Positions 1 to 64,000 of a stretch of DNA of 64,000 nt are shown in pieces. The notes below the pieces were generated by a model that ran no database searches, was not told the DNA's origin, and saw nothing but the letters and a program-made list of their open reading frames with translations. Position 1 is the stretch's first letter. Every line of letters starts with the position of its first letter. A program made the translations under genes and the position numbers. Origin of the DNA: Tridacna crocea (taxonomy: Eukaryota > Mollusca > Bivalvia > Cardiida > Cardiidae); contig OX031059.1 in the NCBI GenBank assembly GCA_943736015.1, positions 41,923,159-41,987,158 of the forward strand. The letters run 5' to 3'.

Positions 1-31
1 TAATACTTTCCAAAATTCTTTGTTCTTACAG

Positions 32-3000
32 TCTACATGCATGGTGGAAGAAAGAGGTGAAGCACCATTCTTATTCCAGACAGTAACGTTTTAGATCAAA
101 TTTTCACAAAAATACATCTTGTAAACTGTGGCATAGCCAGAAGCAAGTAGTCTCTTCAATTATATCGTACATTTTTTTGTATCCATAATCATATTTACAC
201 ACAGTAGCAAAATGTATAAAGTAAAAGCACAGCATGGATTGCAGGAAGTTAATGTTCTACAACCATTTAACAATAGCTTGTATTGAACTATTAGTTTAAT
301 GAGTTTTATATGTATGTCTGATGCATAGATTAAACAAAATATAACAATTTACATCAGCAAAACGTCGGCCTGGATCAAAGCAAGTAATATGTAGTTATAT
401 CATGTGTTTTAAACGCTTTATTCGACCAACATATTTACACAGAGATAGTTACATCAGTATGATCATGGCCAGGATTGACCCAAGTTTTATATACTTTTAT
501 ATTATGAAACTTCCCAAATTTCTTTGTTTTCTGTTCTTACAGAGTCTGCATGCATTGTGAAGGGAAGAGGTGAAGGACCATTTTTATTCCAGACAGTAAA
601 GTTTTAGATCAAATTTTCACAAAAATACATCTTATAAACCGTGGCATAGCCAGAAGCAAGTAGTCTCTTCAATTATATCGTACATTTTTTTTTATCCATA
701 ATCATATATTTACCTACAGTAGCATCGCAGCATGGATTGAAGGACGTTAATAGTTAAACAACCATCTAACAATGGCCTGGATTGAACCAAGTTTATTGTG
801 TTTCATAAGTATGACTGTTGCATGGATTTAAACAAAATATAACAATTTACATCAGCATAATGTAGGCCCGGATCGAACCAAGTAATATCCAGTTATATCA
901 TTTGTTTTAAACCCTTTATCTACAACAGTATTTACACAGTGGTAGTTACATCAGTATGATCATGGCCAGGATTGAACCGAGTTTTATATATTTTTATAGC
1001 TGTAATACTTCCCAAAATTCTTTGTTCTTACAGTCTACATGCATGGTGGAGGAAAGAGGTGAAGCACCATTCTTATTCCAGACAGTAACGTTTTAGATCA
1101 AATTTTCACAAAAATACATCTTGTAAACTGTGGCATAGCCAGAAGCAAGTAGTCTCTTCAATTATATCGTACATTTTTTTATCCATAATTATATATACAT
1201 ACAGTAGCAAAATGTATAAAGTAAAAGCACAGCATGGATTGAAGCAAGTTAATTAATGTTCTACAACCATTTAACAATAGCTTGTATTGAACTATTAGTT
1301 TAATGAGTTTTATATGTATGACTGATGCATAGATTAAATAAAATATAACAATTTACATCAGCAAAACTTCGGCCTGGATCAAAGCAAATAATATTTAGTT
1401 ATATCATGTGTTTTAAACGCGTTATTCGACAATCATATTTACACAGAGATAGTTACATCAGTATGATCATGGCCGGGATTGACCCAAGTTTTATATACTT
1501 TTATATTATGAAACTTCCCAAATTTCTTTGTTTTCTGTTCTTACAGAATCTGCATGCATTGTGAAGGGAAGAGGTGAAGCACCATTCTTATTCCAGATCA
1601 AATTTTCACAAAACTACATCTTGTAAACCATGGTAGTCTCTTCAATTATATCATAATTTTTTTATCCATAATCACATTTGCATACAGTATCAAAATGTAT
1701 AAAGTAAAACCACAGCATGGATTGAAACAGGTTTAATGTTCTACAACCATTTAACAATTGCTTGGATTGAACCTTTAGTTTAATGAGTTTCATAAGTATT
1801 CATGACTGTTGCACATAAGTATTCATGACTGTTGCATGGATTAACCCATTACCGCACAATCCTACTTTTGACGACCCTGAGAAAAAAAACCTGAAAACAT
1901 ATCTGGAAAGGGAGAAAATACTGGTAACCAGCATGTTCTACTTTTCCCACCATGTTTTTTACACTTCATAAAACAAATTTTAAATTTTCATTTACTTTTA
2001 TTTTGTCATCTGTAATGCTTTGAATTTGGACCAGTCTAAAATTTTGTTCTTTGGTAATGATTTCAACAACATATAACAATTTACATCAGCATAACGTAAG
2101 GTTGGGTCGAACTATGTAATATTCAGTTATATCATGTGTCTTAAACCCTTAATCCTACAATAGTATTTAGACAGAGATTGTTATATCAGTATGATCATGG
2201 CCAGGCAAGTTTTATATACTGTTATAGCTGTGATACTTCTCAAATTTCTTTTTTCTTACAGAGTCTGCATGCATGGTGGAGAAAAGACGTGAAGCACCAT
2301 TCTTATTCCAGACAATAAAGTTCTAGATCAAATTTTCACAAAAATACATCTTATAAACAGTGGCATAGCCCGAATCAAGAGCTCTTCAATTATTTCATAT
2401 ATTTTTTTTTATCCATAATCATATTTACATACAGTAGCAAAATGTATAAAGTAAAATCACAGCATGAATGGAAGGAAGTTAATGTTAAACAACCATTTAA
2501 CAATGGCTTGGATTGAACAAAGTTTAATGTGTTTCATAAATATGACTGTTGCATGGATTACACAAAATATAACAATTTACATAAACATGGCAAAGCCCGA
2601 ATCAAGTAGTCTGATCAATTAACATATATTTTTTTATCGATAATCATATTTACGTACAGTAGCAAAATGTAAAAAAGTAAAATCACAGCATAGATTAAGG
2701 CAAGTTTAATGTTCTACAACCATTTAACAATGGCTTGGATTGAACCAAGTTTGATGTGTTTCATAGGTATGACTGTTGCATGGATTAAAACAAAAGTATA
2801 ACAATTTCAATCAGCATAACGTTGGCCTGGATCGAACCAAGTAATATTCAGTTACATCATGTGTCTTAAACCTTTTATCCTACAATAGTATTTACACAGT
2901 GGTAGTTACATTAGCATGATCATGGCCAGGATTGAACCAAGTTTTATATACTGTTATAGCTGTAATAACTCCAAAAATTCTTTGTTCTTACAGTCTTCAT

Positions 3001-5947
3001 GCATGGTGGAGGGAAGAGGTGAAGCACCATTCTTATTCCAGACAGTAAAGGTTTTAGATCAAAATGTTCACAAAAATACATCTTATAAACCGTGGCATAG
3101 GCAGAAGCAAGTAGTCTCTTCAATTTTATCGTACATTTTTTTTTTATCCATAATCATATTTATATACAGTAGCAAAATGGACAGCATGGATTGCAGCAAG
3201 TTAATGTTCTACAACCATTTAACAATAGCTTGTATTGAACTATTAGTTTCCTGAGTTTCATATGTATGACTTGTAAAGATTAAACAAAATAAAACAATTT
3301 ACATCAGCAAAAGGTCGGCCTGGATCGAACCAAGTAATATTTAGTTACATCATGTGTCTTAAACGCTTTATGCGACAATCGCATTTACACAGAGATAGTT
3401 ACATCAGTATGATCATGGCCAGGATTGAACCAAGTTTTATATCCTTTATATTATGAAACTTCCCAAATTTCTTTGTTTTCTGTTCTTACAGAGTCTGCAT
3501 GCATTGTGAAGAGAAGAGGTGAAGCACCATTCTTATTTCAGACAGTAAAGTTTTAGATCAAATTTTCACAAAAATACATCTTATAAACCGTGGCATAGCT
3601 AGAGGCAAGTAGTCTCTTTAATTATACTGTACATTCTTCTAATCCATAATCATATTTTTACCTACAGAAGCAAAATGAATAAAGTAAAATCACAGCATGG
3701 ATTGAAGGAAGTTAATAATAAACAACCATTTAACAATGGCCTGGATTGAACCAAGTTTAATGAGTTTCATAAGTATGACCATTGCATGGATTAAAACAAA
3801 ATATAACAATTTACATCAGCATAATGTAGGCCTGGATCGAACCAAGTAATATCCAGTTATATCATTTGTCTTAAACCCTTTATCCTACAATAGTATTTAC
3901 ACAGTGGTAGTTACATCAGTATGATCATGGCCAGGATTGAACCGAGTTTTATATACTGTTATAGCTGTTATACTTCCCAAAATTCTTTGTTCTTACAGTC
4001 TACATGCATGGTGGAGGAAAGAGGTGAAGCACCATTCTTATTCCAGACAGTAACGTTTTAGATCAAATTTTCACAAAAATACATCTTGTAAACTGTGGCA
4101 TAGCCAGAAGCAAGTAGTCTCTTCAATAATATTGTACATTTTTTTATCCATAATCATATTTACATACAGTAGCAAAATGTATAAAGTAAAAGCACAGCAT
4201 GGATTGAAGCAAGTTAATGTTCTACAACCATTTAACAATAGCTTGTATTGAACTATTAGTTTAATGAGTTTTATATGTATGACTGATGCATAGATTAAAT
4301 AAAATATAACAATTTACATCAGCAAAACGTCGGCCTGGATCGAACAAAGTAATATTTAGTTACATCATGTGTCTGAAACGCTTTATCCGACAATCATATT
4401 AAGACAGAGACAGTTACATCAGTATGATCATGGCCAGGATTGAACCAAGTTTTATATACTTTTATATTATGAAACTTCCCAAATTTCTTTGTTTTCTGTT
4501 CTTACAGAGTCTGCATGCGTTGTGAATGGAAGAGGTGAAGCAAAATTCTTGTTCCAGACAGTAAAGTTTTAGATAAAATTTTCTAAAAAAAAATACATCT
4601 TGTAAACCATGGTAGTCTCTTCAATTATATCATAAATTTTTTATCCATAATCACATTTGCATACAGTAGCAAAATGTATAAAGTAAAACTACAGCATGGA
4701 TTGAAACAGGTTAAATGTTCTACAACCATTTAACAATGGCTTGAATTGAACCATTAGTTTAATGAGTTTCATAGGTATTCATGACTGTTGCACATTAGTA
4801 TTCATGACTGTTGCATGGATTAACCCATTACCACACAATCCCTGCTTTTGACAACCTTGAGAAAAAAATCTGTAGAACACATATCTGGAAAGGAAGAAAA
4901 TACTGGTAAAAAGCATTTTCTACCTTTCCCACCATGGTTTTTACACTTCATAAAACAAATTTCAAATTTTCATTCACTTTTATTTTGTCATTTGCAATGC
5001 TTTGAATTTGGACCAGTCTAATATTTTGTTCTTTGGTAATGAGTTAAACAACATATAACAATTTACATCAGCATAACGTAGGCCTGGATCGAACCTAGTA
5101 ATATTCAGTTATATCATGTGTCTTTATCCTACTATAGTATTTACACAGAGATAGTTATACACAGAGATAGTTACATCAGTATGATCATGGCCAGGATTGA
5201 ACCAAGTTTTATATATTGTTATAGCTGTGATACTTCCCAAATTTCTTTGTTCTTACAGAGTCTGCATGCATGGTGGAGAAAAGATGTGAAGCACCTTTCT
5301 TATTCCAGACAGTAAAGTTTCCATAATCATGCTTACCTACGAGAGCAAAATGTGTAAAGTAAAAGCACAGCATGTTTTGAAGGAAGTTAATGTTCTACAA
5401 CCAATTAACAATGGCTTGGATTGAACTAAGTTTAATGTGTTTCATCAGTATGACTGTTGCATGGATTAAACAAAATATAACAATTTTACATCAACATGGC
5501 ATAGCCCGAATCAAGTAGTCTGATCAATAATCATATGTTTTTATCAATAATCATATGAACGTACAGTAGCAAAATGTATAAAGTAAAACAACAGCATAGA
5601 TTAAGGCAAGTTTAATTATTCTACAACCATTTAACAATGGCTTGGATTGAACCAAGTTTGACGTGTTTCATATGACTGTTGCATGGATTAAAAAAAATAT
5701 AACAATTTACATCAACATAACGTCGGTCTGGATCGAACCAAGTAATATTCAGTTATATCATGAGTCTTAAACGCTTAATCCTCCAATAGTATTTACACAC
5801 TGGAAGTTACATCAGTATGATCATGGCCAGGACTGAATCAAGTTTTATATACTGTTGTAGCTGTGATACTTCCCAAATTTCTTTGTTCTTACAGAGTCTG
5901 CATGCATGGTGGAGGAAAGATGTGAAGCACTATTCTTATTCCAGACA
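32..5947 (+). CDS. Array of candidate 51-nt phase-0 exons (11 copies, unproven)
   Basis: Every monomer carries TTCTT(N)TTCTTACAG(AG) followed by a 51-nt segment open in one frame and, in 9 of 11 copies, by GTAAMG or GTTAAG. Segments are at 32-82, 545-595, 1034-1084, 1549-1598, 2264-2314, 2994-3044, 3494-3544, 3999-4049, 4510-4560, 5261-5311 and 5897-5947. The consensus peptide is SACMVEERGEAPFLFQT, with variable residues at positions 2, 4, 6, 7 and 9. All copies keep the frame, whereas another frame is broken by TGA in several. The donor is lost in the copy at 1549 (deletion) and in the copy at 2264 (GT to AT). If spliced, exons of 3x17 nt would give a 17-residue repeat protein. I recognise no family. 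The alternative is satellite DNA with a fortuitous splice-like motif; most differences are non-silent, which gives no sign of strong selection. Confidence 0.3.
1841..2065 (+). mobile_element. TTAA hairpin MITE, family 1
   Basis: It starts TTAACCCATTACCGCACAAT and contains the damaged core hairpin (GGGAGAAAATACTGGTAACCAGCATG). The right TTAA has decayed to TTCA. It lies between the fifth and sixth marker intervals of the array; other monomers have only TTAA at this site. Confidence 0.8.
4820..5047 (+). mobile_element. TTAA hairpin MITE, family 1, with intact TTAA duplication
   Basis: This occupies the same position as the copy at 1841 in the next higher-order unit. Both TTAA ends are present (4820-4823 and 5044-5047), flanked by GCATGGA and ACAACATATAAC. 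Empty monomers read GCATGGATTAAACAAAATA, so the insertion target is a single TTAA that was duplicated. Insertion predates amplification of the higher-order unit. Confidence 0.88.
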
Positions 5948-6380
5948 GTTAAGTTTTAGATCAAATTTTCACAAAAATACATCTTGTAAACCCTGGCATA
6001 GTCTGAATTAAGTAGTGTCTTCGAATATATCATATATTTTTTTTATCCATAATCATATTTACATACAGTAGCAAAATGTATAAAGTAAAAGCACAGCATG
6101 CATTGAAGCTAGTTTTATGTTCTACAACCATTTAACAATGGCTTGGATTGAATCAAGTTTAATGAGTTTCATAAATATGACTGTTGCATGGATTAAACAA
6201 AATATAACAATTTACATCAGCATAACGTCGGCCTGGATCGAACCAAGTAATATTCAGTTATATCATGTGTCTTAAACCCTTTATCCGACATTCGTAAAAT
6301 TTCACACAGTGGTAGTTACATCAGTATGATTATGGCCAGGATTCAATCAAGTTTTATATACTGTTATATTATGAATAAGG

Positions 6381-6958
6381 CAACTTTAAGTCTTTATGAG
6401 AATTGCAAATTCACAGCAACACATTGATGACTGTTACGTGGATTTGATATTCGTTTATATTACTTCTTTTGGCTTATATTTCAATGATGAACAGAACCCA
6501 GATGGATTGTTTCAGTATGAAATAAGAAGAGCAGCCCTAAACAAACGGATGTGAGGCCAACATTGATGAAAAGAGCACAGATGGTCCTGAGAGAACCAAG
6601 AAGCACAGCCTATAATACACAGATGGAAGACCAACATGTGTGAACAGGCTAAATTATGTTCAAGAAGATTTGAGAAGAGTACCCACTAAATGGGAAGACC
6701 GATGTTGATGAACAGTATCTTGATGATGTTCTGGAGAGAAGCAAGACAAGTCACCACTAACAGATTGAGAATGTATGGCGATGGCTGATATGTTGAAGAA
6801 TATTCAATGGAGCGATACGAGTAACTTTTTTATGAATATCTTTTCCAAACAAACCTTTAAATCACGTCTTTATTAGTAAAGGCTTCTGAAAATACTGTAC
6901 ACAGCAACTTTCCTTTTCCTACAGTGTCTTCTATCACTTCAGAGATAAATCCTATTAC
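6381..6958. other. Array edge: purine-rich stretch with a decayed short repeat; possible terminal exon
   Basis: Around 6543, 6619 and 6687 a motif close to GGAAGACCAACATTGATGAA recurs at ~70-76-bp spacing. After an AG at 6493-6494, positions 6495-6554 read NPDGLFQYEIRRAALNKRM and stop in phase 0, the phase in which the upstream 51-nt candidate exons would enter. This is suggestive only. No other gene is visible. Confidence 0.25.
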
Positions 6959-7181
6959 TTAACTTTTTACCAAACAAAATTCTAGAATTTTCCAAATTGA
7001 AAGCACATGCAGATGTCTAAATTGGACTTAAAACTTGAAATTTGTTGTTTGATGGGTAGAAAACATTTGGGGGGGGGGGAAAGATGCTGGTTACCATCAT
7101 TTTCTCCTTTTTCTTCCACAATGTTTACAAGTCTTCTTTCTGAGGGTCGTGATGACCCGTGATCTTTTGAGAAAGGGTTAA
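6959..7181 (-). mobile_element. TTAA hairpin MITE, family 1
   Basis: TTAA at 6959 and 7178, inner end TTTTTACCAAACAAAATTCT, and core hairpin GATGCTGGTTACCATCATTTTC preceded by a G homopolymer. The right end reads GAGAAAGGGTTAA. Confidence 0.8.
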
Positions 7182-7205
7182 ATATGTAATTGCTCGGTGA
7201 AGGTG

Positions 7206-7428
7206 TTAATCCTTTACTACAGAATTTGGAGTTCTAAGGATCCTGAGGGAGAAAACTTTTGAAAACATGGGAAAAGAAGAAAAAAATCCAGTTACCAGTT
7301 TTAACTGCTCATCTCACTATGTTTTCTAAACTTTTTTATTCAAATTTTAACATTTGAGTCACATTTGATTTGTAGCCTGTAAATAGTTGTAGCTTAAAAG
7401 GGTAAAAAATTGTCACGTGGTTCAAAGT
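7206..7428 (+). mobile_element. Degenerate family 1 MITE
   Basis: It begins TTAATCCTTTACTACAGAAT and has a worn hairpin (GAAAACATGGG ... CTATGTTTTC). The end motif GTCACGTGGTTCAAAG replaces the usual GGTAAAGGGTTAA. It is probably an old copy. Confidence 0.55.
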
Positions 7429-7433
7429 TATCC

Positions 7434-7592
7434 ATAACCACACAGTCCCTACTTTTGATGTCCCTGAGAAGGAAGCCTCTAGAAAGCATTGTGGGAAAAG
7501 GAGAAAATGCTGGTAAACGGCATTTTCTCCTTCCCCACAATGTTTTCTACCTTTCGCAAAACATATTCCAGATTTTTTTGGCAATGATTTAG
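7434..7592 (+). mobile_element. Truncated family 1 MITE
   Basis: It begins within the left end (CCACACAGTCCCTACTTTTG) and keeps a strong hairpin at about 7485-7543. It stops before the usual right end, so it is 5'- and 3'-truncated. Confidence 0.65.
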
Positions 7593-8108
7593 TTTTAATT
7601 TTAATTCTTTTTTTCAGCAGAAAACCTGAAGATTTGGAGACAATATATCCCAAAGACAACTTAAACCATGTTAAGAGACAATCCCAAACCATCTCTAGAT
7701 GACCAGATTAATACAATATCTAAATGTCAAGAGTGTAAGTGCTATTACTGTAATACTTCCAATGTCTTCTTTGTTCATGCAGAGTCTGCAGGGAACACTA
7801 GATACACAGAAATACAGAAATGTCCAAATTTAACTTTTACCACAAAACACGGGAGAAGGAGAAAATGCTGGTAACCAGCTATTTAACAGCAAATATCAGA
7901 GTTGTCCAAATTTATAGTATTAACAAACGACAGTTTTAACAGAACTCGGTGATTAGTTTTGTCTTTCAAAGTAAGGAAAATGCTAAAACCAGCTATTGTC
8001 TTCATTTCACCTGTTCCTGACCTAATGCTGAATATTTATGTGCATATAAATAGAACTCTTGGCTATTATTCCGAAAATTTTACATACACAGGAAGGTACC
8101 TAGATACA
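7593..8108. other. AT-rich sequence with MITE scraps and one splice-like segment
   Basis: A polypyrimidine tract ending CAG at about 7618 and GTAAGTGC at 7733 bracket a segment containing a short ATG frame, but joining to the next AG brings in a stop. The sequence around 7740-7790 (CTGTAATACTTCC..TTCATGCAGAGTCTGCA) resembles one exon region of the 500-bp monomer. MITE hairpin scraps lie at 7848-7880 and 7970-8000. Nothing here is a supported gene. Confidence 0.3.
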
Positions 8109-8220
8109 CAGGTATGCAATTTAACCCTTGGCGTGCAAAAGTTTCATTCAAGGTGCTTTTGCATTCAGTGTAGACCAGGATCAGACTGCGCTGAATGTGC
8201 AGCCTGATCTTGGATAAACA
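8109..8220. repeat. Fragment of a dispersed repeat (CAGACTGCGC..TGTGCAGCCTGATC)
   Basis: The stretch AGACTGCGCTGAATGTGCAG and its flanks have the short inverted pairing of a dispersed repeat that I associate with venerid and other heterodont clams. That identification is from memory and was not tested. Confidence 0.3.
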
Positions 8221-8466
8221 TTGTCAGATGAGGAGATATATCCCTGAAAAATAACTTTGAAAATGCAACATTTGCTTTTTGTTTTTTTTAAAACTATGAA
8301 CTGGAAATTTTCAAATATCTTATATAGTTGATTAAGGAATGATTGGCATATGTGGCACGAGATATTTCCCTGACTATTCAGAACATAATGACAAATGATG
8401 CCAAGGATAAAATTCAATATTAATGTATGTAAATTACTTCGACCTGGGTCAGGGTAAATGAAGTAG

Positions 8467-8658
8467 GTAATACCAAATGACAAAAACATTGTCTAAGTTC
8501 AAAACATTTGCAGAAATCAATTTTAACAAAGCTCTGTGATTGGGTTTGTCTGTAGAAGTTTGGAAAATATCATGGGGAAAAAAAGAAAATGCTGGTTACC
8601 AGCATTTTCTCCTTTTCTCACAATGTTTTCTAAAGGTTTCTGCCTGAGACCATGTTAA
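8467..8658 (-). mobile_element. Family 1 MITE, degenerate left end
   Basis: The core AGAAAATGCTGGTTACCAGC and the mirrored TTTTCTCCTTTTCTCACAAT are well kept. The right side ends ATGTTAA at 8658. The start is ragged (GGTAATACCAAATGAC). Confidence 0.65.
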
Positions 8659-9469
8659 ACTCAGGTTTGTAAAATAAAGCGTTAGGTATAATTGTGTTTT
8701 TCTTTCAGATTTGGCTACCGATAGTTCATGAGTACAAGCAGTCTGACATATCCAGCTTGATTACAGGATATCTAGAACCATACTTTTTTTTTATTTCTTT
8801 GGACTACAAAACGCCTAGAATTGATTTCCTTGTATCACACCAATTTTACAGTCTTTAACAAATTTTGATATCTTATTTTTGAATAGTTCTTTTTTATTTC
8901 TTGTGTTTCAAAATGGTTTAAAAATTAATCTGTCGTCCAATTTTTGATATTCATATTTGTTTTCACTTCTTTTTAAAACTTGCCATAAGTAGGTTAATGA
9001 TTTTTTTTTTTTACCTAAAGCCATATTGTTGCATTGTATTGTAATCAATCATGTACATGATTATAGATGTTTAGTTTTTGATATTTATTGTCATGCTGTC
9101 TGGTTTCTGTTTTTTTTTTACTTATTTTTCATTCTAGGCGCCTAGATATAGCTATACATTTTGTTGTTGTCTCTCTAGATTGTTTGACTTGTTTCAATAA
9201 GGTCATAGCATTCTATCTTGTTTACTCGGGCTACTTTTATCATCAGACTTTTTTCTTTCTATTGTTAGAGTTATGGGTACCCATACTTTTGAAGCCGATC
9301 GCTTTTTTAAGAATACCTTTGACATATGGATACATTTAGTATATCATACTTATGGTAGTTTATGATTGCTTTTTTTACATTTATGCTCTTCTGTATACCA
9401 ATGATTTATATCTGTTTTTAGTGATTTTATATTACATGAACTTCAGTTGTTGTTGTTTTTTCAGTTAGA
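8659..9469. other. T-rich intergenic sequence, no feature seen
   Basis: Strongly T-rich on the + strand with short T runs near 8785, 9001 and 9105. The only ORF of note (83 codons at 9088) is hydrophobic and compositionally explained by the T-richness. No repeat or gene is supported. Confidence 0.5.
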
Positions 9470-9945
9470 GACGGTTCTTTTCCTGTAGTGATAATCAACA
9501 AGGTGCATATTAGACCTACCTATGAGTGGTTACATGTATTCATTCCATGTTTTACTTCCAAGTATTTTTGTTAATGTGCCATTTATTTAGAAACATATTT
9601 CTATTGAGTATGCATGTGTTTGCTGGATAGTCTTAGTGTATACATGTATTAAAATCAGATACAAAGATTTACAGGTGGTGAAGGATGGCTGAAGGGGAGG
9701 GGAGGCCAATTTCATCCAAATACAATTTGTTTATTGATTTATGGTTTAAGAAGTTTGAAAGCCTACATAAATATCTTGTTAAGAATTATAATGTAGTCTG
9801 TCAATTATTAGCAGTGAAATAAATCTGTTTTATTGAGTCAATGATTCGAATGACTGTTATTACCTCTGTTTACATAGAATTGGTATGACGTTATATTTTT
9901 TATAATCACAAGATCATTGGTACCAATATTGTTATTATAGAAATA
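9470..9945 (+). repeat. Diverged direct duplicate, copy 1
   Basis: It shares ordered islands with 10130-10610: GTAGTGATAATCAACAAGG, GGCTGAAGGGGAGG..AGGCCAATTT and ACAAGATCATTGGTACCAAT. Offset is ~660-675 bp. Sequence between islands is strongly diverged. Confidence 0.7.
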
Positions 9946-10129
9946 TAGTTGTTTAATTAATATGGATGGTTTACCTGACATAATGATGTTTGTTTAATAA
10001 ACAGTCTTGTTTTTTGTGTCCTTGCATACTGTTTTTGTACTGTTGAAACTCATTTACATCTGAGTTTTAAGAAATTGTATATTACACACAGTTTTCAGTC
10101 TTTTTTTTTTTTTCAACTAATTTGTCATG

Positions 10130-10610
10130 GACAGTCTTATTCCTACAGTGATCATCAACAAGATATTTATTTGTCAAAGCTAAAGTAATTATTTAGATAT
10201 TTTAATGACCACATAATTTCTGTTTGTGTGTCCTATCACATGTTATGTAGAAATATGCATGAACTGATTATTTGTGCGTTTGCATAATGGTCTTGGTGTA
10301 CACTAAAATCAAATGCAGTGGTTTGAGGGTGGTGGTGGTTGGCTGAAGGGGAGGAAGGAGGCCAATTTTTGTGAATGAATTTTGACTACATGTTTTCAGA
10401 TGTTATGAAACTTGCAAAACTGTTCTGGTGAGAAAACTTTATTGTGGTCAGGGATGCAAGTTGTAACCACTCTGTAATTGTTCAGCAGTAAACCAAATGT
10501 GGTTTGAAATTGTCATTGATTTACATAAGCAGTTGTGGCCTTTTTTTTACATGTAACTTATGTATACTTTGGTTTTTAACACAAGATCATTGGTACCAAT
10601 TTCATATTTG
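10130..10610 (+). repeat. Diverged direct duplicate, copy 2
   Basis: Partner of 9470-9945. The islands appear in the same order, including ACAGTGATCATCAACAAG and ACAAGATCATTGGTACCAAT. It may be an old tandem duplication or two copies of an unrecognised element. Confidence 0.7.
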
Positions 10611-11313
10611 ATCATCTATTAGTAAAGTATGTTGACATGTTATCGAATGTATTTCGATAAAGTATCAGGTTTCTGATCATGTACTTAGATTATTGAATGT
10701 TGGAAATGAAGAATTTGGGTTTGAACTCTTCCAGATGAGGTAATTTTGGTATGCTGGAATTGAAAAAAAATTGCAGACAACAAATTTATAGTAGCCAAAT
10801 TGTGGTATTTTTATCTGAAAGGGAAGAAAACACTGTGTTTTCAAATGCCTTCATCTTCACAGCCATAAAAACCAGCAAGGCTTATCTGGGAGAGGGTTAA
10901 AACAATTTTTACTTGGACAATTTGTAATGGACATTTGCTAACCCAAAATGGCCCTTACAGAGGTGGCCTCCTTGTGGCAAGGGCTGGGCATTAATTATCT
11001 TTTGCAGGTAATGATGGCAAACAACCTCTTGTTCTTTGTATTTGCAATAATGTGAATAAACATTTCTTGTTTTTATACTTTGTTTTATTTATCTCCTGTA
11101 AGTTGAAGAGTTACAGACCAGACAAAATGCTTTCCAATGAATTCTCTGAGCACTGATATTTCCTACTTCAGCTAAACTATTTCTATCGAATTTCCCTGAA
11201 ACTGCTATTTCCTTCTTTACCTGTACTATTTGTATCACTTCAATGATGAAATCACAACATTTAGACAGTATTGTTATCTCTAAGTACTTTCAATTCGGAC
11301 TAAATAAATATCA
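10611..11313. other. Intergenic sequence, possible MITE relic
   Basis: Near 10815-10905 there are faint traces of family 1 (GGGAAGAAAACACTGTG ... GAGAGGGTTAAA). Otherwise AT-rich without a recognised gene or repeat. Confidence 0.35.
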
Positions 11314-11557
11314 TTAAACTCTACTGAATGACATTTTAGACTTTAAGATATTTTGGCAATTGTAGAGAATAAATAAAACATGCCTCAAATGATGAATTTG
11401 TCTCTGAAAGAACTCATATGATGAATTTGTCTCTGAAAGAACAGAAACATTATGGGCAGAGGAGAAAACGGTGGCTAGCTTTTTCTTTTTTCCACATTTT
11501 TTTCACAAGGCTTCTCTCTCAGGGTTGTTAAAACTGGATTGTTTGGTAAAGGGTTAA
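11314..11557 (-). mobile_element. Family 1 MITE with a short internal duplication
   Basis: Starts TTAAACTCTACTGAATGACA and ends TTGTTTGGTAAAGGGTTAA. A ~27-bp piece (ATGATGAATTTGTCTCTG and flanks) is duplicated in tandem at about 11388-11442. Confidence 0.7.
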
Positions 11558-11641
11558 AGCACACACAAAATTCTTGTTTTAAAGGCCCAGAGAAAAAATT
11601 AGTTTCGAGAAACATGGGGTGAAAAAGATCCAAAAAAATAT

Positions 11642-11869
11642 TTAAGCCTTCACCAAATAATACCTGGTTTTTATGACCCTGAAATGGAAGTTTTTTGAAA
11701 ACATTGTGGGAAAGGAGAAAATGCTGGTTACTATCATTTTCTCCTTTACCACAATTTTTTCTACCCTGCTGGCAATAAATTTCGATTTTTTTTTTCAGTT
11801 ACCTTTTTGTTGTCTGCCAATGCTTTCAATTTCCTACCAGTCGAAAAATGTTGTTTGGTAAAGGCTGAA
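11642..11869 (+). mobile_element. Family 1 MITE
   Basis: TTAAGCCTTCACCAAATAAT at the left and TTGTTTGGTAAAGGCTGAA at the right (TTAA changed to TGAA). Strong core hairpin GGAGAAAATGCTGGTTACTA with a mirrored arm. Confidence 0.8.
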
Positions 11870-11882
11870 AGAAAGGGAGTCT

Positions 11883-12120
11883 TTAACCTTTCACCACACA
11901 CAGAGAAGCTTTTCATTCTTTTGTCATAGAAACAATTTCAAACTATTTAATTCAAAAACATTTGCAAATGATGTATTTCAAGTTCTCTGATGAGAAAGAA
12001 ATATTGTATGGAAAAAAAAAGAATGCTTTCTACAAGCAGTTTCTCCATTTACTACAATGTTTTCAAAAGGCTTCTTACTTCGGGTTGTTTAAACGTCGGA
12101 CTAACTGTTAAAAGGGTTAA
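11883..12120 (-). mobile_element. Family 1 MITE, diverged
   Basis: Bounded by TTAACCTTTCACCACACA and TGTTAAAAGGGTTAA. The worn hairpin lies around 12003-12065. It follows the previous element after 13 bp. Confidence 0.65.
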
Positions 12121-12396
12121 TTAGACTAAGGGGTGTAATTTTGAAAACATTGTGGGAAGAGGAAAATAAAATGTTAATCAGCATTGCCTCCCTTGATATA
12201 TTTATCCTTTCAAAGACAATTTCCATTCATTTGAGTCATTTTTATTTGTCGACTTCCAAATATGAAGGTTGATGGAAATCACAGCAGAAGTAAATGTAAC
12301 AAAACTCGACTAAATGATTTAGAAAATGAAGTACTCTACCGATTTTATGAAAAAGGGAGATGATTTGATTGAATGGTGAAAGACTGGAATGCTGCT

Positions 12397-12619
12397 TTAA
12401 CCCTATACTCAATAGATACTCATTTCGACGCACTGCTTGTAGGGGCCTTCGGAAAACGTTGTGACAAAAGGTGAAATTGCTCGTCACGAGCAATTTCACC
12501 TTTTGTCACAATGTTTTCTTTGCTATCAAAAGGTGTCATACACATCAGAAACGGCTTCATCCTTGCTGTTATGTAGGGTCAGAGATACCATAGGAATGCC
12601 TTATGGAGTAAAGGGTTAA
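12397..12619 (+). mobile_element. TTAA hairpin MITE, family 2
   Basis: Ends are TTAACCCTATACTC and GGAGTAAAGGGTTAA. The core palindrome at about 12452-12518 is almost perfect, built on GTGACAAAAGGTGAAATTGC meeting its mirror image at CTCGTCACGAG. Sequences outside the core differ from family 1, but the outer hairpin arms (GAAAACRTTGTG..AAAAGG) are the same. Confidence 0.85.
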
Positions 12620-13014
12620 ATTTTACGTCATATCATGCTAACAGTTTGCTGATGGTATATCTCCAAGGTTTCACCAGTACTAGGCTAGAGCACTGAATTG
12701 CCTTGCATAAGGACAATCTCACTAAAACGCTAGTGATTCCAATGAGCCTCAAACCAGGGGCTTTCAGATTGCAAAACCTACACCGAGCCATGCAGGACCC
12801 CCAGGGGATACTTCGGGTTGTTCAGTGTTTTACCACACAATGCCCACTTTTAACAATCCTTAGAAAATGTCCTGGCAATTCTTTCCATGCATTTTATGAA
12901 AAAAACATTTTAGCCACTTTTGTGATGTTGCTTACAAAAGCTTGGGAAATTAATGACGCAAGTCAAGAGTTTCTTTTGGTAAAGAAATTATAAGGCAAGT
13001 CTAAAATTGTGTGT
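12620..13014. other. Intergenic, contains a degenerate family 1 relic
   Basis: TTTTACCACACAATGCCCAC at 12829 followed by CCTTAGAAAATGTCCTGGCA resembles a family 1 left end without its hairpin. A 96-codon ORF at 12703-12993 runs through this relic and is not a credible gene. Confidence 0.4.
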
Positions 13015-13031
13015 GTGTTGGGGGGGGAAAG

Positions 13032-13068
<37 letters not shown>
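13015..13068 (+). repeat. (GT)n microsatellite with a G run
   Basis: A G8 run is followed by AAAGGA and about 17 GT dinucleotides. Confidence 0.95.
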
Positions 13069-13070
<2 letters not shown>

Positions 13071-13904
13071 ATAGAGATTTAACTCTTTAAAAAATGACAA
13101 AATCTTAAACTAGTCCAAATTTAAAACATCACAGACAGTAATTTCAATGACACGAGTGATGAAATTTGCCTTTGTTTCCACAATTCTGGCAAAATAAGCA
13201 CGAATAGGTGCAATTTTTATTTTGCAAAAATAAATGCATTTTCATTAAAATTTCTGAACTGTATATATACCTTTTTCAAACGTAAATCTCAGAAACGAGC
13301 ACGGGTGCCCGCATCTCTACTTACTGTAATCTCCAATAAACATGATCAGCTTTGTATGTGCAAAGTTTTAAATAAAAAAAATCTGTCCGCTAGGAAAAAT
13401 CGTCATACCTACATGTTCTTAAGGACATAGTTTATGTGAATAATACAATTTTCATCGTAGATCTATATTATTTTTACATTAGAACTCGGCTATATTAACC
13501 TTGCTCAAGTGACACACTAGCGTCGCGTGCTATAGGCAGCAAGCGCAATTTTTGGGCGGGAATTGATACAAAGAAAAACAGCACGCGGAACCTGAGGAAT
13601 TTCCTGCATCAACACATGTTATACTCTTTACACAGGCCGACAACTGCGAAAAGTCTGCTTTTCGCAAAATGAAAAGTTTCATTCGAAAAATGTGAACGAG
13701 ACTAGCTCAACACGAAGTCAGAACAACACAAACTATGGAAATTACGGCAAAATTACATACAAACCATTACAGGTAGATATATATTTTGCGTAGTTTGCAA
13801 TTTTGTTAATCTTCCTCTTCCACGGGTGTGCAGCAGACGACGGTGGAACGAAAAAGTAGCCTGTGTCATTTTAGTTAAAATCTTTAGGCCTACCTGACGA
13901 AAAA
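13069..13904. other. Intergenic, locally less AT-rich
   Basis: 13500-13580 is relatively GC-rich (GCGTCGCGTGC, GGGCGGG). A MITE-like left end without a hairpin lies at about 13079-13125. No ORF or RNA gene is supported. Confidence 0.4.
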
Positions 13905-14144
13905 ATATTGGAATCGTCCAAATTGAAAGTAGAGTCTATTTCTTAACCACTATTTAATCTTGCTCAAATGAGAATATTTGTTTTTGATATGGTAGAAAAC
14001 ATTATGGAAAAAGGAGGTAATCCTGGTAACCAGCATTTTATCTTCTTACTTCAGTGTTTTTATTTTCTCCATTTCTTTTCCCACAATGTTTTTAGCATTC
14101 TCTTGTGGGGTTTTTAAATTTAGGATTGTGTGGTAAGGAGTAAA
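13905..14144 (-). mobile_element. Family 1 MITE relic
   Basis: GGTAGAAAACATTATGG at about 13990, CTGGTAACCAGCATTTTATC, and the end motif GATTGTGTGGTAAGGAGTAA. There is extra sequence between the arms. The left end is poorly defined. Confidence 0.55.
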
Positions 14145-14502
14145 AAACACTCTGGATATCTGCAAACTAATTTATGTTGGTTAGTTTACCAAAAAATTGG
14201 CCTTTCTAGCAAAGTAGCTCAAAGCAGTAGATCTGGGTATCGGTAAAAAAACAAATGTCTCGTGATACTGTTGCGGTACTAGACAGGCCGATACGATGCA
14301 GTATCGCGATGATTTTGATTGATGCAGCTTTGCTTTGTATTATTAAGTGAATACGAATTTTCTTGTAGACCGAGTGTACCCATTATCGAACACCTAAGCA
14401 TGATAATTTACAGTTAGTAAATGTAACCACCTACTGAACAGGTGATGTGATTTGTATCATCTTTTGTGTATTAGTGTTGTGTCCAGCGTTCGTTGACTTA
14501 CC
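14145..14502. other. Intergenic, nothing recognised
   Basis: No ORF, repeat or RNA gene could be supported. A short inverted motif (GTATCGGTA..GATACTG) occurs near 14240-14270. Confidence 0.4.
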
Positions 14503-15154
14503 TTGTTTATGCCCTGGATTTCACATTTTCACTCTGATACTCATAAATCTTGGTCAGAATATTGCCTCGATGATACCATAAACAACTTTGAAATGGGTAA
14601 TGTCAGGTCTAAAACTAGGTCATTCGATCAAATAATAGAAAAATCTTGTGTGTGTTATAGAGGCCACATTTTCAGTCTGATACTCGTGAAACTTAGTCAG
14701 AATATTACCTTGATGATACCTCAAACAACTTTGAAAATGGGTCATGTCAGGTCAAAAACTAGGTCGTTAGATCAAAAAATACAAAAATCTTTTTTGCACT
14801 GTAGAGGCCACATTTTCTGTCCAATACTCCTGGAAGGTAGTCAGAATGTTTGTCTCAATAATATCGCAGTCAAATTAAAAAAAAAAAAAAGGGTCATGTC
14901 CAATAAAAAACAAGGTGACTGGGTGAAATCTTGAAAAAGCCTTGTGTATGCTCTAGAGGCCACGTTTGCGGGCCAATACTCTTTAACGTTGGTCAGAATG
15001 TTTTGATGATATCCCAGACAAGTTTGAAAATCGGCCATGTTTGGTAAAAAATTAGGTCACTGGGTCAAATCTTTGAAAACCTTTTGTACGCTTTAGAAAA
15101 CATACTTTCAGTCAAATACGCTTGAAAGTTTGTCAGAATGTTTGTCTTGATAAT

Positions 15155-15404
15155 GCTTGGGTGGCTCAGTGGTGAGCGTGTCGTGTGGCTGTGAGTTCGA
15201 TACCCGGTTTAAGCGAACTTTCTTCCCGGCGCATTTTCGCCTCTTACCTCTGCTAAAGCATGTGGGAAAAGAAGTCGGTGGCGTTGGAAAGAAAGTTGTG
15301 TTAGTACTGGTATGAGAAAGCAAGGAAACACATGTGCGTCACCGACCACCATGATATGACCTTAGCTGTCAAAGTGGCGTTAAACCCCAACAAAACCAAC
15401 CAAA
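15155..15404 (+). mobile_element. tRNA-derived SINE with target-site duplication
   Basis: Pol III box A (TGGCTCAGTGGTGAGCG, about 15162) and box B (GAGTTCGATACCC, about 15192) stand ~30 bp apart, as in a tRNA-derived head. A ~150-bp body and a tail GGCGTTAAACCCCAACAAAA follow. It is flanked by a 13-bp duplication, TTGTCTTGATAAT (15142-15154) and TTGTCTTGATGAT (15405-15417), which is part of the host tandem repeat. That fits LINE-assisted retroposition. Confidence 0.85.
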
Positions 15405-15566
15405 TTGTCTTGATGATATCACAGACAAGTTTGAAAACAGGTCATGTTGGAACAAAAACTAGGTCACAAGGTCAAATCTTAGAAAAACCTTGTGTTCACT
15501 CCCGAGGTCTCATTTTCAGCCCAATACTCTTCAAAGTTGGTCCAAATGTTTGTCATGATGATAGAT

Positions 15567-15791
15567 TTATTGTTTACCAAACAATCCCTGGTTTCCATGA
15601 CTCTGTTACAGAAGCATTTTGAAAACGTTGTTGGAAAAGGAGAAAGTCCTGGTAACCAGCACTTTCTCCTTTCCCCACGTTTTCCACTTTTCCCAGAACA
15701 AATTTTGATTTTTGAGTTGCCTTAATTTTGACGACTGCAAATACTTTCAATTGGAGCCAGTCTAAAATTTTGTTGTTTGGTAAAGAGTTAA
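15567..15791 (+). mobile_element. Family 1 MITE inside the 150-bp array
   Basis: The left end is worn (TTATTGTTTACCAAACAATC). The core hairpin AGAAAGTCCTGGTAACCAGC is kept, and the right end is TTGTTTGGTAAAGAGTTAA. The array unit resumes directly after it. Confidence 0.8.
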
Positions 15792-16228
15792 GTGAGTTTG
15801 AAAATGGGTCATGTCAGGTCAAAAACCTGGTCACTTGGTCATACTTAGAAAGCCTTGTCACATTTTCAGTCCAATGATCCTTGAAGTTACCAGAATGCTT
15901 GTCTTGAATATATCCTTGATCGTAGAGGTTACATGTTCAGGCCAGTATTCTTTAATCTTGGTCAGAATATTTGTCTTGATGATATCTTGCATGATTTTGA
16001 AAATGAGACACATGAAATCAAAAGCTAGATCACCAGCTTTTATCTATGATAAACTTTGTGTACGCTCTAGAGGCCGTATTTTCAGTCCTACATTGATAAG
16101 AATGTTAGCCTTGATTATATCTTGGATTAGTTTCAATATGGGTCATGTTGGATATTAAGCTAGGTCCTTTGGTCAAATCTAGGAAAAAGCTTTTGTATAT
16201 CCTATAGGCCATATTTTCTCTCAAATAC

Positions 16229-16697
16229 TTATGAATGAAAGTTTGTCTGACTGTATATCTGGATAATTTCTACATGTCAAGTAGACCGCTGAAACAAATT
16301 CTAGAAAAAGCTTGTGTCATAATTATTTTAAGTCCAATACTAACGAGTGTTTGTCATAATGTTTGTCTTAGTATTTCTGGACAGATTGGAAATGGGTAAT
16401 GTTTGATAAGAAACCTGCAGAGCCATCATGGCCCTCTTGTTATAAATTGAGCCTTTCTGTAAACGCGAGTTTGGCACGCCCCTCCCCCATAGTAACACGG
16501 TATTTCGGTTGTCAAGCCAGTCAAGCTAACCAGAAATGTGTCAGACTTTTTTGTTTACATGACACCCAATGCTGCGTTTGCATTGGCTGATTGGTAGACC
16601 TTGGTAGACCTGTTAATCAAAATCGGCAGGAAGGTTAATTGTGGTGCAACGTTGGACATTACATAAACTACAAACACCCAAATGTTTGTTATTTTGT
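16229..16697. other. Intergenic in copy 1
   Basis: It contains CATCATGGCCCTCTTGTTAT at about 16427, resembling the terminus of the Helitron-like family, but without the rest of that element. Less AT-rich from 16460 to 16660. A 63-codon frame here is not recognisable. Confidence 0.35.
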
Positions 16698-16920
16698 TTA
16701 ACCCTTTCCCAAACGACAAAGTGTAGCCGCTTCCTTAGAGCATCTATAGACTACAAATTTAAAATTGGTGTAAATTAGCTTTAGCTCTCTGATAGGATGT
16801 TAACATTGTGGGAAAAGGAGAAAATGCTTGTTACCACCATTTTTTTCTTTTCCAACAATGATTTCAAAAGCGTTATTTTCCAGGATCATGCAAACCAGGG
16901 ATTGTTTGATAAAGGGTTAA
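16698..16920 (-). mobile_element. Family 1 MITE
   Basis: TTAACCCTTTCCCAAACGAC to GATTGTTTGATAAAGGGTTAA region. The hairpin around 16802-16862 has an imperfect right arm. Confidence 0.8.
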
Positions 16921-17141
16921 CCAAACAAGTTCATTCCAGCTGTAGAACAAAAGATCTTACGTATTACTTTTTTGCCAAATAAAAAATAATGCTGATGCAG
17001 ACTGCATATTCAGAATTATGCATGTTGCCGAAAAAAATGGGTGTAACAGGACAGACAAGGTTGTCATCTTAGCTTCCTCTGCATGTAGTGCGTTGCGTCT
17101 TGTTAGTCTTAGTGTTTTGTCAGCAGCATAAACATTGCCCA

Positions 17142-17232
17142 TGTGGCAGTGGCTCAGTTGGTAGTGCATCAATGATCAGTGAGTTAAAGGTTCGAATTCT
17201 GGTCGGTTAACTGTTCATTAATTCCGATAGCC
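17142..17232 (+). mobile_element. tRNA-like SINE head or tRNA relic
   Basis: Box A TGGCTCAGTTGGTAGTGC (17150) and box B GGTTCGAATTC (17189) are well kept. The segment is flanked by GTGGC and GCCAC. No clear cloverleaf with an anticodon stem could be drawn, so I read it as a truncated tRNA-derived SINE rather than a working tRNA. Confidence 0.5.
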
Positions 17233-17234
17233 AC

Positions 17235-17456
17235 TTAACCCTTTACCACACAATGACAACAACCCTTGGAAACGAGCCTTTTGAAAACATTGTGGGAAAA
17301 GGAGAAAATGCTGATAACCAGCATTTTCTCCTCTTCTCACAATGTTTTCTATCCTGTTAAGGTAAAATTGTACTATTAGAGCCACTTTAAAATTGTTGTC
17401 TGCAAATGTTTTAAATTTGGATAGGGATAAAATTTTGTCGTGTGGTAAAGAGTTAA
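17235..17456 (+). mobile_element. Family 1 MITE, well preserved
   Basis: TTAACCCTTTACCACACAAT at the left and GTGTGGTAAAGAGTTAA at the right. The hairpin reads GGGAAAAGGAGAAAATGCTG with a nearly complete mirrored arm. Confidence 0.9.
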
Positions 17457-17465
17457 TGCATTTGC

Positions 17466-17650
17466 TTAACCCTTTACCACACAATCCCTATTTTTAATAC
17501 CCCTGTGAAGGAAGCCTTTTCAAAACATTGTTGGAATACGGGAAAATGCTGGTAACCTTCCTAAAACAAATTCTAATTATTTAGTCACATTCATTTTATT
17601 GTCTGCATATGCTTTCAAGTTTAAAATTTGGTCGTTTAGTAATGGGTTAA
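17466..17650 (+). mobile_element. Family 1 MITE lacking half the hairpin
   Basis: TTAACCCTTTACCACACAAT and AGTAATGGGTTAA ends. After ATGCTGGTAACC the right hairpin arm is missing. It stands 9 bp from the previous copy. Confidence 0.8.
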
Positions 17651-18537
17651 TATATAAATAGTTGAAAAGTACCGTGTTCATAAATCACTTGGATATACTT
17701 AGTTTTGTTATGCTCATATATATGTAGTGTGTATACATGTAAATATGTATCAATTTCTTGTACCTGCATGTCTGTTTTTAACTTATTAACCTTGTTACTT
17801 CAGCTGTATGTTGCCCTCATCTCACTAGCTACATGTACATTATGCACATGCTAAGGTGCTAGTAACACAGTGCTGGTACAGACGGCTTACTCGTACATAA
17901 TTGTATTGGGATGGGGGAAGTCTCAGATTAATACATGGATACTATCATGTTAATTATATACTATGTCAAAAATGGCAGGTTTCTATATAAATCTAGGCAT
18001 TTTCATGCGAAATTGTGTACATGTTCTACATGCACATGTCAAGCATGTGTTACAAGCCACTTCAGTAGAGCAACCAACCTATGTTTACAGAAAGACAACT
18101 TCTCAACTAACATTTTGTTTTAATATAAACCTCTTTTAACCCATAACCAAATAACATATTTTGTACTCTTCCAAATGGAACAAGTCAGCAAAGTAATGGC
18201 AAATCAAAACCTAGGATAAGTGTATTGCAATTCTCTCAATGGGGGCAGTAACATTATGGAAAAAGGATAAATTGATCATATTCTTTTCCATTTCTCAAAT
18301 GTTATCGACAGAAGCTCATAATACTTGACTTGACTGGTGCGACCATAAGTTTTACTTCCCATAATAGGCTGCTAAAAAAAGTTAGACTCTACATACTAAC
18401 TCACCGAGACCCCCCTCCCCCCCCATCACTCAATAGATCTTTCATTCTTGTCACATTTTGATTGTATTGGATGCAGTCCCCCAAGTGTGTAGGGACCTTG
18501 GAACTCACTATAACTGCTGGGTGTAATATGTATATTC
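17651..18537. other. AT-rich sequence with a degenerate MITE at ~18137-18330
   Basis: TTTAACCCATAACCAAATAA followed by a worn hairpin (AACATTATGGAAAAAGG ... CATTTCTCAAATGTTAT) suggests an old family 1 copy. No gene is recognised. Confidence 0.4.
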
Positions 18538-18727
18538 AGAGCTCCAGATAGTTGGAGTGAGTATGATTTCAAAATTGAAAATATTTATCATTCTCCACTA
18601 AACTCTATGTTTTGGGTACTCATAAGAATCGTCTCATCGAGACAACTCTAATAATATTCCACAACATAGGTTTTGGAAGAGGAGTATTGGATTTAGGTTA
18701 CCATCACTCCCTCTTATCTGGAGCTCT
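18538..18727. mobile_element. 190-bp inverted-repeat element (MITE, other family)
   Basis: Perfect 13-bp termini AGAGCTCCAGATA and TATCTGGAGCTCT. Internal inverted segments (CTATGTTTTGG / CATAGGTTTTGG regions and GTCTCATCGAGAC) make most of it foldable. No clear target duplication. Confidence 0.75.
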
Positions 18728-19379
18728 TTATCGCATTAAACCTCCTTCAGCAGTGTATTAAATCCATGACATATTTTCGATATTACACACGTGTAATATC
18801 TTTCAATATTACATGAGTGTAATGTCGTTTTCTGGGTCCTGGCTCTGTTTATTTCTTGAATCAATGAACGCATGAAGCTGTCCAAACCAGACCATAACGC
18901 GTGCAGGAATTTGTATCACTTATCACTGCGCTATTTTGCTGTAAAATGATGTCAATGTTGCTTGCTTAGGCGTGTATACATGTGGGAAAATGCTATGATT
19001 TTCATAATATACAAAACAAGAAATGCAACATACATGTATTTAAAGTTGAGACTATTGTGGAAATATTTTGCCTTACTCTCAATACAAACAGATTCACTCT
19101 ACTTTCAATGTAAATATCAGAGAGCTTTCTTTTTGTGCATGTACACATTTCAAAGAGAACTATGTATGTAAACTTTGACCCACTGACAGTATTTGTACAG
19201 GTTGGTGGTGATGATACACGATACAAATTTGTCTTTCATTCGTTTTATGTGATAAATAGCATCTCACATTTGTGTTTATGTAACAATTTTCTAAAACTTG
19301 GTGACTAAAATGTATATGATATTTGCCAAGGCTTGCGTCATAGAATTTGAGTCAACATGTTTGATAAATATGATAATAC
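18728..19379. other. Intergenic with a near-palindrome GATATTACAC..GTGTAATATC
   Basis: The near-palindrome lies at about 18779-18800 and is followed by a related half (AATATTACATGAGTGTAAT). No gene seen. Confidence 0.45.
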
Positions 19380-19607
19380 TTAACTCATTACCAGACAACA
19401 AAATTTTAGGTTGGTCCAAATTGAGAGCATTTGCAGACGACAAAATAAAGGTGACTGAAAAATTGAAATATGTTCTGGGAAGGGTAGAAAACAGTGTGGG
19501 AAAAGGAGAAAATGCTGGTTACCAGCATTTTCTCCTTTTCCCACAGTGTTTCCAAAGGCTTCTTTCTCAGGGGCGTCAAAAGTAGGGATTATGTGGTAAT
19601 GGGTTAA
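19380..19607 (-). mobile_element. Family 1 MITE with near-perfect hairpin
   Basis: TTAACTCATTACCAGACAAC to TGTGGTAATGGGTTAA. The ~60-bp palindrome at about 19489-19550 is almost complete, centred on GCTGGTTACCAGC. Confidence 0.9.
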
Positions 19608-21659
19608 ACACCCATGTAAGATTTTCTATTTAATGTCTGTACAGCAATTGTTTTTGCTTGTTCAGAAAGTACCCATAAAGAACACAAAAAAATTCAAACA
19701 ATGAAATCCATTTACTATTCATATTCCATGCCTGATAAAAGAAAATTAAAGCATTTTTTTCCCAAAGTTAAAAATCTTGTACAAAAAAATGGAATGCACT
19801 ATATAAAGTTAACTTCTAGTTTGAAGTTTTATGAACATTTGTGCCACAGTGATCTGGTACTTTACGGAAAATAGTGAAAATAACTGCTGATCAATGTTGA
19901 AATATTATGAAACAATCCTGTTTGAATCAAAATTTCAATTATTGATTTATTGTAAACAGTAAAAGCAACTGGAAAATGCACGGATTACTGCCTCTGGTCA
20001 GATTTTGGCATCTGAAAGTAGAAAAAGCAGACAAATGTTAATGTTAGATGGATTAAATTTAGTCTGAAGAACTACCAAAGCACATGTTAACATGTACAGT
20101 ATTCTTTACACATCCTGAAATAGTTGCAAACTATTTTTATCAACTGCCGAAGGGATATAGCTTTAGCGTTGTCCGTCTGTCCATCCTTCCGTCTGTTCAT
20201 TCGTCTGTGTGTCTGTTCTGGTGAATATCTCCAATGCCATAGGACGGAATTTCGTAAAACTTTATACATGTGTACAAAAACCCATTTTGCTGATACCTTT
20301 TTTTTTTGTTTTATGTTTTTATTTGATGCAAAATGGTCGACTGGGAGCGATTTTAAGTTACGTGGTTGAGTACACTTTTAATGTTTTGAGTCTTCTCTTG
20401 AAAACTATACAGGTTTTTAACATTGAACTTGAACTTGTCACATCTATCAACCACCATTTGGCCATGCAACACAACAGTTATATACATTTCTTGGCACATT
20501 TGGATGGAATTTTCACAGAATCGTGTGACCTTAAGCATATTGCCAAGGTGTTGGGATTTGTAGCTGCATCATAGAATAAGGGGGCTTAATGTTATATTTC
20601 ATTTATCACCAATATCTCTTTAATTACTGGACATATCTCAACAGATTTGAATGAGATTTTCACAGATCATATGACCTAGCACATATTTTCAGTGTTTTGC
20701 AATTTATCACTGTATCATGGAAAAAGGAGTATTCATGTCAAATTTAATTTTTTATCAATGTATCTCCAACTTAACAGACATACTTTCATGAAACTTCATA
20801 TTTTTATTTGTTGATCAAAGTCATTGACCAATGAGTCCATCATGCATTCATCCGTTTATCCATCAGTCTGTTCATAAACCTTTTAGATCTCAAGCGCAAT
20901 ATATCCATTGAGCTACCCTGGCAGGTGTTAGAAATTCCAACGCTTTTCTCTCTAGCTAGCTGCTTGAAATGGTAGCAATGTGGCGGCGTATATTGTGAGA
21001 GAGGTTTCTTCTAAAATCCATAACAAAAAATGATGAAGATTCATACATGTCTTCCATTGGCTAGTCAGTTGATACATTTTTCTTCTTATATAATGATGTG
21101 TCATGGAAAAAAGGGGGTTTTATGACTATTTTCTTTGTTTTCATTTCATGAAATGCCAAGTTCTGGAAAAAGGATACTTAATGTATAATCCTGTTATGCA
21201 CTTCTTATATATTTTTTTATGTAATGAAATGCTGTGCCATGGAAAAAGGGAAATTAGTGTATGATATTATCATGGGCCAATTACAAAAGGCCTCATTTAC
21301 ACCCAAAACACAATGCCTCTAATATATTTGTACCAAAAAAGTTCTTTTCGGTGGGGTATATCTTTTCAATGAAATTACTTGTTTCTTATAGTATTTCAAA
21401 ATATCTAAGAACATTTCAGTAATTCAATTTTATAAATTCTACAAATTAATTTATGCATATAAATGGTTTAGCTCTTAAAAAGGTTGGAAGGAAAACCTAA
21501 AATGCCTGTAGCTTAGGAAATATTTATGTTGAGACAGTTACCTTTGAAACTGATACAACGGCTATACATGTACTTCAACACATAATTATTTCTCGTGGTT
21601 GAAGTATGCCTCGTATATATCTTTATTCACCACTGTGTGCATTATGTCATTTATAGCCC
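19608..21659. other. AT-rich sequence with dispersed-repeat traces
   Basis: 20140-20300 (CCGAAGGGATATAGCTTTAG, then serial GTCTGTCC-type pyrimidine motifs) looks like the end of a dispersed repeat. 20580-20760 and 21110-21260 contain loosely repeated phrases (CATGGAAAAAGG). The ORFs at 20124-20574 overlap each other in different frames and look like chance. Confidence 0.35.
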
Positions 21660-22856
21660 TTAACCCTTTCTTCTTACAACTAGAGTATCGACTCGAAGGC
21701 CAATTATCCACCTGAAATCATTTGCCTAGTGTAAATGAAATGTCATAGATCTAATTTACTAGATTGAAGAGAGGCTTTATTTTGAAAATATAAAGTATAA
21801 GAAACAGAAAAGAGAGGATGGGAGAGACAGAGAGAGAGAGAGGGTATGATTTAAGATGAACAAAGTAAACGATATGAAAGAAATAGGGGAAATGAGGCCG
21901 CTGTTTCACACTGAAATCAGTGCCACTACTAGCTCAATTGGTAACATACAAGGATTGAAACAGGATATTACATGCAACCAGTGTCTTACCCTGAATTGAT
22001 AGCAGGATTCATTTCTCTCTTAGTGCCTATCGTTGTTTCCACAATGGTCATATTAGATTGAAGTCAGTCACTGGTGAAGTATTTTGCAGAGTACTAGTAG
22101 AAGAAAGTTCAGAGAACCATGGATAGATACAGTGGCTCACATATTATATTTAAAATCATGTGGAAAACATTTGTAAAATGAACATGAATATCATGGCAAC
22201 AGTAATAAGCACTATTAGAGGAATGAAATTAGTTGAAAATAATGAAAGAAAACATTCCAGAAAAGAGGTTGCCATGGCTGAAATTTAGGTTTGTGACCCC
22301 TGGATTAATTTTTTGAACCATGCTATTTGAAATTCATTTTTCAGAAGGATAAAAGATACTGTAAACAATCTGGACTTTAATTACACCCCCACGCAAAACA
22401 TATGTTTTCAAAGGTATACTACAATCAGTATGCCTGGACGTCCATATGTGTGTCCGTCTGTGTACGAAATACAAGTAATTTTGTGCCACAGACTCCTCCT
22501 AGAGTTTTGCTGCCATTGTATTGAAAGTTTTTTGATCTGTTGATCATATACTGAATTCGTGCAAGATGCAGTTTTCAATCATCTACTCCATATAATTCAA
22601 ATGTAATCTTCCCTTAAACTTAGAAAAGCTTTTATTAAATTGATTGTGTCTGTCAAAGCCCCAGTGGAGTGGGGTACCAAGTCACATCAGTGAAGGTCCG
22701 TTTTCTATTGTAACTTCCATGTAGCTTTAGCATAGAACTTTTACAAGAGATAGATACTGTGTAAGTGGAAATTCTTGTGAAATGTAAAGTTTTGTGATTT
22801 CTCGAATTTGAAACTTTGGCAAATTCTTCTGTTTGGGTATTTTACCCCAACTATAC
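21660..22856. repeat. Block U of the large tandem units (oldest copy in window)
   Basis: GAGTATCGACTCGAAGGCCA, a (GA)n run at ~21815-21845, TAGCTCAATTGGTAACATAC, GACTCCTCCTAGAGTTTTGC and CTGTTTGGGTATTTTACCCC recur in the same order at 47096-48270 and 54865-56030. Copies differ by several percent. A minus-strand segment with ATGACCATTGTGGAAACAA and GTAAGACA is conserved but too short to call. Confidence 0.8.
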
Positions 22857-24430
22857 AAAACAAGAAGGCCAAGATGGCCCTGGGTCGCTCACCTGAATTT
22901 CTGAGATGACCATAGCCTATTTTTTTTTTTTTTTTTTTTTTTTTGAGGTATTGAAAGATTGGAAGCAAATTTATAATTTTGCTAAGCAATTTTCAAAGGT
23001 CACCTGTAAAATTCATTTCGAAATCTGACCATCAGTTTCAAAAAGAAGAATTTTTAAGAATTCTTCATTTCTGTATAAGAGCAAGTATCCCCCATCCACG
23101 AGAGCCATGTTTCTTGATGGATCAAAATTTACGAACAAGTTTTGAAAAGGGTCACCCAAGGAACATTTCGGAAAAGTTCTTTTAAAATCTGACCAGGGGT
23201 TTTACAGAAAGAGAATTTTCAAGAATTTCATCATGTCCATATAGTGCAAGTAGCTCCCATTCACAAGAGCAAGGATCAGCCAAGGAACATCTCTGTCAAA
23301 TTATTTTAAAATCTGACTAGGGGTTTCAGAGAAGAAGAATTTTCAAGAATTTCTTCTTTTCCATGTAGTGCAAGTAGTCCCCATTCACCAGAGCCATGTT
23401 TCTTGACGGATCAAAATTTCGTGTGAACAATTTTTGAAAAGGGTCACCCAAGGATCATCTCTGTGAAATCATTTCAAAATCTGTCTAGCCGTTTCAGAGA
23501 AGAAGAATTTTTAAAAATTTCTTCATTTCCCTATAGTGCAAGTAGCCCCCTTTCACCAGAGCCATGTTTCTTGACCAATCAAAATTTCGCAAACACTTTT
23601 TGAAAAGAGTCACCCAGGGAACATCCCTGAGAAATTATTTCAAAATCTGACCAGGGGTTTCAGAGAAGAAAAATTTTGAAGAATTTCCTCATTTCCCTAT
23701 AGTGCAAGTAGCCCCCATTCACCAGAGCTATGTTTCTTGACCAATCAAAATTTCGCGAACATTTTTGAAAAGGGTCATCCAAGGAACAACTCTGTGAAAT
23801 TATTTCAAAATCTGACCAGCAGTTTCAGAGAAGAAGATTTTTTAAGAATTCCTTCATTTCTGTGTAGTGCAAGGAACCCCCATTCACCAGAGCCACATTT
23901 TTGACGGATCAAAATTTCACGAACAACTTTTAAAAAGGATCACCCAAGGAACATATCTGTGAAATTATTTCAAAATCCGACCAGTGCTTTCAGAGGAGAA
24001 GATTTTTAAAGAATTCCTTGATTTCTGTATAGTGCAAGTAGCCTCATTCACCAGAGCCACAATTTTTGACGGATCAAAATTTCACGAACAATTTTTGAAA
24101 AGGGTCACCTAAGGCACATATCTGTGAAATAATTTTAAAATCCGGCCAGCGGTTTCAGAGGAGAAGATTTTTAAAGAATTTGCTAAAAAATTCCATTTGC
24201 TTGCCATGGCAACCAGAGTTTTTGACAGAATCAAATTCTGTGAACAATTTTTTAAAGAGGACCTCCCAAGGAACATTCCTGCCAAGTTTGGTCCAAATTG
24301 GCCCAGCGGTTTAGGAGGAGTTGATGTTTAAAATATTGTTGACGACGCACGACGCACAACGCACGACGGACACCCAGTGACCCTAAAAGCTCCCCTTGAG
24401 CACAACCGTTGTGCTCAGGTGAGCTTAAAA
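22857..24430 (+). mobile_element. Helitron-like non-autonomous element with internal repeats
   Basis: Begins AACAAGAAGGCCAAGATGGC and ends with a hairpin (GAGCACAAC..GTTGTGCTC) followed by AGGTGAGCTTAAAA. Between lie about seven ~155-180-bp repeats carrying CATTCACCAGAGCCATG, GATCAAAATTTCGC and GGTTTCAGAGAAGAAGA. A 3' hairpin followed by CTWA is Helitron-like, but no clear 5' TC or A/T target is seen. The family is common in molluscs. It sits at the P-block border, where later units have only GAAAAAGAAAGTGTC. Confidence 0.7.
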
Positions 24431-24665
24431 AGTCTTTACCAAACAAGAGAATTTTAGACTGGTCCAAATCAAAAGCACTTCCAGATGACAAAAAAAAAAA
24501 AAAAAGAAAATCCTCAGAAATTGTAATTTGTTTTCAGCAGGGTAGAACTCATTGTGGGAAAAGGAAAGAATGCTGGTAACAGCATTTTCTCCTTTTCGTA
24601 CAATTTTTTCAAAAGTCTTCTATCTCAGGGTCGTAAAAACCATAGATTGTTTGGGAAAGGGTTAA
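24430..24665 (-). mobile_element. Family 1 MITE of block P, left end lost
   Basis: The left TTAACTC seen in other units is missing next to the Helitron-like insertion. An A16 run lies at 24490-24505. The hairpin around 24553-24613 is weakened. It ends GAAAGGGTTAA. Confidence 0.75.
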
Positions 24666-24792
24666 ATGCGAAAACAAATTTCCCAAAGCAAATATCCATA
24701 AGCAAAGATTCACAAATCTTTCGACGCACATATTTATCCACATATACAGTGTAAGAAAAAGTAAAGGGTAGATGAAATAAACTGTTCATTAC

Positions 24793-24906
24793 CTTCGCCA
24801 ATGGCAGTCTTTGCTGATTTTCAATTTCATAGCCGTCTCTCCACACCTTCATGAGTAGTGCATCTTTCAAGTTTACCGCAAGTCTGTTCACACACAATCC
24901 TACATT
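24793..24906 (-). pseudogene. Candidate exon P, cut by the duplication junction
   Basis: Same minus-strand frame as the complete copy at 33469-33593, with the GTAATG donor present, but the 5' part is removed because the tandem-duplication junction (24906/24907) falls inside it. Confidence 0.3.
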
Positions 24907-25373
24907 ATGAATGAAAGTTTGTCTGACTGTATATCTGGATAATTTCTACATGTCAAGTAGACCGCTGAAACAAATTCTAGAAAAAGCTTGTGTCATAATT
25001 ATTTTAAGTCCAATACTAACGAGTGTTTGTCATAATGTTTGTCTTAGTATTTCTGGACAGATTGGAAATGGGTAATGTTTGATAAGAAACCTGCAGAGCC
25101 ATCATGGCCCTCTTGTTATAAATTGAGCCTTTCTGTAAACGCGAGTTTGGCACGCCCCTCCCCCATAGTAACACGGTATTTCGGTTGTCAAGCCAGTCAA
25201 GCTAACCAGAAATGTGTCAGACTTTTTTGTTTACATGACACCCAATGCTGCGTTTGCATTGGCTGATTGGTAGACCTTGGTAGACCTGTTAATCAAAATC
25301 GGCAGGAAGGTTAATTGTGGTGCAACGTTGGACATTACATAAACTACAAACACCCAAATGTTTGTTATTTTGT

Positions 25374-25596
25374 TTAACCCTTTCCCAAACGACAAAGTGT
25401 AGCCGCTTCCTTAGAGCATCTATAGACTACAAATTTAAAATTGGTGTAAATTAGCTTTAGCTCTCTGATAGGATGTTAACATTGTGGGAAAAGGAGAAAA
25501 TGCTTGTTACCACCATTTTTTTCTTTTCCAACAATGATTTCAAAAGCGTTATTTTCCAGGATCATGCAAACCAGGGATTGTTTGATAAAGGGTTAA
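25374..25596 (-). mobile_element. Family 1 MITE (duplicate of 16698 copy)
   Basis: Carried by the 8676-bp duplication. Confidence 0.8.
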
Positions 25597-25817
25597 CCAA
25601 ACAAGTTCATTCCAGCTGTAGAACAAAAGATCTTACGTATTACTTTTTTGCCAAATAAAAAATAATGCTGATGCAGACTGCATATTCAGAATTATGCATG
25701 TTGCCGAAAAAAATGGGTGTAACAGGACAGACAAGGTTGTCATCTTAGCTTCCTCTGCATGTAGTGCGTTGCGTCTTGTTAGTCTTAGTGTTTTGTCAGC
25801 AGCATAAACATTGCCCA

Positions 25818-25908
25818 TGTGGCAGTGGCTCAGTTGGTAGTGCATCAATGATCAGTGAGTTAAAGGTTCGAATTCTGGTCGGTTAACTGTTCATTAATTC
25901 CGATAGCC
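25818..25908 (+). mobile_element. tRNA-like SINE head (duplicate of 17142 copy)
   Basis: Boxes A and B as in the first copy. Confidence 0.5.
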
Positions 25909-25910
25909 AC

Positions 25911-26132
25911 TTAACCCTTTACCACACAATGACAACAACCCTTGGAAACGAGCCTTTTGAAAACATTGTGGGAAAAGGAGAAAATGCTGATAACCAGCAT
26001 TTTCTCCTCTTCTCACAATGTTTTCTATCCTGTTAAGGTAAAATTGTACTATTAGAGCCACTTTAAAATTGTTGTCTGCAAATGTTTTAAATTTGGATAG
26101 GGATAAAATTTTGTCGTGTGGTAAAGAGTTAA
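25911..26132 (+). mobile_element. Family 1 MITE (duplicate of 17235 copy)
   Basis: Carried by the 8676-bp duplication. Confidence 0.9.
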
Positions 26133-26141
26133 TGCATTTGC

Positions 26142-26326
26142 TTAACCCTTTACCACACAATCCCTATTTTTAATACCCCTGTGAAGGAAGCCTTTTCAAA
26201 ACATTGTTGGAATACGGGAAAATGCTGGTAACCTTCCTAAAACAAATTCTAATTATTTAGTCACATTCATTTTATTGTCTGCATATGCTTTCAAGTTTAA
26301 AATTTGGTCGTTTAGTAATGGGTTAA
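26142..26326 (+). mobile_element. Family 1 MITE with half hairpin (duplicate of 17466 copy)
   Basis: Carried by the 8676-bp duplication. Confidence 0.8.
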
Positions 26327-27213
26327 TATATAAATAGTTGAAAAGTACCGTGTTCATAAATCACTTGGATATACTTAGTTTTGTTATGCTCATATATATG
26401 TAGTGTGTATACATGTAAATATGTATCAATTTCTTGTACCTGCATGTCTGTTTTTAACTTATTAACCTTGTTACTTCAGCTGTATGTTGCCCTCATCTCA
26501 CTAGCTACATGTACATTATGCACATGCTAAGGTGCTAGTAACACAGTGCTGGTACAGACGGCTTACTCGTACATAATTGTATTGGGATGGGGGAAGTCTC
26601 AGATTAATACATGGATACTATCATGTTAATTATATACTATGTCAAAAATGGCAGGTTTCTATATAAATCTAGGCATTTTCATGCGAAATTGTGTACATGT
26701 TCTACATGCACATGTCAAGCATGTGTTACAAGCCACTTCAGTAGAGCAACCAACCTATGTTTACAGAAAGACAACTTCTCAACTAACATTTTGTTTTAAT
26801 ATAAACCTCTTTTAACCCATAACCAAATAACATATTTTGTACTCTTCCAAATGGAACAAGTCAGCAAAGTAATGGCAAATCAAAACCTAGGATAAGTGTA
26901 TTGCAATTCTCTCAATGGGGGCAGTAACATTATGGAAAAAGGATAAATTGATCATATTCTTTTCCATTTCTCAAATGTTATCGACAGAAGCTCATAATAC
27001 TTGACTTGACTGGTGCGACCATAAGTTTTACTTCCCATAATAGGCTGCTAAAAAAAGTTAGACTCTACATACTAACTCACCGAGACCCCCCTCCCCCCCC
27101 ATCACTCAATAGATCTTTCATTCTTGTCACATTTTGATTGTATTGGATGCAGTCCCCCAAGTGTGTAGGGACCTTGGAACTCACTATAACTGCTGGGTGT
27201 AATATGTATATTC

Positions 27214-27403
27214 AGAGCTCCAGATAGTTGGAGTGAGTATGATTTCAAAATTGAAAATATTTATCATTCTCCACTAAACTCTATGTTTTGGGTACTCATA
27301 AGAATCGTCTCATCGAGACAACTCTAATAATATTCCACAACATAGGTTTTGGAAGAGGAGTATTGGATTTAGGTTACCATCACTCCCTCTTATCTGGAGC
27401 TCT
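27214..27403. mobile_element. 190-bp AGAGCTCCAGATA element (duplicate)
   Basis: Second copy of the element at 18538-18727. Confidence 0.75.
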
Positions 27404-28055
27404 TTATCGCATTAAACCTCCTTCAGCAGTGTATTAAATCCATGACATATTTTCGATATTACACACGTGTAATATCTTTCAATATTACATGAGTGTAATG
27501 TCGTTTTCTGGGTCCTGGCTCTGTTTATTTCTTGAATCAATGAACGCATGAAGCTGTCCAAACCAGACCATAACGCGTGCAGGAATTTGTATCACTTATC
27601 ACTGCGCTATTTTGCTGTAAAATGATGTCAATGTTGCTTGCTTAGGCGTGTATACATGTGGGAAAATGCTATGATTTTCATAATATACAAAACAAGAAAT
27701 GCAACATACATGTATTTAAAGTTGAGACTATTGTGGAAATATTTTGCCTTACTCTCAATACAAACAGATTCACTCTACTTTCAATGTAAATATCAGAGAG
27801 CTTTCTTTTTGTGCATGTACACATTTCAAAGAGAACTATGTATGTAAACTTTGACCCACTGACAGTATTTGTACAGGTTGGTGGTGATGATACACGATAC
27901 AAATTTGTCTTTCATTCGTTTTATGTGATAAATAGCATCTCACATTTGTGTTTATGTAACAATTTTCTAAAACTTGGTGACTAAAATGTATATGATATTT
28001 GCCAAGGCTTGCGTCATAGAATTTGAGTCAACATGTTTGATAAATATGATAATAC

Positions 28056-28283
28056 TTAACTCATTACCAGACAACAAAATTTTAGGTTGGTCCAAATTGA
28101 GAGCATTTGCAGACGACAAAATAAAGGTGACTGAAAAATTGAAATATGTTCTGGGAAGGGTAGAAAACAGTGTGGGAAAAGGAGAAAATGCTGGTTACCA
28201 GCATTTTCTCCTTTTCCCACAGTGTTTCCAAAGGCTTCTTTCTCAGGGGCGTCAAAAGTAGGGATTATGTGGTAATGGGTTAA
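28056..28283 (-). mobile_element. Family 1 MITE, near-perfect hairpin (duplicate of 19380 copy)
   Basis: Carried by the 8676-bp duplication. Confidence 0.9.
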
Positions 28284-30335
28284 ACACCCATGTAAGATTT
28301 TCTATTTAATGTCTGTACAGCAATTGTTTTTGCTTGTTCAGAAAGTACCCATAAAGAACACAAAAAAATTCAAACAATGAAATCCATTTACTATTCATAT
28401 TCCATGCCTGATAAAAGAAAATTAAAGCATTTTTTTCCCAAAGTTAAAAATCTTGTACAAAAAAATGGAATGCACTATATAAAGTTAACTTCTAGTTTGA
28501 AGTTTTATGAACATTTGTGCCACAGTGATCTGGTACTTTACGGAAAATAGTGAAAATAACTGCTGATCAATGTTGAAATATTATGAAACAATCCTGTTTG
28601 AATCAAAATTTCAATTATTGATTTATTGTAAACAGTAAAAGCAACTGGAAAATGCACGGATTACTGCCTCTGGTCAGATTTTGGCATCTGAAAGTAGAAA
28701 AAGCAGACAAATGTTAATGTTAGATGGATTAAATTTAGTCTGAAGAACTACCAAAGCACATGTTAACATGTACAGTATTCTTTACACATCCTGAAATAGT
28801 TGCAAACTATTTTTATCAACTGCCGAAGGGATATAGCTTTAGCGTTGTCCGTCTGTCCATCCTTCCGTCTGTTCATTCGTCTGTGTGTCTGTTCTGGTGA
28901 ATATCTCCAATGCCATAGGACGGAATTTCGTAAAACTTTATACATGTGTACAAAAACCCATTTTGCTGATACCTTTTTTTTTTGTTTTATGTTTTTATTT
29001 GATGCAAAATGGTCGACTGGGAGCGATTTTAAGTTACGTGGTTGAGTACACTTTTAATGTTTTGAGTCTTCTCTTGAAAACTATACAGGTTTTTAACATT
29101 GAACTTGAACTTGTCACATCTATCAACCACCATTTGGCCATGCAACACAACAGTTATATACATTTCTTGGCACATTTGGATGGAATTTTCACAGAATCGT
29201 GTGACCTTAAGCATATTGCCAAGGTGTTGGGATTTGTAGCTGCATCATAGAATAAGGGGGCTTAATGTTATATTTCATTTATCACCAATATCTCTTTAAT
29301 TACTGGACATATCTCAACAGATTTGAATGAGATTTTCACAGATCATATGACCTAGCACATATTTTCAGTGTTTTGCAATTTATCACTGTATCATGGAAAA
29401 AGGAGTATTCATGTCAAATTTAATTTTTTATCAATGTATCTCCAACTTAACAGACATACTTTCATGAAACTTCATATTTTTATTTGTTGATCAAAGTCAT
29501 TGACCAATGAGTCCATCATGCATTCATCCGTTTATCCATCAGTCTGTTCATAAACCTTTTAGATCTCAAGCGCAATATATCCATTGAGCTACCCTGGCAG
29601 GTGTTAGAAATTCCAACGCTTTTCTCTCTAGCTAGCTGCTTGAAATGGTAGCAATGTGGCGGCGTATATTGTGAGAGAGGTTTCTTCTAAAATCCATAAC
29701 AAAAAATGATGAAGATTCATACATGTCTTCCATTGGCTAGTCAGTTGATACATTTTTCTTCTTATATAATGATGTGTCATGGAAAAAAGGGGGTTTTATG
29801 ACTATTTTCTTTGTTTTCATTTCATGAAATGCCAAGTTCTGGAAAAAGGATACTTAATGTATAATCCTGTTATGCACTTCTTATATATTTTTTTATGTAA
29901 TGAAATGCTGTGCCATGGAAAAAGGGAAATTAGTGTATGATATTATCATGGGCCAATTACAAAAGGCCTCATTTACACCCAAAACACAATGCCTCTAATA
30001 TATTTGTACCAAAAAAGTTCTTTTCGGTGGGGTATATCTTTTCAATGAAATTACTTGTTTCTTATAGTATTTCAAAATATCTAAGAACATTTCAGTAATT
30101 CAATTTTATAAATTCTACAAATTAATTTATGCATATAAATGGTTTAGCTCTTAAAAAGGTTGGAAGGAAAACCTAAAATGCCTGTAGCTTAGGAAATATT
30201 TATGTTGAGACAGTTACCTTTGAAACTGATACAACGGCTATACATGTACTTCAACACATAATTATTTCTCGTGGTTGAAGTATGCCTCGTATATATCTTT
30301 ATTCACCACTGTGTGCATTATGTCATTTATAGCCC

Positions 30336-31532
30336 TTAACCCTTTCTTCTTACAACTAGAGTATCGACTCGAAGGCCAATTATCCACCTGAAATCATTTG
30401 CCTAGTGTAAATGAAATGTCATAGATCTAATTTACTAGATTGAAGAGAGGCTTTATTTTGAAAATATAAAGTATAAGAAACAGAAAAGAGAGGATGGGAG
30501 AGACAGAGAGAGAGAGAGGGTATGATTTAAGATGAACAAAGTAAACGATATGAAAGAAATAGGGGAAATGAGGCCGCTGTTTCACACTGAAATCAGTGCC
30601 ACTACTAGCTCAATTGGTAACATACAAGGATTGAAACAGGATATTACATGCAACCAGTGTCTTACCCTGAATTGATAGCAGGATTCATTTCTCTCTTAGT
30701 GCCTATCGTTGTTTCCACAATGGTCATATTAGATTGAAGTCAGTCACTGGTGAAGTATTTTGCAGAGTACTAGTAGAAGAAAGTTCAGAGAACCATGGAT
30801 AGATACAGTGGCTCACATATTATATTTAAAATCATGTGGAAAACATTTGTAAAATGAACATGAATATCATGGCAACAGTAATAAGCACTATTAGAGGAAT
30901 GAAATTAGTTGAAAATAATGAAAGAAAACATTCCAGAAAAGAGGTTGCCATGGCTGAAATTTAGGTTTGTGACCCCTGGATTAATTTTTTGAACCATGCT
31001 ATTTGAAATTCATTTTTCAGAAGGATAAAAGATACTGTAAACAATCTGGACTTTAATTACACCCCCACGCAAAACATATGTTTTCAAAGGTATACTACAA
31101 TCAGTATGCCTGGACGTCCATATGTGTGTCCGTCTGTGTACGAAATACAAGTAATTTTGTGCCACAGACTCCTCCTAGAGTTTTGCTGCCATTGTATTGA
31201 AAGTTTTTTGATCTGTTGATCATATACTGAATTCGTGCAAGATGCAGTTTTCAATCATCTACTCCATATAATTCAAATGTAATCTTCCCTTAAACTTAGA
31301 AAAGCTTTTATTAAATTGATTGTGTCTGTCAAAGCCCCAGTGGAGTGGGGTACCAAGTCACATCAGTGAAGGTCCGTTTTCTATTGTAACTTCCATGTAG
31401 CTTTAGCATAGAACTTTTACAAGAGATAGATACTGTGTAAGTGGAAATTCTTGTGAAATGTAAAGTTTTGTGATTTCTCGAATTTGAAACTTTGGCAAAT
31501 TCTTCTGTTTGGGTATTTTACCCCAACTATAC
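30336..31532. repeat. Block U (duplicate of 21660 copy)
   Basis: Second copy of block U, including the GA run and T/C-rich segments. Confidence 0.8.
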
Positions 31533-33106
31533 AAAACAAGAAGGCCAAGATGGCCCTGGGTCGCTCACCTGAATTTCTGAGATGACCATAGCCTATTTTT
31601 TTTTTTTTTTTTTTTTTTTTGAGGTATTGAAAGATTGGAAGCAAATTTATAATTTTGCTAAGCAATTTTCAAAGGTCACCTGTAAAATTCATTTCGAAAT
31701 CTGACCATCAGTTTCAAAAAGAAGAATTTTTAAGAATTCTTCATTTCTGTATAAGAGCAAGTATCCCCCATCCACGAGAGCCATGTTTCTTGATGGATCA
31801 AAATTTACGAACAAGTTTTGAAAAGGGTCACCCAAGGAACATTTCGGAAAAGTTCTTTTAAAATCTGACCAGGGGTTTTACAGAAAGAGAATTTTCAAGA
31901 ATTTCATCATGTCCATATAGTGCAAGTAGCTCCCATTCACAAGAGCAAGGATCAGCCAAGGAACATCTCTGTCAAATTATTTTAAAATCTGACTAGGGGT
32001 TTCAGAGAAGAAGAATTTTCAAGAATTTCTTCTTTTCCATGTAGTGCAAGTAGTCCCCATTCACCAGAGCCATGTTTCTTGACGGATCAAAATTTCGTGT
32101 GAACAATTTTTGAAAAGGGTCACCCAAGGATCATCTCTGTGAAATCATTTCAAAATCTGTCTAGCCGTTTCAGAGAAGAAGAATTTTTAAAAATTTCTTC
32201 ATTTCCCTATAGTGCAAGTAGCCCCCTTTCACCAGAGCCATGTTTCTTGACCAATCAAAATTTCGCAAACACTTTTTGAAAAGAGTCACCCAGGGAACAT
32301 CCCTGAGAAATTATTTCAAAATCTGACCAGGGGTTTCAGAGAAGAAAAATTTTGAAGAATTTCCTCATTTCCCTATAGTGCAAGTAGCCCCCATTCACCA
32401 GAGCTATGTTTCTTGACCAATCAAAATTTCGCGAACATTTTTGAAAAGGGTCATCCAAGGAACAACTCTGTGAAATTATTTCAAAATCTGACCAGCAGTT
32501 TCAGAGAAGAAGATTTTTTAAGAATTCCTTCATTTCTGTGTAGTGCAAGGAACCCCCATTCACCAGAGCCACATTTTTGACGGATCAAAATTTCACGAAC
32601 AACTTTTAAAAAGGATCACCCAAGGAACATATCTGTGAAATTATTTCAAAATCCGACCAGTGCTTTCAGAGGAGAAGATTTTTAAAGAATTCCTTGATTT
32701 CTGTATAGTGCAAGTAGCCTCATTCACCAGAGCCACAATTTTTGACGGATCAAAATTTCACGAACAATTTTTGAAAAGGGTCACCTAAGGCACATATCTG
32801 TGAAATAATTTTAAAATCCGGCCAGCGGTTTCAGAGGAGAAGATTTTTAAAGAATTTGCTAAAAAATTCCATTTGCTTGCCATGGCAACCAGAGTTTTTG
32901 ACAGAATCAAATTCTGTGAACAATTTTTTAAAGAGGACCTCCCAAGGAACATTCCTGCCAAGTTTGGTCCAAATTGGCCCAGCGGTTTAGGAGGAGTTGA
33001 TGTTTAAAATATTGTTGACGACGCACGACGCACAACGCACGACGGACACCCAGTGACCCTAAAAGCTCCCCTTGAGCACAACCGTTGTGCTCAGGTGAGC
33101 TTAAAA
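31533..33106 (+). mobile_element. Helitron-like element (duplicate of 22857 copy)
   Basis: The T25 run near the 5' end has the same length as in copy 1. Confidence 0.7.
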
Positions 33107-33341
33107 AGTCTTTACCAAACAAGAGAATTTTAGACTGGTCCAAATCAAAAGCACTTCCAGATGACAAAAAAAAAAAAAAAAGAAAATCCTCAGAAATTGT
33201 AATTTGTTTTCAGCAGGGTAGAACTCATTGTGGGAAAAGGAAAGAATGCTGGTAACAGCATTTTCTCCTTTTCGTACAATTTTTTCAAAAGTCTTCTATC
33301 TCAGGGTCGTAAAAACCATAGATTGTTTGGGAAAGGGTTAA
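33106..33341 (-). mobile_element. Family 1 MITE of block P (duplicate of 24430 copy)
   Basis: Carried by the 8676-bp duplication. Confidence 0.75.
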
Positions 33342-33468
33342 ATGCGAAAACAAATTTCCCAAAGCAAATATCCATAAGCAAAGATTCACAAATCTTTCGA
33401 CGCACATATTTATCCACATATACAGTGTAAGAAAAAGTAAAGGGTAGATGAAATAAACTGTTCATTAC

Positions 33469-33593
33469 CTTCGCCAATGGCAGTCTTTGCTGATTTTCAA
33501 TTTCATAGCCGTCTCTCCACACCTTCATGAGTAGTGCATCTTTCAAGTTTACCGCAAGTCTGTTCACACACAATCCTACATTGTTCATCAAAT
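33469..33593 (-). CDS. Candidate exon P (unproven), 125 nt
   Basis: Minus strand: CTACAG at the 5' side, then two bases and 41 open codons, then GTAATG. It contains LKDALLMKVWRDGYEIENQQ and ends RLPLAK. Complete copies lie at 42226-42350, 48642-48766 and 59956-60080. Reading the copies by eye, I find four silent changes in this frame (TGT/TGC, GAC/GAT, CTA/TTA, AGA/CGA) against three amino-acid changes (G/A, Q/L, N/Y), more silent changes than a random frame would give. The competing frame ends in TGA. No family is recognised. This is the best-supported exon candidate in the large units. Confidence 0.4.
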
Positions 33594-34530
33594 CTGTAGT
33601 TATTGTTCATCAGATCTGTAGGTAGAAAGAAAAATAATCTCCCCCTCCCCCTGCCCTCTCCCAATTGTTTCCTTTCACACACAAATGCAAATAAAGGGAA
33701 AACATTTATAGCCTTGCCACTTGAGCATAGAAGACATCTTGTCCGAGTTTACTGGGTTTCTGTATGAGGAGGTTGCATAACAATCCTGACTGACTTCATG
33801 CATGGGTGCACATCCATGCGACAGACTTGTAGTACAACTTAAGTCTACATTGTTGGAAACTAAAAAGAAAGATTGTAAGGCCTTATATCCCTATCTTAAC
33901 TGATAAACCCCTTGAAATGAGTAATTTTACAGACCAGGCTCTGTGGTCAAATAAAGGAAAAACATTTATAGCCTTGCCACTTGAGCATAGAAGACATCTT
34001 GTCAGACTTTACTGGGTTTGCTGGGTAGACTTGTAGAACAACTTAAGTCTACATTGTTGGAAACTTAAAAGAATGAGTGTAAGGCCTTATATCCCTATCT
34101 TAACTGATAAACCCCTTGGAATGGGTAATTTTACAGACTAGGCTCTGTGGTCAACCAGAGAGTCATCCAAGTACAAACTTAACCACCTTTGGCAGCAATT
34201 ATGTGTGTTCTAGCTGCAACATATAGCCATGCTAATTTTTTTGCATAGATATCATCTCTACTTTTCAGAAAAGAATGTGCTTCAAAAGCATTGGATATGT
34301 TGAGCTTGGTCACATGAAGTTTACATACACATCTGGACTTCACAGAGTTTTCGAAACCCTTCTTTATCTCTAAGCAACTGTTCACCAAACCCAAGAGACT
34401 GCAATCATTTTAAAACTGAAGAACTGAGGATGTTAAGGATGTCTGGGTGTTGGCTGTAATGAATTTGACATACACAAAGTATACTCATTTCTATGCATTG
34501 CTTGTAGGAGCCTTTGGAAAACATTTTTTT
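33594..34530. repeat. Block Q with a local ~0.26-kb duplication
   Basis: Shared with 42351-43070, 48767-49490 and 60081-60800. In this copy AAAGGGAAAACATTTATAGC through GGCTCTGTGGTCAA appears twice (about 33695-33951 and 33953-34155). At 34480-34530 the family 2 MITE of block Q is cut off by the LINE insertion, at TTTGGAAAACAT. Confidence 0.75.
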
Positions 34531-34961
34531 AAGACTTTTATTAGCCACGTCAACTGGTATGATGGGAGTCGTGGCTATCTCCCATCATACCTTACAATTC
34601 AATGTTAGTAGGTCTCTAAATAATTTGTTATTAGTCTTAAACAAAGGATGTTTCATATGCCTAACAAAAATTGTATTTTTTGTAAAGTTGTTCCATCATT
34701 TGAATGTGACCTTGTTAAGAGAGAGAGGGAGAGAGAGACAATCAGAAATCAGGGTAGAAAAACATGAAATAGATGTAAGTATGTGTGTGTGTGGGTGAGT
34801 GTATATGTGAATATGGAGTAAAGAAACTGGAATCTTTCAGAAATTTTATAGAAATTCGTTAATATTTACTACCTGTACACTATACTAGCAATAGGAGACT
34901 TTGATAAACATGTTCTACAATTGTCATGTGACATTTGCCAATTTCGTCTCTATTTGTGCAT
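34531..34961 (-). other. LINE 3' region
   Basis: It contains an inverted pair around 34554-34599 (GGTATGATGGGAG / CTCCCATCATACC) and a GA/GT-rich low-complexity stretch at about 34718-34806. No coding content is seen. Confidence 0.5.
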
Positions 34962-35551
34962 TTATGAATATTCAAGGTAAAGTTTTAAAGTATTTTTAAA
35001 GCCGATCATTGAGGGTATTTTTTGTTTATTCCTACAGTGATAAATATATTTCTTAAGTTCTAAAAGTAGCCTGTCTAATGGTACGTTTGATGTACATGTG
35101 CCTAAAAGTAAAGTTCGACTATCAATTTGTAGTGTATGGTCAAAAGTACTTAAAATTGTTGCTATATTATTAATCAATGATTTGGTGTGTTCACAGTCAT
35201 GAAATAAATGTAGAATAGTTTCTTCATATCGTTTACAAAATGTACATGAGTTAGTATCTATCAATTTCATTTTAAAAAGCAGATCATTTGTTGGAATTAT
35301 TCTATGTTTCTTGTTTGAAACCACTGTGTATAAGTGTCTTTTGTGCATTTAAACACATTTCCATGAACTTGCTTCCAATTTATATTTACGTTGTTATGTA
35401 ATGAGTCCCATTTAACTCTGCTCGAAGGTATTTCATCGTTGTGTGTCAAAGTGTTATAAACATGTTTATTTATGTCACTTTTGGTTAGCATATGAAAGAA
35501 ATAACTAATAGAAGGATTATGACATCCTTTTAAAGCATCCTTTTTAATCAT
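34962..35551 (-). pseudogene. LINE C-terminal region with CCHC knuckle
   Basis: Two overlapping frames (35297-35551 and 34962-35348) carry the end of the LINE protein. The knuckle CTFCKRYEETILHLFHDC has Cys-x2-Cys, His and Cys spaced as in LINE C-terminal domains. A frameshift separates the two pieces. Confidence 0.75.
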
Positions 35552-35740
35552 AATGTGATTTTTTTGAAAGGAAAGTTTTAACTGATGTTGTAATGCTATA
35601 GAAATTTAAAAAAATCACTTTGTTTCTAGTTATTGTTTTTATGTCTAACCAATTTTTAAAACTTCCATCTGCATTTAACAGGTCCTTTAAATATCTTATA
35701 CCACAATCGTATAATATTTTATTGTAAATGTGCTTAGAAT

Positions 35741-36457
35741 CTACCTAAATATTACTATTAAAAACAGAGGCATGTAAACTACATCCAGCAATTTTGTAAA
35801 ACTACATTTCGAGATAAATACCATAAAAGATTTTAAAACATCGATCCAGAAATCATTTATGTTGGTAATAATTCTTTCACAGTACATCATTCCAACATTA
35901 AATAGTTTGTGTGTGTGAATTACATTATTCATGAATTCATGACAACTTTTACCACAAGCAACTAGTTTTCTTATCCATTTAATTTTCATACTTTTATTAT
36001 AGTTATTGACATCAATCATGTTTAGACCTCCTTCCATGTAATTTTTTGTGAAGACTGTTTAATTTTAGCAGTACCGTCCCATACAAATTCGTAAAGTGTA
36101 TTGTTCAGTTGTTTCATAAATTCATTCGTTGGTGATGGTAAACTAATAAATAGATGTGAGAGTAAACGTAATAAAAGACTTTTGACTACAGTTATTCTTC
36201 CAATTGGTGTTAGTTTTCTTTTCTTCCAATAATTTATAGTGTTTCAAAATTTAATTTCCATTTCCACTTGATAGATCTTGTACTATACTTCAAACTGCCA
36301 ATCCATATAAATTCTGTTTTGTCGATATTAACTTTCAAGCCAGAAATATGTGAGAATTTTTCTAGTTATTCAAGAGTACTTTTAATCGATTTTTCAGAAC
36401 CGTCTAAAAAGAGTGTTGTGTCATCAGCAAATTGTGATATGATATAGTCTTCTTTTT
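35741..36457 (-). pseudogene. LINE reverse transcriptase, catalytic FADD and thumb region
   Basis: The catalytic FADD is encoded at 36420-36431 in the context SQFADDTTLFLDGSEKSIK, immediately next to the Helitron-like insertion. Downstream, GGLNMIDVNNYNKSMKIKW (35741-36037) matches the region after the RT core in LINEs. Several frame changes lie between the two. Confidence 0.8.
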
Positions 36458-37731
36458 TAGCTCACCTGAGCACAACGTGCTCAGGGGGAGCTTTTAGGAC
36501 CACCCGGTGTCCGTCGTCCGTCGGTCGTCGTGCGTCGTCAACAATTCTTTAAACATCAACTCCTCCTAAACCGCTGGGCCAATTTTGACCAAACTTGGCT
36601 GGATTGTTCCTTGGGAGGTCATCTTTAAAAAGTGTTCGCAGAATTTGATTTCGTCAAAAACTCTGGTTGCCATGGCAACCAAATGGAATTTTCAAAGAAA
36701 TTCTTTAAAAATCTTCTTCTCTGAAACCGCTGGCCAGATTTTAAAATGATTTCACAGGGATGTTCCTTGGGTGACCCTTTTCAAACAGTGTCCGCGAAAT
36801 TTTGATCCGTCAAGAAACATGGCTCTGGTGAAAGGGGGCTACTTGCACTATACAGAAATGAAGAAATTTTTAAAAATTCTTCTTCTCTGAAACGGCTGGT
36901 CAGAATTTGAAATAATTTCTCAGGGATGTTCCTTGGGAAACCCTTTTCAAAAGTTGTTAGCGAAATTTTGATATGTCAAGAAACATGGCTCTGGTGAATG
37001 GGGGCTACTTGCACTATACAGAAATGAAGAAATTCTTGAATATTTTTCTTCTTTGAAACCGCTGGTCAGAATTTGAAATAATTTCTCAGGGATGTTCTTT
37101 GGGTGACCCTTTTCAAAAATTGTTCGTGAAATTTTGATCCGTTAAAAAACATGGCTCTGGTGAAAGGGGGCTACTCGCACTATATGGCAATGAAAACATT
37201 CTTGAAAATTCTTTTTCTCTGAAATCGCTTGTCAGATTTTAGAATAATTTCACAGCAATGTTCCTTGGGTGACCCTTTTCAAAAATTGTTCGCGAAATTT
37301 TGATCTGTCAAGAAACATGGCTCTGGTGAATGGGGGCTACTTGCACTATATAGACATGAAGAAATTATTGAGGATCATTGTTCTCTGAAACCGCTGGCCA
37401 CATTTTAAAATAATTTCGCAGGGATGTTACTTGAATGACCCTTTTAAAAAATTGTTCGCTAAATTGTGATCCATCTAGAAACATGGCTCTGGTGAATGGG
37501 GACTACTTGCACTATACAGAAATGAAGAAATTCTTAAAAATTCTTCTTTTCTTAAACTGAGTTAGTTTTTAAAATGACTTTTACAGGTGACCTTTTGAAA
37601 ATTGCTTGGCAAAATAATAATTCTGTTTCCAATGTTTCAATACCTAAAAAAAAAAAAAAGAAAAATAGGCTATGGTCCCGTAAAAAATTCAGGTGAGCGA
37701 TCGATCCAGGGCCATCCTGGCCCTCTTGTTT
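36458..37731 (-). mobile_element. Helitron-like element inserted in the LINE reverse transcriptase
   Basis: Same family as 22857-24430, opposite orientation: the + strand reads TTAGCTCACCTGAGCACAAC with the hairpin CTGAGCAC/GTGCTCAG, then about six ~170-bp repeats, then GGGCCATCCTGGCCCTCTTG. It separates GLKIN from the KEDYIISQFADD segment of the LINE, so it is younger than the LINE. Confidence 0.8.
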
Positions 37732-37732
37732 A

Positions 37733-38123
37733 TTTTTAGACCTATTATATTTCTATCGTGCTTTAATTTAATATTAAGAATTTCCTTGCGAAGGATGAAA
37801 ATATAAGCGGATAATGGATCACCTTGTCGACATCCCCTTCTGACTTTGAAATAATCTGAAAGAAAACCGATTATTTGTACGCATACCTCAGTATTGTGAA
37901 GAAATAATTCAATCCATTCTTTGAACATTAAAATATTCAAGCGTCTTTTCAATAAAATTAAATGATAGAGAATCAAAGGCCTTTTCATTAAAAGTTGAGG
38001 TATTCTATGTTCTTTACAATATTGCATAATGTCAAAGACTAGTCTTGTGTTTTCACCAATAAACCTGTCTCTTAAGAACCCAGTTTGGTCGCTTGATATG
38101 ATATGATCCAAAACGTGTTTCAT
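37733..38123 (-). pseudogene. LINE reverse transcriptase core, N-terminal half
   Basis: It contains QTGFLRDRFIGENTRLVFD and RRGCRQGDPLSAYIF, conserved RT blocks. The frame contains apparent small indels and is cut at its 3' side by the Helitron-like element. Confidence 0.85.
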
Positions 38124-38246
38124 CCTATTTGCAATACTCCCAGATGCAAGCTTATACAGAACATTTAAAAGAGCGATAGGTCTCTAGTTTTTTTTAAAAA
38201 CTTTTTTGGTTTATTATCTTTTGGTATGCAAGTTATAGTTCCTAAT

Positions 38247-38906
38247 TTAACGACTGGTGAAAAGGGATCTAGAAATAAATGCGTGATTTAATGCTCTTAC
38301 AACAAAATGGCCTATCTTATTCCAGAACACCTTATAAAAATTGGAAGTAAAACCATCCCCTCCTGGGCTTTTGTCGTTTTTCATGTTTTTGAGTGTATGT
38401 GTTACCTCATGGTATTGTAATAGTCCTTCGAGTTCCTTCTTCTGCTTTTCGTCTAGCTTACTTGAAGTACAGTTTTTTAAGTCATCCTCTAAATTGACGT
38501 CAATCAAATTATTTGATTCATTATATAAAATTTCATAATAATGTTTTGCTTTTTTGAGGATTTCCCTTTGGTCAAATAAGTGATTGCCATCTTCTGCTTC
38601 TATAAAAGGAATAGTTTTTGAGGCAATATTTTGTTTTTCCAAATTACAGAAATATTTCGTCACTTTTTCTCCACTGTCGACCCAGTTTGCTCTAGACCTA
38701 ATAAAAGAGCCATGTAGTTTTTCTTTTCGTAAGTTTTCTAATTCTGATTGTAGTGAAGATAACCTATCTTTATTCGTTTCATTTAAATTTGTTTCTAAAA
38801 AAGAAAATTCGTTTTCAATATGTTTTTCTCTCTGGTTTTTTGCTTTTGTTTTATAACTTGAAAATGAGATTATTTCTCCCCGTATTTCCATTAACAAAGT
38901 TTCCAT
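38247..38906 (-). pseudogene. LINE inter-domain and RT start
   Basis: A 219-codon frame with GSFIRSRANWVDSGEKVTKY in the linker and KSPGGDGFTSNFYKVFW at the RT entry, both typical of LINE ORF2. It is the longest open frame in the window. Confidence 0.85.
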
Positions 38907-39481
38907 AAAAAGTTGATCATCTATTATGAATTGTAACTCTGAGCGATCAATATTGATAATATTTTCTCTATTATAAACTGGTAAGAGTATTGCTGGATAA
39001 CATTTTTTTTATTTTTTTATTGATGAGATAAACATATTCTATGTCATTTAATAATGAATTATTAAATTTCCAGTATCCTTTCCCATGTTTTTGATTAGAA
39101 AAACTGTAGTTCAAGTACAATGATAGAGTGATCCGATTTATAGCTTATGTCTATATCACAATTTCTGAGGAAAGGAATTAAACTTTTTGTCGTTAAAATG
39201 TCTAAATGGGTCCATAAGTTCTCTTTCATTCATTGTTTTAATTAAAAGTTATCTCGAATTGATGTTATGATTAGAATCTTTGTAGGTTTCATAGTCAATT
39301 GAGCTATCAAGAACAAGATTAAAGTCACCACATACAAAAAATCCATTTTTTCAAAAGAATCAATATGACTAAAAGCATTTATAAAAAATCCAGGGTTATC
39401 ACTATTCGGTGCATATATACATGTATCTGCGAGTATAATTTGTTTGTCGCTGTAAGATATATTGATATATATTGATACCAA
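38907..39481 (-). pseudogene. LINE endonuclease remnant
   Basis: IILADTCIYAPNSDNPGF (39242-39481) fits the middle of an APE endonuclease, and GKGYWKFNNSLLNDIEYV (about 39034-39090) fits the segment after it. Frames are broken and the first half of the endonuclease is absent, so the element is 5'-truncated at 39481. Confidence 0.75.
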
Positions 39482-40021
39482 AACTCAGTACTAATACGAT
39501 GAGAGGATCTTGGCGACAAAATTATCATATACACACATTGTATACATAACACAGTTTTTTTCCAAGTAATTATGCGTGTTCTAGGAAACTCTTATTCGTC
39601 TCTAAGTATCTGTTGACTTAATCATCAAGACTGCAGTCATTTTCAGACTGAGAAACTCAAGAGTAATATGATGTGTGCATGGGTCCTGACAATATGAATT
39701 TGAAACACATACATTTTTGACTAAATGCAGAATTCAATTGTTATTTCATCTCTCAGCATCTGTTGACTTATCCATAGTGACTGTAGTTATTTTCAGAGGA
39801 AAGCATTTGAAGACAAAAGAAAGTATGGAACACCCAAAGCCAGCATGGATGGTATATGAACCCAACTAAAAACAACTGACCAGGAAGAAGTTTTGAAGAG
39901 TCCACTCCAGACTTCTTGTGTGAACAATGCCATTGCAAAAGAAGGTTATTGAAAGTTGAAAGCTTGTCTGCAAATCTAATTCTTCTCTTTACTAATTACC
40001 CATTATCAGGTAACCATTAAC

Positions 40022-40090
40022 CTCTGGCCTCTTCTTTAGGAGTCTGTGTCTCCAGTGGTCTCTTTGCACTCTTCCTGGGAAGGTCATCAC
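40022..40090 (-). CDS. Candidate exon R1 (unproven)
   Basis: Minus strand: TTTAAG, then two bases and an open frame DDLPRKSAKRPLETQTPKEE, then GTTAAT. Copies with GTAATG donors are at 43942-44011 and 61675-61744. In unit 4 (about 50355-50418) the donor is destroyed by a deletion. It resembles exon T in the order D-x-LPR. Confidence 0.25.
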
Positions 40091-40410
40091 CTTAAATTGA
40101 TAAAAGTCAAACGAATACACCAATTATATACTTCATTTGTCCATTTTTTAATAGTTTTCCCCCAATTTTTCCACCTAGTCAATGTTAATACAGATGACTG
40201 ATTTTCACAGCAAATGTCACGTGATGCACTAAATAGTGTAAACAACCGTGCCATCAATATTTACGCCCAAATGAAAGCAACATTCAAAATGAATTTTGAA
40301 TATTTCTGTACAAGGCTTCCTGTGAAGAAAAAGAAGTTTCCTACTCCTTTGACATGTAACTCTTGTGACTTGTCTTGCACCTGTTTAGTCCATTTAATGG
40401 TCACTGCTGA

Positions 40411-40627
40411 TTAACCCTTAATCCTATAAGGCATTTCTATGGTATCTCTAATTGACCCTAAATAACAGCAAGGATGAAGCTGTTTGTTATGTGTATATGA
40501 CACCTTTTGATAGCATAGAAATATTGTGGCAAAAGGTGAATTTGCTCGTCATTAGCAATTTCACCTTTTGCCACAATGTTTCCAAAGGCTCCTACAAACT
40601 ATGAGTATCTGTGGTATATAGGGTTAA
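40411..40627 (-). mobile_element. Family 2 MITE (block R)
   Basis: TTAACCCTTAATCCTATAAG to GTATATAGGGTTAA. The core palindrome is GTGGCAAAAGGTGAATTTGC with a mirrored arm. Confidence 0.9.
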
Positions 40628-40740
40628 GACCAAAGCACTCAGAATAGCAGTCTGAAAACTGATTTAAACTGCAACTAAGTTGAGAAACTCGGGCCACAAG
40701 CAGCTTGAACACACAAATGTTTCAATAAGGCCCTTTTTAC

Positions 40741-40879
40741 CTGACATATATTCAAGTGTCCATTGTACTAATGCGGCACCTTTTTTGGCTTTTAGTGTCC
40801 CACCCTCAATGTTGACTATGGTTGAGTCAATTTTTGTGTTAGAAAAAAGCCAGTTGTAAGGCACAAAAATTGTAAAGTA
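40741..40879 (-). CDS. Candidate exon YFT (unproven), open only in this copy
   Basis: The minus strand has a strong pyrimidine tract (TACTGTTCTTTTTTACCAG), then 46 open codons beginning YFTIFVPYNWLFSNTKID and ending KKGAALVQWTLEYMS, then GTAAAAAG. In the other copies (44666-44803, 51070-51207, 52422-52559, about 62402-62536) a 1-nt deletion and TAA occur after codon 31, and most differences are non-silent. It is either an exon decayed in four of five copies or a chance frame. No family is recognised. Confidence 0.3.
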
Positions 40880-40968
40880 CTGGTAAAAAAGAACAGTAAA
40901 ATCATGGATTGGTGCTGCAGCTATCAACGCTTTACTGTTTGCTTTTAAATTAGGGTTAGGACAAATAC

Positions 40969-41056
40969 CTTTTGCGATAAGGGAACTGCACTTTTCCGTG
41001 GCACTGTGGTGGTCTTCTTAGTAGTCCAGTTCCTTCTTGTAGGTGGGTCAACTTGC
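40969..41056 (-). CDS. Candidate exon R2 (unproven)
   Basis: The minus strand TTGTAG and GTATTTG borders enclose 88 nt. The open frame in this copy reads VDPPTRRNWTTKKTTTVPRK. Copies at 44893-44980, 51297-51384, 52648-52735 (stop TAG) and 62626-62713. It is homologous at DNA level to exons S and T (AG then WTGACC, GGACTACCAAGA), but one base longer than T before that shared segment, so the frames do not agree. Confidence 0.25.
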
Positions 41057-41176
41057 CTACAAATAAGCTTCTTAGATCTACTCGAATTGACGTTAGTAGA
41101 AATTCTGTGTTCAAAATGAGAGAAAAGAATAACTGAATTTCGACATCAAATGAAAATATGTGAATTATCTCCTTTG

Positions 41177-41391
41177 TTGAACTCTTTTACAAATAACAAA
41201 TTTATAGATAAGTCCAAATTGAAAACATTTGCAGACGACAAAATAAATGTGACTGAAAAATCAAAATCCGAGTTGGGAGGGTTAGGGAAAAAATGATTGT
41301 GGGAAAAGTAGAAAATGCTTTTCCCACAATGTCTTCCAAAGGCCTCTTCCTCAGGGTCATGAAAACCAGAGAATGTTTGGTAAAGGGTTTA
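41177..41391 (-). mobile_element. Family 1 MITE (block S), short hairpin
   Basis: TTGAACTCTTTTACAAATAA to AATGTTTGGTAAAGGGTTTA. Both TTAA sites are altered. The hairpin is shortened: ATTGTGGGAAAAGTAGAAAATGCTTTTCCCACAAT lacks the inner GCTGG part. Confidence 0.8.
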
Positions 41392-41478
41392 CCATTGATT
41401 GATAATATTAGCTTTATTTATATGCAATACAGATAAAGCAAAATAGATTACTTGTAAAAGAGAAACATTAAAGAGTAC

Positions 41479-41565
41479 CTTTTCATGTGGGAAACTGCAA
41501 AGTTGTTTTGGGCCACTTGGTGGAAAGGATAATAGCTAAGTCCCTCACTTCTGTCTGTGGGTCAA
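41479..41565 (-). pseudogene. Candidate exon S with in-frame stop
   Basis: Minus strand: CATTAG, 87 nt, GTACTC. The frame reads VDPQTEVRDLAIILSTKWPK and hits TGA two codons before the donor, where exon T has GGA. The copies at 45404-45490, 51812-51898 and 63143-63229 all carry this TGA; a further copy at about 53163 has also lost its donor. Either a decayed exon or a terminal coding segment. Confidence 0.3.
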
Positions 41566-41869
41566 CTAATGGAACAAAGATGTAAGCTACATGTAAAGGT
41601 TTCACATACCTTTCTTACTTTACATAACTAGTAAGATGTCCTATACATTTAAACTCTGTTACCTAACAATATTGTCCAATTTTAAAACACTATTATACTT
41701 TATATTTTCTATTTTAACTTAGCTATAGTATAGAATTTTTACAAGAAATAGATACTGTCTAAGTGGAATTTTTTGTGAAATGTAAAGTTTTGTGATTTCT
41801 CGAATTTGAAACTTTGGCAAACTCTTCTGTTTGGGTATTTCACCCCAACTATACGAAAAAGAAAGTGTC

Positions 41870-42098
41870 TTAACTCTTTACCAAACAAGAGAATTTTAGA
41901 CTGGTCCAAATCAAAAGCACATGCAGATGACAAATCAAAATTTCCTCAAAAATTGTAATTTGTTTTCAGCAGGGTAGAACTCATTGTGGGAAAAGGAAAA
42001 AATGCTAGTTACCAGCATTTTCTCCTTTTCCCACAATGTTTTCAAAAGGCTTCTATCTCAGGGTCGTAAAAACCATAGATTGTTTAGGAAAGGGTTAA
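41870..42098 (-). mobile_element. Family 1 MITE (block P)
   Basis: TTAACTCTTTACCAAACAAG to TTGTTTAGGAAAGGGTTAA, with a strong hairpin centred on GCTAGTTACCAGC. Confidence 0.88.
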
Positions 42099-42225
42099 AT
42101 GCGAAAACAAATTTCCCAAAACAAATATCCATAAGCAAAGATTCACAAATCTTTCGACGCACATATTTATCCACATGTACAGTGTAAGAAAAAGTAAAGG
42201 TTAGATGAAATAAACTGTTCATTAC

Positions 42226-42350
42226 CTTCGCCAATGGCAGTCTTTGCTGATTTTCAATTTCATAGCCGTCTCTCCACACCTTCATGAGTAGTGCATCTTT
42301 CAAGTTTACCGCAAGTCTGTTCACACACAATGCTACATTGTTCATCAAAT
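42226..42350 (-). CDS. Candidate exon P, unit 3 copy
   Basis: Open as in the 33469 copy, with G to A at one residue. Both splice-like borders are kept. Confidence 0.4.
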
Positions 42351-43295
42351 CTGTAGTTACTGTTCATCAGATCTGTAGGTAGAAAGAAAAATAATCCCAC
42401 CCCCCCTTCCGTCTTCCAAGTGTTTCCTTTCACACACAAATGCAAATAAAGGGAAAACATTTATAGCCTTGCCACTTGAGCATAGAAGACATCTTGTCAG
42501 ACTTTACTGGGTTTCTGTATGAGGAGGTTGCATAACAATCCTGACTGACTTCATGCATAGGTGCACATCCATGAGATGGACTTGTAGTACAAGTCTACAT
42601 TGTTGGAAACTAAAAAGAAAGATTGTAAGGCCTTATATCCCTATCTTAACTGATAAACCCCTTGAAATGAGTAATTTTACAGACCAGGCTCTGTGGTCAA
42701 CCAGAATGTCATCCAAGTACAAACTTAACCACCTTTGGCAGCAATTATGTGTGTTCTAGATGCAACATATAGCCATGCTAAATTTTTTGCATAGATATCA
42801 TCCCTACTTTTCAGAAAAGAATGTGCTTCAAAAGCATTGGATATGTTGAGATAGGCCACATGAAGTTTACATACACATATGGACTTCACAGAGTTTCTCA
42901 AACCCTTCTTTATCTCTAAGCAACTGTTCACCAAACCCAAGAGACTGCAATCATTTTAAAACTGAAGAACTGAAGATGTTAAGGATATCTGGGTCTTGGC
43001 TATAATGAATTTGACATACACAAAGTATACTCATTTCTATGCATTGCTTGTAGGAGCCTTTGGAAAACATTGTGACAAAAGGTGAAATTGCTCGTCACGT
43101 CCATGCTATCAAAAGGTGTCATATACACATAAGAAACAGCTTCATCTTTGTGGTTATTTGGGATCAATTATTGATACCATAGAAATGCCTTATGGGCTAA
43201 GGGTTAAGGGTTAACACAGTTTTCAGCCAAATCCTTCTTTATCTCTCAGCGAGTGTTGACTTAAAGATGAATTATGTTCGTCATTTTCCAACCAA
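42351..43295. repeat. Block Q, unit 3, with truncated family 2 MITE
   Basis: About 43012-43207 is a family 2 MITE whose right hairpin arm is deleted (TTGCTCGTCAC runs straight into GTCCATGCTATC). It ends GGGCTAAGGGTTAA, with the motif GGGTTAA repeated once. Confidence 0.75.
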
Positions 43296-43941
43296 AACTC
43301 AGTACTAATACGATGAGAGGATCTTGGCGACAAAATTATCATATACACACATTGTATACATAACACAGTTTTTTTCCAAGCAATTATGCGTGTTCTAGCA
43401 AACTCTATTATGCGTGTTCTAGGAAACTCTTATTCATCTCTCAGTATCTGTTGACTTAATCATCAAGACTGCAGTCATTTTCAGACTGAGAAACTCAAGA
43501 GTAATAGGATGTGTGCATGGGTCCTGACAATATGAATTTGAAACACATACATTTTGGACTAAATGCAGAATTCAACTGTTATTTCATCTCTCAGCTTCTG
43601 TTGACTTATCCATAGTGACTGCAGTTATTTTCAGAGGAAGCATTTGAAGACAAAAGAAAGTATGGAACACCCAAAGCCAGCATGGATGGTATGTGAACCC
43701 CACTAAAAACAACTGACCAGGAAGAAGTTTTGAAGAGTCAACTCCATACTTCTTGTGTGAACAATGCCATTGCAAAAGAAGGTTATTGAAAGTTGAAAGC
43801 TTATCTGCAAATCTGATTCTTCTCTTTACTAATTTCTTTAACTTACAATTGAAAACATCTCCCTACAGAGCATGCATGATAGAGAAAAGCATATAAAATA
43901 ATTATTTGGAACATCTTCACCCATTATCAGGTAATCATTAC

Positions 43942-44011
43942 CCTCTGGCCTCTTCGTTAGGAGTCTGTGTCTCCAGTGGTCTGTTTGCACTCTTCCTGGG
44001 AAGGTCATCAC
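43942..44011 (-). CDS. Candidate exon R1, unit 3 copy
   Basis: Frame DDLPRKSANRPLETQTPNEE with GTAATG donor. Confidence 0.25.
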
Positions 44012-44335
44012 CTTAAATTAATAAAAGTCAAACGAATACACCAATTATATACTTCTTTTGTCCATTTTTTAATAGTTTTCCCCCAATTTTTCCACATAGT
44101 CTATGTTAATACAGATGACTAACTGATTTTCACAGCAAATGTCACGTGATGCACTAAATAGTGTAAACAACCGTGCCATCAATATTTACGCCCAAATGAA
44201 AGCAACATTCAGAATGAAGGTTGAATATTTCTGTAGAAGGCTTCCTGTGAAGGAACAGAAGTTTCCGACTCTTTTGACATGTAACTCTTATGACTTACCT
44301 TGCACCTGTTTAGTCCATTTAATGGTCACTGCTGA

Positions 44336-44552
44336 TTAACCCTTAATCCTATAAGGCATTTCTATGGTATCTCTAATTGACCCTAAATAACAGCAAGGAT
44401 GAAGCTGTTTGTTATGTGTATATGACACCTTATGATAGCATAGAAAACATTGTGGCAAAAGTGAATTTGCTCGTCATTAGCAATTTAACCTTTTGCCACA
44501 ATGTTTCCAAAGGCTCCTAAAAGCTATGGGTATCTATGGTGTATAGGGTTAA
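44336..44552 (-). mobile_element. Family 2 MITE (block R, unit 3)
   Basis: TTAACCCTTAATCCTATAAG to GTGTATAGGGTTAA. Hairpin with two differences between arms. Confidence 0.88.
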
Positions 44553-44665
44553 GACCAAAGCACTCAGAACAGCAGTCTGACCACAGATTTAAACTGTAAC
44601 TAAGTTGAGAAACTCGGGCCACAAGCAGCTTGAACACACAAATGTTTCAATAAGGCCCTTTTTAC

Positions 44666-44803
44666 CTGACATGTATCCAAGTGTCCATTGTACTAATGCG
44701 GCACCTTTTAGGCTTTTAGTGTCCCACCTTCAATGTTGACTATGGTTGAGTCAATTTTTGTGTTAGAAAAAAGCCAGTTGTCAGACACAAAAATTGTAAA
44801 GTA
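44666..44803 (-). pseudogene. Candidate exon YFT, unit 3 copy, stopped
   Basis: TAA follows GGTLKA because of one missing base relative to the 40741 copy. Confidence 0.3.
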
Positions 44804-44892
44804 CTGGTAAAAAAGAACAGTAAAATCATGGATTTGTGCTGCAGCTATCAACGCTTTACTGTTTGCTTTTAAATTAGGGTTAGGACAAATAC

Positions 44893-44980
44893 CTTTTTCC
44901 ATAAGGGAACTGCACTTTTCCGTGGCACTGTGGTGGTCTTCTTAGTAGCCCAGTTCCTTCTTGTAGGTGGGTCATCTTGC
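44893..44980 (-). CDS. Candidate exon R2, unit 3 copy
   Basis: 88 nt with the same borders; the open frame has V to D near the start. Confidence 0.22.
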
Positions 44981-45101
44981 CTACAAATAAGCTTCTTAGA
45001 TCTGCTGGAATTGACGTTAGTAGAAATTCTGTGTTCAAACTGAGAGAAAAGAATGACTGAATTTCGACATCAAATAAAAAATATGTGAATTATCTCCTTT
45101 G

Positions 45102-45316
45102 TTGAACTCTTTTACAAATGACAAATTTATAGATAAGTCCACATTGAAAACATTTGCAGACGACAAAATAAATGTGACTGAAAAATCAAGATCCGAGTTG
45201 GAGGATTAGGGAAAAAAATGATTGTGGGAAAAGTAGAAAATGCTTTTCCCACAATGTCTTCCAAAGGCCTCTTCCTCAGGGTCATGAAAACCAGAGAATG
45301 TTTGGTAAAGGGTTTA
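45102..45316 (-). mobile_element. Family 1 MITE (block S, unit 3)
   Basis: Same short-hairpin form as the copy at 41177. Confidence 0.8.
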
Positions 45317-45403
45317 CCATTGATTGATAATATTAGCTTTATTTATATGCAATACAGATAAGGCAAAATGGATTACTTGTAAAAGAGAAACATTAAAGAG
45401 TAC

Positions 45404-45490
45404 CTTTTCATGTGGGAAACTGCAAAGTTGTTTTGGGCCACTTGGTGGAAAGGATAATAGCTAAGTCCCTCACTTCTGTCTGTGGGTCAA
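45404..45490 (-). pseudogene. Candidate exon S, unit 3 copy, in-frame TGA
   Basis: Same 87 nt and stop as the copy at 41479. Confidence 0.3.
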
Positions 45491-45575
45491 CTAATGGAAC
45501 AAAGATGTAAGGTAAAGGTTTCACATACCTTTCTTACTTCACATAACTAGTAAGATGGCCTATACATTTAAACTC

Positions 45576-45785
45576 TGTTACCTAACAATATTGTCCAATT
45601 TTAAAACAATTTCAGATGACACAATAAGTCACTTGAAAAATGAAATTTGCTTTTGGAAGTGTAGCGAACAATGTAGACAAAGGAGAAAATGCTGGTTAAC
45701 AGTATTTTCTGCCTTTCCCAGATTATTTCAAATGCCTTCCTTCCTGGGCTTCTTAAAATTCTGGAATTTTGGGGAAAATAATATG
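45576..45785 (-). mobile_element. Degenerate family 1 MITE (block T)
   Basis: CTGTTACCTAACAATATTGT at the left, core GGAGAAAATGCTGGTTAACA, and ragged right end TTTTGGGGAAAATAATATG. Confidence 0.65.
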
Positions 45786-46358
45786 TGACAGGAACTTTCC
45801 AAAGAAACTTAGAGCCTTCTTCCATGAGTACATGTACCTGTTGAAGACGGAGAAAGTTTCACTTTTCTACAACTAACTTCTGAATACATATCACTGTTGG
45901 CTCTTTATTTTTGCCTAGAGATCAGAGGTCACAAAAATTGCAGTCTGAACTTTGATATTTGCTGTATGTTGGGAAACTTTCCACAACTCTGTACTTGTAG
46001 CACCAATGTCCTTTTTTTACCAAAATTTGATATGTGTGTTTTGTTGTTTTTGTCACTTATTGGATTAATGGTGATATTTGGAATTCTAAGCAAGATTAAT
46101 GTAGACTGTTAGATTTAAGAAAAGTTAAACCATAGCACTCTGAGGGACATGGTGAAAAACCTGTAACTACACAGGTATCTCTGCTAAGAATGCACATGGC
46201 TAGTTGCAGAATAAATCTGACCTGCTCAATCTACAGAATGGGTATAAAGAGCAGAATGTAGAACAGCATAATTCCAGATACTCCAAGAATGCATAAATTC
46301 ATGTAGGTGTAGCAGTTACAAAACTTAAATACTGTTGAAAATGTGGTAAAGTATGTAC

Positions 46359-46439
46359 CTTTTCCATTTGCAAACTTCGTTGTTTTGGGGCATCTTAGTG
46401 CTTGTCTTGGTAGCCCGTCTTTATCGGTGCGTTGGTCAT
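46359..46439 (-). CDS. Candidate exon T (unproven), 81 nt
   Basis: Minus strand: TTTTTCAGATTAG, then 81 nt in phase 1-1, then GTACATAC. The frame reads DDQRTDKDGLPRQALRCPKT and ends FANGK. The alternative acceptor five bases upstream (CAG) gives 86 nt. The copy at 54129-54209 differs by two residues. DNA homology to S and R2 begins exactly at the AG border. It is the only member of that exon-like family that is open and a multiple of three. No known domain is recognised. Confidence 0.35.
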
Positions 46440-46479
46440 CTAATCTGAAAAATAGCATGCGTAATATTGCCAAGGTCAA

Positions 46480-46702
46480 GTTGTTGATATCAAACGATAA
46501 AATTTTAGACTTGTCCAGATTTAAAGCATTTGGAGACAACAAATTGAACCCGACTCAAAAATATAAACTTGACTCTAGTAGAGCAGAAAAGATTGTGGGA
46601 AAAGGAGAAAATGCTGGTTACTATCTTTATCTTTTTCCCACTATGTTTTCAGAAGGCTTCCTCCTCTGGGTCGTAAAAATTCAGGATTTTGTAAAGGGTT
46701 AA
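46480..46702 (-). mobile_element. Family 1 MITE (block T, second)
   Basis: Left end worn (TTGATATCAAACGATAAAAT), hairpin GTGGGAAAAGGAGAAAATGC with a degraded right arm, and GGATTTTGTAAAGGGTTAA at the right. Confidence 0.75.
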
Positions 46703-46858
46703 TATTCTGAAATACTCTGTCAGTTTTCAAATTCTATTGAACAGCTTTTCTGTCTTCGTGGAAAAGAATGTGTCAGTTATCTCTTATTTCCAACCACCTT
46801 ATAGCTTTTTGTATATGTGTATTCAGTGCAGTAATAGCAAAACATATTAGTTTTCAAA

Positions 46859-48120
46859 TTGTATCATGAGGAATTAAGGAATCCACTTGCAACTAATTTC
46901 TTACCAATAATTGATAACAGGATTCATTTCTCTCTTATTGCCTATCCTTGTTTCCACAATGGTCATATGAGATTGAAGTCAGTCACTGGTGAAGTATTGT
47001 GCAGAGTACTAGTAAAAGAAAGTCCAGAGAACCATGGATAGGTACAGGGGCTCACATAATTACATTTGGAATCGTGTTGAAAAAATTGGTAAACTAGAGT
47101 ATCGACTCCAAGGCCAGTTATCCACCTGAAATCATGAAATTGCCTAGTGTAAATGAAATGTCATAGATCTAATTTACTAGAGCGAAGAGAGGCATTATTT
47201 TGAAAATATGAATTATAAGAAACAGAAAAGAGAGGGTGGGAGGGAGAGAGAGAGGGTATGATTTAAGATGAACAAAGTAAACGATATGAAAGAAAGAGGG
47301 AAAATGAGGCCGCTGTATCATACTGAAATCAGTGCCACTACTAGCTCAGTTGGTAACATACAAGGATTGAAACAGGATATTACATGCAACCAGTGTCTTA
47401 CCCTGAATTGATAGCAGGATTCATTTCTCTCTTAGTGCCTATCCTTGTTTCCACAATGGTCATACCAGATTGAAGTCAGTCACTGGTGAAGTATTGTGCA
47501 GAGAACTAGAAAAAGAAAGTTCAGAGAATGATGGATAGGTACAGTGGCTCACATATTATATTTGAAATCATGTGGAAAACATTGGTAAAATAAACATGAA
47601 TATCATGGCAACAGTAATAAGCATTATTAGAGGAATGAAATTAGTTGAAAATAATGAAGGAAAACATTCCAGAAAAGATGTTGGCAGAGCTGGAATTTAG
47701 GTTTGTGACCCCTTGATTAATATTTTGAACCATACTATTTAGAATTCAGTTTTCAGAAGGATAAAAGATACTGTAAACAACTTGAACTTTAATTACACCC
47801 CCCCCCCCCTGCAAAACATAATGTTTTCAGAGGTTTTCTGCAATCAGTATGTCTGGACGTCCAGATGTGTGTCCGTCTGTGTACGAAATACAAGTAATTT
47901 TGTGTCACAGACTCCTCCTAGAGTTTTGCTGCCATTGTATTGAAAGTTTTTTGATCTGTTGATCGTATACTGAATTCGTGCAAGATGCAGTGTTCAATAA
48001 TCTACTCCATATAATTCAAGTGTAATCTTCCCTTGAACTTAAAACAATTTTTAATAAATTGACTGCGTCTGTCAAAGCCCTGGTGGAGTGGGGTATCAAG
48101 TCACATCAGTGAAGGTACGT
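46859..48120. repeat. Block U, unit 3, including an internal tandem pair
   Basis: AACAGGATTCATTTCTCTCT..CAATGGTCATA and its surroundings occur twice (about 46916 and 47416), so block U itself contains a ~500-bp duplication. A C11 run lies near 47801 and a GA run near 47240. Each copy has a conserved minus-strand ATG segment (MTIVETRIG) followed by GTAAGA or GTAAGACA. Confidence 0.75.
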
Positions 48121-48285
48121 TTTCTATTATAACTTAGCTGTAGTATAGAACTTTTACAAGAAATAGATACTGTCTAAGTGGAAATTTTTGTGAAACGTAA
48201 AGTTTTGTGATTTCTCGAATTTGAAACTTTGGCAAACTCTTCTGTTTGGCTATTTTACCCCAACTATACGAAAAAAGAAAGTGTC

Positions 48286-48514
48286 TTAACTCTTTACCAA
48301 ACAAGAGAATTTTAGACTAGTCCAAATCAAAAGCACATGCAGATGACAAATCAAAATTTCCTCAAAAATTGTAATTTGTTTTCAGCAGGGTAGAACTCAT
48401 TGTGGGAAAAGGAAAAAATGCTAGTTACCAGCATTTTCTCATTTTCCCACTATTTTTTTAAAAGGCTTCTATCTCAGGGTCGTAAAAACCATAGATTGTT
48501 TAGGAAAGGGTTAA
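48286..48514 (-). mobile_element. Family 1 MITE (block P, unit 4)
   Basis: TTAA at both ends. The hairpin right arm is weakened (TTTCCCACTATTTTTTT). Confidence 0.85.
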
Positions 48515-48641
48515 ATGCGAATACAAATTTCCCAAAACAAATATCCATAAGCAAAGATTCACAAATCTTTCGACGCACATATTTTTCCACATATACAGTG
48601 TAAGAAAAAGTAAAGGGTAGATAAAATAAACTGTTCATAAC

Positions 48642-48766
48642 CTTCGCCAATGGCAGTCTTTGCAGATTTTCAATTTCATAGCCATCTCTCCACACCTTCA
48701 TGAGTAGTGCATCTTTCAAGTTTACCGCAAGTCTGTTCACGCACAATGCTACATTGTTCATCAAAT
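48642..48766 (-). CDS. Candidate exon P, unit 4 copy
   Basis: Open. Carries the silent TGT/TGC and GAC/GAT changes and Q to L. The donor context is GTTATG rather than GTAATG. Confidence 0.35.
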
Positions 48767-49435
48767 CTGTAGTTACTGTTCATCAGATCTGTAGGTAGAA
48801 AGAAAAATAATCTCCCCCTCCCCCTGCCCTCTCCCATCGTTTCCTTTCACACACGAATGCAAATAAAGGGAAAACATTTATAGCCTTGCCACTTGAGCAT
48901 AGAAAACATCTTGTCAGACTTTACTGGATTTCTGTATGAGGAGGTTGCATAACAATTCTGACTGACTTCATGCATGGGTGCACATCCATGAGACGGACTT
49001 GTAGTACAACTTAAGTCTACATTGTTGGAAACTAAAAAGAAAGATTGTAAGGCCTTATATCCCTATCTTAACTGATAAACCCCTTGAAATGAGTAATTTT
49101 ACAGACCAGGCTCTGTGGTCAACCAGAATATCATCCAAGTACAAACTTAACCACCTTTGGCAGCAATTATGTGTGTTCTAGCTGCAACATATAGCCATGC
49201 TAAATTTTTTGCATAGATATCATCCCTACTTTTCAGAAAAGAATGTGCTTCAAAAGCATTGGATATGTTGAGCTAGGCCACATGAAGTTTACATACACAT
49301 ATAGACTTCACAGAGTTTTCCAAACCCTTCTTTATCTCTAAGCAACTGTTCACCAAACCCAAGAGACTGCAATCATTTTAAAACTGAAGAACTGAAGATG
49401 TTAAGGATATCTGGGTCTTTGCTATAATGAATTTG

Positions 49436-49630
49436 ATATACACAAAGTATACTCATTTCTATGCATTGCTTGTAGGAGCTTTTGGAAAACATTGTGACAA
49501 AAGGTGAAATTGCGCGTCACGTCCATGCTATTAAAAGGTGTCATATACACATAAGAAACAGCTTCATCTTTGTAGTTATTTGGGATCAATTATTGATACC
49601 ATAGAAATGCCTTATGGGCTAAAAGGTTAA
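49436..49630 (+). mobile_element. Family 2 MITE (block Q, unit 4), one hairpin arm deleted
   Basis: Shares the arm deletion with units 3 and 5. Ends CTAAAAGGTTAA. Confidence 0.75.
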
Positions 49631-50740
49631 CACAGTTTTCAGCCAAATCCTTCTTTATCTCTCAGCGAGTGTTGACTTAGAGATGAATTACGTTCGTCAT
49701 TTTCCAACCAAAACTCAGTACTAATACGATGAGAGGATCTTGGCGACAAAATTATCATATACACACATTGTATACATAACACAGTTTTTTTCCAAGCAAT
49801 TATGCGTGTTCTAGCAAACTCCATTATGCGTGTTCTAGGAAACTCTTATTCATCTCTCAGTATCTGTTCACTTAATCATCAAGACTGCAGTCATTTTCAG
49901 ACTGAGAAACTCAAGAGTAATAGGATGTGTGCATGGGTCCTGACAATATGAATTTGAAACACACACATTTTGGACTAAATGCAGAATTCAACTGTTATTT
50001 CATCTCTCAGCATCTGTTGACTTATCCATAGTGACTGCAGTTATTTTCAGAGGAAGCATTTGAAGACAAAAGAAAGTATGGAACACCCAAAGCCAGCATG
50101 GATGGTATGTGAACCCCACTAAAAACAACTGACCAGGAAGAAGTTTTGAAGAGTCCACTCCATACTTCTTGTGTGAACAATGCCATTGCAAAAGAAGGTT
50201 ATTGAAAGTTGAAAGCTTGTCTGCAAATCTGATTCTTCTCTTTACTAATTTCTTTAACTTACAATTGAAAACATCTCCCTACAGGAGCATGCATGATAGA
50301 GAAAAGCATATAAAATAATTATTTGGAACATCTTCACCCATTATCGGGTAATCTGGCCTCTTCGTTAGGAGTCTGTGTCTCCAGTGGTCTCTTTGCACTC
50401 TTCCTGGGAAGGTCATCACCTTAAATTAATAAAAGTCAAACGAATACACCAATTATATACTTCTTTTGTCCATTTTTAATAGTTTTCTCCCAATTTTTCC
50501 ACCTAGTCCATGTTAATAAAGATGACTAACTGATTTTCAGCAAATGTCACGTGATGCACTAAATAGTGTAAACAACCGTGCCATCAATATTTACGCCCAA
50601 ATGAAAGCAACATTCAGAATGAAGGTTGAATATTTCTGTAGAAGGCTTCCTGTGAAGAAACAGAAGTTTCCGACTCTTTTGACATGTAACTCTTATGACT
50701 TACCTTGCACCTGTTTAGTCCATTTAATGGTCACTGCTGA

Positions 50741-50956
50741 TTAACCCTTAATCCTATAAGGCATTTCTATGGTATCTCTAATTGACCCTAAATAACAGCA
50801 AGGATGAAGCTGTTTGTTATGTGTATATGACACCTTTTGATAGCATAGAAAACATTGTGGCAAAAGGTGAATTTGCTCGTCATGAGCAATTTCACCTTTT
50901 GCCACAATGTTTCCAAAGGCTCCTACAAGCAATGGGTATCTATGGTGTAAAGGGGA
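50741..50956 (-). mobile_element. Family 2 MITE (block R, unit 4)
   Basis: Left TTAACCCTTAATCC kept; right end GTGTAAAGGGGAGACC has lost TTAA. The hairpin is near-perfect around CTCGTCATGAG. Confidence 0.88.
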
Positions 50957-51069
50957 GACCAAAGCACTCAGAATAGCAGTCTGACCACTGATTTAAACTG
51001 CAACTAAGTTGGGAAACTCGGACCACAAGCAGCTTGAACACACAAATGTTTCAATAAGGCCCTTTTTAC

Positions 51070-51207
51070 CTGACATGTATCCAAGTGTCCATTGTACTAA
51101 TGCGGCACCTTTTAGGTTTTTAGTGTCCCACCCTCAATGTTGACTATGGTTGAGTGAATTTTTTTGTTAGAAAAAAGCTGGTTGTAAGGCACAAAAGTTG
51201 TAAAGTA
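51070..51207 (-). pseudogene. Candidate exon YFT, unit 4 copy, stopped
   Basis: Several amino-acid changes relative to the open copy, and TAA after GGTLKT. Confidence 0.3.
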
Positions 51208-51296
51208 CTGGTAAAAAAGAACAGTAAAATCATGGATTGGTGCTGCAGCTATCAGCGTTTTACTGTTTGTTTTTAAGTTAGGGTTAGGACAAATAC

Positions 51297-51384
51297 CTTT
51301 TTCCATAAGGGAACTGCACTTTTCCGTGGCACAGTGGTGATCTTCTTGGTAGTCCAGTTCCTTCTCGTAGGTGGGTCATCTTGC
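51297..51384 (-). CDS. Candidate exon R2, unit 4 copy 1
   Basis: Frame DDPPTRRNWTTKKITTVPRK open, same borders. Confidence 0.25.
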
Positions 51385-51509
51385 CTACAAATAAGCTTCT
51401 TAGGTCTGCTGGAATTGACGTCATTAGAAATTCTGTCTGTGTTCAAACTGAGACAAAAGAATAACTGAATTTCGACATCAAATAAAAAATATGTGAATTA
51501 TCTCCTTTG

Positions 51510-51724
51510 TTGAACTCTTTTACAAATGACAAATTAATAGATAAGTCCACATTGAAAACATTTGCAGACGACAAAATAAATGTGACTAAAAAATCAAAAT
51601 CCGAGGTGGGAGGGTTAGGGTAAAAATCTTTGTGGGAAAAGTAGAAAATGCATTTCCCACAATGTCTTCCAAAGGCCTCTTCCTCAGGGTCATGAAAACC
51701 AGTGAATGTTTGGTAAAGGGTTTA
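51510..51724 (-). mobile_element. Family 1 MITE (block S, unit 4 copy 1)
   Basis: Short-hairpin form. Confidence 0.8.
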
Positions 51725-51811
51725 CCATTGATTGATAATATTAGCTTTATTTATATGCAATACAGATAAAGCAAAATGGATTACTTGTAAAAAAGAAACA
51801 TTAAAAAGTAC

Positions 51812-51898
51812 CTTTTCATGTGGGAAACTGCAAAGTGGTTTGGGGCCACTTGGTGGAAAGGATAATAGCTAAGTCCCTCACTTCTGTCTGTGGGTCAA
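51812..51898 (-). pseudogene. Candidate exon S, unit 4 copy, in-frame TGA
   Basis: Same stop as in the other units. Confidence 0.3.
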
Positions 51899-52101
51899 CT
51901 AATGGAACAAAGATGTAAGGTAAAGGTTTCACATACCTTTCTTACTTTACATAACTAGTAAGATGGCCTATACATTTAAACTCTGTTACCTAACAATATT
52001 GTCCAATTTTAAAACACTTTCAGATGACACAATTAACCTTTGACTTGTAACTCTTATGACTTACCTTGCACCTGTTTAGTCCATTTAATGGTCACTGCTG
52101 A

Positions 52102-52308
52102 TTAACCCTTAATCCTATAAGGCAATTCTAATTGACCCTAAATAACAGCAAGGATGAAGCTGTTTGTTATGTGTATATGACACCTTTTGATAGCATAGAA
52201 AACATTTTGGCGAAAGGTGAATTTGCTCGTCATGAGCAATTTCACCTTTTGCCACAATGTTTCCAAAGGCTTCTACAAGCTATGGGTATCAATGGTGTAT
52301 AGGGTTAA
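52102..52308 (-). mobile_element. Family 2 MITE (duplicated block R, unit 4)
   Basis: TTAACCCTTAATCCTATAAG to GTGTATAGGGTTAA, with a small deletion after the left end (TTTCTATGGTATC missing). Confidence 0.85.
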
Positions 52309-52421
52309 GACCAAAGCACTCAGAATAGCAGTCTGACCACTGATTTAAACTGCAACTAAATTGAGAAACTCGGGCCACAAGCAGCTTGAACACACAAATG
52401 TTTCAATAAGGCCCTTTTTAC

Positions 52422-52559
52422 CTGACATGTATCCAAGTGTCCATTGTACTAATGCGGCACCTTTTAGGTTTTTAGTGTCCCACCCTCAATGTTGACTATG
52501 GTTGAGTCAATTTTTGTGATAGAAAAAAGCCAGTTGTAAGGCACAAAAATTGTAAAGTA
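52422..52559 (-). pseudogene. Candidate exon YFT, unit 4 duplicate, stopped
   Basis: TAA after GGTLKT; N to I change in the SNTKID segment. Confidence 0.28.
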
Positions 52560-52647
52560 CTGGTAAAAAAGAATAGTAAAATCATGGATTGGTGCTGCAG
52601 CTATCAACGCTTTACTGTTTGCTTTTAAATTAGGGTAAGACAAATAC

Positions 52648-52735
52648 CTTTTTCTATAAGGGAACTGCACTTTTCCGTGGCACAGTGGTGATCTTCTTGG
52701 TAGTCCAGTTCCTTCTTGTAGGTGGGTCATCTTGC
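52648..52735 (-). pseudogene. Candidate exon R2, unit 4 duplicate, stopped
   Basis: TGG to TAG near the 3' end in the frame used above. A 1-nt deletion downstream makes a different 103-codon ORF (52464-52775) across the presumed intron, which I treat as accidental. Confidence 0.25.
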
Positions 52736-52860
52736 CTACAAATAAGCTTCTTAGGTATGCTGGAATTGACGTCATTAGAAATTCTGTCTGTGTTCAAACT
52801 GAGACAAAAGAATAACTGAATTTCGACATCAAATAAAAAATATGTGAATTATCTCCTTTG

Positions 52861-53076
52861 TTGAACTCTTTTACAAATGACAAATTTATAGATAAGTCCA
52901 AATTGAAAACATTTGCAGACGACAAAATAAATGTGACTAAAAAATCAAAATCCGAGTTGGGAGGATAAGGGAAAAAAATTATTGTGGGAAAAGTAGAAAA
53001 TGCATTTCCCACAATGTCTTCCAAAGGCCTCTTCCTCAGGGTCATGAAAACCAGGGAATGTTTGGTAAAGGGTTTA
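52861..53076 (-). mobile_element. Family 1 MITE (block S, unit 4 copy 2)
   Basis: Short-hairpin form. Confidence 0.8.
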
Positions 53077-53334
53077 CCATTGATTGATAATATTAGCTTT
53101 ATTTATATGCAATACAGATAAAGCAAAATGGATTACTTGTAAAAAAGAAACATTAAAAAGTACATTTTCATGTGGGAAACTACAAAGTGGTTTGGGGCCA
53201 CTTGGTGGAAAGGATAATAGCTAAGTCCCTCACCTCTGTCTGTGGGTCAACTGATAGAACAAAGATGTAAGGCAAAGGTTTCACATAACCTTTCTTACTT
53301 TACATAACTAGTAAGATGGCCTATGCATTTAAAC

Positions 53335-53546
53335 TCTGTTACCTAACAATATTGTCCAATTTTAAAACACTTTCAGATGACACAATAAGTCACTTGAAAA
53401 ATGAAATTTGCTTTTGGAAGTGTAGCGAACAATATAGACAAAAGAGAAAATGCTGGTTAACAGTATTTTCTCCCTGTCCCAGATTATTTCAAATGCCTTC
53501 CTTCCTGGGCTTCTTAAAATTCTGGAATTTTGGGGAAAATAATATG
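53335..53546 (-). mobile_element. Degenerate family 1 MITE (block T, unit 4)
   Basis: As at 45576. Confidence 0.65.
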
Positions 53547-54128
53547 TGACAGGAACTTTCCAAAGAAACTTAGAGCCTTCTTCCATGAGTACATGTACCT
53601 GTTGAAGACGGAGAAAGTTTCACTTTTCTACAACTAACTTCTGAATACATAATTATCACTTTTGGCTCTTTATTTTTGCCTAGAGATCAGAGGTCACAAA
53701 AATTGCAGTCTGAACTTTGATATTTGCTGTATGTTGGGAAACTCTGGCTTTCCACAACCCTGTACTTGTAGCACCAATGTCCTTTTTTTACCAAAATTTA
53801 ATATGTGTGTTTTGTTGTTTTTGTCACTTAATTGGATTGATGATGATATTTGGAATTCTAAGCAAGATTAAAGTAGACTGTTAGATTTAAGAAAACTCAA
53901 ACTATAGCACTCTGAGGGACATGGTGAAAAACCTGCAACTACACAGGCAGGTATCTCTGCTAAGAATGCACATGGCTAGTTGCAGAATAAATCTGACCTT
54001 CTCAATCTACAGAATGGGTATCAAGAGCAGAATGTAGAACAGCATAATTCCAGATACTCCAAGAATGCATAGATAGGTGTAGCAGCTACAAAACTTAAAT
54101 ACTGTTGAAAATGTGGTAAAGTATGTAC

Positions 54129-54209
54129 CTTTTCCACTTGCAAAGTTCGTTGTTTTGGGGCATCTTAGTGCTTGTCTTGGTAGCCCGTCTTTATCGGTGC
54201 GTTGGTCAT
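54129..54209 (-). CDS. Candidate exon T, unit 4 copy
   Basis: 81 nt, open, two residues different from the 46359 copy (K to N, N to S). Borders kept. Confidence 0.35.
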
Positions 54210-54249
54210 CTAATCTGAAAAATAGCATGCGTAATATTGCCAAGGTCAA

Positions 54250-54473
54250 GTTGTTGTTATCAAACGATAAAATTTTAGACTTGTCCAGATTTAAAGCATT
54301 TGGAGACAACAAATTGAACCCGACTCAAAAATATAAACTTGACTCTAGTAGAGCAGAAAAGATTGTGGGAAAAGGAGAAATGCTGGTTACTAGCGTTTTA
54401 TCTTTTTCCCACTATGTTTTCAGAAGGCTTCCTCCTCTGGGTCGTAAAAATTCAGGATTTTGTAAAGGGTTAA
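54250..54473 (-). mobile_element. Family 1 MITE (block T second, unit 4)
   Basis: As at 46480; right TTAA at 54470-54473. Confidence 0.75.
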
Positions 54474-54639
54474 TATTCTGAAATACTCTGTCAGTTTTCA
54501 AATTCTATAGAACAGCTTTTCTGTCTTCGTGGAAAAGAATGTGTGAGTTATCTCTTATTTCCAACTACCTTATAGCTTTTTGGAAATGTGTATTCAGTGC
54601 AGTAATAGCAAAACATATTAGTTTTCAAATTGTATCATG

Positions 54640-55890
54640 AGGAATAAAGGAATCCACTTGCAATTAATTTCTTACCAATAATTGATAACAGGATTCATTT
54701 CTCTCTTATTGCCTATCCTTATTTCCACAATGGTCATATGAGATTGAAGTCAGTCACTGGTGAAGTATTGTGCAGAGCACTAGTAAAAGAAAGTCCAGAG
54801 AACCATGGATAGGTACAGGGGCTCACATAATTACATTTGGAATCATGTTGAAAAAATTGGTAAACTAGAGTATCGACTCCAAGGCCAGTTATCCACCTGA
54901 AATCATGAAATTGCCTAGTGTAAATGAAATGTCAGATCTAATTTACTAGAGCGAAGAGAGGCTTTATTTTGAAAATATAAATTATAAGAAACAGAAAAGA
55001 GAGGGTGGGAGAGAGAGAGAGGGTATGATTTAAGATGGACAAAGTAAACGATATGAAAGAAAGAGGGAAAATGAGGCCGCTGTATCATACTGAAATCAGT
55101 GCCACTACTAGCTCAGTTGGTAACATACAAGGATTGAAACAGGATATTACATGCAACCAGTGTCTTACCCTGAATTGATACAGGATTCATTTCTCTCTTA
55201 GTGCCTATCCTTGTTTCCACAATGGTCATACCAGATTGAAGTCAGTCACTGGTGAAGTATTGTGCAGAGAACTAGAAAAAGAAAGTTCAGAGAATGATGG
55301 ATAGGTACAGTGGCTCACATATTATATTTGAAATCATGTGGAAAACATTGGTAAAATAAACATGAATATCATGGCAACAGTAATAAGCATTATTAGAGGA
55401 ATGAAATTAGTTGAAAATAATGAAGGAAAACATTCCAGAAAAGAGGTTGGCAGAGCTGGAATTTAGGTTTGTGACCCCTTGATTAATGTTTTGAACCATA
55501 CTATTTGAAATTCAGTTTTCAGAAGGATAAAAGATACTGTAAACAACTTGGACTTTAAGTACACCCCCCCCCCCCCCGCAAAACATATGTTTTCAGAGGT
55601 TTTCTGCAATCAGTATGTCTGGACGTCCAGGTGTGTGTCCGTCTGTGTACGAAATACAAGTAATTTTGTGTCACAGACTCCTCCTAGAGTTTTGCTGCCA
55701 TTGTATTGAAAGTTGTTTGATCTGTTGATCGTATACTGAATTCGTGCAAGATGCAGTTTTCAATCATCTACTCCATATAATTCAAGTGTAATCTTCCCTT
55801 GAACTTAAAACAATTTTTGATAAATTGACTGCGTCTGTCAAAGCCCTGGTGGAGTGGGGTATCAAGTCACATCAGTGAAGGTACGTTTTC
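54640..55890. repeat. Block U, unit 4
   Basis: Contains the same internal pair, a GA run near 55005 and a C14 run near 55564. The second minus-strand ATG segment has a 1-nt deletion (GATACAGG for GATAGCAGG). Confidence 0.75.
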
Positions 55891-56051
55891 TATTTTAACT
55901 TAGCTATAGTATAGAACTTTTACAAGAAATAGATACTGTCTTAGTGGAAATTTTTGTGAAATGTAAAGTTTTGTGATTTCTCGAATTTGAAACTTTGGCA
56001 AACTCTTCTGTTTGGCTATTTTACCCCAACTATACGAAAAAAGAAAGTGTC

Positions 56052-56280
56052 TTAACTCTTTACCAAACAAGAGAATTTTAGACTGGTCCAAATCAAAAGC
56101 ACATGCAGATGACAAATCAAAATTTCCTCAAAAATTGTAATTTGTTTTCAGCAGGGTAGAACTCATTGTGGGAAAAGGAAAAAATGCTAGTTACCAGCAT
56201 TTTCTCCTTTTCCCACAATTTTTTCAAAAGGCTTCTATTTCAGGGTCGTAAAAACCATAGATTGTTTAGGAAAGGGTTAA
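56052..56280 (-). mobile_element. Family 1 MITE (block P, unit 5)
   Basis: TTAA at both ends with a good hairpin. Confidence 0.87.
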
Positions 56281-56834
56281 ATGCGAAAACAAATTTCCCA
56301 AAACAAATATCCATAAGCAAAGATTCACAAATCTTTCGACGCACATATTCAGTATGGACCAACGTACAGTGTCGCAAATCGGAAGCTGCTGCTACTGTAC
56401 GCCCCAAATCAGTTAGCTGCAGTAAACAAGTTTAACAAAACAGGCTGGCACGCGTAATCTAGCAGACAGAAAATGATCGGGTGTTTTGCATTTGAAAGGT
56501 AAGAAGTATTTCTACAAATACATACTGCAAATGGGTTCATAAACCGTGTGGGTTTTGTATAGGAAAGCTGCATCACCAAATTTTGTCGTTGGCGGCTGCC
56601 ATGATCGCTAAACTTTTGTTTTCTACTCCTTCGGGAAGATCAGAAACCATTTTCTGATGCTGCAGACAGATAAAGAAATCATTCAGCTTCGCGTATACAT
56701 GTCTATGGTAGTATTCAGTGCCATATCCATTGAAATATTTCACTTTTCATCAAGGTACCATCAAAACGTTCACTGTACGGCTAGCTGCTAACCCGGATTT
56801 TTGTACTGCTCGGTTAGCTGCGATTTTCTTGGTA

Positions 56835-58142
56835 AAGCCTCTTTCACATTAGCGATTTTTTCGTCTTACGATTCGCCGCAAACACGATCGCTATCTATTC
56901 GTACCCGTCGCACATATTGCAAATTTGCAAAAGGATCTCCGTACGTTGTTCGTAAGGTTGACTCACGAACTGTACGGTGTCCACAGGTTGAACGTACGAA
57001 AAAAACAAGAGGGCCATTGGCCCTGGAACGCTCACTTTAGACTATAGCTTTTGAGTGAAATTCAATTCTTTGAGCAACTTTGGTAAAACTTCACCCAAGG
57101 AACATCCCTGCCAAGTTGCATCATGATTGGCCCAGTGGGTAAGGAGAAGAAGATGTTTAAAGAAACTGTTGACGGGCGACAGACGCCGGACATAGGGCAA
57201 TCAAATATCAAAGCTCTACACCTTCCAGTATCAAAGAAGAATTTTAAATTTTCCTTCTTTGTCCTATGTTCGAACTTGTCGTCCCCGGGGCTGGGTCAGT
57301 TTTAACCAAAGCAGAATCCTTGGAACAAACTTGGTAGAAGTTCACTCAAAGATGCTACATACCAAATTTCAAAGCTCTACACCATCCCGTTTAAGAGAAA
57401 AAGAAATTCAAAATTTTCCTTCTTTGCCGTTCCTATGTTCCAACCTGTGACCTCCGGGGCATAGCCAATTTGACACCAGGGACATCATATGACCAAACTT
57501 GGTAGAGGTCCACTAGAAGATTCTGCATACCAAATGTCAAAGCTCTGCACCTCTGCATCTTCAAGTTTCAGAGAAGATTTCTAAAGTTTTCCTTCTTTGT
57601 TGCTATGTTCGAACCTGTGACCCCCCGGGGGCAGGGTCAGTTTTGACCCCTAGGGCATGATAGGAACAAACTTGGTAGAGATCCACTAGGAATTGCTACC
57701 TCATTGCTAACTGGCCCCACCCCGGGGGTCACAAGTTTGAGCATAGGAACAAAGAAGGAAAACTTTAAAAATCGTCTCCTCTGAAACTTGAAGGCGTAGA
57801 GCTTTGATATTTGCTATGTGGCATCTCCTCGTGGACCTCCAACAATTTTATTTAAATGATGTCCCTGGTGTCAAAACTGGCCCCACCCCGGGGGTCACTA
57901 GTTTGATATAATTAATAGCAAGAGGTTCACAAGGAGATGCTACATACCAAATATCAAAGCTCTACGCCTTCAAGTGAAACAGGCCTAAGAAAATTAGCAT
58001 GTTGAAAAACCAGCTTAATTACGACGTCTACGGCGTTGCAAATTCGTAAAGCAGTCTTGCGGAATCCGCGCGAAGTCCTGCGATTTGTAAAAAAAAAAAA
58101 TGTTCCCGTACGGCTGTCGTAAGGCTGACGTGAAACAGGCTT
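56835..58142. mobile_element. Nested inverted-repeat element (~1.3 kb)
   Basis: AAGCCTCTTTCACAT at the left and ACGTGAAACAGGCTT at the right are near-perfect inverted termini, with matching subterminal CGTAC-rich segments. It contains GGGCCATTGGCCC (57011) resembling the Helitron-like terminus, and then ~165-bp repeats. Confidence 0.6.
57040..57985. repeat. Mixed-orientation ~165-bp repeats inside the nested element
   Basis: Phrases such as AAACTTGGTAGAGGTCCACT, CCAAATATCAAAGCTCTAC and TTCCTTCTTTG..ATGTTCGAACC recur on the + strand between 57040 and 57700. The reverse complement of the same phrases occupies about 57705-57900. Confidence 0.7.
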
Positions 58143-58240
58143 TTAAAGCTTATAATGAGAATTGTGTACATCTTGGTTAAGAGTGTTACAAGAAATGGCA
58201 TATAGATCTAGCTCTGAAGATGTGAGGTTGGCAGTGGTGA

Positions 58241-58519
58241 ATGTATAAAGTTCGTATTCGACTTTTCCAGGTTCCATTTCCACCCTTTAAAGACTGGGTG
58301 ACTCAAGGGGTCGTGAATAGCTCTACCATCGTCTATAAACGATCCATAGTTAGTATTGAGCACGTGCAGAGGTTAGATGTATTAAAAGAATCGGCTGCCT
58401 TTAAGCTAGTGCTTCGGTTTTCACTGAGATTTATACCTTTCAAAGGAAAACGCTACCAACTGAACGTCTGCAAATGCTTTGGTAAAGACTTAAGACTTGA
58501 GGATGGATGTGCGAGATAG
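58241..58519 (+). CDS. Unrecognised 92-codon frame inside the transposon
   Basis: It starts MYKVRIRLFQVPFPPFKDWV and ends after KDLRLEDGCAR. It is the only frame of this size in the unique part of the element. No transposase motif, membrane segment or known domain is visible. Likely a chance frame or a remnant. Confidence 0.15.
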   Translation: MYKVRIRLFQVPFPPFKDWVTQGVVNSSTIVYKRSIVSIEHVQRLDVLKESAAFKLVLRFSLRFIPFKGKRYQLNVCKCFGKDLRLEDGCAR

Positions 58520-58844
58520 TATCGTGAATTTAGGTTAAGAAAGAAAACCTGAAAACTTTACGTTTAACCCGAGCTGAATTCTTTATTTCGTTGAAAAGCT
58601 ACAAAAAAAAAAACTTACTGTATAATTCATTGATGTTCATAAGTGAATTAAAATCAATGATTAGGGGTTGCAAAAAATGGCAAACTTTGTTCCTATCTGT
58701 TGTACAGAACTAGACCTAAATCAAGAAATAATATCAGCAATGTTTTCCATGTAATAAAAGGATTTATCACTGGAGCCGGATTTGTGTAATTCTTGAAATG
58801 CCTTGAGGAAACAAGAAAATCTTACCTGCTATTGTTTGAATTTA

Positions 58845-59325
58845 CATATATATATGTCGCCGTCCAAACTGGAATCTAGGCAGATCCGGAATCTAGACCA
58901 AACTGGAATTTTGCCTATACCAAAATAGTTTAACAGTTTGGCTAGGCAGCTCCACAATCTGCCTAGACCAAATCGGAATATTTTCTCGTTTTATATAATG
59001 CGACTACATATTAACCATCTTAGTCAACTTAAACTCCAACATAAAAGATGTTTAATTAGAAATTCTGAGTAAGATTAAATTTTGAATGTTTAGCACTTTC
59101 GAGGAAAAAAATGCAACGTGGAAAACGGAGCAATTGTGGGAAAAACAAATAAGTTGCTTCAATTAAAAGTACGTCTCAATTGTAAACACGTGAGAATTAA
59201 TATGATTAAAAATTTGGAAAAAGAATCTAGATCTATTTTGGTCTACGCTAAAGTATTATTTCAATTTGGTCTAGGCAGATTCCCGGGATATGCCAAGATT
59301 TTGATCCGGCATACGACATATATAT
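58845..59325. mobile_element. Nested ~480-bp inverted-repeat element
   Basis: ATATATATGTCG at the left and CGACATATATAT at the right are inverted termini. Inner segments (TCTAGGCAGAT / ATTTGGTCTAGGCAG, GACCAAACTGG / CAATTTGGTC) also pair. Confidence 0.55.
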
Positions 59326-59955
59326 CGAGCTAAAAAACCGTGTTTTACCATATGGGCTGAACCTTTTTGTTCAGTGCTATGATGCATTAATGCAGCTAGG
59401 CGTACACATTTTTTATTGTGAAATGCAGCTAATCGTTGCGTACAGATGCAGCTAGCCGTACAGTGAACGTTTTGATGGTACCTTGATAAAAAGTGAATTA
59501 TTTCAATGGATATGGCACTGAATACAACCATAGACATGTATACGCGAAGCTGAATGATTGCATTATCTGTATGCAGTATCAGAAAATGGTTTCCGATCTT
59601 CCCGAAGGAGTAGGAAGCAAATGTTGAACGATCATGGCAGCCGTCAACGACAAAATTTGGTGATGCAGCTTTCCTATACAAAACTCGCACGGTTTATGAA
59701 CCCAATCGCAGTATGTATTTGTAGAAAAACTTCTTACCTTTCAAATGCAAAACACCCGATCATTTTCTGTCTGTTAGATTACGCGTGCCAGCCTGTTTTG
59801 TTAAACTTGTTTACTGCAGCTAACTGATTTGGGGCGTACAGTAGCAGCAGCTTCCGATTTGCGACACTGTACGTTGGTCCATACTGATATTTATCCACAT
59901 ATACAGTGTAAGAAAAAGTAAAGGGTAGACAAAACTACCCTAAACTGTTCATTAC

Positions 59956-60080
59956 CTTCGCCAATGGCAGTCGTTGCTGATATTCAATTTCATAGCCGTC
60001 TCTCCACACCTTCATGAGTAATGCATCTTTCAAGTTTACCGCAAGTCTGTTCACACACAATGCTACATTGTTCATCAAAT
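59956..60080 (-). CDS. Candidate exon P, unit 5 copy
   Basis: Open with GTAATG donor. Silent CTA/TTA and AGA/CGA changes and N to Y. It lies 68 bp from the transposon insertion. Confidence 0.4.
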
Positions 60081-61016
60081 CTGTAGTTACTGTTCATCAG
60101 ATCTGTAGGTAGAAAGAAAAATAATCTCCCCCTCCCCCTGCCCTCTCCCAATTGTTTCCTTTCACACACAAATGCAAATAAAGGGAAAACATTTATAGCC
60201 TTGCCACTTGAGCATAGAAGACATCTTGTCAGACTTTACTGGATTTCTGTATGAGGAGGTTGCTTAACAATCCTGACTGACTTCATGCATGGGTGCACAT
60301 CCATGCGACAGACTTGTAGTACAACTTAAGTCTACATTGTTGGAAACTAAAAAGAAAGATTGTAAGGCCTTATATCCCTATCTTAACTGATAAACCCCTT
60401 GAAATGAGTAATTTTACAGACCAGGCTCTGTGGTCAACCAGAATGTCATCCAAGTACAAATTTAACCACCTTTGGCAGCAATTATGTGTGTTCTAGCTGC
60501 AACATATAGCCATGCTAAATTTTTTGCATAGATATCATCCCTACTTTTTAGAAAAGAATGTGCTTCAAAAGCATTGGATATGTTGAGCTAGGCCACATGA
60601 AGTTTACATACACATATGGACTTCACAGAGTTTTCCAAACCCTTCTTTATCTCTAAGCAACTGTTCACCAAACCCAAGAGACTGCAATCATTTTAAAACT
60701 GAAGAACTGAGGATGTTAAGGATATCTGGGTCTTGGCTATAATGAATTTGACATACACAAAGTATACTCATTTCTATGCATTGCTTGTAGGAGCCTTTGG
60801 AAAACATTGTGACAAAAGGTGAAATTGCTCGTCACGTCCATGCTATCAAAAGGTGTCATATACACATAAGAAACAGCTTCATCTTTGTGGTTATTTGGGA
60901 TCAATTGTTGATACCATAGAAATGCCGTATGGGCTAAAGGGTTAAAACAGTTTTCAGCCAAATCCTTCTTTATCTCTCAGCGACTGTTGACTTAAAGATG
61001 AATTACGTTAGTCATT
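60081..61016. repeat. Block Q, unit 5, with truncated family 2 MITE
   Basis: The MITE at about 60750-60945 has the same one-arm deletion as in units 3 and 4, and ends CTAAAGGGTTAA. Confidence 0.75.
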
Positions 61017-61674
61017 TTCCAACCAAAACTAAGTACTAATACGATGAGAGGATCTTGGCGACAAAATTATCATATACACAAATTGTATACATAACACAGT
61101 TTTTTTCCAAGCAATTATGCGTGTTCTAGCAAACTCTATTATGCGTGTTCTAGGAAACTCTTATTCATCTCTCAGTATCTGTTCACTTAATCATCAAGAC
61201 TGCAGTCATTTTCAGACTGAGAAACTCAAGAGTAATAGGATGTGTGCATGGGTCCTGACAATATGAATTTGAAACACACACATTTTGGACTAAATGCAGA
61301 ATTCAACTGTTATTTCATCTCTCAGCTTCTGTTGACTTATCCATAGTAACTGCAGTTATTTTCAGAGGAAGCATTTGAAGACAAAAGAAAGTATGGAACA
61401 CCCAAAGCCAGCATGGATGGTATGTGAACCCCACTAAAAACAACTGACCAGGAAGAAGTTTTGAAGAGTCCACTCCATACTTCTTGTGTGAACAATGCCA
61501 TTGCAAAAGAAGGTTATTGAAAGTTGAAAGCTTGTCTGCAAATCTGATTCTTCTCTTTACTAATTTCTTTAACTTACAATTGAAAACATCTCCCTACAGG
61601 AGCATGCATGATAGAGAAAAACATATAAAAAAAAACATTTGGAACATCTTCACCCATTATCAGGTAACCATTAC

Positions 61675-61744
61675 CCTCTGGCCTCTTCGTTAGGAGTCTG
61701 TGTCTCCAGTGGTCTGTTTGCACTCTTCCTGGGAAGGTCATCAC
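61675..61744 (-). CDS. Candidate exon R1, unit 5 copy
   Basis: Same 70 nt and GTAATG donor as in unit 3. Confidence 0.25.
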
Positions 61745-62068
61745 CTTAAATTAATAAAAGTGAAACGAATACACCAATTATATACTTCATTTGTCTATTT
61801 TTTAATAGTTTCCCCCCAATTTTTCCACCTAGTCCATTTTAATACAGATGACTAACTGATTTTCACAGCAAATGTCACGTGATGCACTAAATAGTGTAAA
61901 CAACCGTGCCATCAATATTTACGCCCAAATGAAAGCAACATTCAGAATGAAGGTTGAATATTTCTGTAGAAGGCTTCCTGTGAAGAAACAGAAGTTTCCG
62001 ACTCTTTTGACATGTAACTCTTATGACTTACCTTGCACCTGTTTAGTCCATTTAATGGTCACTGCTGA

Positions 62069-62286
62069 TTAACCCTTAATCCTATAAGGCATTTCTATGG
62101 TATCTCTAATTGACCCTAATTAACAGCAAGGATGAAGCTGTTTGTTATGTGTATATGACACCTTTTGATAGCATAGAAAACATTGTGGCAAAAGGTGAAT
62201 TTGCTCGTCATGAGCAATTTCACCTTTTGCCACAATGTTTCCAAAGGCTCCTACAAACTATGGGTATCTATAGTGTATAGGGTTAA
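62069..62286 (-). mobile_element. Family 2 MITE (block R, unit 5)
   Basis: Both TTAA ends. The palindrome has 28-bp arms with one mismatch. Confidence 0.9.
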
Positions 62287-62401
62287 GACCAAAGCACTCA
62301 GAATAGCAGTCTGACCACTGATTTAAACTGCAACTAAGTTGAGAAACTCGGACCACAAGCAGCTTGAACACACAAATGTTTCAATAAGGCCCTTTTCACT
62401 G

Positions 62402-62536
62402 ACATGTATCCAAGTGTCCATTGTACTAATGCGGCACCTTTTAGGTTTTTAGTGTCCCACCCTCAATGTTGACTATGGTTGAGTCAATTTTTGTGATAGA
62501 AAAAAGCCAGTTGTAAGGCACAAAAATTGTAAAGTA
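62402..62536 (-). pseudogene. Candidate exon YFT, unit 5 copy, stopped
   Basis: TAA after GGTLKT; the donor region has also lost a base. Confidence 0.28.
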
Positions 62537-62625
62537 CTGGTAAAAAAGAACAGTAAAATCATGGATTGGTGCTGCCGCTATCAACGTTTTACTGTCTGCT
62601 TTTAAATTGGGGTTAGGACAAATAC

Positions 62626-62713
62626 CTTTTTCCATAAGGGAACTGCACTTTTCCGTGGCACAGTGGTGATCTTCTTGGTAGTCCAGTTCCTTCTCGTAGG
62701 TGGGTCATCTTGC
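62626..62713 (-). CDS. Candidate exon R2, unit 5 copy
   Basis: Same sequence class as 51297-51384, open, same borders. Confidence 0.22.
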
Positions 62714-62838
62714 CTACAAATAAGCTTCTTAGGTCTGCTGGAATTGACGTCATTAGAAATTCTGTCTGTGTTCAAACTGAGAGAAAAGAATAACTGAATT
62801 TCGACATCAAATAAAAAATATGTGAATTATCTCCTTTG

Positions 62839-63054
62839 TTGAACTCATTTACAAATGACAAATTAATAGATAAGTCCAAATTGAAATCATTTGCAGACGA
62901 CAAAATAAATGTGACTAAAAAATCAAAATCCGAGTTGGGAGGGTTAGAGAAAAAAATCATTGTGGGAAAAGTAGAAAATGCATTTCCCACAATGTCTTCC
63001 AAAGGCCTCTTCCTCAGGGTCATGAAAACCAGGGAATGTTTGGTAAAGGGTTTA
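62839..63054 (-). mobile_element. Family 1 MITE (block S, unit 5)
   Basis: Short-hairpin form. Confidence 0.8.
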
Positions 63055-63142
63055 CCATTGATTGATAATATTAGCTTTATTTATATGCAATACAGATAAA
63101 GCAAATTGGATTACTTGTAAAAAAAGAAACATTAAAAAGGAC

Positions 63143-63229
63143 CTTTTCATGTGGGAAACTGCAAAGTGGTTTGGGGCCACTTGGTGGAAAGGATAATCGC
63201 TATGTCCCTCACTTCTGTCTATGGGTCAA
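63143..63229 (-). pseudogene. Candidate exon S, unit 5 copy, in-frame TGA
   Basis: Donor context GTCCTT; same stop. Confidence 0.28.
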
Positions 63230-63312
63230 CTAATGGAACAAAGATGTAAGGTAAAGGTTTCACATACCTTTCTTACTTTACATAACTAGTAAGATGGCCT
63301 ATACATTTAAAC

Positions 63313-63524
63313 TCTGTTACCTAGCAATATTGCCCAATTTTAAAACACTTTCAGATGACACAATACGTCACTTGAAAAATGAAATTTGCTTTTGGAAGTG
63401 TAGCGAACAATGTAGACAAAGGAGAAAATGCTGCTTAACAGTATTTTCTCCCTGTCCCAGATTATTTCAAATGCCTTCCTTCCTGGGCTTCTTAAAATTC
63501 TGGAATTTGGGGGAAGATAATATG
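63313..63524 (-). mobile_element. Degenerate family 1 MITE (block T, unit 5)
   Basis: As at 45576. The window ends within block T. Confidence 0.65.
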
Positions 63525-64000
63525 TGACAGAAACTTTCCAAAGAAACTTAGAGCCTGCTTCAATGAGTACATGTACCTGTTGAAGACGGAGAAAGTTTCA
63601 TTTTTCTACAAATAACTTCTGAATACATAATTATCACTGTTGGCTCTTTATTTTTGCCTAGAGATCAGAGGTCACAAAAATTGCAGTCTGAACTTTGATA
63701 TTTGCTGTATGTTGGGAAACTCTGACTTTCCACAACTCACCAATGTCCTTTTTTACCGAAATTTAATATGTGTGTTTTGTTGTTTTTGTCACTTATTGGA
63801 TTGATGATGATATTTGGAATTCTAAGCAAGATTAAAGTAGACTGTTAGATTTAAGAAAACTCAAACCATAGCACTCTGAGGGACAAGGTGAAAAACCTGT
63901 AACTACACAGGCAGGTATATCGGCTAAGAATGCACATGGCTAGTTGCAGAATAAATCTGACCTGCTCAATCTACAGAATGGGTATCAAGAGCAGAATGTA

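Follow-up and report, generated by a model that had tools for sequence, protein, structure and literature searches.

Macrosatellites and other complex satellites, MITEs and the non-autonomous Helentrons of bivalves are the described systems closest to the locus analysed here. PMC7492417 gives repeats of 140-180 bp for the main clusters of non-autonomous Helentrons (HINE and Pearl) in C. gigas; the 166-bp tandem-repeat elements in our window (the whole stretch of 64 kb that was analysed), in which a short array of ~166-bp repeats is flanked by two unlike sequences, resemble these bivalve Helentrons in repeat length, the one property compared, and no likeness of sequence is implied (PMC7492417). 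MITEs are non-autonomous elements with terminal inverted repeats, and human microRNAs derived from them are known (PMC1784062). Like MITEs, the copies of a hairpin element in the window are short (~225 bp), dispersed and present in both orientations, and many of them end like TTAACYCTTTACCAAAC / GTTTGGTAAAGGGTTAA; unlike MITEs, they are dominated by a long internal hairpin.

The window also holds a tandem array which, at a probability of roughly 0.78, is a complex satellite (macrosatellite) of ~6.4-kb units, apparently noncoding, which unequal exchange has reshaped and into which a LINE, tandem-repeat elements and a transposon with long terminal inverted repeats have inserted. We favor the noncoding satellite because units in fixed order carry different insertions, the changes between them fit neutrality in 10 of 11 open reading frames (ORFs) tested, none of 21 ORFs of unit C reaches a Pfam cutoff, and three related exon-like segments have unequal lengths modulo 3. 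No molecular function is assigned to the array.

The head-to-tail arrangement with a 6.4-kb step is real. In self-blastn of the 64-kb window, matches several kilobases long show about 95-97% identity, far above chance, and the blocks that precede the internal duplication of unit D recur 6404-6422 bases after their counterparts in unit C. Taking unit C (41705-48119) as the reference, in whose coordinates all unit positions are given, the array is laid out as follows.

30354-34525, plus strand: first part of the array, made up, in this order, of unit positions 47092-48279, a 166-bp tandem-repeat element (about 31540-33105) and the left piece of unit B with unit positions 41872-43071 (self-blastn and sequence reading)
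33106-41704: unit B, damaged, split by the LINE and lacking unit positions 45608-48120
39477-41704, plus strand: right piece of unit B, lacking unit positions 45608-48120 (self-blastn)
41705-48119, plus strand: unit C, 6415 bp, the reference unit (self-comparison)
48120-55885, plus strand: unit D, with a 1.35-kb internal tandem duplication (50678-52033 / 52039-53386)
55886-64000, plus strand: unit E, truncated where the window ends, with an insert of 3537 bp

Identity among units B to E is 94.8-97.4%, and the piece designated A is 92.8% identical to unit C and 93.8% to unit D. The mean divergence between copies over the whole unit is 3.6%, ranging from 0.0 to 10.0% per 100-bp bin; values are noisy in bins to which one to three unit pairs contribute. 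A plasmid database gave no match to a 2401-bp piece of unit C. Outside units C to E, two head-to-tail copies of an 8678-bp stretch (16229-24906 and 24905-33582) are 100% identical, possibly through a very recent duplication or an assembly error. Elsewhere in the window, positions 1-6375 form an array of their own, whose related repeats measure roughly 0.5 kb and share about 77-90% identity, and diverged tandem repeats of ~144 bp occupy positions 14522-16270.

The architecture proposed in an earlier note on this DNA is borne out in part. Self-comparison confirms that the blocks recur in fixed order at the 6404-6422-base step; the deletion proposed for one unit corresponds to the 2.5 kb (45608-48120) missing from the same unit that the LINE splits; and the internal duplication proposed for another is the 1.35-kb duplication in unit D. 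The label "macrosatellite" also agrees with the sequence, which has kilobase tandem units of high identity. The array itself likewise stands, but not its proposed start at 33583, which is merely the base after the 8678-bp exact duplication: unit sequence is found by self-blastn from 30354 onward and, in the exactly duplicated copy, already from 21678.

The LINE and the 3.5-kb transposon that the same note had reported as insertions are both present.

34526-39476, minus strand: remnant of a LINE (non-LTR retrotransposon) inside unit B, itself split by another of the 166-bp tandem-repeat elements at about 36452-37731 (Pfam and sequence)
56350-59886, no strand given: DNA transposon in unit E, 3537 bp, with terminal inverted repeats of ~440 bp (95%), a 5-bp target duplication (ATATT) and an inner 168-bp tandem repeat

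The LINE is supported by a zf-RVT match in Pfam (E=1.7e-07, 32.2 bits, above the cutoff of 27.5) and by an RVT_1 match just below its cutoff (E=2.9e-06, 27.6 bits against 29.6). For the transposon, the target duplication is joined by exact 17-base empty sites in other units, at 24725, 33401 and 42158; the three ORFs of the transposon that were tried gave no Pfam hit.

The events seen in the sequence suggest an order of construction. Before amplification, the unit would already have held several copies of the hairpin element together with older internal duplications. The array may then have grown and shrunk by unequal exchange or replication slippage, which would account for the 1.35-kb internal duplication in unit D and the 2.5-kb loss in unit B. 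Single units would have been hit later by the LINE, by the 166-bp tandem-repeat elements and by the DNA transposon with long terminal inverted repeats.

A different reading of the array, and an unlikely one, is that it represents a decayed, tandemly duplicated gene on the minus strand, or one long exon-repeat gene. The earlier note had raised both forms, a tandemly expanded gene family and a very large exon-repeat gene, on the basis of segments bordered by AG..GT on the minus strand, for which it gave no coordinates. From their translations we placed the segments it named P, R1, R2 and YFT; S and T have no confident identification.

44893-44980, minus strand: probably R1, 88 bp, AG..GT-bordered
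46359-46444, minus strand: probably R2, 86 bp, with the "YFT" reading just past its donor
45404-45490, minus strand: a third related exon-like segment, 87 bp
42280-42372, minus strand: probably P, 93 bp

Such segments thus exist. In the three related ones, AG and GT are kept at matching places, a point in favor of a gene. However, their lengths of 88, 86 and 87 bp (1, 2 and 0 modulo 3) mean that they are not interchangeable as in-phase exons, and the third segment has a stop in all three frames in unit C. R1 and R2 are about 62% identical, and a further match continues through the adjoining hairpin copies; this likeness, together with its extension into the hairpins, indicates that they are old duplicates. 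Their differences, counted by codon position over 50 ungapped bases, are 8/7/4 with the R1 of unit D and 8/8/3 with the R1 of unit C, so that third positions show no excess over these bases. Divergence between units gives a mixed picture: R1 (4.9%) and the third segment (4.1%) exceed the 3.6% of the unit, whereas P (2.15%) and a 92-aa ORF (1.78%) diverge less than the unit, which speaks for a gene. R2 stands at 2.33%, from a single unit pair, and its surroundings (46200-47000) at 1.97%. Of the five segments, two (P and the 92-aa ORF) thus fall below the unit mean with no evident cause, and two exceed it.

Splice-like signals give the gene its best support. We scored them with a generic splice-site matrix. 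On the minus strand of unit C, 41 candidate exons were found at the loosest threshold against 20.0 expected (2 of 100 simulations as high) and 16 against 8.7 at the next (5 of 100), and the surplus then vanishes with stricter splice scores, at 6 against 3.1 for the third threshold (17 of 100) and 2 against 1.2 for the strictest (30 of 100). On the plus strand the counts lie within the simulations (28 to 64 of 100). Donor-like sites carry this surplus: with a score of at least 2, the minus strand of unit C has 24 against 13.1 expected (6 of 1000 simulations as high), 23 of them outside the hairpin copies. At the other four cutoffs, 49, 76, 151 and 332 of 1000 simulations are as high, and the plus strand of unit C shows no surplus of donor-like sites over simulations. 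Nor is there a donor surplus in two non-array control regions, where 54 of 300 (minus) and 185 of 300 (plus) simulations are as high for 6501-16200, and 286 of 300 (minus) and 296 of 300 (plus) for 16229-21600. Candidate exons per kb number 0.52 (plus) and 0.21 (minus) in a non-array control stretch against 0.16 and 0.31 in unit C, a comparison in favor of the noncoding reading. What chiefly speaks against that reading is the excess of donor-like sites on the minus strand, which leaves some room for a decayed gene. The surplus of candidate exons is clear only when weak sites are included.

The coding tests, whose power is low, do not support a gene. Unit C has 21 stop-to-stop ORFs of 60 aa or more. 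Pooled over them, the ratio of nonsynonymous to synonymous rates is 0.82, and none of them reaches a curated Pfam cutoff, the one listed match being Flocculin at 13.7 bits against a cutoff of 21. In 10 of the 11 ORFs tested against the observed mutation spectrum, synonymous changes are not in excess (P = 0.115 to 0.874) and there is hence no sign of constraint, with the reservation that these tests rest on 4 to 25 changes per ORF, so that weak constraint would be missed. The exception is the 92-aa ORF on the minus strand at 43587-43862, with 5 synonymous against 4 nonsynonymous changes (P = 0.034, uncorrected); the chance of at least one such value among 11 ORFs is about one third. This ORF is open in units C, D and E, unit B differing by a one-base gap, and has no PDB match. 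With 10 of 11 ORFs compatible with neutrality, 0 of 21 at a Pfam cutoff and segment lengths unequal modulo 3, neither form of the proposed gene is supported, and the exon-like segments of the minus strand most likely owe their AG..GT borders to chance, three of them lying within old duplicates that adjoin hairpin copies.

Six copies of the ~225-bp hairpin element make up ~20% of unit C.

41868-42105, plus strand: hairpin copy hp1
43026-43207, minus strand: hairpin copy lacking one stem arm
44336-44552, plus strand: hairpin copy hp5
45098-45320, plus strand: hairpin copy hp2, with a shortened hairpin
45586-45783, plus strand: hairpin copy hp3
46481-46704, plus strand: hairpin copy hp4

The element is dispersed beyond the array. 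Twenty copies, hand-picked from self-search matches with other, shorter matches left aside, were aligned; 13 lie outside the array, they occur in both orientations, and both ends are kept in many of them, not all. Many ends read TTAA, which may be part of the ends or a target duplication. When up to 3 mismatches are allowed, and the exact duplication and both palindrome strands are included in the count, the hairpin core is found 33 times in the window, whereas 100 shuffles give a mean of 0.00. The core has no exact match in viral or prokaryotic contig sets, which says little because these sets cover viruses and prokaryotes only. Translations of the hairpin may resemble predicted animal proteins; three hairpin-derived peptide strings were not found in the literature. 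A clustering of breakpoints in the hairpins was considered by eye and dropped, as the breakpoints are too few.

These hairpins raise the idea, judged from sequence and quite unlikely, that the array is transcribed without coding and that its hairpins would be processed to small RNAs, in the manner of MITE-derived microRNAs or hairpin-RNA loci. Human MITE-derived microRNAs offer a precedent (PMC1784062). Folding also lends some support: the best of 18 folded cores reach -49.2 kcal/mol, and the weakest -8.0 kcal/mol. However, hp2, hp4 and the copy at 43026 have short or damaged hairpins, and Rfam and tRNA scans of the window gave no match, the former counting against small RNAs.

Further support for small RNAs comes from paired changes in the stem, for which 16 of the 18 cores, without those at 7059 and 12143, were used. 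The two arms of one copy resemble each other slightly more (0.809) than arms from different copies do (0.781), with 25 of 2000 permutations as high. Over a 30-pair stem in the 16 aligned cores, 86.0% of cells are paired against 82.3% in shuffled data. Changes on both sides affect 8 of the 30 pairs, a number reached in 3 of 500 shuffles, and 13 cells, a number reached in 0 of 500, and slid versions of the alignment reach at most 7 cells. The palindromes at 12452-12518 and 44443-44506 form a second subfamily of the hairpin element; where its stem departs from the main type, the two arms in several cases carry corresponding changes, as noted by eye and included in the count over the 16 cores. During replication, the copying of one hairpin arm onto the other also yields paired changes. 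Selection on the hairpin or such arm-to-arm copying would each give the pattern, and the paired changes are only suggestive because the shuffles do not keep the relatedness of the copies. The fuller proposal is that of a macrosatellite acting as a hairpin-RNA locus: its transcription would yield clustered precursors of small RNAs, and selection would maintain the repeated hairpins in that role. On the sequence evidence this is very unlikely; if the hairpins did give small RNAs, the array would be a satellite serving as their source.

It is highly improbable that an assembly artefact accounts for some of the array or for its copy number: false tandem duplication in assembly can yield exact head-to-tail repeats such as the 8678-bp one, but this lies outside units C to E, and units B to E differ from one another by 2.6-5.2% and carry different insertions.

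The complex satellite thus accounts best for the locus, which on present evidence is an ordinary one with inserted mobile elements. It also carries a caution, in that old duplicates edged by AG and GT can mimic repeated exons when they lie in a tandem array. Set beside known macrosatellites and complex satellites, the array differs in that only about four units are seen, in one 64-kb window, and resembles them in its kilobase-sized head-to-tail units, their high identity and their internal deletions and duplications.
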